Source: a virus. Taken from it: DNA of 48,036 nt. Below are positions 1 to 48,036 of this stretch, one piece after another. The position numbers and the translations under genes are program-made. How positions within the stretch are numbered: position 1 is the first letter of the stretch; each line of letters begins with the position of its first letter. A model generated the notes under the pieces. The model saw only the letters and a list, made by a program, of their open reading frames with translations. It was not told where the DNA came from and searched no databases. Location: the IMG/VR virus record IMGVR_UViG_3300018082_000013, positions 1-48,036 of that record, one strand, 5' to 3'.

Positions 1-1
1 A

Positions 2-376
2 CAGCGCATTCCAGCGTTCGAGCAGGATTTCACGCTGAACCACTACCAGGACATCATCAAGGCGACCGATCGTCCGGGCTTGGAAAGTTTCGGCGCAGAC
101 GGCACCACGCCGCTGTGGTACTACGCGCTCGGGCTCGGTGGTGAGTCGGGGGAGTTCGTGGACAAGGTCAAGAAGGTCTACCGCAACAGCCAAGGTGAGT
201 TGGACTCTTCTGCGACCTTGGCCCTGGCGTATGAGCTAGGCGACGTGCTGTGGTATCTCAGTCGTGCTGCTGCGAAGCTGAATCTGACGCTGGCACAGGT
301 GGCGAAGCTGAACATCTTTAAGCTGTCCGACCGTGCTAAACGTGATGTGATCCGGGGCGAGGGAGACAACCGATGA
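2..376 (+). CDS. MazG-like nucleotide pyrophosphohydrolase (5' partial)
   Basis: The frame is open to the left edge, so the true start lies upstream. The visible 124 residues read as an all-alpha MazG-type NTP pyrophosphatase: an early NHYQDIIKATDRP helix, then GESGEFVDKVKK and ELGDVLWYLSR. These supply the spaced E..E and E..D residues that bind Mg2+ in this superfamily. The expected role is hydrolysis of a (d)NTP to the monophosphate in the cytoplasm. It overlaps the dCMP deaminase start by 4 nt (ATGA), so the two are translationally coupled. A TTG at 80 is possible, but starting there would lose a conserved N-terminal helix. Substrate cannot be predicted. Confidence 0.85.
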   Translation, partial: QRIPAFEQDFTLNHYQDIIKATDRPGLESFGADGTTPLWYYALGLGGESGEFVDKVKKVYRNSQGELDSSATLALAYELGDVLWYLSRAAAKLNLTLAQVAKLNIFKLSDRAKRDVIRGEGDNR

Positions 377-807
377 ACAAGTGGGACGCGCGCTTCATGG
401 ACATGGCGAAGCTGGTGTCTTCGTTCTCTAAGGACCCAAGCACACAAACGGGCGCGGTCATCGTGGACCCGCGCAATCGGGTTGTGTCGGTGGGCTTCAA
501 CGGTTTCCCGCAAGGTATCGCGGATACGCCCGAGCGGCTGAATGATCGTGAGACGAAGTACGCTCTGATCCTGCATTGTGAGCATAACGCTGTCCTGCTC
601 GCGGGCAAGTCGGTCGAGGGGTGCACGCTGTACACGTATCCCTTCGGCTCCTGCACGCGGTGCGCGGTGACAATGATCCAGGCTGGCATCAAGCGTGTAG
701 TCTTCCCGCCATGCCCGGCTGATAAGATGGATCGGTGGGGACCAGACCTGATCAGGGCCGAGAACCTGTACCGTGAGGCTGGCATCGAGGTAGTGCCGCT
801 GTCATGA
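373..807 (+). CDS. dCMP/cytidine deaminase family protein
   Basis: 144 residues of the zinc-dependent deoxycytidylate deaminase fold. Zinc ligands and catalytic Glu are visible: H68-C-E70, then C94-T-R-C97. The TQTGAVIVD and GFNGFPQGI segments match the substrate-binding part of phage dCMP deaminases. Expected reaction: dCMP to dUMP, feeding dTMP synthesis. In HCEHNA the usual small residues are replaced by Cys and His (compare HAEMNA), so substrate preference may differ. It sits between the MazG-like gene and a deoxyribosyltransferase-like gene with 4-nt overlaps at both ends, an apparent nucleotide-pool operon. Confidence 0.92.
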   Translation: MNKWDARFMDMAKLVSSFSKDPSTQTGAVIVDPRNRVVSVGFNGFPQGIADTPERLNDRETKYALILHCEHNAVLLAGKSVEGCTLYTYPFGSCTRCAVTMIQAGIKRVVFPPCPADKMDRWGPDLIRAENLYREAGIEVVPLS

Positions 808-1241
808 AGGTCATCTACCTTGTCGGTTCACTTCGCAATCCCAAGGTGCCAGAGCTAGCAGCCGCTCTGCGTGCTGAGGGGTACGACGTGTTCGACGATT
901 GGTTTGCCGCTGGATTTGAGGCAGATTTGTGGTGGCAGAGGTACGAGAAGGCACGCGGTAAGACGTACTCCGAGGCACTCGACGGCTACCCCGCGTGGCA
1001 CGTGTTCAACTACGACAAGACGCACCTGGACCGTTGCGACGCCACTGTTCTGCTCATGCCAGCGGGGAAGTCGGGACACATGGAGTTTGGTTACGTGATC
1101 GGTCAAGGTAAGCCGGGGTTCATTCTATTGCCCGAAGAGCCAGGAGCAGACGCGTCATGGGATGTAATGTATCGGTTTGCGACGAGGGTTGTGTATGACG
1201 TGCCGACGCTCGTTATGGAATTGAAGCGTGCCATCGGGTGA
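804..1241 (+). CDS. Nucleoside 2-deoxyribosyltransferase-like protein
   Basis: 145 residues. The N-terminal strand-loop MKVIYLVGSLRNPKV and the later SGHMEFGYVIGQGKP segment (putative catalytic Glu in HME) match the nucleoside 2-deoxyribosyltransferase-like superfamily, a Rossmann-like fold that transfers or hydrolyses (deoxy)ribosyl groups of nucleosides or nucleotides. Starts inside the deaminase stop codon (ATGA). A second, divergent member is at 29835-30332. Whether it exchanges bases or hydrolyses a 5'-monophosphate cannot be told from sequence. Confidence 0.78.
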   Translation: MKVIYLVGSLRNPKVPELAAALRAEGYDVFDDWFAAGFEADLWWQRYEKARGKTYSEALDGYPAWHVFNYDKTHLDRCDATVLLMPAGKSGHMEFGYVIGQGKPGFILLPEEPGADASWDVMYRFATRVVYDVPTLVMELKRAIG

Positions 1242-1398
1242 TCATCGCCGCTGCTACAAGTGCGGCGATGAATTCTTGCTGTTAGACATAGTTCTTGAAG
1301 CGGCAGACGGACGCACGTCGCACTGGTGCTACTGTCCGAAAGAGCATTGGGCGTGGTGGGCGAAGTTTCAACAAAAGTACATGGGGAGAAACATGTGA
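1228..1398 (+). CDS. Small putative zinc-ribbon protein
   Basis: 56-codon frame from GTG with Cys pairs CYKC near residue 9 and CYC near residue 35, followed by a Trp-rich tail (EHWAWWAKF). Cys spacing suggests a small zinc-binding fold. It overlaps the previous gene by 14 nt, and its TGA lies within the ATGTGA where the next gene begins, so it fills an otherwise empty gap in the operon. The start is uncertain: no strong ribosome-binding site, and the GTG was chosen because it is the first usable start in frame. Function unknown. Confidence 0.5.
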   Translation: MPSGDHRRCYKCGDEFLLLDIVLEAADGRTSHWCYCPKEHWAWWAKFQQKYMGRNM

Positions 1399-1988
1399 CA
1401 CTTGGCAATATCCTCTCGCACGCTCGTGGCATCGTGACGGCTCGCACTGGCACGCCGATTGTCCATGAAAACGGTTTTATTCAGTTGCCGCTCGACGCTC
1501 GGACGCGCCTGCATGTGTGGCCGGACGGCCCGCTGAACCATCAGAAGACAAGCAGTCCGATTCACGACCACCGCTTCGCATTCGAGAGCTACGTGATCAG
1601 GGGCATGCTGCAACACATCGAGTATGAGTGGTGGCAGGACAAGACGAAGCCGACGCACCGTCTGCATCAGGTGGTGCAGAAGGTGAACGCCGAAGGTCGA
1701 ATGGGTTGGGGCATACTAACTGCAACGGACGAGACAGGCTTTGTGAAGATTCACAGTCAGTACAAGCTGGTCGAAGGGGGGAGTGCCTATACGTTCGGGT
1801 CGCGGCGTTTTCATGAGAGCATCGGTATCGGGCTGACTGCCACGGTGATGTTCAAGACGAAGAACTACCCGGAGTATACGCCGCGCGTGTTGGCGCCGCT
1901 CGGGCAGGTGCCCGACAACGATTTCAGCCGCGAGAGTATGAACGATCCTAAACTGTTGTGGGACTACCTGGAAAGGGCGGTGCGGTGA
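1395..1988 (+). CDS. Conserved hypothetical protein, possible cupin-like fold
   Basis: 197 residues from a GTG overlapping the preceding TGA, preceded by GGGGAGAA as ribosome-binding site; longer in-frame starts would run deep into the upstream gene. The segment PIHDHRFAFESYVIRG and the beta-rich pattern around it, with a later HESIGIGLTATVMF strand, resemble the metal-binding barrel of cupin-type proteins, but I see no diagnostic second motif. Function not assigned. Coupled to the next gene by a GTGA overlap. Confidence 0.7.
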   Translation: MTLGNILSHARGIVTARTGTPIVHENGFIQLPLDARTRLHVWPDGPLNHQKTSSPIHDHRFAFESYVIRGMLQHIEYEWWQDKTKPTHRLHQVVQKVNAEGRMGWGILTATDETGFVKIHSQYKLVEGGSAYTFGSRRFHESIGIGLTATVMFKTKNYPEYTPRVLAPLGQVPDNDFSRESMNDPKLLWDYLERAVR

Positions 1989-2305
1989 ACACCGCAGTAG
2001 GACGCTGGCGGCTGATCGTCCGCGACGCCGGCACGGCCGCCAGCGCGATCGAGAACCTACACCGTTGCCTCGCCAAGATCGAGGAGCGGGCAGAGAAGCT
2101 GCCGTTCGTTGACGACGTATGGTTTAATGAAGTGCGCACCGAGTGCTGCCGTGAGCTAGAGCAGGCGAAGCTGAGTCTCGGCAAGGCCCTGGCCTCACTT
2201 GATATTGTCGGAAGCCGTGAGCGTCAGTGGTGGGCTCGTGTCCGGAAACGTGTGGAGGCAAAGGATCGCGAGCGACGGCTCAAGCTGGACGCGCCAAATA
2301 TCTAA
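1985..2305 (+). CDS. Hypothetical protein, helical
   Basis: 106 residues from GTG overlapping the upstream stop. Predicted mostly helical and charged, with an Arg/Lys-rich C-terminal third (RERQWWARVRKRVEAKDRERR). No recognised motif. It is the last gene before the first element A, so it closes the first operon. The basic tail could bind nucleic acid, but that is only composition. Confidence 0.65.
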   Translation: MNTAVGRWRLIVRDAGTAASAIENLHRCLAKIEERAEKLPFVDDVWFNEVRTECCRELEQAKLSLGKALASLDIVGSRERQWWARVRKRVEAKDRERRLKLDAPNI

Positions 2306-2320
2306 AAAAGGCGAAGGCTC

Positions 2321-2339
2321 GTTGATCCTACTAAGTAGG
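2321..2339 (+). promoter_or_regulatory. Element A copy 1 (palindromic, 5' of rtcB)
   Basis: GTTGATCCTACTAAGTAGG. The core CCTAC-TAA-GTAGG is a perfect 5-bp inverted repeat with a 3-nt centre. The GGGGGAGGG ribosome-binding site follows immediately, with the rtcB ATG at 2355. One of eight near-identical copies, all + strand, all 5' of an operon's first gene. It could be an operator/promoter element in DNA or a hairpin in the mRNA leader. Confidence 0.85.
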
Positions 2340-2354
2340 GGGAGGGACAACGCC

Positions 2355-3566
2355 ATGCAAGTCTTCGCTGAGCAGGGACGCGCACCGATCAAATCCTGGA
2401 CGGATGGGGTAGAGTTGGACCCTAACGCGCTCGGGCAGCTTCGCAATACGGCCAGCCTACCGTTCATTTTCAAGCACGTAGCCGTTATGCCCGACGTGCA
2501 CCTGGGTATCGGTGCCACGGTGGGCAGTGTCATACCCACAAAGGGTGCGATCATACCCGCTGCGGTGGGTGTGGACATTGGCTGCGGTATGATCGCGGCC
2601 CGGACCCCACTGACGGCGAGCGACCTACCCGACAGCCTCGCGGCACTTCGGACCAACATCGAATGGGCGGTGCCGCACGGGCAGAACCAATACAAGCACG
2701 CGGTGGCCCCGATTGGCGAGCAGAACGCAATCATGGATGCGTACAAGATCATCTATGACAGACACAAGGGCTTGCCGAATCCGGGGACCGATTGGGCCGG
2801 GAAGATCGTGCGGCAACTAGGGACACTCGGCGGCGGAAACCACTTCATCGAAGTGTGCCTCGACGAAGAGCAGCGTGTGTGGGTGATGTTGCACTCGGGC
2901 TCGCGCGGTATCGGCAACAAGATCGGCAGCTACTTCATTGAGCTAGCCCGCAAAGACATGCGACTGCATTTCATCAACCTGCCCGACCGCGACCTAGCGT
3001 ACCTGAGCGAGGGCACGCAGTATTTCCTCGACTACTGGAACGCGGTGAAGTGGGCGCAGAACTACGCGCTCGTGAACCGTCGCATCATGCTCGAACGTAC
3101 GCTGGATCAGGTGCAGCGGGCACTGTGGAAGACGTGGGAGACGGAGCCGATGCCGGTAGAGATCGCGGCTAACTGTCACCACAACTACGTGGAGCGCGAG
3201 AACCACTTTGGCGAGAACATCCTCGTCACGCGCAAGGGTGCGGTACGCGCCCGCCTGGGTGACATGGGCATCATTCCCGGTAGCATGGGCGTGCGTTCGT
3301 ACATCGTGCGCGGCCTGGGTAACGCCGAGTCGTTTCAGTCCTGCTCGCACGGAGCGGGACGCCGTATGTCGAGAACCGCCGCACGGAACACATTCAGCGT
3401 CGAAGATCACGTGCAGGCGACGGCCGGCGTCGAATGCCGTAAGGACGTGGGTGTGATCGACGAAACGCCGGGGGCCTACAAGGACATCGAAGCGGTCATG
3501 GCAGCGCAGACGGACCTGGTCGAGATCGTGCACACGCTCAAAGGTGTGCTGTGTGTGAAGGGTTGA
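2355..3566 (+). CDS. rtcB: RtcB RNA ligase (3'-phosphate/2',3'-cyclic phosphate to 5'-OH)
   Basis: 403 residues, essentially the length of E. coli RtcB. Recognisable blocks: MPDVHLG, then VGVDIGCGM with Mn ligands at D74 and C77 (equivalent to D75 and C78 of E. coli RtcB), LGGGNHF, LHSGSRGIG, and SHGAGRRMSR, whose His is the guanylylation site in the family. RtcB uses GTP and Mn2+ to join RNA ends left by metal-independent ribonucleases such as anticodon nucleases. The start at 2355 is set by the element A ribosome-binding site. It heads an operon that contains a second, mechanistically different RNA ligase two genes on. Confidence 0.96.
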   Translation: MQVFAEQGRAPIKSWTDGVELDPNALGQLRNTASLPFIFKHVAVMPDVHLGIGATVGSVIPTKGAIIPAAVGVDIGCGMIAARTPLTASDLPDSLAALRTNIEWAVPHGQNQYKHAVAPIGEQNAIMDAYKIIYDRHKGLPNPGTDWAGKIVRQLGTLGGGNHFIEVCLDEEQRVWVMLHSGSRGIGNKIGSYFIELARKDMRLHFINLPDRDLAYLSEGTQYFLDYWNAVKWAQNYALVNRRIMLERTLDQVQRALWKTWETEPMPVEIAANCHHNYVERENHFGENILVTRKGAVRARLGDMGIIPGSMGVRSYIVRGLGNAESFQSCSHGAGRRMSRTAARNTFSVEDHVQATAGVECRKDVGVIDETPGAYKDIEAVMAAQTDLVEIVHTLKGVLCVKG

Positions 3567-3793
3567 TGCTCGGCTGGTATTTCGCGTGGATTGCGCTCAT
3601 GTCAGTGGTAGGCACGGACGTGATGGGGCCGTACCCGACGCAGGCCGTGTGCATCGCAGCGCGTGATGGCGCGAAGGACTTCGGTGGTGTGACGACGACG
3701 CAGTGCACGAACGACGCGCGGTTGTACGATGACATGCTGTTTTGGGAGTTGGAACTGGAAGAGATGATTGCTAACAGTGGAGGGCCGACATGA
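3566..3793 (+). CDS. Small protein with N-terminal hydrophobic segment
   Basis: 75 residues. Starts in the TGATG overlap with rtcB. Residues 1-15 (MLGWYFAWIALMSVV) are hydrophobic like a signal peptide or membrane anchor. Two Cys follow (AVCIAA, TTQC), and the C-terminus is acidic. It lies between two RNA ligase genes with coupled starts on both sides. No family recognised; periplasmic or membrane location is inferred from the N-terminus only. Confidence 0.7.
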   Translation: MLGWYFAWIALMSVVGTDVMGPYPTQAVCIAARDGAKDFGGVTTTQCTNDARLYDDMLFWELELEEMIANSGGPT

Positions 3794-4836
3794 GCGTAGA
3801 GATCAACGAATACACGTCCTGGCACAGCTATCCGGACTCGAACGCACTCGGGCACAAGTATCTGACCGAGCTATTCTTCGATGCCGTGACGGTCGAGGAA
3901 AAGGTGGATGGCTCACAGTTCTCGTTCGGCGTGTTCGGTGACTTGCCGAGCGATATGCGTTTCCGCTCAAAGGGCGCGCAGATTTTCGTCACCGATGATG
4001 GGCACTCGTCCGAGAAGATGTTCGATAAGGCGGTGCAGTCGGTCATCAAGCGGCAGTACCTTTTGCACGAGGGCTGGACCTACCGTGCCGAGTACCTGCC
4101 GAAGCCGAAGGCCGTGACGCTAACGTACGATCGGGTGCCGCGTGACCTGTTCGACAATACGGACGCGTACCTGATCGGTTACGACGTGGAGATTGCCGAC
4201 GAAGTGTTTCTTAGCCCGGACGAGAAGCGCGAAGAATTTGCGCGTATCGGCCTGGAGTGCGTGCCGTGCTTCATGAACGAAGAGACGATAACGGACATCG
4301 AAGCGATCAAGGCACTGCTCGCGGAGACGAGCATCCTGGGCGGGCAATTGATCGAGGGCGTGTGCATCAAGAACTATCACCGCTGTACGCCAGACAAGAA
4401 AATCCTGATCGGCAAGTACGTGTCCAAGACGTTCAAGGAATTGCACGGGCGGGATTGGGCAAAGGGAAACCCGAAGTCGGGAGACATCGTGCAGACGATC
4501 ATAGAAGACATCCGGACTCCGGCTCGGTGGGCGAAGGGGGTTCAGCACCTTCGCGAGGCGGGGAAGTTGACTGACAGCAACCAGGACATCGCGCTTCTGT
4601 TTCAGGAGATACCCGCTGACATCAAGAAGGAACTGGAAGGCAGGATCAAGGACGAGTTGTTCAAGTGGGCGTGGCCGAAGATCAGTCGAGGCGCGATGGC
4701 TGGTATGCCCGAGTGGTACAAGGAACTGCTCGCGGCGGGCCAGCCGATGCCAGAGGGCCACGAGCCAAAGGGACCGGATTATCAGCCGCAAGGTATGAAT
4801 CCATATGACCACGCCGAAGAGGGAGGGCAAAGCTGA
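3790..4836 (+). CDS. ATP-dependent RNA ligase, Rnl2-like nucleotidyltransferase
   Basis: 348 residues with the covalent nucleotidyltransferase motifs in order: motif I EEKVDG with AMP-accepting Lys38, motif III region WTYRAEYL, IIIa-like AYLIGYDVEI, motif IV LIEGVCIKN, motif V KYVSKTFKE. This is the layout of the T4 Rnl2/RNA-editing ligase group, which seals 5'-phosphate to 3'-OH ends. The remaining ~120 residues form a helical C-terminal domain. Coupled to the gene before it (ATGA). With RtcB in the same operon the phage can seal both chemical types of broken RNA ends; no dedicated kinase-phosphatase gene is visible next to it. Confidence 0.9.
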   Translation: MSVEINEYTSWHSYPDSNALGHKYLTELFFDAVTVEEKVDGSQFSFGVFGDLPSDMRFRSKGAQIFVTDDGHSSEKMFDKAVQSVIKRQYLLHEGWTYRAEYLPKPKAVTLTYDRVPRDLFDNTDAYLIGYDVEIADEVFLSPDEKREEFARIGLECVPCFMNEETITDIEAIKALLAETSILGGQLIEGVCIKNYHRCTPDKKILIGKYVSKTFKELHGRDWAKGNPKSGDIVQTIIEDIRTPARWAKGVQHLREAGKLTDSNQDIALLFQEIPADIKKELEGRIKDELFKWAWPKISRGAMAGMPEWYKELLAAGQPMPEGHEPKGPDYQPQGMNPYDHAEEGGQS

Positions 4837-5120
4837 TGGCAAGACACGCGCATCAAGATTGGGGTCTGAACGTCGCGTACACGTACAACGACATACAGTG
4901 TGCGCTGCTCATGGACATCCGTGAGATTCTGAACAAGATCGCGGCGAACACGTCGCCGCTGATCTGTTACAACGCTCGGCGCATTCCGACGTTGCTCACG
5001 AAGATCGCGAGCAACACGGATCGGTTCAAGTGCCACCATCATCCGCGCTACAAGGCGATACTGCCGCCACGCACGGATTGCAAGGATTGTCGGAGAATGT
5101 TTCGAAGGCGCCACGCCTAG
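4836..5120 (+). CDS. Small basic hypothetical protein with C-terminal Cys/His cluster
   Basis: 94 residues, TGATG-coupled to the RNA ligase. N-terminal half helical (DIREILNKIAANTS and a near repeat TLLTKIASNTDRF). C-terminal part has FKCHHHP and DCKDCRR, a possible zinc site, and ends very basic (FRRRHA). A nucleic-acid-binding accessory role for the RNA ligases would fit the position but is inference. Confidence 0.65.
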   Translation: MARHAHQDWGLNVAYTYNDIQCALLMDIREILNKIAANTSPLICYNARRIPTLLTKIASNTDRFKCHHHPRYKAILPPRTDCKDCRRMFRRRHA

Positions 5121-5133
5121 AAAGGGGCACTCT

Positions 5134-5514
5134 ATGGCTGAAAGACAGCGCGCAGTGGACAAACTGAAAGAAGGCGAGGGTGACTATCAGTCCGAAGCTA
5201 ACCTCGAACATCTCGCAACGGGGCAAGGACTCGGCGACCTGGGTGAAGGCTCGGGCGACAACCGCAGGGCTGCGGCGTTCAGCGAGATCAAGGGCCTGTG
5301 CCGTACGTGCGTGCACGCGCATATCACGAAGCGCGGGTCGGTCGAGCACACCGAGACGACGATCCGATGCGGCGAGATTGGCAAGGTGATGCCGCCCGAC
5401 ATCATGGAGTGTTCGGCGTACTGGAAGATCGGGCAGATGTCCCTGCGCGACATGCACGAGATCGCGTGGTACGTGGACAACCGCGAGCCGACTGGCGGCG
5501 GAGGGTACAGATGA
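5134..5514 (+). CDS. Four-cysteine hypothetical protein
   Basis: 126 residues with ribosome-binding site AAAGGGG. The first 70 residues are charged and probably flexible. The second half has the pattern CRTCVHAH ... IRCG ... MECSAYW, i.e. C-x2-C then two further single Cys, likely a zinc site. The protein at 7393 has the same pattern (CGSC ... SC ... TCPEF), so the two look like distant relatives. Function unknown. Confidence 0.68.
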   Translation: MAERQRAVDKLKEGEGDYQSEANLEHLATGQGLGDLGEGSGDNRRAAAFSEIKGLCRTCVHAHITKRGSVEHTETTIRCGEIGKVMPPDIMECSAYWKIGQMSLRDMHEIAWYVDNREPTGGGGYR

Positions 5515-5759
5515 AACGCGGCGATCGTGTGATCCTGACCGACGAGGCAATCAAGTGGGTTGACCTGAAGCACGCGCCCACGGTGAAATCGCGGGTGATC
5601 ACAGGCACGGTTGTGCGTGTGCTGCATCCCGAGGGGCACCCGAAGAAACCATACTGCATCGTTGTGCTCCGTGACGAGCACAGGATGCCTGAGTCGTGGG
5701 CGTATCACTTCTGGCGCCCAACGCGCGGTAAGCTGGTCCGGACATGTGGCCGATCGTGA
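5511..5759 (+). CDS. Small beta-rich hypothetical protein
   Basis: 82 residues, ATGA-coupled. The sequence KRGDRVILTDEA followed by SRVITGTVVRVL and YCIVVLRDE reads as a short SH3-like beta barrel, as in many small phage proteins that set a strand-loop-strand around a GTV turn. No catalytic motif. Ends basic (RGKLVRTCGRS). Confidence 0.65.
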   Translation: MKRGDRVILTDEAIKWVDLKHAPTVKSRVITGTVVRVLHPEGHPKKPYCIVVLRDEHRMPESWAYHFWRPTRGKLVRTCGRS

Positions 5760-5875
5760 GATGGCTCGTGTTCGTGTTCGGCGGTATGTGTCTCTTGGGT
5801 CTGCTCTTCGGTTGCTCGACGGTCGAACAGATACACGACGTAGACTCCCCGCTCGACGAAGCACATCGGTTCTGA
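5744..5875 (+). CDS. Tiny putative lipoprotein
   Basis: 43 residues: basic start MWPIVRW, hydrophobic core, and a lipobox-like LLFGC at residues 20-24, followed by a short polar mature part (STVEQIHDVDSPLDEAHRF). This would be a membrane-anchored lipoprotein with about 20 mature residues. Overlaps the preceding gene by 16 nt and hands over to the next by TGATG, which supports reality. It could be a minimal outer-spanin-like or immunity protein; no evidence chooses. Confidence 0.55.
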   Translation: MWPIVRWLVFVFGGMCLLGLLFGCSTVEQIHDVDSPLDEAHRF

Positions 5876-6225
5876 TGGACCTGTCGTCTATCGAGGCCGT
5901 GAAGGCGAAGGCGGCTCGGGCCAAGGCGCGTCGAGCGCGCACGAGGAGGGAGCAATTTTCAAGCTGTAGCGGCTGCGGACGGTTCGGCCTGGTCCTCAAG
6001 AAGAGTTTGTGCTCGGAGTGCATTCGCGTAAATGAAATCATGGAGAGAGACATGGCACAGAAGAAGCTGAGTGGAGGATCATCGCGCGGAGACAAGCTGC
6101 CGACCGTGGGCAAGTTGTTCCTGCTCCCGAAGCGCGAAGCGAAGACTCCCGATAAGCCAATCGAGTCACCTAAGCCACAACTCGAAGGCAGAGCACCGCG
6201 CCCGCAAGACGGGGAAGAAGTATAG
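5875..6225 (+). CDS. Zinc-ribbon protein with shared C-terminal GRAP-DEEV tail
   Basis: 116 residues. Residues 5-28 are a basic helix (EAVKAKAARAKARRARTRRE), followed by a CSGC ... CSEC zinc ribbon, a flexible linker, and the C-terminus LEGRAPRPQDGEEV. That tail recurs in at least six other proteins of the window. The start is the ATG in the TGATG overlap after the lipoprotein. The basic helix plus ribbon suggests nucleic-acid binding; the tail suggests docking to a common partner. Both are inference. Confidence 0.72.
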   Translation: MDLSSIEAVKAKAARAKARRARTRREQFSSCSGCGRFGLVLKKSLCSECIRVNEIMERDMAQKKLSGGSSRGDKLPTVGKLFLLPKREAKTPDKPIESPKPQLEGRAPRPQDGEEV

Positions 6226-6740
6226 TGCCTTCGCTCGGTGACGGATTCAGCATGGACACAGCGAATGTTTGCCTCTGTGGTCATTGGAGCGCGTCGCATC
6301 GTGGTGGTGGTAAGGCAACGTGCGAGGGTATGCGCTGTGGCTGTTACACGTTCAGGCAATTGACCACGGAGAACTGCGGGGTCGGGGTGAACCTGCCCAA
6401 GTGCCCGAAGTGCGGGTCAGTGCTCACGGGCCGGACCGTGACGCTCGGAGCGCGCGGTATGACACTGATCGTAGAATGGAAGCACCTGATGGGTAACTCG
6501 TGCAAGACGATCGAGCAAGTCAAGATGGACGAAGAAGCGGCAGAGCGGATCAAGGCTGAAGCACGTCAGCGCAACACATTTGGTGACGCCGGGGCGTTCG
6601 ATGAAGACGAGTTCGAGTACGAGTACACACTGGACGATCCGGTAGGAGCGAAAGCCAAGGCGCGGGCCGTCCCGAAGCCTGAGCCGCCAAAGCCTGAACT
6701 GACTGGACGCGCCCCGCTGGCGTTGGAGGAAGAGGTATGA
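6225..6740 (+). CDS. CxC-H-H zinc-domain protein with shared C-terminal tail
   Basis: 171 residues from a GTG overlapping the upstream TAG; ATG 6252 is an alternative. An N-terminal metal-binding module CLCGHWSASH ... C ... CGC is shared with the proteins at 10606 and 18429. A second CPKCGS knuckle follows, then an acidic stretch (DEDEFEYEY), an Ala/Pro linker and the tail LTGRAPLALEEEV. No enzymatic motif. The repeated use of this module and tail in one genome suggests a lineage-specific protein family. Confidence 0.75.
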   Translation: MPSLGDGFSMDTANVCLCGHWSASHRGGGKATCEGMRCGCYTFRQLTTENCGVGVNLPKCPKCGSVLTGRTVTLGARGMTLIVEWKHLMGNSCKTIEQVKMDEEAAERIKAEARQRNTFGDAGAFDEDEFEYEYTLDDPVGAKAKARAVPKPEPPKPELTGRAPLALEEEV

Positions 6741-6916
6741 CCGAATATGTGAAGATGTACGCGTGGCTCATGCGTCGGGTGTTCAAGACGAAGAATTTTT
6801 ACGTCGCCTGGGATCGGTCGAAGAGCCCGGCCGGTGAGCATAGGCTGGACGAGTTCGACTTCTGGCTGACGTTCTATCAACTACTCGCATATGACATGGA
6901 GGGAGAAAATGGCTGA
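6737..6916 (+). CDS. Small hypothetical protein
   Basis: 59 residues, ATGA-coupled to the previous gene. Aromatic-rich (KNFYVAWDRSK, FDFWLTFYQLLAYDM). The stop overlaps the next start by 8 nt, and its own last codons supply the GGAGGGAG ribosome-binding site of the next gene. No family recognised. Confidence 0.6.
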   Translation: MTEYVKMYAWLMRRVFKTKNFYVAWDRSKSPAGEHRLDEFDFWLTFYQLLAYDMEGENG

Positions 6917-7076
6917 GCAAGAGATCAAGACTGTGACGTTCAGCGTGGACGTTACCGAGGCTCTGCTGGCGACGATGCAGGGCAGCGACATAGCCCGCGA
7001 GAACGTACGGAACATCCTGTACAAGCGGGTCGATGACTTCATCGCCGAGGCCCTGGCGCGGACCTACTCGTCATGA
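6909..7076 (+). CDS. Small hypothetical protein
   Basis: 55 residues with an excellent ribosome-binding site (GGAGGGAG). Pattern beta strand (IKTVTFSVDV) then two helices ending FIAEALARTYSS. Too short for assignment. Coupled to the next gene by ATGA. Confidence 0.65.
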   Translation: MAEQEIKTVTFSVDVTEALLATMQGSDIARENVRNILYKRVDDFIAEALARTYSS

Positions 7077-7393
7077 TCACCTGGCGTAAGGGCTACAGAT
7101 CGGTGGGCAACCCGCCACACAGCACGGTCGAAGTCGAGGAGGGGATCATCGAGCGGACTGAGTACGAGACACTGCTCCGCGCGATCGAGATACTAGCGAA
7201 GGGTTTGGGCATGAACCCCGAGCACTTGGCTGAAGTTCGAGCACTCGGCAAGGTGGAGCCGAAGCCGACCCCGAAGCGGTATCAGGATCGACCGCATCCG
7301 TCAGCCTGTGAGCGGTATGACCCGATCATGATGTGCGATTGCTGGCCGACTCGCATGGAAGCCGAGATTGCTGAGTGGAGGGTACGAGGCTGA
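7073..7393 (+). CDS. Hypothetical protein
   Basis: 106 residues. A central helical pair (YETLLRAIEILAKGLG, HLAEVRALGKV), a Pro-rich linker, and a C-terminal MMCDCWP. ATGA-coupled upstream and TGATG-coupled downstream. No family recognised. Confidence 0.65.
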   Translation: MITWRKGYRSVGNPPHSTVEVEEGIIERTEYETLLRAIEILAKGLGMNPEHLAEVRALGKVEPKPTPKRYQDRPHPSACERYDPIMMCDCWPTRMEAEIAEWRVRG

Positions 7394-7632
7394 TGGACAC
7401 CAACAAACGCCTGAAGCTGATAGACATAGGCTACCGTATCCTGAACACGTGCGGCTCGTGTGTGTCGTTCAGGACGAACGGTGTAATGGGCTCGGGGTTT
7501 GGGTCCTGCACGCGCTACCAGTACATGCACCTGAAGCAAGGCAGGAAAGACTTGAGCGTACATCGGTCGGGCACCTGCCCCGAGTTCGAGGCCAAAGCGA
7601 GCCTGGAAGGCTTCGAGGAGTTCAGGCGGTGA
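7393..7632 (+). CDS. Four-cysteine hypothetical protein
   Basis: 79 residues: CGSC at ~20-23, GSC at ~38, TCPEF at ~64. The arrangement and the closing CPEF/CSAY context resemble the protein at 5134-5514, suggesting a small zinc-binding family present twice. It starts in a TGATG overlap. Function unknown. Confidence 0.65.
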   Translation: MDTNKRLKLIDIGYRILNTCGSCVSFRTNGVMGSGFGSCTRYQYMHLKQGRKDLSVHRSGTCPEFEAKASLEGFEEFRR

Positions 7633-7847
7633 TGGACAGCCGAGAGTGGCAGTTCAAGGACAGATTCATCGCAGCGTTCCTGGCGGGGATGGCGGCAAAC
7701 CAGTTCGAGCAAGCGTGTCAGGACGGATGGTCAGCAGCCGCCTACAAGCGGATGTTCCCGATCGAGGACGCTGAGCAATTGGCGAATGAAGCCTGGCGAC
7801 GCTACCGTGACGAGAGCTATCCGGCCCGTAACCTGGTGCCTCGATGA
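7632..7847 (+). CDS. Small helical hypothetical protein
   Basis: 71 residues, TGATG-coupled (a GTG one codon upstream is possible). Helical throughout (WQFKDRFIAAFLAGMAANQF; DAEQLANEAWRRYRDE). No motif recognised. Confidence 0.62.
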   Translation: MDSREWQFKDRFIAAFLAGMAANQFEQACQDGWSAAAYKRMFPIEDAEQLANEAWRRYRDESYPARNLVPR

Positions 7848-8218
7848 TGGGCCGAGGGGTTGGGCGAACCTGTGCGCGCTGTGAGAAGTCGTGGGAAGGC
7901 TGAGCGGTCGAGACGACGTGCCCGCGTTGCGGGTACTGCAATGAGCCTGAGTCGCATAGCCCGAGCGACTGCCTGGCCGATCACAGTACCGGGCTGGCTC
8001 AAGGGGAGTGGTCGGACGACGGAGCCGAGTATTTCCCTACCCTGGCTGAAATCGAGGCGTCGGTGGGGTTTGCGAAGGGGGTAAATCGGGGCGATTTGGG
8101 GGTGCGCTGGCGATATCGGGGGCTCGGGAGTGGTAAGACAGCGGGAAGCCGACCCTCGCCGATCCTGGGGCATCGTAGGCGACGTAGGCACAACACGTGT
8201 GTGCTAATCACGTGTTAA
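7844..8218 (+). pseudogene. Zinc-ribbon ORF interrupted by an in-frame TGA
   Basis: From ATG 7844 the frame reads 19 codons including CARC, meets TGA at 7901-7903, and continues open in the same frame for 104 more codons to TAA 8216. The first residues after the TGA are AVETTCPRCGYC, so the two halves would together make one CxxC-x(n)-CxxC zinc ribbon. Either a nonsense mutation has broken the gene or the TGA is read through at some level. No good start exists just after the TGA. The last third (Arg-rich) is less protein-like and may be non-coding. Global TGA reassignment is excluded by normal TGA stops everywhere else. Confidence 0.45.
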
Positions 8219-8227
8219 GTAGTGTAG

Positions 8228-8263
8228 GTTCAACGCTGAACACTTACTCAACGTCTGTTGAGT
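8228..8263 (+). other. Two small hairpins just upstream of element B1
   Basis: GTTCA-acgc-TGAAC (8228-8241) and the perfect 7-bp ACTCAAC-gtct-GTTGAGT (8246-8263). The second abuts element B copy 1. No U-run follows, so intrinsic termination is not the obvious reading; an operator or RNA processing site is possible. Confidence 0.5.
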
Positions 8264-8275
8264 GGTAAAATAAAA
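8262..8275 (+). promoter_or_regulatory. Element B copy 1 (candidate late promoter, terS candidate)
   Basis: GTGGTAAAATAAAA; this copy lacks the final GAG and continues TGGTAGGGGGG, which gives the ribosome-binding site for ATG 8292. It matches five other copies that precede packaging and virion genes. Confidence 0.75.
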
Positions 8276-8291
8276 TGGTAGGGGGGACAAG

Positions 8292-8795
8292 ATGGCAGAG
8301 GGCGGCGCGACAGGTAAGGGCTTCAAGAAGGGCAAGAGCGGCAATCCAGGCGGCAAGTTTAAGGCTACGGGTTTGTCGTCACGCACGGAAGAGGCTGTAC
8401 GCAAGGCTCAAGCCATCGAAGCGTTCGGCAATGCGCTGATGACCGAGACAGCGACTAGCCTGAGCCTGGCCCCGCTGCGCCCGCTGCGCAAGGGTGAGAA
8501 GTACACGATCGAAGAGTTGCTGATGTCTCGCCCGTACATGGAAGGTGTGGTCATGCGCATGCGCCTGGGCACGGCGCCTCACCTTGAGAAGTTCGTGTGG
8601 GAGCACGTGTTCGGCAAGGCGATTCAAACGCTGAGGATCGAGAAGCCGCCCGAGTCACCTATGGCGAAGGCCATGAAGGAACTGAAGCCCGAGGAAATCA
8701 GGGTGCTTGCGCAAGCCGCTGCCCGAGTGATCGAGCTACGCAAAGCAGCAGTGATCGAAGTGAAAGCCTTACCGTCTGCTGATCCTACTAAGTAG
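8292..8795 (+). CDS. Terminase small-subunit candidate (DUF5681-like)
   Basis: 167 residues. The N-terminal GFKKGKSGNPGGKFK is the hallmark of the DUF5681-type proteins commonly encoded beside large terminases. The rest is helical, with a C-terminal coiled region (EEIRVLAQAAARVIELRK). Expected role: recognition of phage DNA for packaging. Supporting context: it is one of only six genes preceded by element B, like TerL and portal, although it is 8 kb from TerL. Its last codons and TAG stop lie within element A copy 2. Confidence 0.7.
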   Translation: MAEGGATGKGFKKGKSGNPGGKFKATGLSSRTEEAVRKAQAIEAFGNALMTETATSLSLAPLRPLRKGEKYTIEELLMSRPYMEGVVMRMRLGTAPHLEKFVWEHVFGKAIQTLRIEKPPESPMAKAMKELKPEEIRVLAQAAARVIELRKAAVIEVKALPSADPTK

Positions 8796-8796
8796 G
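8778..8796 (+). promoter_or_regulatory. Element A copy 2
   Basis: GCTGATCCTACTAAGTAGG, with C for T at position 2. The palindrome at 8784-8796 contains the TAG stop codon of the upstream gene and is followed directly by GAGGG and ATG 8809. Shows the element can be part of a coding region. Confidence 0.85.
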
Positions 8797-8808
8797 GAGG
8801 GCCAAACC

Positions 8809-8952
8809 ATGAGTGACCGACACCTGATCATGAGTGAGATCGAGAAGAGCGATGACGGTCGGCAGACGATTGATCAGACAGCCGACGCCATTGCCCGCAT
8901 CCTGAGCTTGGGGCCGGAGGATCCGTGCCGAGGTTCGTATGCTCGTGGGTGA
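8809..8952 (+). CDS. Small hypothetical protein
   Basis: 47 residues after element A copy 2 with ribosome-binding site GGGAGGG. Mostly helical (TIDQTADAIARILSLG). Overlaps the next frame by 14 nt. Assigned because element A reliably marks a real gene start. Confidence 0.6.
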   Translation: MSDRHLIMSEIEKSDDGRQTIDQTADAIARILSLGPEDPCRGSYARG

Positions 8953-9058
8953 GTCGGGCCTGGACAACGCTGACCTGGCTGACGAAATCCTCGATACGTT
9001 CGACTTCGACGATGACTTCGAAGACGACGACTACGACGAAGAGGACGACCAGGATTGA
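8939..9058 (+). CDS. Very acidic small protein
   Basis: 39 residues, of which residues 23-39 are almost entirely Asp/Glu (FDFDDDFEDDDYDEEDD). Short acidic proteins in phages can act as DNA mimics or bind basic host proteins, but nothing here proves it. The start ATG lies within the preceding gene and there is no strong ribosome-binding site, so expression would rely on coupling. Confidence 0.5.
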   Translation: MLVGESGLDNADLADEILDTFDFDDDFEDDDYDEEDDQD

Positions 9059-9145
9059 TGTTCGAGTGGCTGACGGGTGTCTGACCACATTGCTTGGTGA
9101 CCTGGGCTCAGGTCGCATGGGAGTTCATCACAAGGGGAGGGTTTG

Positions 9146-9715
9146 ATGGGAGTCAAAGGCGTTCTGACATCGAAAATGCGTGAAGCCGCTAAGGGCATCC
9201 GTGCCCCTGGACGTGAGAATGGGCCGACACTCGCCAACATGGGCGAGCCGCGTGCTCGCAAGGCGAAGCTGCGCGACGAGACACGCCAGTATACGGTCGA
9301 GGCGGTGGACCTGGCTGAGTGGGTGAGCGGTGAGAGCCGCTTCAACGTGGTCGAGATCGTGTACGACAACGCCGAGGATGCCTTCGTGGTGACGCTATCG
9401 TCGGCGAAGCAAGCCGAGCAGCCGAGGATAACGAAGCGCGACGCGTTTGTGGACAGAGACACCGAAGCACGGTTGACGAGTGGCCCACAGGTTTCGGATG
9501 ACGATGCAGGCGACATGGGCACGGCTGACGCGGTGCCTGCTATCGCATCTCGGGGTGAGCGTGACAGATTGCGCAAGCACGTGCGCTCCCGGCGTGAAAT
9601 CCTGATCGAAGCGCAGAAGCAGGGAAAGCCGGCACCGGCCGCGAGGATCACGCATCGGGAGACGGACGAAGACGATCCGGTTCCGAGCGCGCTTCCGGAC
9701 CATATCAATCGGTGA
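9146..9715 (+). CDS. Hypothetical protein
   Basis: 189 residues with ribosome-binding site AGGGGAGGG. Basic N-terminal third, a central beta-rich part (FNVVEIVYDNAEDAFVVTLSS), then a helical Arg-rich region (RDRLRKHVRSRREILIEAQK). No recognised motif. About 87 nt upstream (9059-9145) hold no convincing gene. Confidence 0.7.
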   Translation: MGVKGVLTSKMREAAKGIRAPGRENGPTLANMGEPRARKAKLRDETRQYTVEAVDLAEWVSGESRFNVVEIVYDNAEDAFVVTLSSAKQAEQPRITKRDAFVDRDTEARLTSGPQVSDDDAGDMGTADAVPAIASRGERDRLRKHVRSRREILIEAQKQGKPAPAARITHRETDEDDPVPSALPDHINR

Positions 9716-10593
9716 TGACTGGCCTCGAAGCGCAGATCGAGGTAGCGGTCGGCATCGGCATCAGTGCGCTGACCATTGGGGGTGTGTTTGGGTGGTGCTC
9801 GTTCAAGCACCGCATGCAGCCGAGTGGCACGCGCAAGTATGGCATCGTGTACACGTGCCTGAAGAATGCACCGACGTATGACATGGCGGGCAAGTTCCCG
9901 CCCGAGTCGCGCATGCCTGACCTGTACTGGCACACGCGTGCAGCGTGGGGTTGCAGAGAAACGTCGCTTGCATGGTGGGGTTGCAAGGAACCGACGCTCT
10001 TGCCGCATCCGCTCGTGTACGTGAATAAGGACGGCGAGAGCGTGACCTGTCACTGTGGCAGGCTCGTCGGTCAGTACGTGGTGACTCGCGACGCGCAGAA
10101 CGTATGGTTCCGCGCCACGGGCGAGCTAAACTGGCTGACGAGTGCAGGGCGTTCGCTGAGCGATGACGAGGCGGCTCTGGTCACCCGCAGGCAGTACGAG
10201 GCTGAGTCGATCAGGCTCAGCGGTGGACGCTTTGTGGGACCGAATGAAGAGGGGGCTCGACGATGGGAGCCCACGCCGAAGTTTACAGTCGAGACGGCTG
10301 GAATGGCGATGGGAACACGGAAAGTGATACGTTCCGAGCAAGGTGACGTGTATACACAGATCACGTGCACACGGTGTGCGAGGCAGATGTCCGAAGATGA
10401 GTTCTATACTCAGCATTTCGTGGGTACGCCCGCGACGCTGAAGTGTGAGTCAGCACTCGGGGGAATGACTACGTGGGAGCGTCTTAACGGTGTGGACCGC
10501 AAACGGCCCAAGGCTCCCGATGCGCGCGTGGTCCTGGCTGAAGCGATCGAGGCCGGCGTGCGAGCACCGTTGTCCTTCGATGGGGAAGTGTGA
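9715..10593 (+). CDS. Membrane-anchored Cys-containing protein with shared tail
   Basis: 292 residues. An N-terminal hydrophobic segment at ~9-29 (VAVGIGISALTIGGVFGWC) suggests a membrane anchor. There are two metal-knuckle-like pairs, CHCG near residue 112 and CTRC near 221, and a C-terminal tail GVRAPLSFDGEV of the shared type. It looks like a structural or signalling scaffold rather than an enzyme. In-frame sequence continues after its TGA into the 10606 gene, so limited readthrough would give a longer product. Confidence 0.7.
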   Translation: MTGLEAQIEVAVGIGISALTIGGVFGWCSFKHRMQPSGTRKYGIVYTCLKNAPTYDMAGKFPPESRMPDLYWHTRAAWGCRETSLAWWGCKEPTLLPHPLVYVNKDGESVTCHCGRLVGQYVVTRDAQNVWFRATGELNWLTSAGRSLSDDEAALVTRRQYEAESIRLSGGRFVGPNEEGARRWEPTPKFTVETAGMAMGTRKVIRSEQGDVYTQITCTRCARQMSEDEFYTQHFVGTPATLKCESALGGMTTWERLNGVDRKRPKAPDARVVLAEAIEAGVRAPLSFDGEV

Positions 10594-10605
10594 TGGGTCA
10601 AGGAT

Positions 10606-10830
10606 GTGGCACCACGCGACGCGGACGAGCCTGGACCACGCTGCACGTGTAGGCATACGAAGGCGCGGCATGCGAGTCCGGGATGTCTCGTGTACCTGGA
10701 AGACGCGTCTGAGTTCTGTCCATGCGCCGTGTACACGAAGCCTGGCTCACCCAAGGCGAAGGCTAGGGCGAAGACACTAGCCGACTTCTTCCCGGTGCGG
10801 GCCAGGCTCGCGTTCGACGAGGAAGTGTGA
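10606..10830 (+). CDS. CxC-H-H zinc-domain protein with shared tail
   Basis: 74 residues from GTG. Module CTCRHTKARH ... GC ... CPC matches the 6225 and 18429 proteins; tail PVRARLAFDEEV. The start is a problem: AAGGA sits only a few nt before the GTG, and the expected ATG in the TGATG overlap at 10593 is in another frame that stops after 19 codons. The gene is also in frame with the previous gene across its single TGA. So initiation at GTG, readthrough, or a recent frameshift are all possible. Confidence 0.6.
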   Translation: MAPRDADEPGPRCTCRHTKARHASPGCLVYLEDASEFCPCAVYTKPGSPKAKARAKTLADFFPVRARLAFDEEV

Positions 10831-11306
10831 TGGGCAGCATCGAAATACCTTTGACCGCGCTCCGTGAATGGGTGGCTACGGGCAAGAAGATCAGAGAGGT
10901 TGCTCCTATGGCAGCGATGACGACGGCAGTGAAGCAAGCGCAGGACCGCGCTATCCGTGTGCGTCGCGTGCAGCAAGTGCAGACTCTTGACGGCCGCGTG
11001 ATCATGCAGGACTTCGACTTCGAGTCGCCACGGATCATGACGACGAACGGCACCAACCTCGACGTGCCGGTGACGGCGCAGAAGCAGAAGCCGAGCGTGG
11101 CGACCGTGATGGCTGACGAGGACTTTAAGCTAGCGTGCCTGGCAGCAGGTGTCGAAATATCCAGGCGGCAGGCGTCGAAGTTCCGCAAGGGACACGGTGC
11201 AGCGTTCGCGGCACAGGAGAAGCGTAGGCTGGCAGCACTCGCATATGATCCGACACCTGTGCTCGAAGGACGCGCGCCGAGGCCCCGCGACGGCGAGGAA
11301 GTATGA
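10830..11306 (+). CDS. Hypothetical protein with shared C-terminal tail
   Basis: 158 residues, TGATG-coupled. Helical N-terminal half (TTAVKQAQDRAIRVRRVQQVQ). A region around 100-130 with EISRRQASKFRKGHG looks helix-turn-helix-like or at least basic. Tail LEGRAPRPRDGEEV is nearly identical to that of the 5875 protein but encoded with different synonymous codons. Followed at once by element A copy 3. Confidence 0.7.
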   Translation: MGSIEIPLTALREWVATGKKIREVAPMAAMTTAVKQAQDRAIRVRRVQQVQTLDGRVIMQDFDFESPRIMTTNGTNLDVPVTAQKQKPSVATVMADEDFKLACLAAGVEISRRQASKFRKGHGAAFAAQEKRRLAALAYDPTPVLEGRAPRPRDGEEV

Positions 11307-11311
11307 AGTCT

Positions 11312-11330
11312 GTTGATCCTACTAAGTAGG
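11312..11330 (+). promoter_or_regulatory. Element A copy 3
   Basis: GTTGATCCTACTAAGTAGG, preceded by GTCT as in copies 2 and 4, followed by AAGGG and ATG 11344. Begins 5 nt after the upstream stop codon. Confidence 0.85.
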
Positions 11331-11343
11331 AAGGGTAAAGCCT

Positions 11344-11625
11344 ATGCCGGGATTTGCTGAGCAATTGGACGAATCGCGCCTGGACGACGTGCTGACCTTC
11401 GAGGGCCAGTCGGTGACTCGGCGTGACGCACAAGTGCTCCTGGCGCAGATGGTGCCGGGCTCCGACCTGGTGGACGCCGTCAAGCGGATCGCACGAGCGC
11501 GCAACATGGGGTTTTCGCAGTTCGGGAGTGAGTCTCCGATTGTACCCGTTCCGCCACTGTTCGAGCCGATGCCGCTGCCCTATCCTGATAAGCGGGCGCC
11601 GCTCGACTTCGACGAGGATGTGTGA
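11344..11625 (+). CDS. Hypothetical protein with shared C-terminal tail
   Basis: 93 residues. Helical core (AQVLLAQMVPGSDLVDAVKRIARARN), a Pro-rich stretch (VPVPPLFEPMPLPYP) and the tail DKRAPLDFDEDV. No zinc motif, so the tail is not restricted to the zinc-ribbon members. Single gene between element A copy 3 and tRNA-Pro. Confidence 0.72.
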   Translation: MPGFAEQLDESRLDDVLTFEGQSVTRRDAQVLLAQMVPGSDLVDAVKRIARARNMGFSQFGSESPIVPVPPLFEPMPLPYPDKRAPLDFDEDV

Positions 11626-11649
11626 ACGGTTGAAGTGTCGTGGATACTG

Positions 11650-11725
11650 AGGGCGGTACGTCAGCGGCCAGACTTCTGGTGTCGGAAACCAGAGGACGGA
11701 GGTTCGACTCCTCCCCGCCCTACCA
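11650..11725 (+). tRNA. tRNA-Pro (anticodon CGG)
   Basis: 76 nt including encoded CCA. Acceptor AGGGCGG pairs with CCGCCCT; anticodon stem CTGGT/ACCAG encloses the loop GTCGGAA (anticodon CGG, reading CCG); T-arm GGAGG-TTCGACT-CCTCC. The base 5' of U33 is G instead of the usual pyrimidine. Confidence 0.88.
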
Positions 11726-11762
11726 TTTCGGTGAGATGTTAAAACGAAGACAGGAGGCGCAT

Positions 11763-12185
11763 ATGGGTATGTATGACGATGGTGGCAGTTCAGTGATTCT
11801 CGAAACTGCGCCGGACCGTGACGAGCGCAGACGGCGTGAGTACGAGGCGTGGATCGTGGCGAGCCGCAAGCAGGCACGACGCGAGCGCATCTACAAGCGT
11901 GTGACCTGGGGCGTAGCTATACTGATCACGCTCGGGTTACTGTTCGGCCTGATGGTCTACGTGAATCAGGCTACTGCGGCACCACCGCCACAGGAGCGCG
12001 AGCTACGGCCCAAACCCCGCGCGAGGCAGGGTGTGCCGGTCGAGCAGTCCCCGCGAAGCCTGAAGGCCGCAGAGGCGTACTGCGAGAAGGCGGGCGGATT
12101 CTGGTGGGTGGACATGGACCCCGATGGCTTGCCTGGCATGAAGGTCGTCGGGTGCCTCTGGCCTGTGCCAAAGGGGATGAAGTGA
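11763..12185 (+). CDS. Single-pass membrane protein
   Basis: 140 residues from ATG with an ideal AGGAGG ribosome-binding site; a longer frame upstream would run through tRNA-Pro. Basic juxtamembrane region (RKQARRERIYKRV), then a transmembrane helix at ~48-68 (WGVAILITLGLLFGLMVYV). The C-terminal part outside contains two Cys in AYCEKAGGFWW and KVVGCLWP, plausibly a disulfide-stabilised exported domain. Confidence 0.75.
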   Translation: MGMYDDGGSSVILETAPDRDERRRREYEAWIVASRKQARRERIYKRVTWGVAILITLGLLFGLMVYVNQATAAPPPQERELRPKPRARQGVPVEQSPRSLKAAEAYCEKAGGFWWVDMDPDGLPGMKVVGCLWPVPKGMK

Positions 12186-12373
12186 TGCTGACGCCGGTCA
12201 TGGAAGGTGGCACGCGGTACAAGGCCGAGCGTGATCTCCGTAAGGCAACGCTGGTCGAAGTGGACAAGCGTATGGCGATGGCGAAGAGTTCGAGCGGCGT
12301 TGACAGCGTGGGGCACAGTCTGTATGCGCTGCTCCTGATCGCGCGGCTGCACGAGAGTGTCTATGATGACTGA
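12185..12373 (+). CDS. Small helical hypothetical protein
   Basis: 62 residues, TGATG-coupled. Basic-acidic helices (KAERDLRKATLVEVDKRMAMAK; SLYALLLIARLHESVYDD). Overlaps the next gene by 11 nt. No family recognised. Confidence 0.6.
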   Translation: MLTPVMEGGTRYKAERDLRKATLVEVDKRMAMAKSSSGVDSVGHSLYALLLIARLHESVYDD

Positions 12374-12632
12374 TACCATTGACCTGAACGGTGCAGCCCT
12401 GAAACAGGTTGCGCTGGCGTGGTACGAGTACGTGGTGAATGTCGCCGGCTATACCGAAGCCAAGTGGAAGGCAGCCGAGTCGCGCTGTCTGGCCGAGTAC
12501 CGTACGTTCACGCACAAGGAATGGAACGGTAAGCAGGCGAAGAACATCATTGTCGAGACACAGCGGTGGGTGCTGACCGACAACGGCATTGACCTTTACA
12601 TCGAGGGACGCAAAAATAGCCTGGCAGGCTAA
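12363..12632 (+). CDS. Hypothetical protein
   Basis: 89 residues; ATG 12363 or 12366. Aromatic-rich helical protein (ALAWYEYVVNVAGYTEAKWKA). Its last codons form the left arm of the strong hairpin at 12604-12645, so the 3' end of the coding region and the hairpin are one structure. Confidence 0.62.
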   Translation: MMTDTIDLNGAALKQVALAWYEYVVNVAGYTEAKWKAAESRCLAEYRTFTHKEWNGKQAKNIIVETQRWVLTDNGIDLYIEGRKNSLAG

Positions 12633-12645
12633 CTTTTGCGTCCCT
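12604..12645 (+). terminator. Composite hairpin at operon end
   Basis: Perfect 12-bp arms AGGGACGCAAAA / TTTTGCGTCCCT enclose a second hairpin AGCCT-GGC-AGGCT. It lies across the stop codon of the upstream gene and just before the tRNA region. No U-run follows the outer stem, so Rho-independent termination is not certain; RNase III processing or transcript protection are alternatives. Confidence 0.6.
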
Positions 12646-12666
12646 GAGATACGAGATAGTTCGAGC

Positions 12667-12734
12667 GGCGGCGTGGCCGAGAGGCATCCTCGCGGGATGG
12701 GCTGAGCCTGGCCCCCAAATCCTCGTCGCCGCCA
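12667..12734 (+). tRNA. tRNA-like sequence, degenerate or non-canonical
   Basis: The acceptor-like arms GGCGGCG (12667-12673) and CGCCGCC (12727-12733) pair perfectly and are followed by A. The 5' part TGGCCGAGAGGC matches the D-arm of tRNA-Ser/Leu types. The middle folds as CATC-ctcgcgg-GATG, but there is no recognisable T-arm. It may be a decayed or unusually structured tRNA, so I do not assign an isotype. Confidence 0.4.
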
Positions 12735-12743
12735 GTTTTCTTT

Positions 12744-12816
12744 GCGGCTATAGCTCAAGGAAGAGCACGTCCCTCGTAAGGACGGAGATGGTGCCTCGAA
12801 ACACCTGGCCGCGCCA
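12744..12816 (+). tRNA. tRNA-Thr (anticodon CGU)
   Basis: 73 nt with encoded CCA. Acceptor GCGGCTA/TGGCCGC, D-arm GCTC-aaggaa-GAGC, anticodon arm CGTCC-CTCGTAA-GGACG (anticodon CGT, reading ACG). The T-arm GGTG...CACC is one nucleotide short and lacks the usual TTC, so it is slightly aberrant. Confidence 0.78.
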
Positions 12817-13192
12817 GTTTGTAGAGGCCCGAGGAGAGACAAGTTCTTGGGAGCAATGGCAGGGCGTAATCTCCCCTGATCCCCTCACTGTTGAAAGGCG
12901 GTGCAACATGCGATGAAATAGGGAAAGGCCGAAAGGCTCCGGAAGAAAACTTTGTGAAATGTGGTTTTTATAAAGGTAATAGGCTGAACGAAGGGAGCCC
13001 TGCCCGGTGTTTGGGTTAGCGACAGGTGCGGGCGAGGCCGGGAAGATTCTGTGGTAAGCCTGGCGTCACGGCGGGGCATAAGAACGAGGCGACACCCAAG
13101 ACGCGCCTACTCCCTTCTATTGATCGAGAGGCCGAGCGGGAACGCTGCTCGGGGAATACGGTCAGGCGGTTTGACCCTGACCCCTCGTGACT
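12817..13192 (+). other. Non-coding spacer with stem-loops
   Basis: 376 nt between tRNA genes with no credible reading frame. Visible structure: CCGAGC/GCTCGG (13132-13152), GGTCAGG/CCTGACC (13160-13182), a short GCC-GAAA-GGC loop near 12930. Could encode a structured small RNA or be the spacer of a processed polycistronic tRNA transcript. I recognise no known RNA family. Confidence 0.45.
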
Positions 13193-13266
13193 GTGACGCT
13201 GGCCGAGTGGCAAGGCAGCGGGTTGTGGACCCGCGCAGCGGGGTTCGACTCCCCGGCGTCACCCCA
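13193..13266 (+). tRNA. tRNA-His (anticodon GUG)
   Basis: 74 nt with encoded CCA. Acceptor GTGACGC/GCGTCAC, anticodon arm GCGGG-TTGTGGA-CCCGC (anticodon GTG), T-arm CGGGG-TTCGACT-CCCCG, discriminator C as in bacterial tRNA-His. The base at -1 in the gene is T, not the G normally required opposite C73. Confidence 0.9.
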
Positions 13267-13270
13267 ATGT

Positions 13271-13343
13271 GCCGCCTTAGCTCAGTTGGCAGAGCATCGG
13301 TTTTGTAAACCGAGGGTCCGTGGTTCGATCCCACGAGGCGGCT
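13271..13343 (+). tRNA. tRNA-Thr (anticodon UGU)
   Basis: 73 nt; the discriminator T is followed by CCG, so a full CCA is not encoded. Acceptor GCCGCCT/AGGCGGC, D-arm AGCTCAGTTGGCAGAGC, anticodon arm TCGGT-TTTGTAA-ACCGA (anticodon TGT, reading ACA), T-arm CGTGG-TTCGATC-CCACG. Begins 4 nt after tRNA-His. Confidence 0.92.
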
Positions 13344-13558
13344 CCGTGCGCACGCCCTGCGAGCCGACCGGCAGGGGGAAGGAAGAGTCAGCGGGGAACT
13401 TGGTGCAAGCAGGGGAAACGCTGGCGAGGTTGGCGCGCTTCACGTCGGACTGCGACCGACGCTAAGACGACTATTTCGCGGTGGTACCCGTGTGAGCACG
13501 GCGCAACGCTGTGTGTCTCGAAGCTACGTGGACCGGGCTGGTCGGTCCCCTACCTCAC
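13344..13558 (+). other. Structured non-coding spacer
   Basis: 215 nt without a supported gene. Three strong stem-loops: CGTCGG-actgcga-CCGACG (13443-13461), CCGTG-tgag-CACGG (13488-13501) and GGACCG-ggctggt-CGGTCC (13530-13548). Two have 7-nt loops like tRNA arms, but no acceptor stem is evident. Candidate small RNA or processing spacer. Confidence 0.45.
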
Positions 13559-13632
13559 TCCGGTGTCAGCCAATGGTAGGCTAACGGACTGTTAATCCGT
13601 CAATCGTGGTTCGAGTCCACGCACCGGAGCCA
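13559..13632 (+). tRNA. tRNA-Asn (anticodon GUU)
   Basis: 74 nt with encoded CCA. Acceptor TCCGGTG/CACCGGA, anticodon arm ACGGA-CTGTTAA-TCCGT (anticodon GTT), T-arm CGTGG-TTCGAGT-CCACG, discriminator G. Last tRNA of the cluster; element A copy 4 starts 14 nt later. Confidence 0.92.
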
Positions 13633-13646
13633 AATTCTCTACGTCT

Positions 13647-13665
13647 GTTGATCCTACTAAGTAGG
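13647..13665 (+). promoter_or_regulatory. Element A copy 4
   Basis: GTTGATCCTACTAAGTAGG followed by GAGGA and ATG 13678. Its upstream flank ACGTCT is identical to the flank before GTTGA in the hairpin 5' of element B copy 1 (8251-8261). Confidence 0.85.
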
Positions 13666-13677
13666 GAGGACAGCCAA

Positions 13678-13854
13678 ATGGAAAAGGACAGAGGCAGCAT
13701 GCAGAAGCCGGTATGGGTAACGCTCGGCATGGCGACGCACTTCGGCGTCGGCATCGCGGCTGGCAAGGCGTTCGGATTCTGGTGGGGCGTGTTTTACGGT
13801 GCCTTTGCCGAGACGTGGCTGGTCTATCGGCTCGCCGCGTGGATACTCGCATGA
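13678..13854 (+). CDS. Small membrane protein
   Basis: 58 residues after element A copy 4. Two hydrophobic stretches rich in Gly and aromatics (THFGVGIAAGKAFGFWWGVF; ETWLVYRLAAWILA) could form one or two transmembrane helices. Position and size would suit a holin-like protein, but no lysis gene is adjacent. Confidence 0.65.
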   Translation: MEKDRGSMQKPVWVTLGMATHFGVGIAAGKAFGFWWGVFYGAFAETWLVYRLAAWILA

Positions 13855-13940
13855 TCAACATTCTGTGCATGATGTTGGCCTTGCGGTATTCATGATCGCC
13901 ATTTCGGTTGCGCCTGGTGAGTAAGCGTTTCCGTTGGCGC

Positions 13941-14237
13941 ATGGACAAGCAGTGCGACAACTGCCCCTTCGCCTCGAAGGGTGCGGGGCTTGCGCTGCGC
14001 CGGTCACTCAAGCCTGGCCGATGGGCTGAGATCACACAGTCAATCAGAGACGGCGCACCGTTCCATTGTCACAAGACGACTCAGGACATGGTCGAGGATG
14101 ACGACGGCGACGTGCTCGACGTGGGCGCGAAGGCACTCATGTGCGCCGGGGCACTCGCCTACGCTGAGAAGCGCGGCGTGTCGAGCCAACTGCAACGGGT
14201 GTGCGAGCGGCTGGACTCCATGAGGAAGAGAGTGTGA
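13941..14237 (+). CDS. CDNCPF zinc-binding hypothetical protein
   Basis: 98 residues from ATG 13941; a GTG at 13917 would add 8 basic residues, and neither start has a clear ribosome-binding site. The pattern CDNCPF ... LRRSLKPGRW ... GAPFHCHKT, with a later LMCAGAL, is a recurring small phage/bacterial family (compare DUF6283-type CD.CPW proteins) with probable metal-binding Cys/His. Function unknown. TGATG-coupled to the next gene. Confidence 0.7.
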   Translation: MDKQCDNCPFASKGAGLALRRSLKPGRWAEITQSIRDGAPFHCHKTTQDMVEDDDGDVLDVGAKALMCAGALAYAEKRGVSSQLQRVCERLDSMRKRV

Positions 14238-14410
14238 TGGGCGCGGCCAAGCAGAAGGCACTCGCACTCGCGGAGGGCCGCACATACATCGAAGTCAAGG
14301 ACATGCGCGGGCTGATGTTCCCGGTCACTGAGACTCCCGAGGGCGACTTGCTCGTGACGGACGGGCTGTACAAAGGCTTCAAAATTCGCACAAAGGGAGG
14401 CGCATCATGA
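14237..14410 (+). CDS. Small beta-rich hypothetical protein
   Basis: 57 residues. A beta-strand series (TYIEVKDMRGLMFPVTE, GDLLVTDGLYKGFKIRT) suggests a tiny barrel. Coupled on both sides. No family recognised. Confidence 0.62.
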   Translation: MGAAKQKALALAEGRTYIEVKDMRGLMFPVTETPEGDLLVTDGLYKGFKIRTKGGAS

Positions 14411-14517
14411 AACTAGCAATCATCGCGGTGGGAACTGTGGTGGTATTCTTGGCGCAGCTTGCTCTGCTGGCCGGGGCAATATACGTTGTAGTTCACTTCG
14501 CCGTGAAGTTCTGGTGA
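14407..14517 (+). CDS. Tiny membrane protein
   Basis: 36 residues, nearly all hydrophobic (VVVFLAQLALLAGAIYVVV): a single transmembrane helix with a short basic end. ATGA-coupled upstream and TGATG-coupled downstream, which supports translation. GGGAGG ribosome-binding site. Function unknown. Confidence 0.6.
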   Translation: MKLAIIAVGTVVVFLAQLALLAGAIYVVVHFAVKFW

Positions 14518-14738
14518 TGCAAGCCTTTGCCAAGCAAGTCAGTGTGTGGGGTGAGGAGTTCGAGGCGGTAGCAAAAGCCCTCAAGGACAAGGGCAAGCCG
14601 CAAGGTCGCATGCAGACCTGGTACTGCCACGAAGACAAGGGCTTTCATAACCTGCTCGGCAAGGTTGGTTGTGGCACATGCGCATTCTACGAAGAGCGGG
14701 TCGAATTGGACGAACCTAAACAGGAGGGAACATCATGA
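14517..14738 (+). CDS. Small Cys-containing hypothetical protein
   Basis: 73 residues, TGATG-coupled. Helical N-terminus (EEFEAVAKALKDKGK), then WYCHEDKG and a CGTC pair near residue 53, possibly a single zinc site of C-H-C-C type. No family recognised. Confidence 0.62.
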   Translation: MQAFAKQVSVWGEEFEAVAKALKDKGKPQGRMQTWYCHEDKGFHNLLGKVGCGTCAFYEERVELDEPKQEGTS

Positions 14739-15121
14739 GAAATCTGTTGCTCGCGCTACTGTCGGTGGTTTTTCTGGTCGGATGTCAGAGCGATGCGGAC
14801 ATCGCGTCGTACAACACGTCCAAGGCTGCGGACATGTTCGAGGTTGAACGCCGCGTGATCTTCTACAACGGCATCACTGGCGAGTACATCCTCGTCATCG
14901 AGGGTCGGTGCTCGCTCGGCAACAACGACACGGCACTCCGTATGAGTGTCACGTGCAAGACCGGAGATGGTGCGTACAAGAAACATTTCCTCGGCCTGTC
15001 CGACAACGTGACGTTTTTCGTCGAGCAGGTGGAGTCGAAGAAGGTGGGCGCGTACCACTATCGGGTGATCTTCAAGCCACAGACCGTTATCCCGGACATC
15101 GACGTGCGGATTGAGAGATGA
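14735..15121 (+). CDS. Beta-sandwich-type phage lipoprotein
   Basis: 128 residues. A signal peptide with lipobox LVGC (Cys17) predicts a lipid-anchored, exported protein. The mature part (KAADMFEVERRVIFYNGITGEY, then ALRMSVTCKTG, HFLGLSDNVTFFVEQ, YHYRVIFKPQ) matches the small lipoprotein family widely annotated in siphophages as beta-sandwich lipoprotein. Its role is unproven; superinfection exclusion or surface modification is often proposed for phage lipoproteins. GGAGGG ribosome-binding site. Confidence 0.8.
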   Translation: MRNLLLALLSVVFLVGCQSDADIASYNTSKAADMFEVERRVIFYNGITGEYILVIEGRCSLGNNDTALRMSVTCKTGDGAYKKHFLGLSDNVTFFVEQVESKKVGAYHYRVIFKPQTVIPDIDVRIER

Positions 15122-15264
15122 TCAAGCGGTGGCGCGAGCGTGACGCATGGGCGCAGTGGCACTTTGGCCTGGTCGTATGGGCCAGTCCAGAGCGATCGTG
15201 GGGTATCCGTGCGTGGTTCGGTCCGTGGTCGTGGGTAGTGAAGCGGGTGCCCCGTGGTCGGTAA
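15118..15264 (+). CDS. Small Trp-rich hypothetical protein
   Basis: 48 residues with 9 Trp (KRWRERDAWAQWHFGLVVW, AWFGPWSWVVKRV), basic overall, possibly membrane-associated. ATGA-coupled to the lipoprotein. No family recognised. Confidence 0.58.
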   Translation: MIKRWRERDAWAQWHFGLVVWASPERSWGIRAWFGPWSWVVKRVPRGR

Positions 15265-15448
15265 GACAGGCAAGGCACGACTCGAAGCCGCGATGAAACG
15301 GGTGTTCTCGGCTGTGCTCGACTACGACGGCGTTCGACCCGAGTTCGTCACGCTGCGGCAGGACGACATGGAGGCCCTGTTGATTGTGTTCAAAGAGAAG
15401 GCGATGGTCCTGGTCACTGCGCCCGATATGCACCCGGAGCAGCGGTGA
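15254..15448 (+). CDS. Small hypothetical protein
   Basis: 64 residues from GTG, overlapping the previous gene by 11 nt. Helix (KARLEAAMKRVFSAVLDY) then strands (EALLIVFKEKAMVLVTAP). TGATG-coupled to the next gene. Function unknown. Confidence 0.58.
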   Translation: MVGKTGKARLEAAMKRVFSAVLDYDGVRPEFVTLRQDDMEALLIVFKEKAMVLVTAPDMHPEQR

Positions 15449-15783
15449 TGTCGGCGCCAGTGAACACGCCGAAGACGGGGCAGATAGTCTACAAGAACTA
15501 CACGCCCGCTGTCGTGGGCACGATCATCGCGGTGCTGAGCGAAGGTGATGACGATGCCCGTTGGCCCCGCGTCCAGGTGAAGTGGGACAACAAGAAGCGC
15601 GGGACGACCGAGGAGACGACGCTCGGCCTGGCAGACTACGAAAGCCTGGTCGAGGAGCACGAGCGCAAGGCGAAGAATCATCGAGCGACCCTGGCCCGGA
15701 TTCAGCGTGAGCGGGTGCGTGAGGTACTGGCGACAACGGATGGCCTGAGCCGGTTGGTTCAGGAGAAAATGGGGAGGGCATAA
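15448..15783 (+). CDS. Hypothetical protein, beta N-terminus and coiled C-terminus
   Basis: 111 residues. The N-terminal part (GQIVYKNYTPAVVGTIIAVL, RVQVKWDNKKRG) looks like an SH3/KOW-type beta fold; the C-terminal half is a charged helix (ESLVEEHERKAKNHRATLAR). Coupled on both sides. Function unknown. Confidence 0.65.
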   Translation: MSAPVNTPKTGQIVYKNYTPAVVGTIIAVLSEGDDDARWPRVQVKWDNKKRGTTEETTLGLADYESLVEEHERKAKNHRATLARIQRERVREVLATTDGLSRLVQEKMGRA

Positions 15784-15965
15784 TGCCAATGTATAGCATC
15801 GAGTTTGGGTTCGATGATGACATTTCGTTTGCCAAGGAGATCGTTGCTGACTCCTTCGAGGATGCGCTGAAGAAGGCGCGTGACATGTCCACCAGGAAGT
15901 TGCTGGCGAAGGACGTGGAGTGGTTCGACGGGCACGCGATTGTCAAGGGGGTGCACCTGCGATGA
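15783..15965 (+). CDS. Small alpha/beta protein (tandem paralog 1)
   Basis: 60 residues. Pattern YSIEFGF ... AKEIVADSFEDALKKARDM parallels the next gene's YRIVSGD ... EKVKAESYEEAFAKALDA, so the two are probably a tandem duplication. Starts in a TAATG overlap and ends in ATGA. Confidence 0.62.
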   Translation: MPMYSIEFGFDDDISFAKEIVADSFEDALKKARDMSTRKLLAKDVEWFDGHAIVKGVHLR

Positions 15966-16171
15966 TCACGTACAGAATCGTGTCTGGCGACATGGACGAG
16001 AAAGTGAAGGCAGAGAGTTACGAGGAGGCATTCGCCAAGGCACTCGACGCTGCTGAACGTAAAGGCAAGGCGAAGAATCTCGGGTTGCTGTTCGAGATAA
16101 TCGTCAAGGGCGAGCCAACACGATACGCGGACACAAGCAAGCAACTGAAACAAATGGGGAGGATGGAATGA
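15962..16171 (+). CDS. Small alpha/beta protein (tandem paralog 2)
   Basis: 69 residues, coupled upstream (ATGA) and downstream. Same strand-helix layout as the preceding protein with an extra strand (GLLFEIIVKGEP) and a polar tail. Function unknown. Confidence 0.62.
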   Translation: MITYRIVSGDMDEKVKAESYEEAFAKALDAAERKGKAKNLGLLFEIIVKGEPTRYADTSKQLKQMGRME

Positions 16172-16821
16172 TCTACACATTCAGCCGTGAGATGGTCGAG
16201 TTCGGGTTGGACCTGACTGAGCCGTACGCTCTGATCAGCATTTCGACTCCAGCCGTGTACGGGCCAAAGGGAAATGCACAAGGCTTCAACATGGACGATC
16301 ATGCTGCCGCCCTGCCAGCAGACGAGTTCCGTCTGGACATTCTGCGGCTGGCGTTTTGGGACGTGGATGAAAGCGATCTCAGGAGCCTGGGGAGCGACAA
16401 GTGGCAGGCACAGGTGCGGCTGTACTCGCCCGAGGATGCGCGCAGGGTTGCGGCGTTTGTGCGGGCCTGGGCGGTCAACCTGGTCATTCACTGTGATGCC
16501 GGTATCAGCCGCTCGCAGGGTATGGCGGCTGCGATCAGTGATCATCTGGACGTGCCTGTGAAGCACTCGACGCCGGGTATGCCCAACCGTCACGTGTACC
16601 GCATAACCTGGGAAGCCCTGCGACCGCGTGTGCTGTCATCGAAGCTGGCTCCGAATTCGCCCGCGCTCGTGCCGTTCAAGTACGAAGACGCACCTGTCAT
16701 CCCGCAGACGCGTCCGCTGAGAGAGTCAACTCGCCGAGACCCGTACAAGATCAGATTCACGAAGGACGGCGCGGTCGAGAGGTACGAGCGACAAGACAAG
16801 GGGGTAAAGGTGGTAAAATAA
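16168..16821 (+). CDS. Cys-based (dual-specificity-like) protein phosphatase
   Basis: 217 residues. Residues 105-116 read LVIHCDAGISRS, the HC-x5-R P-loop of protein tyrosine/dual-specificity phosphatases with nucleophile C109 and R115. An upstream Asp-containing loop (FWDVDESD, 63-70) may give the general acid. The last ~60 residues are basic and unrelated to the fold. Expected activity is phosphoester hydrolysis in the cytoplasm; the substrate may be protein or RNA. Its final codons and TAA stop lie inside element B copy 2, so the phosphatase gene runs into the TerL promoter. Confidence 0.8.
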   Translation: MIYTFSREMVEFGLDLTEPYALISISTPAVYGPKGNAQGFNMDDHAAALPADEFRLDILRLAFWDVDESDLRSLGSDKWQAQVRLYSPEDARRVAAFVRAWAVNLVIHCDAGISRSQGMAAAISDHLDVPVKHSTPGMPNRHVYRITWEALRPRVLSSKLAPNSPALVPFKYEDAPVIPQTRPLRESTRRDPYKIRFTKDGAVERYERQDKGVKVVK

Positions 16822-16826
16822 AAGAG
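16810..16826 (+). promoter_or_regulatory. Element B copy 2 (candidate late promoter, terL)
   Basis: GTGGTAAAATAAAAGAG, a perfect copy, ending only 2 nt before the terL ATG. If the conserved TAAAAT acts as a -10-like box, the transcript would begin at or almost at the ATG. Confidence 0.8.
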
Positions 16827-16828
16827 AC

Positions 16829-18379
16829 ATGCGGCTGATCAATCAGCTTGACCCGATTCAATCTGTCGAGGAGAGCCCGGACGAAATCCTCACGCTCGGG
16901 TGTCAGAACGATCTTGAGACGTTTGTCGAATTCGCCTGGCCTACCGTCGTTCGTGCCGCGAAGTTTCAGAACAACTGGCATATCGGGGCAATCTGCGAAC
17001 ACTTGACCGCGCTCTACAAGTTGGATTTCAAGAACCTCCTGATCAACGTCCCGCCCCGGTTCGGCAAGTCGGTCATCTCGTCGGTGATGTTCCCTGCGTG
17101 GCTGTGGCTTCAGGACCCGAAGCTGCGCATGCTCTACTCGTCCTACTCACAACCGCTCGCGACGCGTGACTCGCTGTACACGCGGCAATTGATTCAGAGT
17201 CCGTGGTATCAGGGGCAGTGGGCAGATCGCTTTACGATTGCCGGCGATCAGAACGAGAAAATGCGCTTCGAGAACACCGACAAGGGCTATCGGCTCGCCA
17301 CGTCGGTTGCGGGTGCCAACACTGGAGAGGGTGGCGACCTGATCGTCTGCGACGACCCACACAACGTGGCCGAGGCTGAGTCAGACCTGAAACGGGAAGA
17401 GGCCGTACGGTGGTGGAACGAAGTCATGAGCACCCGAGGCAACGACCCACGCACCGCTCGACGCGTGGTCATCGCGCAGCGCGCCCACTTCGCCGATCTG
17501 TCACAGGACATCCTGGACAAGGGCGAGTACGTGCACTTGAATCTGGCGATGGAGTTCGAGAAGGGTGCAAAGCTAATCAGCGTCCCCTCGGGGGTGCAAT
17601 GGCTGCCAACCGAGGTAGACGAACGCGTAGAAGACGGCGAGTTACTGTGGCCGGCGCGCTACGATACTGCGTGGGTTGCAGCGCAGAAGATCGCGATGGG
17701 CAGCTACGCCTACGCTGCGCAGTTCCAACAGCGTCCGACCCCGCGTACGGGCGGCATGTTCAGCCGCGACAAGATCGTCATTGATACCCTGCCCCTGGAG
17801 CTACGCCTGGAAAAGGGATGGGACGACGCGGTGTGGTCCTGGGATATGTCGTTCAAAGACTTGGCGGACTCAGACTATGTGGTCGGTCAGTGCTGGATTC
17901 GAAAAGGCGGCATGTTCTACCTGATCCACCAGACACGAGCGCGTATGGCGTTCTCAGCCACGAAGGCGGCTGTGCGCACGACCCGAGCGAAGTTCACGAG
18001 GATCACCCGTATCCTCGTCGAGGACAAGGCGAACGGCACCGCCGTGATTGATGACCTGCGTACGACCATCCCTGGCCTGACCCCTGTCGAGCCGATGGGC
18101 GGCAAGGAAAGCCGAGCGTCCACGGTCGAGCCGCTGTGGGAGTCGGGCTGTATCGTCCTGCCGATGGGCGCCCCGTGGGTAGAGGACTTCATTCAGGAGT
18201 GCGCTGAGTTCCCTCGGGGAGCCTACGACGACCAGGTGGACGCTATGTCACAGGCCCTTGTGTGGCTCTTAAACCGATACAACATGCCGGGCGGGGCGTC
18301 GGTCGGTAGCTTCACGAAAAGCACGCTCCCCTGGCAGCGAGGCCCACAACAGGGGTACAAGGACCCCCGAGGCGAGTGA
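16829..18379 (+). CDS. terL: Terminase large subunit
   Basis: 516 residues with both motor halves. ATPase: Walker A NVPPRFGKS (73-81) and Walker B DLIVCDDPHN (170-179). RNase H-like nuclease: SWDMSFKDLADSDYVVG (~335-350), VEDKANG (~405) and DDQVDAM (~470), giving the three acidic clusters. It packages concatemeric DNA into proheads and cuts it. Start at 16829 is the only Met consistent with the N-terminal alignment of such proteins; there is no real Shine-Dalgarno site. It stands alone between element B2 and element A5, far from the TerS candidate. Confidence 0.96.
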   Translation: MRLINQLDPIQSVEESPDEILTLGCQNDLETFVEFAWPTVVRAAKFQNNWHIGAICEHLTALYKLDFKNLLINVPPRFGKSVISSVMFPAWLWLQDPKLRMLYSSYSQPLATRDSLYTRQLIQSPWYQGQWADRFTIAGDQNEKMRFENTDKGYRLATSVAGANTGEGGDLIVCDDPHNVAEAESDLKREEAVRWWNEVMSTRGNDPRTARRVVIAQRAHFADLSQDILDKGEYVHLNLAMEFEKGAKLISVPSGVQWLPTEVDERVEDGELLWPARYDTAWVAAQKIAMGSYAYAAQFQQRPTPRTGGMFSRDKIVIDTLPLELRLEKGWDDAVWSWDMSFKDLADSDYVVGQCWIRKGGMFYLIHQTRARMAFSATKAAVRTTRAKFTRITRILVEDKANGTAVIDDLRTTIPGLTPVEPMGGKESRASTVEPLWESGCIVLPMGAPWVEDFIQECAEFPRGAYDDQVDAMSQALVWLLNRYNMPGGASVGSFTKSTLPWQRGPQQGYKDPRGE

Positions 18380-18400
18380 TCGGCAGAATGTCACTGTTCT

Positions 18401-18419
18401 GTTGATCCTACTAAGTAGG
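18401..18419 (+). promoter_or_regulatory. Element A copy 5
   Basis: GTTGATCCTACTAAGTAGG, 21 nt after the terL stop, followed by GGGGAG and ATG 18429. Confidence 0.85.
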
Positions 18420-18428
18420 GGGAGTCTT

Positions 18429-18920
18429 ATGGGTGTAAGCGACGGCGGTGAGGGGTGGGTGTTTCAGGCTCCTTGGGCGCCTTGGGATGCCGCGCAGCCG
18501 AAGCCAACCACGCGCCAGCCGATCGACCAGGACATGTGCAAGTGCGGACACGCATACCCCGAGCACAAAGCCAACGGGTGCAGCTTCCGCGAGACGGTGT
18601 TTGCGGACATTGCGCGGAACGGTCCTTCGGGGCCGCAGTGCGAGTGCAAGAAGTTCGAGTTCCGGTACGGGACGGACATGGCCCGTCTGGAAAAGGTGAT
18701 GAAGGACATCATGGCCTTGACGTTGGCGAAGCAGGACGTGACGTTGCAGGACATCGAGAACATTTTGCGCCCGGTGCTTGTGGGAGAGCCGAAGCCGATT
18801 TACGTGGATCGACCCGTGCCAGCGCCGGCTGAGCCAGTGCAGAAGGTGGTCGATCGGTTGTTCTCGGTCAAGCCGACACTCGAAGGACGCGCATCGTTTA
18901 ACCTGGACGAAGAGGTATGA
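18429..18920 (+). CDS. CxC-H-H zinc-domain protein with shared C-terminal tail
   Basis: 163 residues. N-terminal module CKCGHAYPEH ... GC ... CECKKFEF is the clearest example of the window's CxCxH-x4-H zinc family. It is followed by a helical coiled part (ARLEKVMKDIMALTLAK), a Pro-rich linker and the tail LEGRASFNLDEEV. Headed by element A copy 5. Domain order (zinc module, linker, tail) is the same as in the 6225 protein. Confidence 0.78.
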   Translation: MGVSDGGEGWVFQAPWAPWDAAQPKPTTRQPIDQDMCKCGHAYPEHKANGCSFRETVFADIARNGPSGPQCECKKFEFRYGTDMARLEKVMKDIMALTLAKQDVTLQDIENILRPVLVGEPKPIYVDRPVPAPAEPVQKVVDRLFSVKPTLEGRASFNLDEEV

Positions 18921-19051
18921 ACGACACGACGCGGCAGCATCCGAAGCACAGGGTCCTGGCCGAGGTTCAAGGCTGTAGCAAGTGCATGGAGCGGTTTTGG
19001 ACTGCGATAGAGAAACTAAAGAGGCTGGACGCAAAGGACAAGCAATGCTAA
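18917..19051 (+). CDS. Small CxxC protein
   Basis: 44 residues, ATGA-coupled. A single CSKC pair, then a helix (MERFWTAIEKLKRLDAKDK) and a C-terminal Cys. Overlaps the next start by 7 nt. Function unknown. Confidence 0.55.
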   Translation: MNDTTRQHPKHRVLAEVQGCSKCMERFWTAIEKLKRLDAKDKQC

Positions 19052-19383
19052 CACTTCAGGTGTGGAACGTGAGTGATCTTGCCCCGGTGTCAGACTACCA
19101 CTACGCGGTGTACATCGGACGCGAGCGCATCGCGACGGGCTCAGTCAACGGGCATCGACGCGATGATGGTTGGCCTGCACTCGTCAAGCAGATTGCCGAG
19201 GCGCACACCAAGGCGTGTCTGCCGAAGACACCTGCCGCTGAGTGGTTCGAGGCTTTCGTCAAGGCTGAGCCGCTCGCCTGCGGGCTTCTACGCGAGCGCG
19301 ATGGTGCAATCTGCTGCAAGCCGAAGAGCATCTACCCGGACGGCACGCACCGGCACAAGTTCGTCAAGATCAGGCCGGCATGA
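19045..19383 (+). CDS. Hypothetical protein
   Basis: 112 residues. Beta strands at the start (LTLQVWNVSDL, YHYAVYIGRERIATG), then a helix (ALVKQIAEAHTKACL), a CGLL...ICCKPKS cluster and a His/Lys-rich end (GTHRHKFVKI). Coupled to both neighbours. No family recognised. Confidence 0.65.
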   Translation: MLTLQVWNVSDLAPVSDYHYAVYIGRERIATGSVNGHRRDDGWPALVKQIAEAHTKACLPKTPAAEWFEAFVKAEPLACGLLRERDGAICCKPKSIYPDGTHRHKFVKIRPA

Positions 19384-19625
19384 GTACCTCACGCTGTCCG
19401 TGCAGAGAGACAGGGTGCACTCGGATTGTGAAGTTGTATCTCGAAGGTAGGCTGACTGACGATCAAGCAATCAATCTGCATCGTTTACCAGTGACCTTGC
19501 GAGAGATGATCACACCGGATGACGGCATGCGGGTACGCAACGTAGTGTTTGATGAAGACTTGGAGAAACAAGTCAAGGAATACGAGCAGGCGTTGCGCGA
19601 GCGCGTCGAGGAAGGCACGAAGTGA
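19380..19625 (+). CDS. Small protein with N-terminal cysteines
   Basis: 81 residues. CPCRETGC at residues 6-13 is a compact Cys cluster, followed by LYLEGRLTDDQAINLHRLP and a long charged helix (DEDLEKQVKEYEQALRERVEE). Possibly a small zinc-binding regulator; function unknown. Confidence 0.65.
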   Translation: MSTSRCPCRETGCTRIVKLYLEGRLTDDQAINLHRLPVTLREMITPDDGMRVRNVVFDEDLEKQVKEYEQALRERVEEGTK

Positions 19626-19634
19626 TATTATATC

Positions 19635-19835
19635 ATGATCATCGGCCGGGTGCCCGCGTGGCTCTGTCGGTGGCTTCATCGAAGGCACCGTGTCATGGAG
19701 CCGTTCGACGAATTTGGTGCAATGTGGTGCGAGCACTGTCGGGTGAGACGATGGCCGCGATCTGTGTCAACATCTTCGTCCTCTTGCTCGTCCTGCTACA
19801 CACGATGCGCGCATTGCAACAAGCCACGTGCGTGA
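19635..19835 (+). CDS. Possible Cys-rich small protein
   Basis: 66-codon frame with basic start (VPAWLCRWLHRRH), then WCEHC and a terminal CAHC, which would make a zinc ribbon. The last 28 codons overlap the better-supported membrane-protein frame at 19751 and are Ser-rich, which is typical of a shadow. Either both are real and overlapping, or only the first part is coding. Confidence 0.35.
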   Translation: MIIGRVPAWLCRWLHRRHRVMEPFDEFGAMWCEHCRVRRWPRSVSTSSSSCSSCYTRCAHCNKPRA

Positions 19836-19870
19836 TAGGAGGGGCGGACCTATTTCAATGTCTGAGATGA
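19751..19870 (+). CDS. Tiny membrane protein
   Basis: 39 residues; hydrophobic core CVNIFVLLLVLLHTM is a transmembrane helix, then a polar tail with two Cys. Stop overlaps the next gene's start by 13 nt. No clear ribosome-binding site. Confidence 0.5.
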   Translation: MAAICVNIFVLLLVLLHTMRALQQATCVIGGADLFQCLR

Positions 19871-20055
19871 AACCGTTCTCCGTGTCCGTGACCATGCGAC
19901 CCGAGTCACCGCTGAAGCAGATCATCCTGCACGGTGCGGTGATGGAAACAGGCTTTGCTGCGCAGGGGCTCATGTACTGGATCAGGACGGACGAGGGAAA
20001 GACGTACCGTTACCCGGTGGATCAAATCACGAGCATCATAGAGGATCGTTCGTGA
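19858..20055 (+). CDS. Small beta-rich hypothetical protein
   Basis: 65 residues. Strand-rich (PFSVSVTMRPESP, GLMYWIRTDEGKTYRYPVDQI), with the look of a small barrel. AGGAGGGG lies 14 nt upstream of the ATG. TGATG-coupled to the next gene. Confidence 0.62.
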   Translation: MSEMKPFSVSVTMRPESPLKQIILHGAVMETGFAAQGLMYWIRTDEGKTYRYPVDQITSIIEDRS

Positions 20056-20354
20056 TGCCAAACGACCCAAACGACACCACGAGCGTGTTCATTCCACGGA
20101 CGCCGTCCATTCCAGACTCGCCAGACTTGTCACGGACGCACTGCTATGGTTGTGACCCCGCGCCGGACCCGAAGCTGATTCTACGCCCGTTCCCGTGCAT
20201 ACTGCATAGCAAGAAAGTGGAGGGCACGGACGACGAGGCAGCTACGACAAGTGACGGGATACCGTCTGGCTCTGGAGCAGCAGACGGAAACGAATCCAAC
20301 CGAGCAGCGTGTGAGATCGTTCACAGGGAGAGGAAAGCACATGACGACGAATAA
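20055..20354 (+). CDS. Hypothetical protein with single Cys pair
   Basis: 99 residues. Low-complexity Pro/Ser/Asp N-terminus, THCYGCDP, then polar and probably disordered (DDEAATTSDGIPSGSGAADG). Overlaps the next gene by 14 nt. Function unknown. Confidence 0.58.
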   Translation: MPNDPNDTTSVFIPRTPSIPDSPDLSRTHCYGCDPAPDPKLILRPFPCILHSKKVEGTDDEAATTSDGIPSGSGAADGNESNRAACEIVHRERKAHDDE

Positions 20355-21042
20355 GGACTACACTGAGCACACCTGTTACTTCAACACGGCGGGGTACTGC
20401 CCGACATGTGGGACACGTGTTGCCATTCCGCAACCGAGTACAACCGCGCCGGAGCCTGTGTTGATTCTCACACCATTCACCCTGCCAGTGCCGCCCGTCG
20501 TTGTGATTGATTTCCTGCCTGAGCCACCGAAGGCTGGTAAGGACCCGATCGAAGTAGTTCGCGAGTACCACATGGGCGAGAAGGGCCGCGACAAGATCAA
20601 CGGCGGCTCGCCTGTGGGACCGGGCTTTGTAGTGTTCGAGCGCGCGGCTGGTGAGTACGGCTACGATGTGAAGATGGCGAAGGCATCTATTGGGCCAGGC
20701 TGGCAGCATCTCGTGCAAGCACTCTTCGACCACGTCGAGCACGACAAGAAGTGGAATCCAAAGTCGGGCTTTGCGCACCTGGTCGTCACTCAGGTGAAAG
20801 AGAAGTTCGGCGACCTACGCATCTACTTCCACACGAAAGGTGCAGGGCAAGGCGGGTACGACCGTGTCGAGGGCTTCGTGGACGCGCTCTGTGCCATCTC
20901 GCGGCGGACGTGCGAAGCGTGCGGGGCTCGGGGTCGGACTCGCAACGACCGAGGATGGATACTGACGCTCTGTGACGTGTGCGACGGCAAGGACCGGAAC
21001 GAGCTACGCACCCTCTTCGAGACGGAGCAGACCGCGTGCTAG
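20341..21042 (+). CDS. Zinc-binding conserved phage protein
   Basis: 233 residues with AGGGAGAGG ribosome-binding site. N-terminal CPTCGT knuckle, Pro-rich linker, a central domain (VVTQVKEKFGDLRIYFHTKG), and a C-terminal helix plus CEACGARGRT ... LCDVCDG ribbon. The KEKFG-LR-Y segment followed by a treble-clef-like CxxC pair is a recurrent arrangement in phage proteins of unknown function. Nucleic-acid binding is likely but unproven. Confidence 0.75.
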   Translation: MTTNKDYTEHTCYFNTAGYCPTCGTRVAIPQPSTTAPEPVLILTPFTLPVPPVVVIDFLPEPPKAGKDPIEVVREYHMGEKGRDKINGGSPVGPGFVVFERAAGEYGYDVKMAKASIGPGWQHLVQALFDHVEHDKKWNPKSGFAHLVVTQVKEKFGDLRIYFHTKGAGQGGYDRVEGFVDALCAISRRTCEACGARGRTRNDRGWILTLCDVCDGKDRNELRTLFETEQTAC

Positions 21043-21161
21043 CCTGGTGGTGGGATTGCATCGACTACTGGTTTTACTCCCTCGGGCTCAAGCTGCGCGG
21101 CCGGTGGTGCTATGACTGCGAGGCTCCCGTTTTCTGCTGCGCGTGTTCGAAGGGGAATTAG
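21039..21161 (+). CDS. Small Cys/Trp-rich protein
   Basis: 40 residues from GTG overlapping the upstream stop. AWWWDCIDYWFYSLGLKL could insert in membrane; CYDC and FCCAC give a compact Cys cluster near the C-terminus. Last gene before element A copy 6. Confidence 0.55.
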   Translation, partial: LAWWWDCIDYWFYSLGLKLRGRWCYDCEAPVFCCACSKGN

Positions 21162-21169
21162 TGCATTTC

Positions 21170-21188
21170 GTTGATCCTACTAAGTAGG
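21170..21188 (+). promoter_or_regulatory. Element A copy 6
   Basis: GTTGATCCTACTAAGTAGG followed by GAGGG and ATG 21200; begins 8 nt after the previous stop. Confidence 0.85.
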
Positions 21189-21199
21189 GAGGGTGACAA

Positions 21200-21373
21200 A
21201 TGGACACTTTGATACTGGTAATCGACAAGTCGTTGGCGTACCTGACGAAACCACGGCTACGTCCCGAGTGCATGATCGAAAGCCCCGATAAGTTCGAACG
21301 CGAGGCCGAGTTACGGGAGCAGCGGGAGCTGGTCAAAATCGTGACGCCGAGCGAGTCGGACTCGTCGTACTAA
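21200..21373 (+). CDS. Small hypothetical protein
   Basis: 57 residues after element A copy 6. A strand (LILVIDKSLAYL) and a charged helix (DKFEREAELREQRELVKIV). Function unknown. Confidence 0.65.
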   Translation: MDTLILVIDKSLAYLTKPRLRPECMIESPDKFEREAELREQRELVKIVTPSESDSSY

Positions 21374-21374
21374 C

Positions 21375-21671
21375 ATGGACCCACACGACGGCAGCATGGC
21401 CGAGATTCCGGAATTGTACGCGGTGGCGGACCCGGATACGAACGTGACACAGCCAACCCGCGCCGAGCGCGAAGCAGCGTACAACCCTGGCCCGCCGAGC
21501 ACGAGCCGCAAGGCACGCCGCAAGATCGGCGCTAGGGACGCTCGACCGATGGTCAACAAGACGATCAAGCCGAGCAAGCGGAAGTCTCGGCGCAAGGCTG
21601 ACAACAAGCGACGCCGGGCAATCGGTGCACGTGGAGCGAAGACGAACAGCATTCGCTCAGGGAGGAACTGA
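21375..21671 (+). CDS. Very basic hypothetical protein
   Basis: 98 residues, with a Lys/Arg-rich C-terminal two-thirds (TSRKARRKIGARDARP, KPSKRKSRRKADNKRRRAIG). Probably DNA- or RNA-binding and largely disordered. Overlap or spacing with neighbours is minimal (1-2 nt), as expected for an operon gene. Confidence 0.65.
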   Translation: MDPHDGSMAEIPELYAVADPDTNVTQPTRAEREAAYNPGPPSTSRKARRKIGARDARPMVNKTIKPSKRKSRRKADNKRRRAIGARGAKTNSIRSGRN

Positions 21672-21672
21672 C

Positions 21673-21984
21673 ATGACAATCGAGAAAGACACAGCACTAG
21701 GCGGCGGACTGTACGCGATCATGGTCGAGCAGGCGGCGCAACTGATCGAGCCCGACGACACGATCCACGACAACCCCGAGTACATCCGAGGCATGTGTGA
21801 GTTGATCGCGTCGGCGTTCCCGCGTCGCGGCATGTACACGGCCGAGACAGCGAAGATGGTCGCAGGCGACATGGGCATCAAGCAGGACATCTACGTGGCG
21901 TGCGACAAGTGGCGCGAAGACAACGTGCTAGACGAAGTCGAGCCCCGAGATGACTTGGCCTACGGGCCGGATGGTGGGCTGTGA
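21673..21984 (+). CDS. Hypothetical protein
   Basis: 103 residues, ribosome-binding site AGGGAGG. Helical (LYAIMVEQAAQLIEPDD, YIRGMCELIASAFP), acidic overall. TGATG-coupled to the secreted protein that follows. Function unknown. Confidence 0.68.
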   Translation: MTIEKDTALGGGLYAIMVEQAAQLIEPDDTIHDNPEYIRGMCELIASAFPRRGMYTAETAKMVAGDMGIKQDIYVACDKWREDNVLDEVEPRDDLAYGPDGGL

Positions 21985-22586
21985 TGCGCTGGAGTGTGTT
22001 CCTGTGCGCGCTCTTGATGCTCGCGGTTTCTCCAGTGTTCGCAGCCTGTCCGATCTCGTGCGTAGCGTCGTGGAGTGAGCCGACGACCAACACAGACGGC
22101 TCGCCTCTGACTGACCTGGCAGGCTACCGTGTGTATGTGGATGGCATCGTGACGGTGGACACCCCTGCTCCGAGCGCGGCTCCGATCCCTGGGTCTAGGA
22201 TCGACGCTATCCTGCCGTCGCTGGCAGTGGGTACTCATGGTGTTGATGTGACTGCGTACGATCTGACTTTTAACGAGTCAGTGCACAGTATGTCGGTGCT
22301 CGTTACCGTGGCCCCACCGTCATCGGACGTTACCGCTCCAACGGTGCAGATCGGTACAATCACGCCGAATCGCTCGAAGCGAACGGTTGTGGTATCGGCG
22401 ACTGACGAAACGGCTCTGGCCCGAGTCGAGATTACTGTCAACGGAACCACGACAGTGTATCTCATGAACAGCATGACATGGAGCACGACGGTGCTGCTTC
22501 CAAACTCGAAGAATGTGACGCTGACTGTGCGCGCGGTCGATACCTCCGGCAACACAGGTACCGCATCACAGACGTGGAGGAAGTAA
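21984..22586 (+). CDS. Secreted Fn3/Ig-like domain protein
   Basis: 200 residues. Signal peptide residues 1-21 (VFLCALLMLAVSPVFAAC; cleavage near AFA-AC, or possibly a disulfide CPISC after it). Two beta-sandwich domains follow: an Fn3-like one (LAGYRVYVDGIV, LPSLAVGTHGVDVTAYD) and an Ig-like one (APTVQIGTITPN ... LTVRAVDTSGN). Such domains occur on virion surfaces and exported proteins. Being outside the element B units, it may act at the host envelope rather than in the particle. Confidence 0.75.
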   Translation: MRWSVFLCALLMLAVSPVFAACPISCVASWSEPTTNTDGSPLTDLAGYRVYVDGIVTVDTPAPSAAPIPGSRIDAILPSLAVGTHGVDVTAYDLTFNESVHSMSVLVTVAPPSSDVTAPTVQIGTITPNRSKRTVVVSATDETALARVEITVNGTTTVYLMNSMTWSTTVLLPNSKNVTLTVRAVDTSGNTGTASQTWRK

Positions 22587-22587
22587 T

Positions 22588-23187
22588 ATGACGACTCCAA
22601 TGCTCGACGCGGTGATTGTGCTTGGTCTCGTGTTCGGCGGACTTGGCGGGCTCCTGGCTCTGTTCAAGGCTGTCAACAACGCCTGGAGAAACCGAGTGTA
22701 TGAGCGACGCTTCAGGTTGTTCCGTGAGCGCATCATGGCGGACGCCAAAGCGCGCCGTTCGATGCCTGACGGAAACCGAGATGATGGCCCGCCGACGCTA
22801 GTCCTATCACCGCTCGACTCGGTGGTGTTTGTCGAGGCTGTACTGAAAGCACAGCGTGAGCGAGACGAAGTGAAGTTGGCGTTTATCGAGTCTGTGTTGG
22901 AAGAGAAGTTCGAAGGGAAAGGTGGCGCGAGCGGTGGTGCCGGGGCGAGTGGCGAGTGGGAGTCCCCTGCGAGGGAGCCCCGTGAGCCAGTCGTCGAAGC
23001 CGGGACAATCGACACCGCTCGCGCCGCTGTAGTGGACGAGTGGCGTAGTCTAGCCGAGGCACGTGAGATGACGGAGATCGACTTCCCACCAGCCTCTGTG
23101 GTCGAATATACGCCGACTCCGGAGATGTCAGACCCGGTACGGGAAGAGGCGACACCCGCGCCCGAGACAACGACGAACGAGCCATGA
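22588..23187 (+). CDS. Membrane-anchored hypothetical protein
   Basis: 199 residues. N-terminal transmembrane helix (DAVIVLGLVFGGLGGLLALF), basic juxtamembrane part (RNRVYERRFRLFRER), a helical segment, then a long disordered acidic/Pro-rich region (TPTPEMSDPVREEATPAP). Follows the secreted protein directly. Function unknown. Confidence 0.68.
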   Translation: MTTPMLDAVIVLGLVFGGLGGLLALFKAVNNAWRNRVYERRFRLFRERIMADAKARRSMPDGNRDDGPPTLVLSPLDSVVFVEAVLKAQRERDEVKLAFIESVLEEKFEGKGGASGGAGASGEWESPAREPREPVVEAGTIDTARAAVVDEWRSLAEAREMTEIDFPPASVVEYTPTPEMSDPVREEATPAPETTTNEP

Positions 23188-23357
23188 ACTACCAGGCACT
23201 CGTGGGGTATGGGCGCGCGGTGGTCAAACGCGACAAGGTCACGGTACACATGGCGTGGTGCAGCGAGGGCGACAAGTGCAAGAGCGAATGGCATCGAAGG
23301 GAGCCGAAAGATGAAGTTCATAGCAAAGTCCGAGACGATGTACCGCCGAGGGCCTGA
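23184..23357 (+). CDS. Small hypothetical protein
   Basis: 57 residues, ATGA-coupled. Beta strands (ALVGYGRAVVKRDKVTVHMAW), CSEGDKC and a basic tail. Overlaps the HD-domain gene by 47 nt, so one of the two boundaries may be wrong. Confidence 0.5.
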   Translation: MNYQALVGYGRAVVKRDKVTVHMAWCSEGDKCKSEWHRREPKDEVHSKVRDDVPPRA

Positions 23358-23796
23358 GATGGAGCGCACAATGGAAGAGCGCGCGATTGCGCTTGCCGTC
23401 AAGGCGCACACCGGCCAGACGCGCAAGGATGGCTCGTCCTACATCCTGCACCCGCTGCGTGTCATGCACGCGTTTGCTCGGGTGGTCGGGCACGAGGGTC
23501 AGGTGCTTCGCACTGCTGCCGTGCTGCACGACGTGTGCGAAGATTGCGGCGTGAGCAACGACTCTATCGTTGCTGCGTTCGGCTCCGACGTGGGTAAGGT
23601 CGTGGACCGTCTCACTCGGCGTCCAGGGGAACTGTATGCCGACTATGTGGTACGTGCTGCGGCCGACAACAGTGCTCGTCTGATCAAGATTGCGGACGTG
23701 GAAGACAACCTGTACGACGTGGACGCGATACCGTTTCCGAGTGAAGCGAAGGGTCTGCGCCGAAGGTACGAGTGGACGCTAAGTGTGATTCGGTGA
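23311..23796 (+). CDS. HD-domain phosphohydrolase, SpoT/MESH1-like
   Basis: 161 residues. Metal-binding HD pattern: KAHTGQ (H33), ILHPLRV (H47), AAVLHDVCED (H73-D74) and KIADVEDNL (D in the last helix). The spacing and the HTGQTRKDGSSYI stretch match the (p)ppGpp hydrolase branch of HD proteins. Possible role: lowering host alarmone or cleaving another nucleotide. ATG 23311 has GGGAG 8 nt upstream; ATG 23359 would avoid the overlap with the previous gene but shortens the N-terminus. Confidence 0.8.
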   Translation: MKFIAKSETMYRRGPEMERTMEERAIALAVKAHTGQTRKDGSSYILHPLRVMHAFARVVGHEGQVLRTAAVLHDVCEDCGVSNDSIVAAFGSDVGKVVDRLTRRPGELYADYVVRAAADNSARLIKIADVEDNLYDVDAIPFPSEAKGLRRRYEWTLSVIR

Positions 23797-23969
23797 AGAA
23801 ACGGAAGGCTGCCAAGCCTGCACCGAAGCCAAGAAAGAAGCGTCCACGCGGTCCTGACATCGTTCTGACACCGCGAAATCGCGGTAACGTGGCTCGTATC
23901 CTCGAAGATCACGCGCTGCACGTGGACTCAGTGGCGGCCGAGTTTCGGAGAAAGAGCTATCACGGTTGA
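23793..23969 (+). CDS. Small basic protein
   Basis: 58 residues from GTG overlapping the HD gene's stop. N-terminal half is Lys/Arg/Pro-rich (KKRKAAKPAPKPRKKRPRG), C-terminal half a helix (NVARILEDHALHVDSVAAEF). Nucleic-acid binding likely by composition. Its TGA stop lies inside element A copy 7. Confidence 0.6.
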   Translation: MKKRKAAKPAPKPRKKRPRGPDIVLTPRNRGNVARILEDHALHVDSVAAEFRRKSYHG

Positions 23970-23983
23970 TCCTACTAAGTAGG
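23965..23983 (+). promoter_or_regulatory. Element A copy 7
   Basis: GTTGATCCTACTAAGTAGG; the TGA at 23967-23969 within it ends the previous gene. Followed by AGGG and ATG 23995. Confidence 0.85.
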
Positions 23984-23994
23984 AGGGACACTCT

Positions 23995-24237
23995 ATGGAG
24001 ACAGAATGCAAAGGCGACAAGCACGTGATCCTGAAGGACGGGACCTGTGCGTGTGAGAGTGCGTGGGCCAAGAGTCCAGCAGGTAAGGCTGCGGTAGAGG
24101 CGGCCGAGTATGTTCTGGTACAGGACAAGGGAGACAGCATCGGGGATGCTGTGGACTATTTCAATCGACCTGTCGGTGCGCGTCTCGCCGATCTAGCGGC
24201 CGATCTAGCGGAAGACAGCACGGAAGGACAGCCATGA
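23995..24237 (+). CDS. Hypothetical protein
   Basis: 80 residues after element A copy 7. N-terminal ECKGDKHVILKDGTCACES has three Cys and a His; the rest is helical (GKAAVEAAEYVL, ARLADLAADLAEDS). ATGA-coupled to the next gene. Function unknown. Confidence 0.68.
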   Translation: METECKGDKHVILKDGTCACESAWAKSPAGKAAVEAAEYVLVQDKGDSIGDAVDYFNRPVGARLADLAADLAEDSTEGQP

Positions 24238-24527
24238 GCCGACAAGACGTTCCGCCCGAGATGGAGTTCGACGGGGAAGAGGGCCTGTTCGACGTAGATA
24301 TCACCGAGCAAGGTCCGCGTTCTCGTCCGCGCCGACCCGAGTCGGCCTGGGAGAAACAGGCTGCGACCTGGCACGGCACCACGCACTTCTTCGAGTGCTG
24401 CGGTACCACGTTTGGTGCCATGAACGCTGACACCTTGGCGGCCATGAGGCGGCTCCACGAGGCGAGTCAGTATCACCGCAACCAAAAGCCTACCGGCGCC
24501 GTGTTGGCACTCGGTCAGGACGTGTAG
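24234..24527 (+). CDS. Single zinc-finger-like protein
   Basis: 97 residues. Acidic N-terminus, then FFECCGTTFGAMNADTLAAM continuing to RRLHEASQYHR: two Cys, a hydrophobic spacer and two His, arranged like one C2H2-type finger. The C-terminus VLALGQDV is only loosely like the GRAP-DEEV tail and is not counted as one. Confidence 0.65.
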   Translation: MSRQDVPPEMEFDGEEGLFDVDITEQGPRSRPRRPESAWEKQAATWHGTTHFFECCGTTFGAMNADTLAAMRRLHEASQYHRNQKPTGAVLALGQDV

Positions 24528-24528
24528 A

Positions 24529-24843
24529 GTGGCTGACGAGCGGTCGGACAGTTCGTCAGCGGTTCTCGCCCCTTACTTTGTTGTCGAGACGCCGACCGAA
24601 GGTGGGCCTGGCGTCTACACGGACGACAAGCACAACCGCACCGCTGTGCGCACGATGTTCGCGGTCATTGAGCTACAGAATGTCGAGAAGGCGACGCAGC
24701 AGTGGAAAACGCTCGGGTCACGTGGGCAGATGGTCCAGCTACTCGCCATCGCCATGATGAACAACCCGGGCCTGTTCGAGGCAATCGGAGCCATGATGAA
24801 CCTGCTTCAGAACGACATCGAACGAACACAGAGAGGAGGCTAA
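24529..24843 (+). CDS. Hypothetical protein
   Basis: 104 residues from GTG. Helical C-terminal half with many Met (LLAIAMMNNPGLFEAIGAMM). No family recognised. Immediately precedes the 24846 gene. Confidence 0.65.
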   Translation: MADERSDSSSAVLAPYFVVETPTEGGPGVYTDDKHNRTAVRTMFAVIELQNVEKATQQWKTLGSRGQMVQLLAIAMMNNPGLFEAIGAMMNLLQNDIERTQRGG

Positions 24844-24845
24844 CC

Positions 24846-25124
24846 ATGCCAAACCCTGAAGAGAAGTTCGGAGAGCAGCGGCCACAGAGGCGCGACGCGG
24901 ACGGCAACAACTTTTTCCAGCTTGAGCTACACCCGATGAAGTTCGAGGTGTGTGAGTGCCGCAAGCAAAGCGACGGCCATATCACACTGTCGGGCTCGAT
25001 CGAGCAGGACATGCCGAGCGTGTCGAACCCGATGGAACTGATGCAACTGATGATGACCGGGCAACCGATACCGACTGAGAAGAAATGGGTGCCGATCATG
25101 CGGGTGCTGTCCAGCTACAATTGA
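24846..25124 (+). CDS. Hypothetical protein
   Basis: 92 residues with an AGAGGAGG ribosome-binding site. Strand-rich middle (QLELHPMKFEVCECRKQ, GHITLSGSIEQD) and a Met-rich helix (PMELMQLMMTGQ). Last gene before the portal unit. Function unknown. Confidence 0.66.
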   Translation: MPNPEEKFGEQRPQRRDADGNNFFQLELHPMKFEVCECRKQSDGHITLSGSIEQDMPSVSNPMELMQLMMTGQPIPTEKKWVPIMRVLSSYN

Positions 25125-25135
25125 AACCTCCAACC

Positions 25136-25152
25136 GTGGTAAAATGAAAGAG
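25136..25152 (+). promoter_or_regulatory. Element B copy 3 (candidate late promoter, portal)
   Basis: GTGGTAAAATGAAAGAG, one substitution from consensus, followed by TGGGGGGA as ribosome-binding site. Begins 12 nt after the previous stop. Confidence 0.8.
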
Positions 25153-25167
25153 TGGGGGGACACGGGC

Positions 25168-27285
25168 ATGAGCAGGCGTGCTGGAGGGCGGGATACGTGG
25201 CTGTACTCGAACACTCGCAGCGGTAAGAAGGTCCAGAAGCAAGCGGCCGAAGCCGAAGGTCGTCTCGAACCGGGAGCAAGCGAGTATATGACTCGCATGC
25301 TCACCGCGCCCGTCCCGAAGATCATCCACCTGGGCAACGAAGTCAGCAAGAGCGAAGGCGGCCAGGTGTCCGTCATCCGCAAGTTCGTCCCCGACTACCC
25401 CGCGTCGCATCAGATCAAGGACCCGTTCGAGGGCCTGTACTCTCAAGGCATTGCGCTCGAACCCCCGCTCCCGCCTGAACGACTCCTGAACCTCACCGAA
25501 GAGAACACACTGCACTCTGGCTGTCTCATGGCGAAAGCCTATGACGCGTGCGGACGTGGTTGGGATTTCGAGCCGGTCGAGGGTCAGAAGGGCGACAAGG
25601 CTCTCATGGAGTCGGAGATGCCCGACAAGTTCCGCAAGGGCATGGAACTGATGACGCCGGACCTGACGTTCGGTGAGCTACTGTACCAGGCAGCGTGGGA
25701 GCAACAGGCAATCGGTTGGGCTGTATGGGAAGTTGTGCGCATGGCTGAAGCCTGGGCTCCGCGCGCTTACGCGCCAATCGGTGCCATCTATCCGATCCCA
25801 TCGTTCACCATGCGCGCCACGATTGACCCGCGTCGGTGGGTGCAGATTCGCGCCGGCCGTATCCGCTTCTTCAAGAAGTTCGGTGCGAAATGCGAAGTGG
25901 ACGCTGAGACGGGGCAGGTGTACAACTGGCAGGACTCGAAGCAGATGGCTGCGATCACCGACCCGGAACGCCTGGCATCCGAAGTGATCATCTTCAAGGA
26001 ATACAGCCCGCGCTCGCTGTGGTACGGCATCCCGAAATGGATCAGTGCTGTGCCGACGATCGCCGAGTTGACGGCCATTCGAGAGTTCAACGTGTCGTGG
26101 TTCGCCAGTGGCGGTCAGACGGACTACATCATTCACTTCAAGGGTGAGTCACTGGAAGTCGCTGAGGCGATGAAGGACGGCGTGCTTGAGCAGATGCGCG
26201 AGAATCAGGGGCGCGGGCACACGAACCTTATCGTTGCAGGCTCGGCTGAGACGGAGATGAACGTCGAGAAGTTGGGCGAGCTACTTCGCGAAGGGCACTT
26301 TCGGTTCCGGCGTTCCGACCTGGCGAAGGAAGTTCTGATCGCGCACAACGTGCCGCCTTACCGCATCGGTTGGGCTGAGACGGGGGCGGGCTCCGGGCTC
26401 GCTGGCAACCCCGCGACCGAGATGCTTGGCGCGTACAAGTACGGTGCTATCGAGCCGATCCAAACCATCATCGAGGATCGACTGCGCGCTACGTTGTTCG
26501 ATCCTGACATGGGCATCAATACTGGCATGTTCCGTTTGCGCTTGAAAGACCTGGAACTGGACGACATGACGCAGGAGTTGGAGCGCGTGACAAAGCTGGT
26601 TGACTCCGCGATCATGACGCCGAATCAGGCGCGAGAGGAGTTGGGCCTGGACCCGGTCGAGACGGTTAAGAAGAAGACGCCGATGCCGGGCGCGAAACCG
26701 GGCGACAAGCAGCCTGTGAACGCGCCACAAGTTGATCCGACGACTGGTGAGCCTGTGGAGGGGCAGCCGCAGTACGAAACGAAGGCGTTCGACAAGGACG
26801 GCAACCCGGTCCCGCCTGCGCCGCCCGCTGAAGGTGAGGAGCCGGCCGAGGATACGCGTCCAGGTGGCGACAGCGAAGGTGGCAACCTGAATGGGCCTCC
26901 AGGCTCAGAGGGGGAAGACGTGGGCCAAGTCGAAGCGATGAACACGTACTACTATCAGGGTGTGCCGCTTTCGGCGAAGCCGCCTGCGCCTGCCCCGCAG
27001 ATCGGTCCAGATGGTAAGCCTATGCCCCCGTTCGGTGGGAAGAAGCCGCCGTTCGGTGGTCCTCCCGAGAGTCCGGACGGTGCGCCGTTGCCGGACGAGT
27101 CACAGAAGTCTGTGGACAAAGCATTCGAGTTTGTGAATGAGTTTGGAAGAACACTTCGCGAGTCGCTGAAGGGTGATTCGCAAAAGTCTGTCGTCGGGGA
27201 CGAATCCGGTGCGAAGGAGAAGACTCCCTCCGAGCACCGGCCCTCCCGTCGTCCTCGGCGACAGTTCAAATCAGAGGAGAAGTGA
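25168..27285 (+). CDS. Portal protein (PBSX/HK97-type)
   Basis: 705 residues from ATG 25168, chosen for the GGGGGG ribosome-binding site 8 nt upstream; ATG 25144 would lie within element B. Residues ~90-470 have portal features: YSQGIALEPPLPPERLLNL, the ELLYQAAWEQQAIGWAVWE helix-strand, an SPRSLWYGIPKWI loop, and LIAHNVPPYRIGWAETG with a Gly-rich continuation. Residues ~500-705 form a Pro/Gly/Asp-rich extension, unusual in length and probably flexible. The portal is the dodecameric DNA-entry vertex and docks TerL. It stands alone in its element B unit. Confidence 0.9.
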   Translation: MSRRAGGRDTWLYSNTRSGKKVQKQAAEAEGRLEPGASEYMTRMLTAPVPKIIHLGNEVSKSEGGQVSVIRKFVPDYPASHQIKDPFEGLYSQGIALEPPLPPERLLNLTEENTLHSGCLMAKAYDACGRGWDFEPVEGQKGDKALMESEMPDKFRKGMELMTPDLTFGELLYQAAWEQQAIGWAVWEVVRMAEAWAPRAYAPIGAIYPIPSFTMRATIDPRRWVQIRAGRIRFFKKFGAKCEVDAETGQVYNWQDSKQMAAITDPERLASEVIIFKEYSPRSLWYGIPKWISAVPTIAELTAIREFNVSWFASGGQTDYIIHFKGESLEVAEAMKDGVLEQMRENQGRGHTNLIVAGSAETEMNVEKLGELLREGHFRFRRSDLAKEVLIAHNVPPYRIGWAETGAGSGLAGNPATEMLGAYKYGAIEPIQTIIEDRLRATLFDPDMGINTGMFRLRLKDLELDDMTQELERVTKLVDSAIMTPNQAREELGLDPVETVKKKTPMPGAKPGDKQPVNAPQVDPTTGEPVEGQPQYETKAFDKDGNPVPPAPPAEGEEPAEDTRPGGDSEGGNLNGPPGSEGEDVGQVEAMNTYYYQGVPLSAKPPAPAPQIGPDGKPMPPFGGKKPPFGGPPESPDGAPLPDESQKSVDKAFEFVNEFGRTLRESLKGDSQKSVVGDESGAKEKTPSEHRPSRRPRRQFKSEEK

Positions 27286-27286
27286 A

Positions 27287-27667
27287 ATGGATAGTCAACG
27301 CGGCCCAAGATGGATGATCGTGGAAAAACATCACGTGATCGCGGCGCTCGCGCTCGTGTTCGCACTCGCTGGCGGTGGTTACGCAGGAGAGCCGTTGCCT
27401 GTCATCCCCGAATCGAAGCCGTCACGTGACGAGATCGTCACAGGCTGCGATGACGGGCGTCACGTGTACGCGCACGCGTGGCACAAGCAGAAGGTACTGA
27501 TCTTCGGCACTGTCTATGAAGACGGCAAACATGACCCGCCCGATGTTGTGCTCACGTGGACGGGCAAGAACACGATTGACAAGCTGTGGCATCGCGGCAT
27601 TCAGGTGCCCGATGCGACCGAGTGGCTTCGAGCCACAGACCTGTGCGATGGAACGGCAAAGCCATGA
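27287..27667 (+). CDS. Exported hypothetical protein
   Basis: 126 residues starting 1 nt after the portal stop. Hydrophobic segment VIAALALVFALAGGGYAG (~17-34) acts as signal peptide or anchor. Two Cys remain in the mature part (TGCDDG, DLCDGT), compatible with a disulfide. Ribosome-binding site AGAGGAGAAG lies in the end of the portal gene. Function unknown; a lysis-associated role is possible because the next gene is a small membrane protein. Confidence 0.68.
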   Translation: MDSQRGPRWMIVEKHHVIAALALVFALAGGGYAGEPLPVIPESKPSRDEIVTGCDDGRHVYAHAWHKQKVLIFGTVYEDGKHDPPDVVLTWTGKNTIDKLWHRGIQVPDATEWLRATDLCDGTAKP

Positions 27668-27963
27668 GCGCTCTGGAAATTGACCTGGTCCTGAAGTGGT
27701 TCCCACTACTCGGCGTGCCGATCCTTGCTATGATCGGCTGGCTTATACGCCGAGCTATCATTCGGTGGGATAAGTCGCAGGACAAAACCGCTACTGCAAT
27801 TGAGAAACTGGCTGAGCAAATTGCGACCTTGGCTTCGACCTTGGCGACTACAGCCACCGAAGTCCGACTCCGCGCGCAGATGGGTGACGAACGCTCACAA
27901 GTGACCGTCGATCGTTTCGTGGCACTTGAGCTACGCGTGAGTCATCTCGAACACCCGCTCTAA
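27664..27963 (+). CDS. Small membrane protein with coiled coil
   Basis: 99 residues. One N-terminal transmembrane helix (FPLLGVPILAMIGWLIRRAII), then a heptad-like helix (TATAIEKLAEQIATLASTLA) continuing to SHLEHPL. The layout resembles small phage holin-associated or spanin-like proteins; no direct proof. ATGA-coupled to the exported protein. Confidence 0.66.
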   Translation: MSALEIDLVLKWFPLLGVPILAMIGWLIRRAIIRWDKSQDKTATAIEKLAEQIATLASTLATTATEVRLRAQMGDERSQVTVDRFVALELRVSHLEHPL

Positions 27964-27990
27964 AGCGCACCCGATAAATTCACTCGCTTC

Positions 27991-28009
27991 ATTGATCCTA
28001 CTAAGTAGG
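27991..28009 (+). promoter_or_regulatory. Element A copy 8
   Basis: ATTGATCCTACTAAGTAGG, A for G at position 1, followed by AGGA and ATG 28018, the shortest palindrome-to-ATG distance (21 nt). Confidence 0.85.
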
Positions 28010-28017
28010 AGGAACGC

Positions 28018-29295
28018 ATGCCCAAAGTCACGGCAACGGCGGAACTACCACGCAATTCCGAAGGCAAAGTCCTGTGGTCGAGGGTGCCCGGCTTCCCTCG
28101 GTGGTTCAAGCAGATGGCCCCGAAGTGCACACAGTCTGAACTGGCCCTGGCGATACGTGGCAAGTACAGCACGGACATCAGTACCCCCGCGCTCGAATCC
28201 CTGCGCCGCACCTATCGAGCGAATCAGAACGCGGACACCTTGGCACGTGGCAAGGCAGCCTTGCAACCTCCGAAACCAGAGGCACTGCCCGAGACGCCGA
28301 CCGAGAAGTACGACCGTGAGGCTGCGCAGGCGACCATCCGCAAGCTGAGTGCTCGGCAGACCGCGTGGGAAGTCATTGGTGAGAAGTTGCTCGTCGGTGC
28401 TCGCGCTCTGGACCGACAACTACCCGCAATCAAACCGCCCGTTATCAAGCTGCCCGGCAAGATGCACGAGGAGGAAGCCGTCCTCGTGATCAGTGACGTG
28501 CAGGCTGGCCTGACCACGAGTTCCCGTGAGACGGGCGGGCTCGGCGACTTCAACACCGCGATTCTGGCACAGCAGATCGACTACCTTGGCGACGCTGTCG
28601 AAAGTGTCATGAAGTACCACGTCAACGTCAAGAACCTGAACGTGTGGTTCAACGGTGACATCGTCGAGGGTGAGACGATTTTTCGTGGACAGCAGCGCGA
28701 GATCGACATGAACCTGATCGAGCAAATCCTGTTCTGCGTGGACAAATTCGAGGGCCTACTCACGCGCATGTCGGCGCGCTTCGAGAACGTGCGGGCGACC
28801 GGCACAGTTGGGAACCACGGTCGGCTTGGCATGAAGGGCGAACACTCGCCGATGTCCAACTTCGACTACCTCACGTACAAGTGGCTTCAGGAGCGCACGC
28901 GCCCACTGAACAATGTCACGTGGACCATTCCTGAGACATGGTGGTTGATCAACGACGTGATGGGTTGGCGTTTCCTTCAGGTGCACGGCGATGACACCGG
29001 GTCGAGTACGTGGGGAATCCCTTTCTACGGCATGGGTAGACATTCGTCGCGCTACCAGGAGATGCTACGACAGGCACGAGTTCCTCCGTTCGACTACATG
29101 GTCCTCGGGCACCACAGCGTCGAAGCACAGTTCCAGAACATAATCGCGGCTGGCTCATGGCCGGGCGGAACCGAGTTCAGCATCAAGGGAATGCAAGCGG
29201 CGGGTACGCCGACTGCTCCGTTCTTCGCAGTGGACAAGCGGTTTGGCAAGACGTGGCGGCGAGACATTCAGCTTCGCCCCCCGGTGGCGCGATGA
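28018..29295 (+). CDS. Calcineurin-like metallophosphoesterase with N-terminal helical domain
   Basis: 425 residues. Residues ~1-130 are a helical, basic region with a possible helix-turn-helix (SELALAIRGKYSTDISTPAL). Residues ~155-400 carry metallophosphoesterase motifs in order: VLVISDVQAG, WFNGDIVEGE, GTVGNHGR (GNH), FLQVHGDD and VLGHHSVE, giving the two-metal site. Substrate may be DNA, RNA or nucleotide. Headed by element A copy 8, so grouped with metabolic rather than virion genes. Confidence 0.88.
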   Translation: MPKVTATAELPRNSEGKVLWSRVPGFPRWFKQMAPKCTQSELALAIRGKYSTDISTPALESLRRTYRANQNADTLARGKAALQPPKPEALPETPTEKYDREAAQATIRKLSARQTAWEVIGEKLLVGARALDRQLPAIKPPVIKLPGKMHEEEAVLVISDVQAGLTTSSRETGGLGDFNTAILAQQIDYLGDAVESVMKYHVNVKNLNVWFNGDIVEGETIFRGQQREIDMNLIEQILFCVDKFEGLLTRMSARFENVRATGTVGNHGRLGMKGEHSPMSNFDYLTYKWLQERTRPLNNVTWTIPETWWLINDVMGWRFLQVHGDDTGSSTWGIPFYGMGRHSSRYQEMLRQARVPPFDYMVLGHHSVEAQFQNIIAAGSWPGGTEFSIKGMQAAGTPTAPFFAVDKRFGKTWRRDIQLRPPVAR

Positions 29296-29432
29296 ACTGC
29301 CCATACTGCAAGGAAGTCACGGTGCCGACACCGCTCGGGATGCTGTGCGTGGCGAAGACGAACGAGAAGGGCCGCATGTGCGGCACGACCCTTGGCGACT
29401 CAGAGCAGGTGCGAAAGGAAGTGAAGGTGTGA
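29292..29432 (+). CDS. Small zinc-ribbon protein
   Basis: 46 residues: CPYC at 3-6 and single Cys at ~19 and ~30 (MLCVAK, RMCGTT), a minimal zinc ribbon. ATGA-coupled to the phosphoesterase. Function unknown. Confidence 0.65.
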   Translation: MNCPYCKEVTVPTPLGMLCVAKTNEKGRMCGTTLGDSEQVRKEVKV

Positions 29433-29647
29433 TGGCAAAGATTGACATGAAGTTGTCACAGGCACTTGGGTACGTGCGGCTTGGACTTATCTCAGCACGC
29501 GAGTATCCAGAGAAGCTGGAAGTGGCACTCGGTCTGCTCGACGAGATCATCCCTCAAGTGCTGGCAATCGAAGTGCCGGGTGGGATACTCGGCGATAAAG
29601 TAGAAGAAGGTGCCGTGAGTCCAGCGCAAGGGGAAGCTGCATCATGA
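29432..29647 (+). CDS. Small helical hypothetical protein
   Basis: 71 residues in a TGATG overlap. Helical (LSQALGYVRLGLISAREY, KLEVALGLLDEIIPQVL). Function unknown. Confidence 0.64.
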   Translation: MAKIDMKLSQALGYVRLGLISAREYPEKLEVALGLLDEIIPQVLAIEVPGGILGDKVEEGAVSPAQGEAAS

Positions 29648-29835
29648 AGATGACAAGCGGGAAGCGTAAGCAGGAGCGGCAAGGTCGCTCGCTGGATCGG
29701 CTGCTTGTGATGGCCCCGCCGAATCGTATCGGCGAGATCGAAGACGACAAGGCGCGACACACGGCACTCGCTCAGTGGGAAGAGCGCGCGAAGGTCGAAA
29801 TCGAAACCCTCAAGAAGCGAACAGGGAGGTTCTGA
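29644..29835 (+). CDS. Small basic hypothetical protein
   Basis: 63 residues, ATGA-coupled. Basic start (SGKRKQERQGRSLDRLL), then a charged helix (ALAQWEERAKVEIETLKKR). Function unknown. Confidence 0.62.
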   Translation: MKMTSGKRKQERQGRSLDRLLVMAPPNRIGEIEDDKARHTALAQWEERAKVEIETLKKRTGRF

Positions 29836-30332
29836 TGCGCGTATATCTCTGTGGCCCTATTAACGGCTGCACCGACACCGAGGCGAAGGACTGGCGCGAG
29901 GCAGCGAAGAAGGACCATCCAGAGCACACGTACATCGACCCCATGCGTAACGACTACCGTGGGCGCGAGAACGAGCCTGGTATCGACGCTCTGATCGTCG
30001 AGGCTGATAAGCAGGACATCATCGACTCCGAAGTCGTGCTTGTGAACTACGACAAGCCGAGCGTCGGCACGAGCATGGAAGTGCTCTTCGCATGGGAACA
30101 AGCCCGCGACATAGTTGTCGTTGCCAAGGAAGGCACTATCATTTCCCCGTGGCTCAAGTACCACGCGGACACCATCGTCCCGACGTTTGCCCGCGCGTTC
30201 GCGTACATCAACGAGCTATCAAAAGAAGAAAGCGCGATACTGGACCCGTTCGAGCGTCTCGATATTCTGTTCGACGAGATGGACAAATCCTGGGAGCGCA
30301 TTTTCGGACGAGGGAGAAAGTTTGATTCATGA
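29835..30332 (+). CDS. Nucleoside 2-deoxyribosyltransferase-like protein (second copy)
   Basis: 165 residues. N-terminal MRVYLCGPINGCTDTEAKDW and VLVNYDKPSVGTSMEVLFAW, with putative catalytic Glu in SMEV, match the deoxyribosyltransferase-like superfamily (CGPI-type start). It is clearly divergent from the 804 protein, so not a recent duplicate. Expected to act on nucleosides or nucleotides in the cytoplasm. AGGGAGG ribosome-binding site. Confidence 0.8.
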   Translation: MRVYLCGPINGCTDTEAKDWREAAKKDHPEHTYIDPMRNDYRGRENEPGIDALIVEADKQDIIDSEVVLVNYDKPSVGTSMEVLFAWEQARDIVVVAKEGTIISPWLKYHADTIVPTFARAFAYINELSKEESAILDPFERLDILFDEMDKSWERIFGRGRKFDS

Positions 30333-30550
30333 TCAAGCACACACTGCCCGCAACACTGTTCGTTCGTATGGACAACGATACCGGCGAGGAAAGCGTTTTA
30401 CTCGCCGAGGAGAGCATGGCAAAGGTTCTGCCAGACGACGACATGGTCACAGTTGTCGGCGTATACGGGCTGATCAAGGTGATGCGTGTTCAGCGAGAAG
30501 CCAAGGTGCTCGCGGAGGAGTCTGTTCGAGTACCAGGCGAGCGCACATGA
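30329..30550 (+). CDS. Small hypothetical protein
   Basis: 73 residues, ATGA-coupled. Strand-rich (ATLFVRMDNDTGEESVLLA, MVTVVGVYGLIKVMRV). Function unknown. Confidence 0.62.
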   Translation: MIKHTLPATLFVRMDNDTGEESVLLAEESMAKVLPDDDMVTVVGVYGLIKVMRVQREAKVLAEESVRVPGERT

Positions 30551-31095
30551 AGGTACGCCGGCTAACGGCCCAACAGGCTGTCAAGCTGCTTTCCGAATTC
30601 TACAACACCTGCCCCGATGAAATGGAGAAAGCCTTCGGCTGGTCGCACGAGCCGGAGACACTCGGGCGTAACGAGACGGTCTACGAAGTCAGCGATGACA
30701 TAGACGGTGCCGACGCTGACGGCAAGGTCGAGCGTCGCCGTGTGGTTGTGGGCTTCGGCATCATCGAAATGAACCTCAAAGACGCCCGCGACACCGAGGC
30801 GTTCCTGAGTGCGGGTGTGTTCCCTATGTACCGGCGCATGGGGTACTGGCATAAAATCACAGCCTGGACAGTGGCGAAGTCGAAAGAGTTGGGAGCCGAC
30901 TTCGCGTCTCGTATCGTCAACAAGGACAACGAAGAGCACTACAATCGGTCTATGCGCGAGGCGCACACTGAGGGCTCAGGTTGGGTGTACGCTGGTGATA
31001 ATTGGTGGCCAGGAAAAGGACACGGCTATTTCGTGTGGCCGTTCGACGAGAAAGAGCACGCTGAAGCCAAGAAGAACGGGCACCATGAGAGTTGA
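30547..31095 (+). CDS. GNAT-like acetyltransferase candidate
   Basis: 182 residues. A central strand ([12 protein letters not shown]) is followed by [21 protein letters not shown] and a final [15 protein letters not shown] segment, the order seen in GNAT-fold proteins (beta strand, acyl-CoA loop region, helix, last strand). The canonical Q/RxxGxG/A loop is not obvious, so this is a fold-level suggestion. ATGA-coupled upstream, overlaps guaC by 11 nt. Confidence 0.55.
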
Positions 31096-32047
31096 CGCTG
31101 AGAGGAAGCTGGACTTCGACGACGTGCTGATTCGCCCCAAGCGCTCGAAGTTGAAGTCTCGGGCGCAGATCGACCTTGAGCGAACCTTCAGAATGCTGCA
31201 CTCCGACAGGACAATCAGAGGGGTGCCGATCATCGCAGCCAACATGGACACGGTTGGCACGCCCCGCATGGCGCAAGCACTGGCGAAGCACCGGATGTTC
31301 ACGGCGTTGCACAAATTTGTTACGATCGACGAATGCAAGAACGTCCCGAATGCGTTTGCCTTCGTCACGCTCGGGCTCGGGGAGTGTGAGGTAGACGAGT
31401 CAATGGACAAAATCTGCCTCGACGTGGCGAACGGGTACATCGAAGACTTCGTGGACTTCATCGACACCATTCGTGGCATTTACCCCGGCAAGGTCATCAT
31501 GGCTGGCAACGTGGCGACCCCCGACATGACCGAGGCACTGATTCTCGCGGGCGCGGACATCGTAAAGGTCGGCATCGGGCCAGGATCGGCCTGCACCACG
31601 CGACAGGTCACAGGTGTCGGCTACCCGCAACTATCCGCCGTCATCGAGTGCGCCGACGCCGCGCACGGGCTCGGGGGCCTTATCTGCTCTGACGGTGGCT
31701 GTCGAACCCCTGGCGACGTGACGAAAGCCTTCGCTGCCGGCGCCGACTTCGTTATGCTCGGTGGTATGCTCGCTGGTCACGCTGAGTGCTTTCCTGATGG
31801 CACGCCCGTGGTGCCGCCCTTAGTCAGGTACTACGGCATGGCGTCTAAGGTCGCGATGGACAAGCACGCTGGCGGCGTGGCTCCCTACAGGGCGGCTGAG
31901 GGTCGAGTCGTCGAGATCGACTACCGAGGCAGCGTGGACGACACCGTGCAGGAAATCCTCGGCGGGCTCAGGTCAGCGTGCACATACGTGGGAGCCTCGA
32001 AGCTGAAAGAGTTGTCGAAACGCACGACGTTTGTGATTGTGCGATGA
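31085..32047 (+). CDS. guaC: GMP reductase / IMPDH-family enzyme
   Basis: 320 residues of the IMPDH/GMP reductase TIM barrel. Key blocks: [24 protein letters not shown], the substrate loop [20 protein letters not shown] with catalytic Cys, and [21 protein letters not shown], which match GuaC rather than IMPDH; no CBS domain is present. Expected reaction: NADPH-dependent conversion of GMP to IMP, shifting purines from guanine towards adenine. Rare in phages; it fits a nucleotide-pool programme with the two deoxyribosyltransferase-like enzymes. Confidence 0.9.
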
Positions 32048-32190
32048 TGGTACAGTGCGCTTTGGTATGGTTCACCCTGTCCGACAACTTGTACGTTCTG
32101 TTCGGGCTCGTCTTTGCGTTCGGTATCCTGGCTGGCCTGGGCACCGCCCCGTACCTCTCCAATAGGTTGCGCAGGTTCCTGGGCTTCTGA
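32044..32190 (+). CDS. Small membrane protein
   Basis: 48 residues, ATGA-coupled to guaC. One transmembrane helix ([20 protein letters not shown]) then a basic end ([10 protein letters not shown]). Stops 10 nt before element B copy 4. Confidence 0.6.
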
Positions 32191-32200
32191 TCTACCAGTC

Positions 32201-32217
32201 GTGGTAAAATAAAAGAG
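32201..32217 (+). promoter_or_regulatory. Element B copy 4 (candidate late promoter)
   Basis: GTGGTAAAATAAAAGAG, perfect copy, followed by TGGGGGTG as in copy 3. Leaves a leader of about 58 nt before ATG 32275, containing GTGCACAC and AGGGGG. Confidence 0.82.
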
Positions 32218-32274
32218 TGGGGGTGTGCACACCCCGAAGAATTCCTGTTCGACAACTTTTCAGGGGGAAACCAA

Positions 32275-32709
32275 ATGAGCAAGGGCAATACGTTCGAGTC
32301 AGACATCCTCAAGCTGTTCTTCAATGCCACCGCTATCGCGGACTTGGCTCAGGACGACACGACGGGTCCAGCAACCACGATCACCGTCGCGTTGCACACG
32401 GCGGACCCGGGTGAGGCGGGCGACCAGACGACGAACGAGACGGCCTACACCGGCTATACGCGAATCGCTGTCGCGCGGACAACGGGTGGTTGGTCGGTGA
32501 CAGGTACCGCTCCTACGGTCGTGAGCCCGGTTGCGAACATCGACTTCCCCGAGTGCACGGCGGCGCCAGGTGGAGCAATCACGCACTTTAGCGTCGGTTC
32601 GGGCGTCGCGAACAAGCTGATGTACAAAGGTACGGTGACCCCCAACATCACAATGGCGGTCGGCGTCATCCCAAGGCTCAAGACCACGAGCACCATTTCC
32701 GAGGACTAA
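32275..32709 (+). CDS. Virion structural protein of the SKGNTFE type
   Basis: 144 residues. MSKGNTFESDILKLFFNATA, LHTADPGEAGDQTTNETAY and a beta-rich remainder match a small phage protein family often found near tail or head genes and annotated as structural. First gene of the element B4 unit with AGGGGG ribosome-binding site. Precise place in the virion unknown. Confidence 0.8.
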   Translation: MSKGNTFESDILKLFFNATAIADLAQDDTTGPATTITVALHTADPGEAGDQTTNETAYTGYTRIAVARTTGGWSVTGTAPTVVSPVANIDFPECTAAPGGAITHFSVGSGVANKLMYKGTVTPNITMAVGVIPRLKTTSTISED

Positions 32710-32745
32710 TCCCACTAGCATTTCCAAAGTGGAGGCTGTGTTGCA

Positions 32746-35013
32746 GTGCCGCGAAAACCCGCGAAGGCTCAGAGTAGCGGTACTGCAACAGTCATCGGGC
32801 ACGGTGGAAATGCAAAGGACTCTATGGCCCTCGAACACGCGCACGGTACGATCCGATGGCTAGCCGCTGACGCTGTTAGCACGGTCTACACTGTTAGCGG
32901 TCTATCCTTTCAGCCCAAGGCTCTAAGGTTCTACTGGCAGGGTTTAGGTAACGCCACCGACCAAGCCTCTCAGACAATCCATTCTCGACGCGGAGTTGGA
33001 TTTTGCACAAGCACTTCCTTGCGCCGCGCAGTTGGGTCTCAAGATCAAGACGCCGCTGGCACGATGGTGTGTACGTCTGGTCTGCGAAACGATTGTGTAG
33101 CTTTTAGTCTCACAAGCACTCCCGCCGCTGACGGCCTTCTAGACATCAATGCAATCAACAGCGATGGATTCAGTCTGATAGTTGACGACCAAGGTGTCGT
33201 TGACCTTGCGATCCATTGGGAAGCATGGGGCGGTACTGACATCACAGTCGCCACTGTTATCGACATCGCTGAGCCCGCCGCCACGGGTGATGTCGATTAC
33301 ACGGTCACGGGGTTTACTTCAGGCGCGACGAATCAGGTTGTCATGTTCGCTGGAGTACAATCTACCGCTGCCGCGAATACAGCCACACGCGCGGATAGCG
33401 GCCTCTGCGTAGGCTTCGCGGCTGGAATCAACGCTGCTGACAACGTCCACGTTGAAGGTAATAACGACGATGCCTCGACGACAGCCGATACGGACGGATA
33501 CTGCAAGACCGGCGAATGTCTCGGCATGATCGCGGTGGCGGGAGGCAATCCGACTGCGCGAGCGCAGCTTACTCTATTCGGGACCGACAACTTCAGGTTG
33601 AACTGGATCGCCCGCGCTACGACGAGTCGCCGCTATATTGCTCTGGCAATCAAAGGTGGCGGCTGGAAATCGGGGGCGTTGACAATCGACGGCAGCACAT
33701 TGAACGCCACGGCAACAGTTAGCAGTTTGCCTTTCGCACCCAAGGGTCTATCGCTCATGGGCCGCATGTCGATAGAACAAACAGCCGCGACATCGGTGAT
33801 CGAAGATCGTATGTCTCTTGGCTCGGGCTCGTCAATATCCTCGCGGCGTTGTCAGGGCACGTGGTCGGAAGATAACAGCATCACGGGCTCGTCGGTTTGC
33901 GAAATTGACTTAGTGCTTGAATACGATCAGGTTCTCGCTTATCCTACAAACGCTGGAGCGGTGACCGCTGCTAAAGACATTGACTTGATGAACGGAAGCA
34001 GTTTCCGTTTGATCGTCGATGCGACCGGCGGTGTGGCAAGCGAGTGGATTGGTTATCTCACGTTTGGAGACGAGCCCGCAGATATTCAGGAAGGAGACGG
34101 GAATTCGGCTGGTGCCGCAGCTTCATCTGTTGTCGGTGCGGCTCTCACTCTAGCAGACGGCGACTCTGATGGTGTAGCAATACCGAGCGGCGCGGGTGTT
34201 ACATTAACTCAAACCACCGCCTCGTCAAGTGGTGCAGCGACCGCGTCAGCCAATAGTGCTATAGTTATAGCTGGAGACGCTTCTTCTACTGGAACGTCCA
34301 CAGCCAACGCCCCCGCTAACTCTGTAGCAACAAGCAGCGCAAGTGCAGCGGGTATTGCGGTAGCGGATGCACCCTCAAGTGCCATCGCTCAGGTTGTGGT
34401 GTCAAGTGACGGTGTAGCAACAGGATCGGGTGTCGGCGTGTCGTTCGCTCAGACTACGGCCGCATCGGCTGGTGTAGCAGTGGGCAACGGCTCGGCGGCT
34501 GCTATCGTCACGACAAACGGTAGTTCGGCTGGTGTAGCGGTCGGTGCTGATGTAGGAGCAGCGATTGCCACCACTGTGTATTCGAGTACAGGTGTGGCGA
34601 CAGTCCTCGGTGAAGGTGCTAATGGTGCCGAGACCGGGTCTGACTTTGACGCTGACGGTGTTGCGATCGTGTTGGGTGTTGGGGCCAGCATGACTCAAGC
34701 TAACGGGTCGAGCACTGGAACCTCGACAGTAGATGGCCTAACGTCGAGTGTCTTCAACGGTGTCGCGAACAGCGCAGGCGTTGCGACTGTTCTTGGTGAG
34801 GGTGCTAACGCCGCCGCTGGTGGGATTGTCGAGGCGGTTGCGAACGCGAGCGGAGTCGCGACTGTCAACGGCATTAGCGACGCTGAGCCAAGCGAGCCGA
34901 TCGGTCCGACGATCGGTGTGTTCGAGCAGCGAAGCACTTTGGTTGTTCGACCGAGCACCAGATTCACAGTGAAATTCAATACTGGTCGGCGTCAAACAGT
35001 GAAGCTAGGATAA
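32746..35013 (+). CDS. Large virion surface/fibre-like protein with C-terminal repeats
   Basis: 755 residues from GTG with GGAGG 11 nt upstream. Residues ~30-445 contain two related beta modules beginning YTVSGLSFQPKALRFYW and VSSLPFAPKGLSLMG. Residues ~455-720 are Ala/Gly/Val/Thr/Ser-rich repeats of about 22-24 residues around SxGVAxVxGxGA (for example SSTGVATVLGEGANG), typical of an extended beta stalk. The end (VFEQRSTLVVRPSTRFTVKF) is distinct. The modules recur in the 36063 protein. Likely host-surface binding; codon use is slightly less GC-rich than neighbours. Confidence 0.78.
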   Translation: MPRKPAKAQSSGTATVIGHGGNAKDSMALEHAHGTIRWLAADAVSTVYTVSGLSFQPKALRFYWQGLGNATDQASQTIHSRRGVGFCTSTSLRRAVGSQDQDAAGTMVCTSGLRNDCVAFSLTSTPAADGLLDINAINSDGFSLIVDDQGVVDLAIHWEAWGGTDITVATVIDIAEPAATGDVDYTVTGFTSGATNQVVMFAGVQSTAAANTATRADSGLCVGFAAGINAADNVHVEGNNDDASTTADTDGYCKTGECLGMIAVAGGNPTARAQLTLFGTDNFRLNWIARATTSRRYIALAIKGGGWKSGALTIDGSTLNATATVSSLPFAPKGLSLMGRMSIEQTAATSVIEDRMSLGSGSSISSRRCQGTWSEDNSITGSSVCEIDLVLEYDQVLAYPTNAGAVTAAKDIDLMNGSSFRLIVDATGGVASEWIGYLTFGDEPADIQEGDGNSAGAAASSVVGAALTLADGDSDGVAIPSGAGVTLTQTTASSSGAATASANSAIVIAGDASSTGTSTANAPANSVATSSASAAGIAVADAPSSAIAQVVVSSDGVATGSGVGVSFAQTTAASAGVAVGNGSAAAIVTTNGSSAGVAVGADVGAAIATTVYSSTGVATVLGEGANGAETGSDFDADGVAIVLGVGASMTQANGSSTGTSTVDGLTSSVFNGVANSAGVATVLGEGANAAAGGIVEAVANASGVATVNGISDAEPSEPIGPTIGVFEQRSTLVVRPSTRFTVKFNTGRRQTVKLG
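34100..34880 (+). repeat. Degenerate coding tandem repeats in the 32746 gene
   Basis: About a dozen imperfect units of 66-72 nt encoding GVAxVxGxGA-type segments; many share GGTGTAGCRGT or GGTGTKGCGAC. Copies differ at many third positions, so they are old or under protein-level constraint. Copy-number change by recombination is possible. Confidence 0.7.
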
Positions 35014-35024
35014 GGGGAAGATCA

Positions 35025-35351
35025 ATGATACAGTTCTACGCGGCTGAAGTTGGAATCGACCTGGTCTTCCTTCTGACAGACTCGAATGGTAAGCCTATTC
35101 TCGATATGCCAACCGCCAATTGGCCAAAGCTATTCGTGGAGGGACTTGCTGCGAGTCCGATCACACTGCTCGCGACCACGACACCGGGAGAGTATCATCA
35201 CCTTATCCCCGCTGCGCAGTGGCCTGTGTCGGTCGGCGAAGTCATTCACTACTACGAAGCCTACATTGAATTCAAGAGTTCGGGAAAGACCATCCTGGCC
35301 GACGAATTCAAAATCGCAGTCATCAAGGCTCCGACTGTCAGTCTAGCCTAA
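35025..35351 (+). CDS. Small virion-region protein
   Basis: 108 residues, AGGGGAAG ribosome-binding site. Beta-rich (VGIDLVFLLTDSNGKPIL, YYEAYIEFKSSGKTILADE), resembling the Ig-like BppU-type N-terminal domains of baseplate or fibre proteins. Lies in the element B4 unit between fibre-like proteins. Confidence 0.65.
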   Translation: MIQFYAAEVGIDLVFLLTDSNGKPILDMPTANWPKLFVEGLAASPITLLATTTPGEYHHLIPAAQWPVSVGEVIHYYEAYIEFKSSGKTILADEFKIAVIKAPTVSLA

Positions 35352-35363
35352 AGGAGACTTATC

Positions 35364-36062
35364 ATGGGTTTTCCGATCATTCAAAGTGTCACTCCGTACT
35401 CGTTTCCTGAAAGGTCGAAGTCCCACCCCGTCACGCTGCCTCCTGTGGACGCGGGAGACTTACTCGTTGCGTTCTTCGTCAACCACGGCGACACGGAACT
35501 AACCAATCCGTTCGGTGGCGGTCCATGGGTGGTCCTGTCGATCAACAACGGGCGGAACGTAAGATTCGGTGCGTACTGGAAGAAGGCACTCGCCGAGGAC
35601 GCGGGAGCAGTGGTTGACTTCTCGACGTACGCCGCTGCCAAGGCTGCGGCACAGGTATACCGCGTGAAGGGGTGGCGCGATAGCGGGGTCATCTTCAAGG
35701 ATGTCAACATCACGCACAATCAGTCAATTCCGACTGTCACGCCTGACCCCGGCCCGCTGTATCTGTGGAGTTGGGGTTTGGAGGATACACTCTGGATCGC
35801 GGCGTACGGAGCAGACGGAGACGAGGAAGTTATGGAGTACCCTGTCGATGACGACGGAGTCGCTTACGAGGATGGCCTCTACGTGGAGAGCGATCACTCG
35901 CAAACGTCGTGTTCGATGGCAACGGCTCACAGGAATCGTGTGGTGCTTGTGGAAGACCCGGGCGGGACTTTTCCGGTGGTTCCTCCAGTTCACCCCTTCA
36001 AGACGACGGGCGCGCAGGCGTGGGTCGCGTTTACTATGGGAATCCGACCGACAATCATCTAA
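35364..36062 (+). CDS. Virion-region beta protein
   Basis: 232 residues, AGGAGA ribosome-binding site. Beta-rich with conserved-looking strands (DAGDLLVAFFVNHGD, GGGPWVVLSI, AAAQVYRVKGW, DTLWIAAYGADGDE), like the single-domain carbohydrate/adhesin-type phage proteins that begin with PPVDAGDLLV. Probably a surface decoration or fibre component. Confidence 0.68.
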   Translation: MGFPIIQSVTPYSFPERSKSHPVTLPPVDAGDLLVAFFVNHGDTELTNPFGGGPWVVLSINNGRNVRFGAYWKKALAEDAGAVVDFSTYAAAKAAAQVYRVKGWRDSGVIFKDVNITHNQSIPTVTPDPGPLYLWSWGLEDTLWIAAYGADGDEEVMEYPVDDDGVAYEDGLYVESDHSQTSCSMATAHRNRVVLVEDPGGTFPVVPPVHPFKTTGAQAWVAFTMGIRPTII

Positions 36063-37403
36063 ATGCAAACAGCAGTCGGCAGTTTTGCGATTGGGGTAGG
36101 AGGCGTTGGCACAACCGTCACGGTTAGTGGTCTGCCATTTCAACCCAAGGCTGTCATCTTCTCGTGGTCTGGCCGCACGGCGGTAGGCCAGGCCGAGGCG
36201 GATCACAAGATGGGCGCGGGCTTCATGGTGAACGCCACCGAGCGAGGCGGCTCGGCGACGGCCAGCATCAACGGGTTCGACATCACAGGCGCCAAGAATC
36301 GCTCGTTCTCCGACGCGTGTATCAAGATCATCGAGGCGTTCACTAACACAGTCGAAGGCGCAGCCGATTTCGACGCGTTCCTGTCTGATGGTTTCCGCGT
36401 CATAATCGACGATCAGTTCCCCGTGAGTTTCCTGATTAACTACATCGCGATCGGCGGCGCCGACCTGACGAACGTCAAGGCAATCACGATAACGCCTCCG
36501 GACGTTGACGGCGATCAGGACACGACGACCGTTGGATTCAAGCCCGACTGCGCGATGTTTTTCGGAGGGGCGGAAGTGACGACCAGTGGAAGCGGCTTGG
36601 GTTTTGGCGTGGCTGCACAGGACCCACCCGTGAACGCCGTCTTGGTGGGCAACGCGCGTGACGGTTTCACGACGACGGAGACGAAGTCTTACTGCCGGTT
36701 GGGCGACGAGTGCACAGCGGGGCGCCCAAACCCGGCAACGTTTGACATGCTGCGTCGGGGCAAGGTGACGAGTTGGCTGAGCAACGGCTTCCGCATGGCC
36801 TGGCTGGACACGTCTGTTCTTCAGCCAAATATTCAAGTTCTCTGCCTGAAGGGCGGCACGTACGCGGTCGGCGACCTGCTGACGCGGACGGACGGGACGC
36901 CGTTCAGCGAGATGGGCCTGCCGTTCGAGCCGCGAGGGCTGATCTTCGCGTCGCACAACAAGGCGCAGAGCGCGGCTGATACCGCTCAGGCTCTCGACGA
37001 GCGGTCCATTGGATTCGTTGCAAGTGCCACGCAGAGAAACTACGTCGGCGTACTTGACAAGGATGCGATTCAGGTTGACCCAGGCCCCGGGGTGACCGAG
37101 GTTGGTGTAGCACATAATACAAACGAGTGTTATGTCAATCAGAGCACCGCCGCGACCATCATCATCGAAGGATTGATGGATCTAACGTCGATGAACGCCG
37201 ATGGTTTCACAGTCGTTATGAACGATCCGGACCCGGTGTCGTCCTTTGTGTGGTATCTTGCGATGGGTGACGGAGTTGTGGACGTAGGGGGGGGGGTTTC
37301 ATCCAAACCAAAACAAAAACCGTCATCAGGTGCTTTGTGGGCTGCTATTCGTGAGCAACTTCGCAGTGAACCAAAGAAGTATAAAAGACCTATGATTTTA
37401 TGA
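36063..37403 (+). CDS. Virion-region protein with duplicated FQPK modules
   Basis: 446 residues; ATG directly after the previous stop with AGTTATC-type weak context. Two beta modules start with VTVSGLPFQPKAVIFSW (~20) and MGLPFEPRGLIFASHNK (~290), homologous to the pair in the 32746 protein. Residues after ~410 (GGGVSSKPKQKPSSG and on) are Lys/Pro-rich and encoded by clearly more AT-rich DNA. A run of ten G at 37287-37296 lies exactly at that junction, so length slippage there would change the C-terminus. Confidence 0.72.
   Translation: MQTAVGSFAIGVGGVGTTVTVSGLPFQPKAVIFSWSGRTAVGQAEADHKMGAGFMVNATERGGSATASINGFDITGAKNRSFSDACIKIIEAFTNTVEGAADFDAFLSDGFRVIIDDQFPVSFLINYIAIGGADLTNVKAITITPPDVDGDQDTTTVGFKPDCAMFFGGAEVTTSGSGLGFGVAAQDPPVNAVLVGNARDGFTTTETKSYCRLGDECTAGRPNPATFDMLRRGKVTSWLSNGFRMAWLDTSVLQPNIQVLCLKGGTYAVGDLLTRTDGTPFSEMGLPFEPRGLIFASHNKAQSAADTAQALDERSIGFVASATQRNYVGVLDKDAIQVDPGPGVTEVGVAHNTNECYVNQSTAATIIIEGLMDLTSMNADGFTVVMNDPDPVSSFVWYLAMGDGVVDVGGGVSSKPKQKPSSGALWAAIREQLRSEPKKYKRPMIL
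37287..37296 (+). repeat. Poly-G tract (10 G) inside a coding region
   Basis: Ten consecutive G near the 3' end of the 36063 gene. Encodes Gly-Gly-Gly in the present frame; +1 or -1 slippage would change the last ~35 codons. Could be a contingency locus or an assembly-sensitive homopolymer. Confidence 0.75.
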
Positions 37404-38227
37404 TTCCAAGCACCTACTGCGTAAGTAAACGCCACAAAGTGCTTTGGGCGACCATGAACTTCCTGGCCGAGCGGGACAGGTGCGGCATCCGCACAAAGAA
37501 GTGGGATCGCCCTGTGATCAAGGAAACGGTGGACCGCCGCAAGCTGATCCTTGAACACAACGCAGCCGACGTGTTCGCGGACGTATTCGATCGCCAGCGG
37601 AACGCCGTGCTTGACGTGTACCCATCGAAGCGGCGCATGAGCGAGGCCCTGCAAGAGACGCGCGAAGCCTTAGAGCAGGCGTACTGGAAAGTGTACCTCG
37701 ACACCGCGTCAAGCTACGGTCCGTGGGCGGCTCGGCACCTGGACGCGACGATGAAGGCTCCCGATCCGTTCCGTGATCCGATGGTGAACTGGCTTCGTGG
37801 CAACGCAGCGAGTCGCGTGGCAGACATCAACAAGACGACACGTGATCGGTTGCAGGTTATCCTGGCCGAGGCGACCGAAGAGGGCGATAGCCTGCAAGAG
37901 ACTGCGAGCCGGATCGACGATCTGTTCCTCGACGAGATCATTCCCAACCGAAGCATGGTGATCGCGCGGACCGAAGTCGGTAATGCGGCTAACTTCGCGG
38001 CGCACGAAGCGGCACAGGCGACGGGCGTGCCGATGGAAAAGACCTGGAACACACTCGGCGATCCGTTCGTGCGCGATATTCACGCGGACGCAGACGGGCA
38101 GACAGTCGAGATCAATCAGGACTTCACCGTGGGTGGCGAGTTCCTGGGCTGGCCAGGAGACATCAGTAAGGGAGCGAGTGCTGGCAACGTCATAAACTGC
38201 CGGTGCTTCTTGACGTACGACGTATGA
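37400..38227 (+). CDS. Mu F-like head morphogenesis protein (minor capsid)
   Basis: 275 residues. C-terminal hallmark: ARTEVGNAANFAAHEAAQATG, then KTWNTLGDPFVRDIHADADGQ, GGEFLGWPGDISKG and NVINCRCFLTY, the Phage_Mu_F/SPP1 gp7-like pattern. N-terminal ~170 residues are helical. Such proteins bind the portal or sit inside the head and are often fused to effector domains; here the effectors are in the next genes. ATGA-coupled upstream and to the following giant gene. Confidence 0.92.
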   Translation: MIPSTYCVSKRHKVLWATMNFLAERDRCGIRTKKWDRPVIKETVDRRKLILEHNAADVFADVFDRQRNAVLDVYPSKRRMSEALQETREALEQAYWKVYLDTASSYGPWAARHLDATMKAPDPFRDPMVNWLRGNAASRVADINKTTRDRLQVILAEATEEGDSLQETASRIDDLFLDEIIPNRSMVIARTEVGNAANFAAHEAAQATGVPMEKTWNTLGDPFVRDIHADADGQTVEINQDFTVGGEFLGWPGDISKGASAGNVINCRCFLTYDV

Positions 38228-41200
38228 TCTACAATCGTACCCCGGACTACGTGATCAAGACCGCGCTCGACAAGAGCGACGGAATCATGGTGGCACTCAA
38301 GGTGCCCACCGACGCTGCCCGTCTGCTCGCGCTCGAAGGTGGACAGCCGCCAGAGGACTTGCACCTGACACTCGCTTACCTTGGCAAGCGTGACGAGTTC
38401 ACGCCTGAGCAATTGGGTACGCTACACGACATTGTCGGAGCCATAGCGCGCACAAGTCAGCCTGTCGAGACGCAAGTTCGCGGGTATGACGTGTTCCCCG
38501 ACACCGACGACGGTCCGTGCCTATACGCGACGGTGGACACGACGCAATCGCTCCTGGACCTGCAAGAGACGGTCGTCGAGGCTGTGTCGTCCTATGGCAT
38601 GCCGCCACAGGGCAAAGGACAAAGCAACGGGCGGTGGATTCCCCATATCACTCTGGCGTACCGGGAGAGTGCTTCCCCGCCTGACGTGCCGCCTGTATCT
38701 GACCTGACTTTCGATTGGCTTCGCGTCGCGCTAGGCAGCACCGAGGCACTGATGCGTCTGAAGAAGTTCGAGGGCGCCATTGCGGCGCAGCCGGAACTGA
38801 AGCGGCCAGAGGACACGAAGGAAGAGAACTTCCTGAAGGGCGCAACGACCACGAGCACCATGGACAGCGGCGGGCGCATCGCACCGGGCCAGGGCAGGTT
38901 CCGCCGCATCAAGGACAGCGGCGGGCTCACGGCACCCACGGACGGTGGTGAAGTTAACCCGTTACACTTGGTGCCGCGCCGGCCGAAGCGCACGGGTGAG
39001 GGCACCGAGGCGTACACGGCATCGAACGAGATATACACACCGACGCCCGGCCTCATGAAAACCATCACGAAGGTAGGCAAGGCGGTCGCGATCGACTTCG
39101 ATGGTACGATAACGCTCGACGAGAAGGGCACCGAGAATCCGAAGATGCGGCGGCTGGTAGACATGCTCCTAAGCAACGGGGTCCGTGTGGTGATCTTCAC
39201 CGCGCGCCCCGGCGCCGAAGTTCACGCGTGGCTGCGCGAGCATGCCTGGCCGTCGCTCGAAGTGACAGATCGCAAGTCACCTGATTTCGCTGTGTACCTG
39301 GACGATCGAGCCGTGGGTTTCTCCCCGGACAAGGTTGGACAAGGGCTTGCGCAGGAGTTGGCCGAATTCAAGACATGGTGGGAAAAGAGTGCGAGCGACA
39401 TGGGTGCACAGCCAGAGACGCGCGATCGTCTGGCGAAGCTGCCGGCCGTGGCGATCACGAACGCCGAAAATAACACCGCTGAATGGAACGAAGCCATGCA
39501 CCCGCGTACGGCTGCGGGTACCGCTGAGGGCGGTCAGTTTGCGGCTGCGGGCGGTGGCAATGCTGCTACACCGGCTGATGCGCCGAAGGGCGATGCCGAC
39601 CAGGAACACCGCGCACAGCGGGCGCGTGAGTGGAACAAGCAACATCCTGACGATCAGGTGCCGATACCTGGCGACAAGCCGAAGACTCCTACTGAAGATC
39701 AGGCAAGACAAGCGGCGCAGCATCAGTGGCGCGAGGGTAACCCCGAGCGAGCAGCCGCCGCTGATCGGTGGAACGCTGAGCATCCGGGTGAAGAGCCCGC
39801 GAAGCCGGGCGGCACGGCCAGGACTGACCGTACCGACGAAGCTGCGGCGTGGGTCTTGGCACATCAAGGAGTACCGGGAGCATTTGCTGACGATTGGGCG
39901 AAGCCCGCACAGGTAGGCGACACGTTGCCGGGCGGTGGACGTGTGCAGCCGGGCGACTTGGGCACAGAAGAGAACAAGCCACTGGCCCCTGGTTTGCCAA
40001 CCGATCAGTTGGGCAAGGAACCGCGCGTGGGGATGCCGGGCGGCGGTACGACGCCGACACCGGAGTCTGTGCCTGGCACCCCGCCGACGCCTGAGTCGTG
40101 GGGTGATCTGAACGCCGATCAGCAGGACAAAGCGCTCGTCGCCTGGAAGAATGCAGCGCGTGATGACTTCATGCAGATGGAACGAGAGGGTTGGGAGGAA
40201 GACGAATCCAACTTCGAGCACGTGCCGAAGGACTTGCAGGGCAATCCGGAGTGGAACGAACAAGCGCTCAAGGACATCAACAACGGGTTCTATCCGGGCG
40301 ATCCTGTCGAGGGTCTTGACGACCAGGGCGGCGGAACACCGGCCGCACATGCTGAGCAAGAGCGACGCATTGCTGAGTGGCGTGATAGCTTCGCGATTGA
40401 CGACTCGATCAAGGCAGGCGCGTTCTCTGTGGATACTGGTGCGGTGGGCGCACTCGAAGTCAATACCGACTTGCTTGTGTTCAAGGACAATCCGTACACC
40501 GAAGACTCGGGACAGCAGATGCTCCCCGGCATCGACCGTGAGATGATGTACAAAGAGTTCAACAAGCAGAAGTGGGCCACAGTCAAGTCTGATTTCGAGG
40601 AGAGGTATAAGGAAGCGTTCGACACGGAAGTCGAGAAGCGCGTTGACATGATCAAGGAGAATCCGCCCACGTTTGACGTGAACGAGCGGATGGGTGACTA
40701 TTGGGACGAGATGGACGACAAAGAGAAGTTCAAGCAGGCGCAGGAGCATCTGCCTAGTAGCGATCTGCGTGGTGGTGGTACAAGCAGTGAAGGTAGTCAG
40801 GGCGAGGGCGAAAAGGGAACAGTTGGACCAGACAAAGAATACGACACGAAAGAACAGAAAACAATTCAGAGTAAGAAACCAACAACTAAGAAAAATCTCG
40901 GTGGTGGTGTCAGCGAATCAAAGGTAGTCACAATGGCTGACGGTTCAAAGTACGTGTGGAAACCTTCTACTGGAGAGGCCAATGTCCGTGACGGTATCAA
41001 TGCTGGTGTACAGTACCAGCGAGAAGTTGCGGCTTACGATATCGGACGCATCGTCGGGATGAAAAACTTTATGCCAGTTGCGTCCATCTTCAAGTATGAA
41101 GGCAATTACGGTACAATGATGGAGATGATTCCGGACGCCGACAACGACGGTAAGAGCGGGGATGATGACTTCGCTGATAGTGCTTTGCGAGGTACATTCT

Positions 41201-41541
41201 TTGATTTCATTATCGGCAACACTGACCGCCACGGTGGAAACTGGATGTCCGACGACGATGGCAAATTGTGGTTGATTGATAACGGGTTGTCTTTCTCTGA
41301 AGACAAAGCCGAAACAGCACGTTTCGGTATGTGGAGTAAAGTCGATCACGGTGCAGGCGAAGATGATGAAATTCCCGAATCAATAAAGAAGCCGTGGAAG
41401 GGGAAATGGTCGAAGATCAAGGAAGCAATGGAGCGGCGCAAGATCAGTACAAAAGCAATGAGGTACGTCGAAGAGCGTTATAAAAAAGCCATAGAAGATG
41501 GCGTGACGTGGAAAGACTTGGGCGTGGAGGGGGCATTTTGA
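38224..41541 (+). CDS. Giant multidomain protein: 2H phosphoesterase, HAD phosphatase, kinase-like tip
   Basis: 1105 residues from ATG 38224. Residues ~20-185: LigT/2H phosphoesterase with HLTL (H47) and HITL (H141). Residues ~285-385: HAD phosphatase with DFDGT (D291, D293), FTARPG and YLDDRA. Residues ~425-445: HPRTAAGTAEGGQF linker seen in head-fused proteins. Middle: Pro/Gly-rich, then a ~130-residue module (RIAEWRDSF ... KFKQAQEHLP) shared with the next protein. Residues ~890-1050: kinase-like tip with SKYVWKPS, GNTDRHGGNWM (catalytic loop) and LWLIDNGLSF (metal Asp), resembling PI3/4-kinase or HipA-like enzymes. The tip is encoded by AT-richer DNA. Probably packaged in the head. Confidence 0.82.
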   Translation: MIYNRTPDYVIKTALDKSDGIMVALKVPTDAARLLALEGGQPPEDLHLTLAYLGKRDEFTPEQLGTLHDIVGAIARTSQPVETQVRGYDVFPDTDDGPCLYATVDTTQSLLDLQETVVEAVSSYGMPPQGKGQSNGRWIPHITLAYRESASPPDVPPVSDLTFDWLRVALGSTEALMRLKKFEGAIAAQPELKRPEDTKEENFLKGATTTSTMDSGGRIAPGQGRFRRIKDSGGLTAPTDGGEVNPLHLVPRRPKRTGEGTEAYTASNEIYTPTPGLMKTITKVGKAVAIDFDGTITLDEKGTENPKMRRLVDMLLSNGVRVVIFTARPGAEVHAWLREHAWPSLEVTDRKSPDFAVYLDDRAVGFSPDKVGQGLAQELAEFKTWWEKSASDMGAQPETRDRLAKLPAVAITNAENNTAEWNEAMHPRTAAGTAEGGQFAAAGGGNAATPADAPKGDADQEHRAQRAREWNKQHPDDQVPIPGDKPKTPTEDQARQAAQHQWREGNPERAAAADRWNAEHPGEEPAKPGGTARTDRTDEAAAWVLAHQGVPGAFADDWAKPAQVGDTLPGGGRVQPGDLGTEENKPLAPGLPTDQLGKEPRVGMPGGGTTPTPESVPGTPPTPESWGDLNADQQDKALVAWKNAARDDFMQMEREGWEEDESNFEHVPKDLQGNPEWNEQALKDINNGFYPGDPVEGLDDQGGGTPAAHAEQERRIAEWRDSFAIDDSIKAGAFSVDTGAVGALEVNTDLLVFKDNPYTEDSGQQMLPGIDREMMYKEFNKQKWATVKSDFEERYKEAFDTEVEKRVDMIKENPPTFDVNERMGDYWDEMDDKEKFKQAQEHLPSSDLRGGGTSSEGSQGEGEKGTVGPDKEYDTKEQKTIQSKKPTTKKNLGGGVSESKVVTMADGSKYVWKPSTGEANVRDGINAGVQYQREVAAYDIGRIVGMKNFMPVASIFKYEGNYGTMMEMIPDADNDGKSGDDDFADSALRGTFFDFIIGNTDRHGGNWMSDDDGKLWLIDNGLSFSEDKAETARFGMWSKVDHGAGEDDEIPESIKKPWKGKWSKIKEAMERRKISTKAMRYVEERYKKAIEDGVTWKDLGVEGAF

Positions 41542-41800
41542 AAGTTACCGTAATCGGCTACTCGGGCAACGATCACATTGTTATTGGTGAGCTACGTGTA
41601 CTCGGTGGCAAAATTGTCGTCGCGCCGAATCCTCACTACCGAAATCAAGATCGCGCCCGTAAAATACTAGAGTCGATTGCAACTGACCCTGTACGGTGGG
41701 CTGGACAAAAAATCGGTCCGGACAAAGTACAGGTGTTTATGAATCTGTTGCATACGCAGTATAGTGGCTCGTACTTGCGTGTTACTAAGCCGGAGATTGA
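40800..41800 (+). other. AT-richer segment covering kinase-like tip and next gene's N-terminus
   Basis: From about 40800 to 41800 the sequence shifts to visibly more A/T (for example GAACAGAAAACAATTCAG, AAGAAAAATCTCGG) against the GC-rich flanks. It begins just after the shared module of the first giant protein and ends near the GGEF linker of the second. Suggests a domain swap by recombination. Confidence 0.6.
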
Positions 41801-44024
41801 CAGCCTGAAGAAGTGGGATGAAGCTGACCATCCGCGCGTGGGCTCTGGCGAACACGGTGGCGAGTTCACGTCTGGTGGTGGCGGTGGAGCGGGAGCGGCT
41901 GACGACACGAAATCCTGGACGAAGGACAAGGCCCCGGCAGACCAGGAGCGCGCTGCGAAGTTGGAAACGGAGCGACAGACGGCGGTCGGCAACGTCGAGA
42001 AGCTGGTGTCAGGCGTAACCGGCTCCGACGAGAGTGGTCAGGCGTTGACGAGTCCGTCCCAAGTCAAGACGTGGGCGAACATGCCGCAAGAGTGGCAGGG
42101 GCACGCGGCGAACGGATTCATCAGTGACTACGTCAATGGCAACATGCCCGCCAGTGAAGAGTGGCAATCCAAACCCCACACGTGGGACCAGGTGCCGCAA
42201 GATTGGAAGGACAAGGGCAAAGCGGACTATCTGACCGGGTACGCTGTTGGTGATAGCCCTACGCCCGCTGCTCTTGCCGAGGGCGTGGCGAATTGGGAGA
42301 AGATGCCCGATCAGGAAAAGCTGGAATACTCACAGCAGATGTACAACCAAAATGCTGCAAAGGAACGGCAGAGACTCACTGACGAGGCGGGCAGCCTGTG
42401 GGGTGACATGGGCGACGAGGGTAAGCTAAACTTCGCGCAAACCGAGGCGAAGGACTTCCCTGAGTTAGCGGTCGAGGAAGATGACCCTGACTCCGACGAG
42501 CCGCCGAGTGAAATGTCTGTTGATGATTTCGGTGATTGGGACGGGCTTCCGAGCGACTGGCAGGAGAAGACAAAAGAGAAGTGGATGGAGGACTCCTACG
42601 CCGAGTTCGAGCAGAGCGAGAAGGAATCATTCGAGCCCGACCGCGACTACCACGAAGAGCGCGTCTCCGAGGACGAGGATGCGGTGCACGCCCTGATCAA
42701 GGAAATTCCCGAGGAAAACTACATCTACCCTGGCATGGGCGAGTACGAGACACCGGAGGATGCGGAGGAAGGTGGAGCCGAGGACAAACGCCGCGAGAAA
42801 GAGTGGCAGGAAAACTTCGACCTGAAGGCGTCGGTCGATGACGGCGCGTTCACCTGGGACAAAAATGGCGAACTGACTGTGGATACTGACAGGTTGGTCT
42901 TCCACAAAAATCCTCACGAGGATGACGCGCAGCAGATGATCCCTGGCGTTGATCGCGCGGAGTTGTCGAACGCGTACAAGAAAAGCCAGTGGGAAGGCGT
43001 TGCTCGGGACTACGAAAAAGAGTTCAAGGCGAAGTTCGAGAAGGCCGTCGAGAAGAGCATGGAGGAAGAGTCCGAGAACTACGAACCGGACAAATCCTCT
43101 GTCGAAGAGTACATGGAGCAGCAGTGGGATGACGGCTTTAGCGACAAGCAGAAGTTCAAGCACGCGCAGAACTACCTGTCTGACGAGACGGTCGAGAGTG
43201 ATCAAGAATCGACAGCAGGCAGTGGTGGACCAATCCGCATACCGAAAGCCTTCGAGTTGTTCAGCGGCGAAGACGAAAAGAACCCTGGCGACTACAAGAT
43301 GACCGGGCGCCTGGGTCGTGCGCTCACCATCGCCCGTGCCGAGCAGATTGCGAAAGAACGCGGCATCGAGGATTTTGGTGGTGTCAGTTCGATGGAGAGT
43401 TTGGGCAACACGCTGTGGGAGGGCTGGAAAGGTTCGTCCACAAACAGCCACGGTAAGTTGCTTCAGGTTGCGTCGGCGGACGAGTTGGGCGGCAATTTGC
43501 AACCGTGGCTCGCTGAGGAAGCAGACGCGATTCGCAAGAACAGAGGATACCCGGCCGCAAAGGCATACGTGCGCGGGCTGTGGGAAACTTCACAGTACCT
43601 CATGCACAAGGCGGGCATGAAGGAACTGGACATATACCGGGGCATCATGGTGGACGGCGACAAGTTGGCAGCAGAAAAAACCGAGCGCGTCGTGGTACAC
43701 GGCAACGATATGGAGCGTATTGCAGAAAAGCACTTCGACCAGAACGGAGCCGCGTCGTTCACAATGAAGCGCGACGTGGCAAACGGCTGGAACGGCATCG
43801 GGCACAACATGCCGCCGAACCCGAAGCGGGTCGTGCTTCGCGCTCGTGTCCCTTTAACGGCTGTGCTTGCGCTGCCCGCGTATGGCAAGAACTACCACGA
43901 GGAAAAGGAAGTCGTCGTGGTTGGCACCCCGTGGAAGAAGTGGGACGCCTGGAAGCACAAGGCCCCGACGATTGGGGAGACGGAATCAGACGTAGCGCTC
44001 AAATGGAGGACGGCTCGTGCTTGA
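41538..44024 (+). CDS. Giant protein with C-terminal ADP-ribosyltransferase-like tip
   Basis: 828 residues from TTG 41538, chosen because it overlaps the previous TGA and has GGAGGGGG upstream; GTG 41508 is possible. An N-terminal ~85-residue domain of unknown type, linker HPRVGSGEHGGEF, two Trp-containing repeats (MPQEWQGHAANGFISDYVNG; VPQDWKDKGKADYLTGYAVG), a strongly acidic region, and the shared module (REKEWQENF ... KFKHAQNYL). C-terminal tip: LDIYRGIMVDG (Arg), AASFTMKRDVANGW (Ser-x-Thr-like) and YHEEKEVVVVG (E-x-E), the R-S-E order of ADP-ribosyltransferases. Target unknown; likely delivered from the head. Confidence 0.8.
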   Translation: MKVTVIGYSGNDHIVIGELRVLGGKIVVAPNPHYRNQDRARKILESIATDPVRWAGQKIGPDKVQVFMNLLHTQYSGSYLRVTKPEIDSLKKWDEADHPRVGSGEHGGEFTSGGGGGAGAADDTKSWTKDKAPADQERAAKLETERQTAVGNVEKLVSGVTGSDESGQALTSPSQVKTWANMPQEWQGHAANGFISDYVNGNMPASEEWQSKPHTWDQVPQDWKDKGKADYLTGYAVGDSPTPAALAEGVANWEKMPDQEKLEYSQQMYNQNAAKERQRLTDEAGSLWGDMGDEGKLNFAQTEAKDFPELAVEEDDPDSDEPPSEMSVDDFGDWDGLPSDWQEKTKEKWMEDSYAEFEQSEKESFEPDRDYHEERVSEDEDAVHALIKEIPEENYIYPGMGEYETPEDAEEGGAEDKRREKEWQENFDLKASVDDGAFTWDKNGELTVDTDRLVFHKNPHEDDAQQMIPGVDRAELSNAYKKSQWEGVARDYEKEFKAKFEKAVEKSMEEESENYEPDKSSVEEYMEQQWDDGFSDKQKFKHAQNYLSDETVESDQESTAGSGGPIRIPKAFELFSGEDEKNPGDYKMTGRLGRALTIARAEQIAKERGIEDFGGVSSMESLGNTLWEGWKGSSTNSHGKLLQVASADELGGNLQPWLAEEADAIRKNRGYPAAKAYVRGLWETSQYLMHKAGMKELDIYRGIMVDGDKLAAEKTERVVVHGNDMERIAEKHFDQNGAASFTMKRDVANGWNGIGHNMPPNPKRVVLRARVPLTAVLALPAYGKNYHEEKEVVVVGTPWKKWDAWKHKAPTIGETESDVALKWRTARA

Positions 44025-46446
44025 GATAGAACTGGACAAACCTGGCGACCCTCACTGGCTGTCCAAGCCGAAGAAGCTGCGCAAGTTCGACCCGAGTCAG
44101 CAGCGTGACGAGGACGGCAAATGGTCGGAGACGGGTGCGGGAGGTGGCGCGACCACCGAACCGAAGGGCAGCGCAGGTCACGGATACGAGGCCCCGAAGG
44201 GGCAGGCTAGCTTACCGGCCGAAGCCAAGGACATCGCGGACGAATACGATTCCGCCCCCGAGATCGGACCAGGCGCAAAGGAAGCGTGGGCGAAGCTGTC
44301 GGCTGACATTGACCGGGACTTCGCCGAGATCACCAAGACGGTTGCAGTCGAGAAGGTCACAGGTCAGCCGTACTCGTCGATCGACGAGATGTTCGCCGAC
44401 ATCGACGCTGGCCGCTTCAAGGTGACGACCGACTACTCGCAGCATCCGCTGTGGTCGGAGGATCAGAACTGGAAGTTTCGTGTGGTGCATGACTACTACG
44501 GACACTACAAGACGGGCGACAAGAGCGTGGACTTCTCGCTGGAAGGCGAACGTAGCGCGTTCTTGAGCCAGGCGCAACGGTCAAGCGACCTGGACGCGCG
44601 TCGGGCGTTGCAGACCGAAGTATACGGGCAAGCATCCGCGTTCTACAAGAACGGTGCATTTGGCAAGCAGAAGGTGTATCTGCCGGGAGCGGACGTTGCG
44701 GAGCGGTGGACCGCGCCGGCAGCGCAGGACTTCATCACGGCGCGTGACCGGAACCCTCGGGGGGACTTCTTCTCGCACCTGGAGCCGGGCGACCTGAAAG
44801 GCTACAAGCTGATCATGAATGAGTCGCACTCGGCGGGAGCGGCCGTTGCGCCCGATGGCGACATTCAGAACGTGTTCCGCAACCCCAACTCGCCGAAGGG
44901 TGCCGGGACAGCCGCATTGCACGAGGCTGTACGGCAGGGCGGGCTGATGCTCGACGCGTACGAATACGAGACTCCGGGTCAGCCGGGCCTGCCAGACGTG
45001 TACCGCAAGGCGGGGTTCGTCGAGACGGGCCGCATGAAGTTCAACCCGGCGTACCGTCCAGCCTGGGGACCAGAGCGGCGGCCAGATGTTGTGTTCATGG
45101 CTTACGTGGGTGGCGATCAATCGAAGTCGCCGAAGTCAGACCACTACTACCAGCCGCACGAATGGGATCGTGCTAAGAAGGAATCCCTGGCCTCGGCCGA
45201 TGCGCCAGGCGAGAGCGAAATAGCACGGCAACTGCGTGAGCAGCGCTCCCGTCGCGCATATCAGGATGTGAACAGGCCGAAGCTGCCGCCAGAGGTAGAT
45301 CAGGCACTGAGAGGGCTCGGCAAGTCAGTGCTCTCGTCCAAGGACCGTGAGGACCTGAAAATCAAAACGAACAAAAAGAAGTGGGGTGGTCGGCCACATG
45401 TCTTCACTGCCGCCGAGTGGACGCACCCGAACGGACATCCGCGCTGCGTTCGTTGCGGCGACGAGGAACCGAGTGACGGGCTGTGTATGCCGGAGTTGCT
45501 GAAGTGGGCAACCATGCTCGATGTTGCCATGTCTGGCACTCATCAGGTGGATAGTGGTAAAATAAAAGAGAAGGGAACCTTCATGTCGAAGAGTTGGATC
45601 GCAGAGTTTCATGCCGATTGCATCACAAAGGGAGCCGCCTGCTCCGTGAAGTGGCCAGTGTGCCCCGAGAAGAAAGCTGCCGTCGAGAAGTACATCCGCG
45701 AAGAGGGTGGGAAGTTCAACGTCTACTCCGAGGACGGCAAGAAACTCGGCACGCATTCGACCCGAGCCGAGGCCGCCGCGCAGCTTCGCGCAATCGAGGC
45801 GAACAAGGACGCGACGCGCGGATATCCCGAGTTGGGTGTACCTCCGGCTCCAGTCGCGATGAAGGCATTGCAGGGTGCATGGAACGCGTACGCGAAGTCG
45901 GTCGGGATCGTGTTCAAATCTGAGGAAGTTCAAGCTGAGCCGGTCGAAAAGGGCGTGTACCGAGTCGCGGCTCCGGGCGGGAAGTGGGTATACTTCGCGG
46001 TCGAGGGTGACCAAGCGGGGCGGGTCGAGTATCAGCGGAAGAACGGTATGCTGGCCCCGGTGGTGAAGGCCGAGAAGCAGCGCTATACCCTCGGCGCCGT
46101 GTACGCGCCGGGTGAGACGGATTTTCATGGCGACACCATGACCGAAGTCGAATTGGAAAAGGCGGCGTGGGCGTTCGCACAGAAGGACGGGCTCACGGGC
46201 CGCGTCGGGCTCATGCACCAATCAGGCACGGAAAAAGCGGGCAAGGTAGTCGAGTCATACGTCTACCGTGGTCCGGTGTGGAAGTTCAAGGACACCTCGG
46301 GTGTGACTCAGACGATCACACCGGGCACGTGGATGCTCGGTGTCGTGTGGGAACCGGAGGGCTGGAATCAAATCGAACGTGGCAGCGTGCGGGGTTATTC
46401 ACTCCAAGGGGTTGCCCGCAAGTTCGCCAATGGGGAGGAAGTATAA
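44017..46446 (+). CDS. Giant effector fused in frame to XkdF-like protease
   Basis: 809 residues from GTG, overlapping the previous gene by 8 nt. N-terminal DPSQQRDEDGKWSETG linker as in other head-associated proteins. Residues ~135-220: domain with VVHDYYGHYKTG and EGERSAF, a possible zincin-like HD-x2-GH site. Residues ~260-365: GNAT-like (SPKGAGTAALHEAV, DVYRKAGFVETGRM). A zinc knuckle CVRCGDEEPSDGLC at ~480. Residue 523 onward is the XkdF-like protease, which can also start alone at 45583. Element B5 lies within the frame and reads SGKIKEK. Whether the full fusion is made, or later cleaved by its own protease, is unknown. Confidence 0.72.
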   Translation: MLEIELDKPGDPHWLSKPKKLRKFDPSQQRDEDGKWSETGAGGGATTEPKGSAGHGYEAPKGQASLPAEAKDIADEYDSAPEIGPGAKEAWAKLSADIDRDFAEITKTVAVEKVTGQPYSSIDEMFADIDAGRFKVTTDYSQHPLWSEDQNWKFRVVHDYYGHYKTGDKSVDFSLEGERSAFLSQAQRSSDLDARRALQTEVYGQASAFYKNGAFGKQKVYLPGADVAERWTAPAAQDFITARDRNPRGDFFSHLEPGDLKGYKLIMNESHSAGAAVAPDGDIQNVFRNPNSPKGAGTAALHEAVRQGGLMLDAYEYETPGQPGLPDVYRKAGFVETGRMKFNPAYRPAWGPERRPDVVFMAYVGGDQSKSPKSDHYYQPHEWDRAKKESLASADAPGESEIARQLREQRSRRAYQDVNRPKLPPEVDQALRGLGKSVLSSKDREDLKIKTNKKKWGGRPHVFTAAEWTHPNGHPRCVRCGDEEPSDGLCMPELLKWATMLDVAMSGTHQVDSGKIKEKGTFMSKSWIAEFHADCITKGAACSVKWPVCPEKKAAVEKYIREEGGKFNVYSEDGKKLGTHSTRAEAAAQLRAIEANKDATRGYPELGVPPAPVAMKALQGAWNAYAKSVGIVFKSEEVQAEPVEKGVYRVAAPGGKWVYFAVEGDQAGRVEYQRKNGMLAPVVKAEKQRYTLGAVYAPGETDFHGDTMTEVELEKAAWAFAQKDGLTGRVGLMHQSGTEKAGKVVESYVYRGPVWKFKDTSGVTQTITPGTWMLGVVWEPEGWNQIERGSVRGYSLQGVARKFANGEEV
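45554..45570 (+). promoter_or_regulatory. Element B copy 5 (intragenic, protease)
   Basis: GTGGTAAAATAAAAGAG, perfect copy, 13 nt before ATG 45583 and inside the 44017 reading frame. The motif carries TAA in two frames; the host ORF uses the only frame it leaves open. Confidence 0.82.
45583..46446 (+). CDS. XkdF-like prohead serine protease (nested, in frame)
   Basis: 287 residues from ATG 45583 with GAGAAGGGA upstream. N-terminal region (SWIAEFHADCITKG, EKYIREEGGKFNVYSEDGKK), then from ~170 the XkdF-like core: YTLGAVYAPGETDFHGDTMT, GRVGLMHQSG, VVESYVYRGP, GTWMLGVVWEPEGW and GSVRGYSLQG. In such proteases the His of the MHQ loop and the Ser of the GxS-type turn are catalytic. It matures head proteins during assembly. 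Its own element B makes independent expression likely. The C-terminal NGEEV resembles the shared tail only in its last residues. Confidence 0.85.
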   Translation: MSKSWIAEFHADCITKGAACSVKWPVCPEKKAAVEKYIREEGGKFNVYSEDGKKLGTHSTRAEAAAQLRAIEANKDATRGYPELGVPPAPVAMKALQGAWNAYAKSVGIVFKSEEVQAEPVEKGVYRVAAPGGKWVYFAVEGDQAGRVEYQRKNGMLAPVVKAEKQRYTLGAVYAPGETDFHGDTMTEVELEKAAWAFAQKDGLTGRVGLMHQSGTEKAGKVVESYVYRGPVWKFKDTSGVTQTITPGTWMLGVVWEPEGWNQIERGSVRGYSLQGVARKFANGEEV

Positions 46447-46817
46447 TGGCACACACATGGTACAGAGAAGACGCATTCCTGAACACGAAGAAGCCGGCCA
46501 GTTTCGACCCTGTCCAGCCGGGCAACATCGGCGGCATCGAGCCGAAGCCGAAGACGATGGCCGGTCCGCCCGAACCGTACGTGTGTGAGATCGCGAACAC
46601 GGACGAGACAGCGAAGGTTCGCACCGAGACGGCGAAGGTTGGTGACGCAGTGAATCCGGTGGCGACCGACGCGGCGATGGGCAAGGACACGTCTTTCAGT
46701 CCTGGTCGTCAGGAAGACGGCAAGTACGAGGGCTCACCCGAGTTGTACCAGCCCGGCGACGAAGACGCGAACCTGTACAGTCCTCGGGACTGGACCGCGA
46801 CGAACGAGAGGAACTGA
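46446..46817 (+). CDS. Small capsid-region protein
   Basis: 123 residues in a TAATG overlap with the protease. Polar, Pro/Gly-rich and probably extended (FDPVQPGNIGGIEPKPK, GKYEGSPELYQPGDEDANLY). No catalytic motif. Position suggests a scaffold-like or decoration role, inference only. Confidence 0.66.
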   Translation: MAHTWYREDAFLNTKKPASFDPVQPGNIGGIEPKPKTMAGPPEPYVCEIANTDETAKVRTETAKVGDAVNPVATDAAMGKDTSFSPGRQEDGKYEGSPELYQPGDEDANLYSPRDWTATNERN

Positions 46818-46818
46818 C

Positions 46819-47334
46819 ATGTTCAAGCACGACGCGTTCTTGGGAAAGGTCGAGAAGCAGGCCGATACACCAGACCCGCTTTGCAATACTTCGGTAGTCG
46901 AGAAGTCCGGGTTCGCTGGCAGTGATCCGTTCCTTCGCGATCATGGTTTCGAGACGGTCGAAAAGTGTGGTGAGTGTTCCGCGTGCAAGGGCTTGAAGAA
47001 AGGCAGTGGAGACTTCACCGATTGCATGACCCGGATCGTTCCGGCTGCGAAGCCCGACGATCCAGAGGCGTTCTGCGCTGACTACGAACATCGGCAGACC
47101 GGCCACTGGCCGGGCGAGAAGCGCGCGTCGGAGTCGTTGCAGAAGGTGTGGAGTGACGAGGCGCGAGCGGCTGCTGCTGAGGCACGGGAAAACAATGCTA
47201 GGGCGCGGTCAAGAGACGAGGGCGGTCCACCTGATGTTCTTCCAGAGAAGCCGAAAGGTAGACGGCCACCGCCTGTAGGTTCGCCGGGACGTAGAGATTG
47301 GGCGCAAAGCGCTACGATTCGTCCTGGATCATAA
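46819..47334 (+). CDS. Cys-containing capsid-region protein
   Basis: 171 residues, GAGAGGA ribosome-binding site. Six Cys, including CGECSACKGL near residue 50 and FTDCMTR, FCADY after it. C-terminal third is Pro/Arg-rich (KPKGRRPPPVGSPGRR). Function unknown. Confidence 0.68.
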   Translation: MFKHDAFLGKVEKQADTPDPLCNTSVVEKSGFAGSDPFLRDHGFETVEKCGECSACKGLKKGSGDFTDCMTRIVPAAKPDDPEAFCADYEHRQTGHWPGEKRASESLQKVWSDEARAAAAEARENNARARSRDEGGPPDVLPEKPKGRRPPPVGSPGRRDWAQSATIRPGS

Positions 47335-47336
47335 AA

Positions 47337-47570
47337 ATGGGCGAATGCGCTCCGATCTTGTACAACTGTACGGGCATCAACGAACACGGCACACGCTGTG
47401 GCAAGTTGCTGTTTGTGTTTCAATCCCCGAGCACCATGCCGATTGCAGGCGGCGGTATGAAGCAGCCTGACCTGGGCATGATCGAGATGAAGTGCCGACG
47501 CTGCAAGACGCTGAACAAGTTCCGGTTGGCCGACTTCGACACCGCGATCCAGACCCTACAGGTGGGCTAA
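47337..47570 (+). CDS. Com-like zinc-finger protein
   Basis: 77 residues. The ending IEMKCRRCKTLNKFRLADF matches the CxxCxxLN zinc finger of Mu Com-type translational regulators; an N-terminal YNCTGINEHGTRCGK adds a second Cys pair. Com activates translation of a downstream phage gene, but here the downstream gene has its own element B. Starts right after the previous TAA. Confidence 0.7.
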   Translation: MGECAPILYNCTGINEHGTRCGKLLFVFQSPSTMPIAGGGMKQPDLGMIEMKCRRCKTLNKFRLADFDTAIQTLQVG

Positions 47571-47630
47571 ACACATGGGTGCCCTTCAAGTGGGGGTCGA
47601 GAATTAAGGCTTGCACTATATCTTGTAGAA

Positions 47631-47646
47631 CGGTAAAATAAAAGAG
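47631..47646 (+). promoter_or_regulatory. Element B copy 6 (candidate late promoter, capsid-region gene)
   Basis: CGGTAAAATAAAAGAG. Only this copy also has a sigma70-like -35 (TTGCAC, 47611-47616) 17 nt upstream of TAAAAT. Leader to ATG 47726 about 80 nt. Confidence 0.8.
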
Positions 47647-47725
47647 TAGAGTTGTAGACAGGAACCGCCCCCTACCAGAAGTGCCATCGAGCACCAGTGC
47701 TGAGGGCCAACAACGGGAAAGGCAC

Positions 47726-48036
47726 ATGGCGCGCAAAAGCGAATTGGCAACCGAGTTGAAAGACCTGGACGTGGATCGAGTGGACGGAGTAGACCGTCCT
47801 GCCACGGGTCGAGCCTTTGCACTGTTCAAATCCGAAACCCTCACCAAGCAGGAGACGACTACAATGGCGACGGAAATCACGAAGGCGCAACTGGACGAAA
47901 TCCTCAAGAACTATGCGTCCGTCGCGACTGCGGCCGACATGCTCCTGAAGGCTCTCCGCAAGGATGCGGCCGGCAAGGTGAGCAAGAACACCGCCGTTGC
48001 AGTCAACGGACTGGCGCAGATCATGGGCGCCGAGCC
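47726..48036 (+). CDS. Capsid-region protein, 3' partial
   Basis: The frame is open to the right edge (at least 103 residues). N-terminal DVDRVDGVDRPATGRAFALF is the conserved VDxVDxPATGR segment found at the start of prohead scaffold/protease-type phage proteins. A helical part follows (KAQLDEILKNYASVATAADM, LLKALRKDAAGKV). GGGAAAGG lies upstream of the ATG. Probably a scaffold or major-capsid-linked protein; identity needs the missing 3' part. Confidence 0.7.
   Translation, partial: MARKSELATELKDLDVDRVDGVDRPATGRAFALFKSETLTKQETTTMATEITKAQLDEILKNYASVATAADMLLKALRKDAAGKVSKNTAVAVNGLAQIMGAE

Follow-up and report, generated by a model that had tools for sequence, protein, structure and literature searches.

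The window, a stretch of 48,036 nucleotides, is part of a soil phage genome of about 101.8 kb, of which a near-identical complete relative, G001, is available. Seven of its genes encode proteins sharing a short C-terminal tail, and the last coordinate of each gene is also the end of its stop codon:

5875..6225, plus strand: 116-aa CDS with a Cys4 zinc-ribbon-like body and a Pro-rich linker; tail LEGRAPRPQDGEEV, tail plus stop at 6181-6225
6225..6740, plus strand: 171-aa CDS with a Cys/His-rich body, its GTG start overlapping the preceding stop; tail LTGRAPLALEEEV at 6699-6740
9712..10593, plus strand: CDS of about 293 aa with an N-terminal hydrophobic segment and two Cys pairs; tail GVRAPLSFDGEV at 10555-10593
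10606..10830, plus strand: 74-aa CDS, CxCxH..C..CxC, zinc-binding-like; tail PVRARLAFDEEV at 10792-10830
10830..11306, plus strand: 158-aa CDS; tail LEGRAPRPRDGEEV at 11262-11306
11344..11625, plus strand: 93-aa CDS without Cys; tail DKRAPLDFDEDV at 11587-11625, with tRNA-Pro downstream at 11650
18402..18920, plus strand: 172-aa CDS (163 aa if the start is 18429), CxCGH..C..CxC, zinc-binding-like, directly 3' of the terminase gene; tail LEGRASFNLDEEV at 18879-18920

A shared C-terminal tail under protein-level selection

All seven tails are encoded on the plus strand exactly as quoted in the original prediction, and the bodies differ as it had stated: PHROGs and Pfam show no domain common to these proteins, which rules out homologous bodies. 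The consensus first proposed, GRAPLxFDEEV, needs slight widening: what the tails have in common is R-A-x-phi-x-phi-[DE]-E-E-V, and three of them lack the hydrophobic pair (RAPRPQDGEEV, RAPRPRDGEEV and RAKVSTDEEV).

In the complete genome the same ten-residue tail is found on 12 otherwise different proteins. The C-terminal pattern R[AP]x(2-6)[DE]x(0-1)[EDN]V is present on 12 of the 152 G001 proteins, while only 0.03 are expected from composition, which rules out chance, and 0.07 after shuffling of each tail; internal matches number 2 in 29,787 residues. The five tails outside the window lie at G001 stops 58093, 59389, 60703, 61299 and 61685, the last being the least secure since it belongs to a 44-codon ORF in frame downstream of a TGA. 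Among their bearers are a Cdc48-type AAA+ ATPase and the adjoining DUF3150 protein. Neither these two bearers nor the widespread setting across many phages is visible from the window alone.

The tails are under selection at the protein level, as originally proposed, which is well supported by synonymous codon turnover, strict C-terminal position and conservation in relatives. Those at 6225 and 11306, correctly described as near-identical proteins with different codons, carry synonymous differences in 7 of the 13 codons they share and differ by one residue (Q/R). Moreover, the Val codons GTA, GTG, GTC and GTT and the stops TAA, TAG and TGA are all represented, and a DNA-level repeat as origin of the tails is ruled out by the differing codons. 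A degenerate DNA search for the exact tail patterns matched no further virus among 2.9 million contigs, and in cellular sequence it gave just 7 scattered matches, one of them without a stop codon, which rules out a general phage motif.

Related phages keep the tail, and this enrichment was the outcome on which the original prediction had staked itself: it is present in relatives whose terminase or ATPase is 66-73% identical. In those with a 71% identical ATPase, counterpart genes retain the tail even where the bodies have diverged. The counterpart at the SWIM position is identical at 10/13 tail and 47/145 body positions, and the G007 counterpart of the 5875..6225 protein, ending in GRAPKVHDGEEV, at 9/13 and 42/124, respectively. 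The G007 counterpart of the 6225..6740 protein ends in QRAPREDEEIV.

The ATPase/DUF3150 cassette and tail dialects in other phages

The 544-aa bearer matches PF00004 (2e-7), the CDC48 family is matched by 31 of 45 members of the ATPase set, and p97 and Rix7 are the best PDB folds in a fold search; on its conserved Walker and SRH motifs and its tandem Cdc48-like fold, the protein is assigned to the Cdc48/classical AAA class. The 314-aa bearer of G001 has no direct match to PF11348 (DUF3150) and is placed there only through its family alignment, 9 of whose 25 members match PF11348 (best E 5.8e-23). A fold search of DUF3150 against the PDB gave nothing significant, and a literature search found no mention of it. 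The small proteins DUF1257 and DUF2997 both accompany the phage ATPase as well. Among 14 control genomes, only Synechococcus matched DUF1257 and DUF2997, and the cyanobacterial Ycf46/Ycf35-type set (AAA+, DUF1257, DUF2997) resembles the phage cassette in that both contain these two proteins. The phage ATPase may be related to Ycf46.

The tails are linked to the ATPase/DUF3150 gene pair. Across 24 DUF3150 sequences, 13-66% identical to the G001 protein, one alignment column alone is invariant, that of the tail Arg, R305. A C-terminal R-x(1-3)-phi-[DEN] is present in 15 of these 24 sequences versus 0-6 in upstream windows, and in 21 of 45 ATPases versus 2-11. In addition, the ATPase and DUF3150 tails of one genome resemble each other more closely than those of different genomes (permutation p=0.0006). 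AlphaFold predicts both tails as disordered (pLDDT <50) on bodies that are otherwise modelled confidently, as would be expected for free docking peptides; intramolecular docking of the ATPase tail was considered, and none is seen on its own monomer in the model.

Distant phages with the same ATPase use dialects of the tail, with AAA+ ATPases ending, for instance, in ..TGRALDI or ..VRSLDL; that of mycobacteriophage Catdawg ends in KVRVLDL. Seven proteins of L058 carry a version of their own, R-x-(Y/F)F-D/E-E (..RAYFDE), about six bearers accompany the ATPase in L055/G008, and three bearers each are found in L063, the terminase among them, and in L077 (..SRFSFLE). Non-homologous C-terminal similarity at a score of >=26 is 10.6-fold higher within than between genomes, while the control windows at -25..-15 and -40..-30 give only 1.1-1.4-fold. 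Own-genome matches rank in the top three in 9 of 24 phages, and several phages show none within the 20 kb covered. The acidic long form is limited to the G001 lineage; tails are highly variable between phages, with basic versions in some alphaproteobacterial phages. In many ATPase-bearing phages the tail resides on the ATPase alone, or on ATPase and DUF3150. Tail sharing in Tunturiibacter phage Tunturi_3 is weak, involving DUF3150 (gp96, ending in RKFHLEGEEF) and perhaps gp63, and its ATPase has no clear tail. Only the ATPase/DUF3150 cassette is conserved as a tail context in phages infecting very different hosts.

A candidate docking motif and its precedents

A common docking partner, as the original prediction had suggested, is well supported by the C-terminal restriction, the relatives and the co-varying dialects, from which we infer docking itself. 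On balance we lean slightly towards a C-terminal docking motif that would recruit at least 12 phage proteins to one partner, most likely a component of the AAA+/DUF3150/DUF1257/DUF2997 machine. In this motif an Arg would serve as anchor, together with two hydrophobic residues in alternation and an acidic terminus, all carried by a flexible linker that is Pro-rich or disordered. The candidate machine would comprise the Cdc48-type ATPase, the helical DUF3150 protein and the small DUF1257 and DUF2997 proteins. Since the ATPase tail persists in phages without detectable DUF3150, DUF3150 itself is an improbable receptor. The tail, in an extended conformation, probably attaches either to DUF1257/DUF2997 or to the ring of the ATPase in trans. 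If so, the bearers, which include small zinc-finger proteins, a SWIM-like protein and, in one phage, the terminase, may be clients or subunits of the machine, and co-evolution of tail and receptor could give each phage lineage its own dialect. The fuller proposal is offered tentatively, at somewhat less than even confidence: a phage-encoded, genome-specific C-terminal 'zip code' co-evolving with this machine, which marks unrelated proteins as clients or subunits and of which the ATPase and DUF3150 carry the ancestral copies.

The closest known analogue is found in T4, where gp43, gp55 and gp33, proteins of different function, have closely similar C-termini, short, hydrophobic and acidic, that follow a divergent linker and dock on the sliding clamp, epitopes that are not conserved in all relatives (PMC2988020). 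G001 likewise has a hydrophobic and acidic extreme C-terminus on several phage proteins, but differs in its 12 bearers, the Arg core and the AAA+ ATPase cassette as conserved context.

In bacterial SSB, a disordered linker and an acidic/hydrophobic C-terminal tip act as docking peptide. The comparison with SSB drawn in the original prediction is apt as to how the tail may work, though not as to sequence: SSB tips are DDIPF-like, as in L106:27706-28506 of phage L338C, while G001 tails end in [DE]EV. Moreover, a single protein, SSB, binds many partners, whereas in G001 a single tail is shared by many proteins. No bearer matches an ssDNA-binding family, and the SSB-like protein of G001 (70426-71436) ends in SASRTGGRR, not of the D-D-x-P-F type.

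These observations point to a docking code undescribed so far and built around an unstudied protein machine. Through the tail, an AAA+ cassette widespread among phages yet unstudied becomes accessible from sequence, and its likely clients can be named. If true, a docking code on up to 12 proteins, with a dialect for each lineage, would take the principle of the T4 clamp epitopes further, and the partners of many uncharacterised small phage proteins would become predictable from sequence alone.

Other readings of the tail

Docking on a host hub (RNA polymerase, replication clamp, SSB partner or chaperone), to which the ATPase and DUF3150 would also be brought, is the strongest alternative, albeit an unlikely one. 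A host receptor would be expected to yield the same tail pattern, dialects could equally come from host differences, many bearers are small and Cys/His-rich as is typical of phage regulators, and T4 sets a precedent with its common hydrophobic-acidic C-terminus on the sliding clamp (PMC2988020). On the other hand, only the cassette recurs as tail context in phages whose hosts differ widely, and none of the G001 replication proteins (polymerase, RecA-like, SbcCD-like) carries the tail; the polymerase-like protein (68092-69816) ends, unlike T4 gp43, in KEFGLTPMPKR. G001 matched neither sliding clamp family, PF00712 or PF09116, in a search of limited sensitivity that also missed the annotated clamp of Catdawg.

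Less probable still is a degradation or unfolding tag recognised by the AAA+ ATPase, acting either by itself or together with a protease of the host. ssrA-type tags pair a C-terminal peptide with an AAA+ unfoldase, such as ClpX, and the ATPase core is indeed of the Cdc48 unfoldase class, the tails being C-terminal, disordered and spread over many unrelated small proteins. Unlike ssrA, however, the G001 tail is genetically encoded on many proteins, including the ATPase itself and the conserved DUF3150; it ends in acidic DEEV rather than in the LAA-like small hydrophobic end of ssrA-type degrons, and no protease gene was noticed within the cassette.

That the tail is a capsid-targeting signal, by which the bearers would be packaged along into the head, is improbable. 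T4-like systems do have internal proteins with targeting peptides, and the prohead protease ends in GVARKFANGEEV, which is kept in the relative G004, but this end directly follows the Pfam domain of the protease without an R-A-x-phi-x-phi core, and the conserved bearers, ATPase and DUF3150, are not head proteins.

That EEV-stop, readable as GAGGAAGT(A/G)TGA, is mainly a by-product of a Shine-Dalgarno sequence and ATGA overlap for the next gene is refuted by the range of Val codons (all four) and of stops (all three) in use and by several genes without an overlapping start (58093 and 59389, GTC TAA; 60703, GTT TGA), and is barely credible given that a tRNA gene, not a start codon, follows 11625, that 11306 opens an 8-codon ORF only and that the preceding RAPLxFD is left wholly unexplained. 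Stops 6225, 6740, 10830 and 18920 do overlap or abut the next start, with GAGGA/GAAG at Shine-Dalgarno distance, and in these four genes translation signals may fine-tune codon choice.

Distribution of the tail and level of constraint

All seven C-termini of the original prediction (plus-strand stops 6225, 6740, 10593, 10830, 11306, 11625 and 18920) are encoded exactly as given in the window, which constitutes a portion of a phage genome. The window is near-identical to part of G001 (IMGVR_UViG_3300018079_000001; 101,821 bases), where all probe positions matched in circularly shifted order and five further tail-bearing proteins are encoded outside the window.

Additional tail bearers of G001 (stop position, tail)
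58093, ..QGRAKVSTDEEV
59389, ..TRALTIADEEV
60703, ..SRPVLRFDEEV
61299, ..TRARLAFDEEV
61685, ..QRAPIAFDEEV

Hence, according to gene calls made here by codon-usage dynamic programming, 12 of 152 predicted G001 proteins carry the tail (pattern R[AP]x(2-6)[DE]x(0-1)[EDN]V) versus 0.03 expected by composition, and the pattern occurs internally only twice in 29,787 residues. The strict DNA pattern (RAx-phi-xFDEEV-stop) matched this phage only among 2.9 million viral contigs; a looser pattern retrieved the same two contigs, and in cellular sequences seven scattered sites, mostly in implausible or very short frames.

The proposed constraint at the protein level is well supported by codon usage: the 12 tails employ all four Val, both Glu and four Arg codons as well as all three stops, and those ending at 6225 and 11306 show seven synonymous codon differences and one amino acid difference. 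Four window genes have terminal codons overlapping a plausible start of their downstream neighbor, preceded by an SD-like GAGGA/GAAG; this arrangement may influence codon choice there. As the source of the tail, such overlap is contradicted by the ends at 58093 and 59389 (both GTC TAA) and 60703 (GTT TGA), none of which overlaps a start, by 11625, where a tRNA follows downstream, and by 11306, where only an 8-codon frame is opened.

The predicted enrichment in related phages was likewise borne out, as counterpart genes retain the tail in the diverged relatives G004, G006 (= L053) and G007 (= L054), which show 66-73% identity in terminase or ATPase.

Tails in relatives
DUF3150 protein, ..ARAITLADENV
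164-aa protein, ..MRAKIRFDDDDV
SWIM-position protein, ..GRARNAFDEEV
6225 protein, ..GRAPKVHDGEEV
6740 protein, ..QRAPREDEEIV
zinc-ribbon protein of G004, ..GRAPLVLDGREV

The tail is far better conserved than the body in the counterparts of the 6225 protein (identity 9/13 versus 42/124) and the SWIM-position protein (10/13 versus 47/145). The ATPase tail is kept less well (..GRARRDETA), and that of the 164-aa protein (4/12) no better than its body.

Several individual genes deserve mention. In G001, at 61302-61685 (L026:1302-1685), outside the window, an 82-codon gene ending in TGA (next base C) is succeeded in frame by 44 codons up to ..QRAPIAFDEEV; in this single record, either the tail is added via stop-codon readthrough or the gene was split recently. 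The window bearers at 6225-6740, 10606-10830 and 18402-18920 have a small CxCxH..(H)..C..CxC Cys/His pattern in common, and the phage locus L058 likewise carries its tail on similar small zinc-binding-like proteins. The head-maturation protease (Peptidase_S78_2; window 44017-46446) ends in GVARKFANGEEV, kept in G004, which resembles the last residues of the tail without its core; its stop immediately adjoins the next gene.

The ATPase cassette and genome-specific dialects

The five additional bearers include an AAA+ ATPase of 544 aa, which is of the Cdc48 class, and an adjoining 314-aa protein. In single-chain structure models, the former is predicted with confidence (mean pLDDT 90.9) and the latter consists of long helices, with a disordered tail in both. 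The ATPase presumably resembles Ycf46. The 314-aa protein groups with DUF3150 (PF11348, matched by 9 of the 25 members of its family at E values down to 5.8e-23), and the tail arginine is the sole invariant alignment column in 24 DUF3150 sequences. DUF1257-like and DUF2997-like small proteins are encoded between and beside both genes. In 43 further records with the ATPase, Pfam DUF1257 occurs in 15 and DUF2997 in 24; of 14 control genomes, Synechococcus alone contains these families. No paper in the literature collection searched mentions DUF3150, and neither the cassette nor comparable tail sharing among phage proteins turned up there.

In other phages, the ATPase ends in TGRALDI, EGRVLDL, VRSLDL, QSRSINLN, SRGLALEL and similar sequences, including, in cultured phages, KVRVLDL (mycobacteriophage Catdawg) and KRAGMSLDS (Rhizobium phage L338C). 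Tails are more alike within a genome than to orthologues elsewhere (ATPase versus DUF3150, permutation p=0.0006).

Dialects by phage locus
L058: R-x-[YF]F-[DE][DE] on seven proteins, including DUF3150, SWIM-like and Cys/His proteins
L055/G008: RAYFED, RAYFDE, RQYFED, SRAYFED, RSYDDE and related ends
L063: KRKYNFDEDL, GRSYNLDE; terminase GRGYFLDES
L077: SRFSLIE, SRFSFLE, SRFAFLESK

When non-homologous genes are paired, strong similarity of their C-termini occurs 10.6 times as often in pairs from one genome as in pairs from different genomes, compared with ratios of 1.4 and 1.1 in two control windows further upstream. Since several phages carry the tail on the ATPase and/or DUF3150 only, its spread to many proteins is a repeated, lineage-specific elaboration. 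Bearers are undercounted because loci of other phages mostly extend 10 kb to either side of the ATPase. In L058, the protein at 4652-5236 (minus strand) starts with MSQEDSCPPRAYFESE, with the tail motif of this phage located near the N-terminus rather than at the C-terminus. In Rhodobacter phage RcTiptonus (L107) and Agrobacterium phage JP1 (L108), neighbors of the AAA+ ATPase and a small number of other proteins have basic ends (..RRGRKITI, ..TRKLKLPTRK, ..TRKLRIGRK), which possibly represent another dialect.

Proposed docking on a common partner

The tail is short, disordered and confined to the C-terminus, combines an invariant anchor with hydrophobic residues in alternation, and covaries within genomes on unrelated bodies. 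In these features it resembles a docking motif whose receptor co-evolves. By sequence, it is neither an SSB tip, to which the original prediction likened it, nor an ssrA-type tag. The closest verified precedent are the highly similar, interchangeable hydrophobic-acidic C-termini of T4 gp43, gp55 and gp33, which dock on the gp45 clamp (PMC2988020); the phage tail would work alike without being a member of this group, as its motif differs, the polymerase of this phage lacks it and its conserved context is the AAA+ cassette. A sliding clamp search of G001 found none, a weak test given that the annotated Catdawg clamp was missed too.

The constant context of the tails across phages is the ATPase cassette, and we slightly favor a cassette protein as the putative receptor. 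DUF3150 is an unlikely one, since the ATPase tail persists where no DUF3150 is detected. The remaining candidates are the ring of the ATPase, DUF1257/DUF2997 and a host protein. The cassette might act on its clients by assembly, remodelling or unfolding.

Putative RNA repair genes in the window

Two ligase-like proteins, named by sequence motifs only, and four tRNA genes are encoded in the window.

2199-4836: RtcB-like RNA ligase (HSGSRG), then a second RNA-ligase-like protein (VEEKVDGS)
11650, 13193, 13271, 13559: tRNA genes

Together, these genes suggest that the phage may perform tRNA repair.

What the first reader, a model, noticed from the sequence alone, without database searches (positions are those of the whole stretch)
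38224..44024. Polymorphic-toxin-like layout in head-region proteins: same module, different enzymatic tips
The proteins at 38224 and 41538 share a GGQF/GGEF linker and a ~130-residue homologous module (RIAEWRDSF...KFKQAQEHLP versus REKEWQENF...KFKHAQNYL, both with LVF-KNP and QQM-PG-DR), yet end in a kinase-like tip and an ADP-ribosyltransferase-like tip. They lie between the Mu F-like protein and the prohead protease. This matches the idea of polyvalent proteins co-delivered with phage DNA and adds a conserved-trunk/variable-tip organisation.
Basis: partly seen in the sequence, partly recalled or inferred. Interest (0 to 1): 0.88.

Follow-up and report, generated by a model that had tools for sequence, protein, structure and literature searches.

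The report
Phage head effectors sharing one linker
A phage known only from environmental DNA carries, among its capsid genes, large proteins that end in different enzymes (an ADP-ribosyltransferase and a kinase) and share a trunk and a short linker; the same linker precedes many other enzyme types near the capsid genes of other phages, which suggests a modular kit of enzymes carried in the virus particle.

Summary
The proteins at 38203-41541 (kin) and 41508-44024 (art) share a ~235-residue acidic module (34% identity, E 2e-27) and a W[DN]xxxHPR...GGxF linker. They end in a PI3/4-kinase-type domain and an ADP-ribosyltransferase (ART), between a MuF gene and a gene ending in a prohead protease. 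No library named the ART; a family alignment shows an R-S-ExE triad and the predicted fold resembles ARTs.

Outside this phage I found the module only upstream of the ART tip (seven contigs, four firmly). What pairs with many tips is the ~14-residue linker: at least 120 stretches of viral contigs (reversed pattern: 7), within 6 kb of MuF in 32 of 33 MuF-bearing contigs of 50 tested, followed by ARTs, zeta toxin, PBECR, RelA/SpoT, NUDIX, kinases and more. The ART and kinase families co-occur in 6 of those 50 contigs and one further locus, as near neighbours.

No immunity gene is evident, so these look like polyvalent-type, probably virion-borne effectors rather than classical polymorphic toxins. 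Packaging, cleavage and activity are inferred. I found no description of the linker in the open-access text searched.

The parts
37400..38227 (+). MuF-like head protein, 275 aa
   Evidence: PF04233 E 3.2e-13; head-morphogenesis PHROGs
38203..41541 (+). kin: 1112-aa multidomain protein (start 38203 GTG or 38224 ATG)
   Evidence: ORF
38269..38754 (+). 2H (LigT-like) phosphoesterase domain, kin residues 23-184, both HxT motifs present
   Evidence: PF13563 E 6.9e-12, phrog_2659, motifs
39037..39390 (+). HAD-like hydrolase region, kin residues 279-396, with DxDGT
   Evidence: Hydrolase_3 E 0.0011, below its cut-off; phrog_1238; motif
39484..39540 (+). linker WNEAMHPRTAAGTAEGGQF, kin residues 428-446
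40099..40803 (+). shared acidic module, kin residues 633-867
40858..41538 (+). PI3/4-kinase-type tip; K920, D1008, H1010, N1013, D1026
41508..44024 (+). art: 838-aa protein (start 41508 GTG or 41538 TTG)
   Evidence: ORF
41814..41867 (+). linker WDEADHPRVGSGEHGGEF, art residues 103-120
42072..42443 (+). stretch with repeated W-x-x-[MVG] motifs before the module, art residues 189-312
   Evidence: read
42537..43229 (+). shared acidic module, art residues 344-574
43230..44021 (+). ART tip; R711, S750, E799, E801
44017..46446 (+). 809-aa protein: degenerate linker (44086-44124), phrog_3170 domain (44215-44679), acetyltransferase-like region (phrog_2563, 44797-45105; the likeness is my reading), XkdF-type protease (46066-46425)

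Best explanation
These are head-cluster effector proteins of the polyvalent kind. Overlapping late genes between MuF and the protease make multidomain proteins. A short WDxxxHPRxxxGxF joint, often with a Gly-rich tail, separates what precedes it (a short leader or other domains) from what follows, and works at least as a hinge that tolerates domain swapping. In this phage the acidic trunk that elsewhere precedes the ART tip also stands in front of the kinase tip. I infer that the proteins are built into the procapsid near MuF and portal, enter the cell with the DNA, and modify host proteins by ADP-ribosylation and phosphorylation early in infection, as T4 Alt does from the virion. Shown: homologies, catalytic residues, gene context, spread of the linker, ART-kinase neighbourhood. 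Inferred: packaging, injection, activity, targets, and whether the joint is cut.
For: Head context: MuF before and protease after, in the same overlapping gene run. Linker: at least 120 forward stretches against 7 for the reversed pattern; 32 of 33 MuF-bearing contigs have it within 6 kb of MuF, 33 of 33 on the same strand, random rotation mean 11.2 and maximum 21 in 20,000 trials. Tips behind the linker are largely known conflict and polyvalent domains. One relative has MuF, linker, module and ART in one ORF. Complete catalytic residues in both tips. ART and kinase families co-occur in 6 of 50 linker contigs, gaps 479-2621 bp, and in L140. No linker hit in 72,556 plasmid records.
Against: No virion proteomics. 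17 of 50 linker contigs have no MuF match, and in G019 the nearest linker is 15.9 kb away. Bacillus phage SP-15 has a relative of this ART (E 4e-18) with no annotated head gene in the 14.5 kb shown and mostly hypothetical neighbours. In G039 the kinase match lies about 30 kb from the linker. ART structure matches are middling: best Z 6.1, no Foldseek PDB match at E <= 0.001. The known XkdF-type protease family is in only 9 of 50 linker contigs.
Confidence: 0.6

Rival explanations
1. The enzymes are made late and act inside the producing cell (host shut-off, lysis timing, exclusion of other phages) and are not packaged; their place among head genes only reflects late expression.
For: No virion data. 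The ART relative in SP-15 is not beside annotated head genes.
Against: MuF, linker, module and ART in one ORF in G036; in G024, G033 and G045 a linker lies 46-109 bp from the MuF domain on the same strand; linker inside a portal-annotated gene in Xanthomonas phage PhiXhv-5.
Confidence: 0.15
2. A MuF-type polymorphic toxin system: a phage-borne toxin against competing bacteria, with immunity proteins and exchangeable toxin tips.
For: Some linker tips are toxin families (zeta, PBECR1, RelA_SpoT, HicA, ADPrib_exo_Tox). MuF toxins with C-terminal ART domains are published (PMC5576092, passages).
Against: No small ORF between the overlapping genes, whereas 89.4% of MuF toxin genes are followed by a small ORF (PMC5576092, passage). 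MuF is a separate ORF here. The trunk did not vary its tip outside this phage.
Confidence: 0.07
3. The trunk and linker are structural or scaffold-like parts of the head, and the enzyme tips have a minor or assembly-time role.
For: Acidic trunk (net -29 and -40) and head context.
Against: Catalytic residues are conserved in both tip families across divergent phages; all seven ART copies in one G010 protein keep YRG, ASSW and ExE.
Confidence: 0.1
4. The shared module is only similar acidic, Trp-containing composition and not common descent.
For: High bias scores (for example 50.6 for the art ORF); L128 and L169 are reached by 3 of 300 shuffles each, and L041, L111 and L119 give no signal.
Against: E 2e-27 with composition-based statistics over 241 colinear columns; L167, L140, L171 and L172 are reached by 0 of 300 shuffles each; a profile from other contigs recovers the two window copies first.
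Confidence: 0.03

Closest known systems
Polyvalent proteins of phages and conjugative elements (Iyer et al. 2017, PMC5512222; abstract and passages seen)
   Same: Large proteins with disparate enzyme domains in a virion-gene context; 2H, ART and acetyltransferase domains and fusions to MuF and portal are described there.
   Different: The kinase type described there lacks the C-terminal subdomain and is mainly from Verrucomicrobia-Chlamydia and Bacteroidetes phages, while this one matches PI3/4-kinases. The word 'linker' has 0 hits in the main text. The linker was not found in plasmids.
Virion-packaged ARTs of the T4 Alt kind (PMC9503650, passages seen)
   Same: ART encoded among head genes; about 44% of phage ARTs are said to be in contexts suggesting packaging.
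   Different: This ART family matched no Alt family in PHROGs and is recognised only through its own alignment and fold; packaging is not shown.
MuF polymorphic toxins (Jamet et al. 2017, PMC5576092, passages seen; authors recalled)
   Same: MuF next to enzymatic C-terminal domains including ARTs.
   Different: MuF is a separate ORF in the window and no immunity-type ORF follows.
HHTV-1 gp13 (haloarchaeal tailed virus)
   Same: Linker SWNPALHPRGPDGKF, a kinase match and a gpF-like gene two genes downstream.
   Different: No ART or module found in the record searched (HHTV-1 is not among the ART loci); zincin-like HEMAH motif read by eye.
Streptomyces phage Mischief19 gp12
   Same: Annotated protease and MuF-like fusion with a 2H match to kin.
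   Different: No linker by the pattern used.

Membership tests
Polyvalent proteins | Several disparate domains in one polypeptide | tested here: met
   kin: 2H, HAD-like, module, kinase
Polyvalent proteins | Encoded in a virion-gene or mobile-element transfer context | tested here: met
   MuF before, protease after
Polyvalent proteins | Enters the host with the DNA | not testable with these tools
   no proteomics
MuF polymorphic toxins | MuF and toxin tip in one polypeptide | tested here: not met
   separate ORFs in the window; one ORF in relative G036
MuF polymorphic toxins | Small immunity ORF after the toxin gene | tested here: not met
   genes overlap; distant immunity genes were not sought
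MuF polymorphic toxins | Encoded by a temperate phage | not tested
   no integrase search was made
ART superfamily, R-S-E type (art tip) | Arg, Ser and ExE catalytic residues | tested here: met
   invariant R137, E225, E227 and nearly invariant S176 in 11 sequences
ART superfamily, R-S-E type (art tip) | ART fold | tested here: met
   predicted only: pLDDT 80.4, pTM 0.81; Vis ART first in Foldseek, E 1.5e-3; 17 of the top 20 VIA rows are ARTs, best Z 6.1, rmsd 5.0, 172 aligned
ART superfamily, R-S-E type (art tip) | ADP-ribosyl transfer activity | not testable with these tools
   none
PI3/4-kinase / HipA / Fam20 kinases (kin tip) | Family profile match and catalytic residues | tested here: met
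   PF00454 E 8.1e-10, over its cut-off; K41 invariant and D129, H131, N134, D147 nearly invariant in A4; PDB profile hits
PI3/4-kinase / HipA / Fam20 kinases (kin tip) | Phosphotransfer activity and substrate | not testable with these tools
   none
T4 Alt-like packaged ART | Present in the head and injected | not testable with these tools
   no proteomics

The most novel reading that the evidence does not exclude
The WDxxxHPRxxxGxF joint is a portable virion-cargo signal: a peptide that docks effectors to the MuF/portal side of the procapsid, or is cut by a maturation protease, so that any enzyme placed behind it is loaded and released into the next host. It would define one cassette system used by tailed viruses of bacteria and archaea, with an ART-kinase pair as one recurrent payload and this phage's shared trunk as a local duplication.
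Probability: 0.3. Interest if true: 0.86.

Novelty: new variant of a known kind. Interest (0 to 1): 0.66.

Why it matters
It gives a simple sequence handle, one ~14-residue motif, for finding probable virion-borne effectors, including ones that no family model names, such as this ART. It makes a question testable: how are phage effector proteins addressed to the capsid, beyond the T4 case? If the joint is an address or cleavage signal, the internal cargo of many phages could be predicted from sequence. The repeated ART-kinase neighbourhood suggests that the two act on one host process.

Tried and rejected
Module search in viral contigs by tool-chosen patterns found two records with identical kin and art proteins and no others (module copies confirmed). 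A hand-made QQM-PG-DR DNA pattern added two DNA-polymerase contigs with chance matches. The GTDB scan with two narrow patterns found no relative, and the isolate-phage search only two chance-level records at E 3. These misses do not show absence: divergent module relatives were later found through the linker. An iterated module profile collapsed onto one contig and was discarded. Single-sequence folding of the ART tip failed (pLDDT 34.9). The window's MuF found one remote relative, L012, without module or linker.

Joint as the site of the XkdF-type protease: PF14550 is in 9 of 50 linker contigs, so a tie to that one protease family is not supported; other protease families were not searched. 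Recent DNA copying of the linker: in 8 ORFs with two or more exact copies, 64 of 114 same-residue codons differ and the 40 residues from +21 are 8% identical. The reversed pattern gave only 7 stretches, so it serves as a count and not as a random-contig control; base rates of MuF or kinase in contigs without the linker were not measured. A near-mode search of a linker stretch found nothing. A broad paper search for a HipA-like kinase was uninformative (10 of 4,439 listed).

Selections: the 50 contigs are the longest among the 80 loci listed, leaving out L098 (motif broken by a stop) and L080 (same contig as L042); L108-L147 were not used there. Several look like near-duplicates by their linkers (G011/G025, G014/G040, G015/G017, G012/G021, G023/G037, G008/G030), so contig counts overstate independence. 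Census of the 120 loci: 141 matches, 139 open in frame, 138 kept, 125 unique, 121 segments of 60 aa or more scanned.
Full report
WHAT IS THERE. The window is a virus record (its relatives are IMG/VR contigs) with terminase, portal and four tRNA genes. Between the MuF gene (37400-38227) and the XkdF-type protease domain in 44017-46446 lie two long ORFs, kin (38203-41541) and art (41508-44024). The four genes overlap one another, which suggests coupled translation.

THE SHARED MODULE. blastp gives 83/241 identities, E 2e-27, between kin 633-867 and art 344-574; a separate search gave E 9.4e-27. Two other IMG/VR records encode identical kin and art proteins: IMGVR_UViG_3300018079_000001 (101,821 b) and IMGVR_UViG_3300018063_000028 (40,447 b). 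The module has no Pfam match over a cut-off and is acidic, net -29 and -40.

THE TIPS. Kin ends in a PI3/4-kinase-type domain: Pfam E 8.1e-10. With its relatives as a profile the PDB hits are 4kqa (E 1.4e-7, titled Protein H03A11.1, a Fam20 kinase by recall), PI4K type 2-alpha (4.5e-6) and Fam20C (1.3e-4). In 12 sequences (window plus 11 regions; L141 covers only the N-terminal half) K is invariant, and D, H, N and D of the active site are nearly invariant. Kin also carries a 2H domain with both HxT motifs and a HAD-like region. The art tip matched no family and nothing significant in the PDB by sequence. In 11 sequences (window plus 10 regions from linker loci) R and E-x-E are invariant and S nearly so. 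Scanned singly, one of the 11 matched Pfam DRAT at E 0.0053 and one DNA_ligase_A_M at 0.022; the window matched nothing. AlphaFold2 on the alignment reached pLDDT 80.4 and pTM 0.81; without relatives it failed. Foldseek ranks two structures of the Vis ART first in the PDB (E 1.5e-3 and 2.0e-3, TM at most 0.40), with no match at E <= 0.001. In VIA-align, a second look at Foldseek's own matches, 17 of the top 20 rows are ARTs by title or recall and 3 are Rhs toxin domains; best Z 6.1, rmsd 5.0, 172 aligned; the tool calls Z under 8 middling. The best predicted viral match is a 1390-aa phage head morphogenesis domain-containing protein, E 4.8e-10.

THE LINKER. HHTV-1 gp13, reached through the kinase tip (E 0.05), shows the same joint in a haloarchaeal virus. 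Of 141 matches 139 are open in frame; 125 unique cases lie in 113 ORFs. Positions left free by the pattern are also conserved: E 72% or P 20% at position 3, S 48% at 4, K, R or Q in 88% at 13, then a Gly-rich tail. In 40 of 97 ORFs with a complete 5' end the first joint lies within 60 residues of the start. One ORF has five exact copies and one variant. In 8 ORFs with several exact copies (19 pairs), 64 of 114 same-residue codons differ, while 61% of the free residues agree (28% between ORFs) and the 40 residues from +21 only 8%; so the peptide rather than the DNA seems conserved (inference).

LINKER AND HEAD GENES. Of 50 linker contigs 33 hold a MuF match at E <= 0.001, 24 over the cut-off. 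In 32 of these 33 a linker lies within 6 kb of MuF (median 2.1 kb) and in 33 of 33 the nearest pair is on one strand; rotation within contigs gives a mean of 11.2 and a maximum of 21 in 20,000 trials. Near-duplicate contigs make this less independent than it looks; 17 of 50 have no MuF match. Portal PF04860 is in 14 of 50 (10 over the cut-off), PF14550 in 9 of 50. Among isolates, 28 records match one linker at E <= 10; seven at E <= 0.02 are a Helicobacter prophage, four Pseudomonas syringae phages and two Xanthomonas phages. In the three I opened the gene lies beside terminase and head genes; it is annotated HI1409 family, hypothetical protein, and portal protein. I treat the other 21 (E 8-10) as chance. 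No plasmid record of 72,556 matched.

WHAT FOLLOWS THE LINKER. Of 121 segments, Pfam matches at E <= 0.001 include ADPrib_exo_Tox 7, LPD3 6, Zeta toxin 3, PBECR1 3, NUDIX 3, PI3_PI4_kinase 2, ART 2, ParB_N 2, and single RelA_SpoT, HicA, S-AdoMet lyase, ART-PolyVal, 2_5_RNA_ligase2, HipA_C and Peptidase_S78_2 (25 of 28 families shown). By these counts at most 50 of 121 segments have any match. PHROGs adds Alt-like ART (4), minor head protein (4) and head maturation protease (5) (25 of 115 families shown).

TRUNK, ART AND KINASE TOGETHER. The window ART and kinase tips have strong relatives in linker loci (best E 2.3e-47 and 7.7e-29). In the 50 contigs the ART profile matches 7 and the kinase profile 10; six hold both (G007, G011, G025, G031, G036, G052), Fisher p 8.5e-5, or 1.7e-3 with G011=G025 and G007=G031 collapsed. 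This is partly circular, since some rows of both profiles come from these contigs. Gaps are 479-483 bp in five and 2621 bp in G052; 5 of 100,000 random placements do as well. L140 has both as well. There the order is ART then kinase, in five of the seven (G007, G011, G025, G031, L140) with a second ART after it; in the window it is kinase then ART. The module precedes the ART there: with the window's profile L167 (G036), L140, L171 (G011) and L172 (G052) beat all 300 shuffles, L128 and L169 (G007) are reached by 3 of 300, and L041, L111 and L119 give no signal. A profile from the first six trunks finds the two window copies first in the window. L170 (G031), left out of the models but close to L169, scores 1.9e-58 with the eight-sequence profile. 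All ten ORFs found by that profile are ART ORFs or fragments of them, none a kinase ORF. In G036 one 1586-aa ORF holds a MuF match (below the cut-off, E 2.6e-7), linker, module and ART. The 2H domain sits on the kinase protein in the window, on the protease protein in G016, and in the MuF-like and protease fusion of Mischief19: domains shuffle among head proteins.

MECHANISM. Shown: families, residues, context, spread. Inferred: packaging near MuF and portal, entry with the DNA, modification of host proteins. The comparison with T4 Alt rests on passages of PMC9503650 and PMC5512222 and that with the T7 kinase on a passage of PMC5512222. The joint may be a plain hinge, an address or a cleavage site; nothing here decides.

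NOVELTY. Polyvalent proteins, packaged ARTs and MuF toxins are published (PMC5512222 abstract and passages; PMC9503650 passages; PMC5576092 passages). I found no text on the linker: six literal strings gave 0 papers; the word linker has 0 hits in the main text of PMC5512222 and PMC5576092; a six-term search listed four papers, of which I saw passages of two and only the listing of the others. A search for a phosphatidylinositol kinase in phage capsid and virion papers gave none, and PMC8651126 on archaeal tailed viruses does not mention one (passages). The library is open-access text; figures and supplements were not read. I call it a new variant of a known kind.

Noticed in passing
L175 (G010:C1:40000-56000), ORF of 2912 aa on the - strand: One protein with seven ART domains in a row, each with YRG, ASSW and ExE, plus a zincin-like HELAH stretch.
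   Followed up: partly
L015, HHTV-1 gp13: Haloarchaeal virus protein with the linker, a kinase match and a zincin-like HEMAH motif, two genes before a gpF-like gene.
   Followed up: partly
L014 (HRTV-2 gp16), L013 (Myxococcus phage Mx1): Relatives of the kinase tip: in HRTV-2 among head and tail genes, in Mx1 next to a large NUDIX protein.
   Followed up: no
L178, Bacillus phage SP-15 SP15_258: A cultured phage with a relative of this ART family (E 4e-18) and no annotated head gene nearby; a possible laboratory subject.
   Followed up: partly
L114: Two kinase-tip ORFs one after another, the second behind a linker.
   Followed up: no
window 44017-46446: A phrog_3170 domain of unknown function and an acetyltransferase-like region stand in front of the XkdF-type protease in one protein.
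   Followed up: no
window 2199-4836 and 11650-13632: An RtcB-like tRNA splicing ligase, an RNA ligase and four tRNA genes, a possible tRNA repair set.
   Followed up: no
window 42072-42443: Repeated W-x-x-[MVG] motifs before the module in art, like the motifs at the two ends of the module.
   Followed up: no
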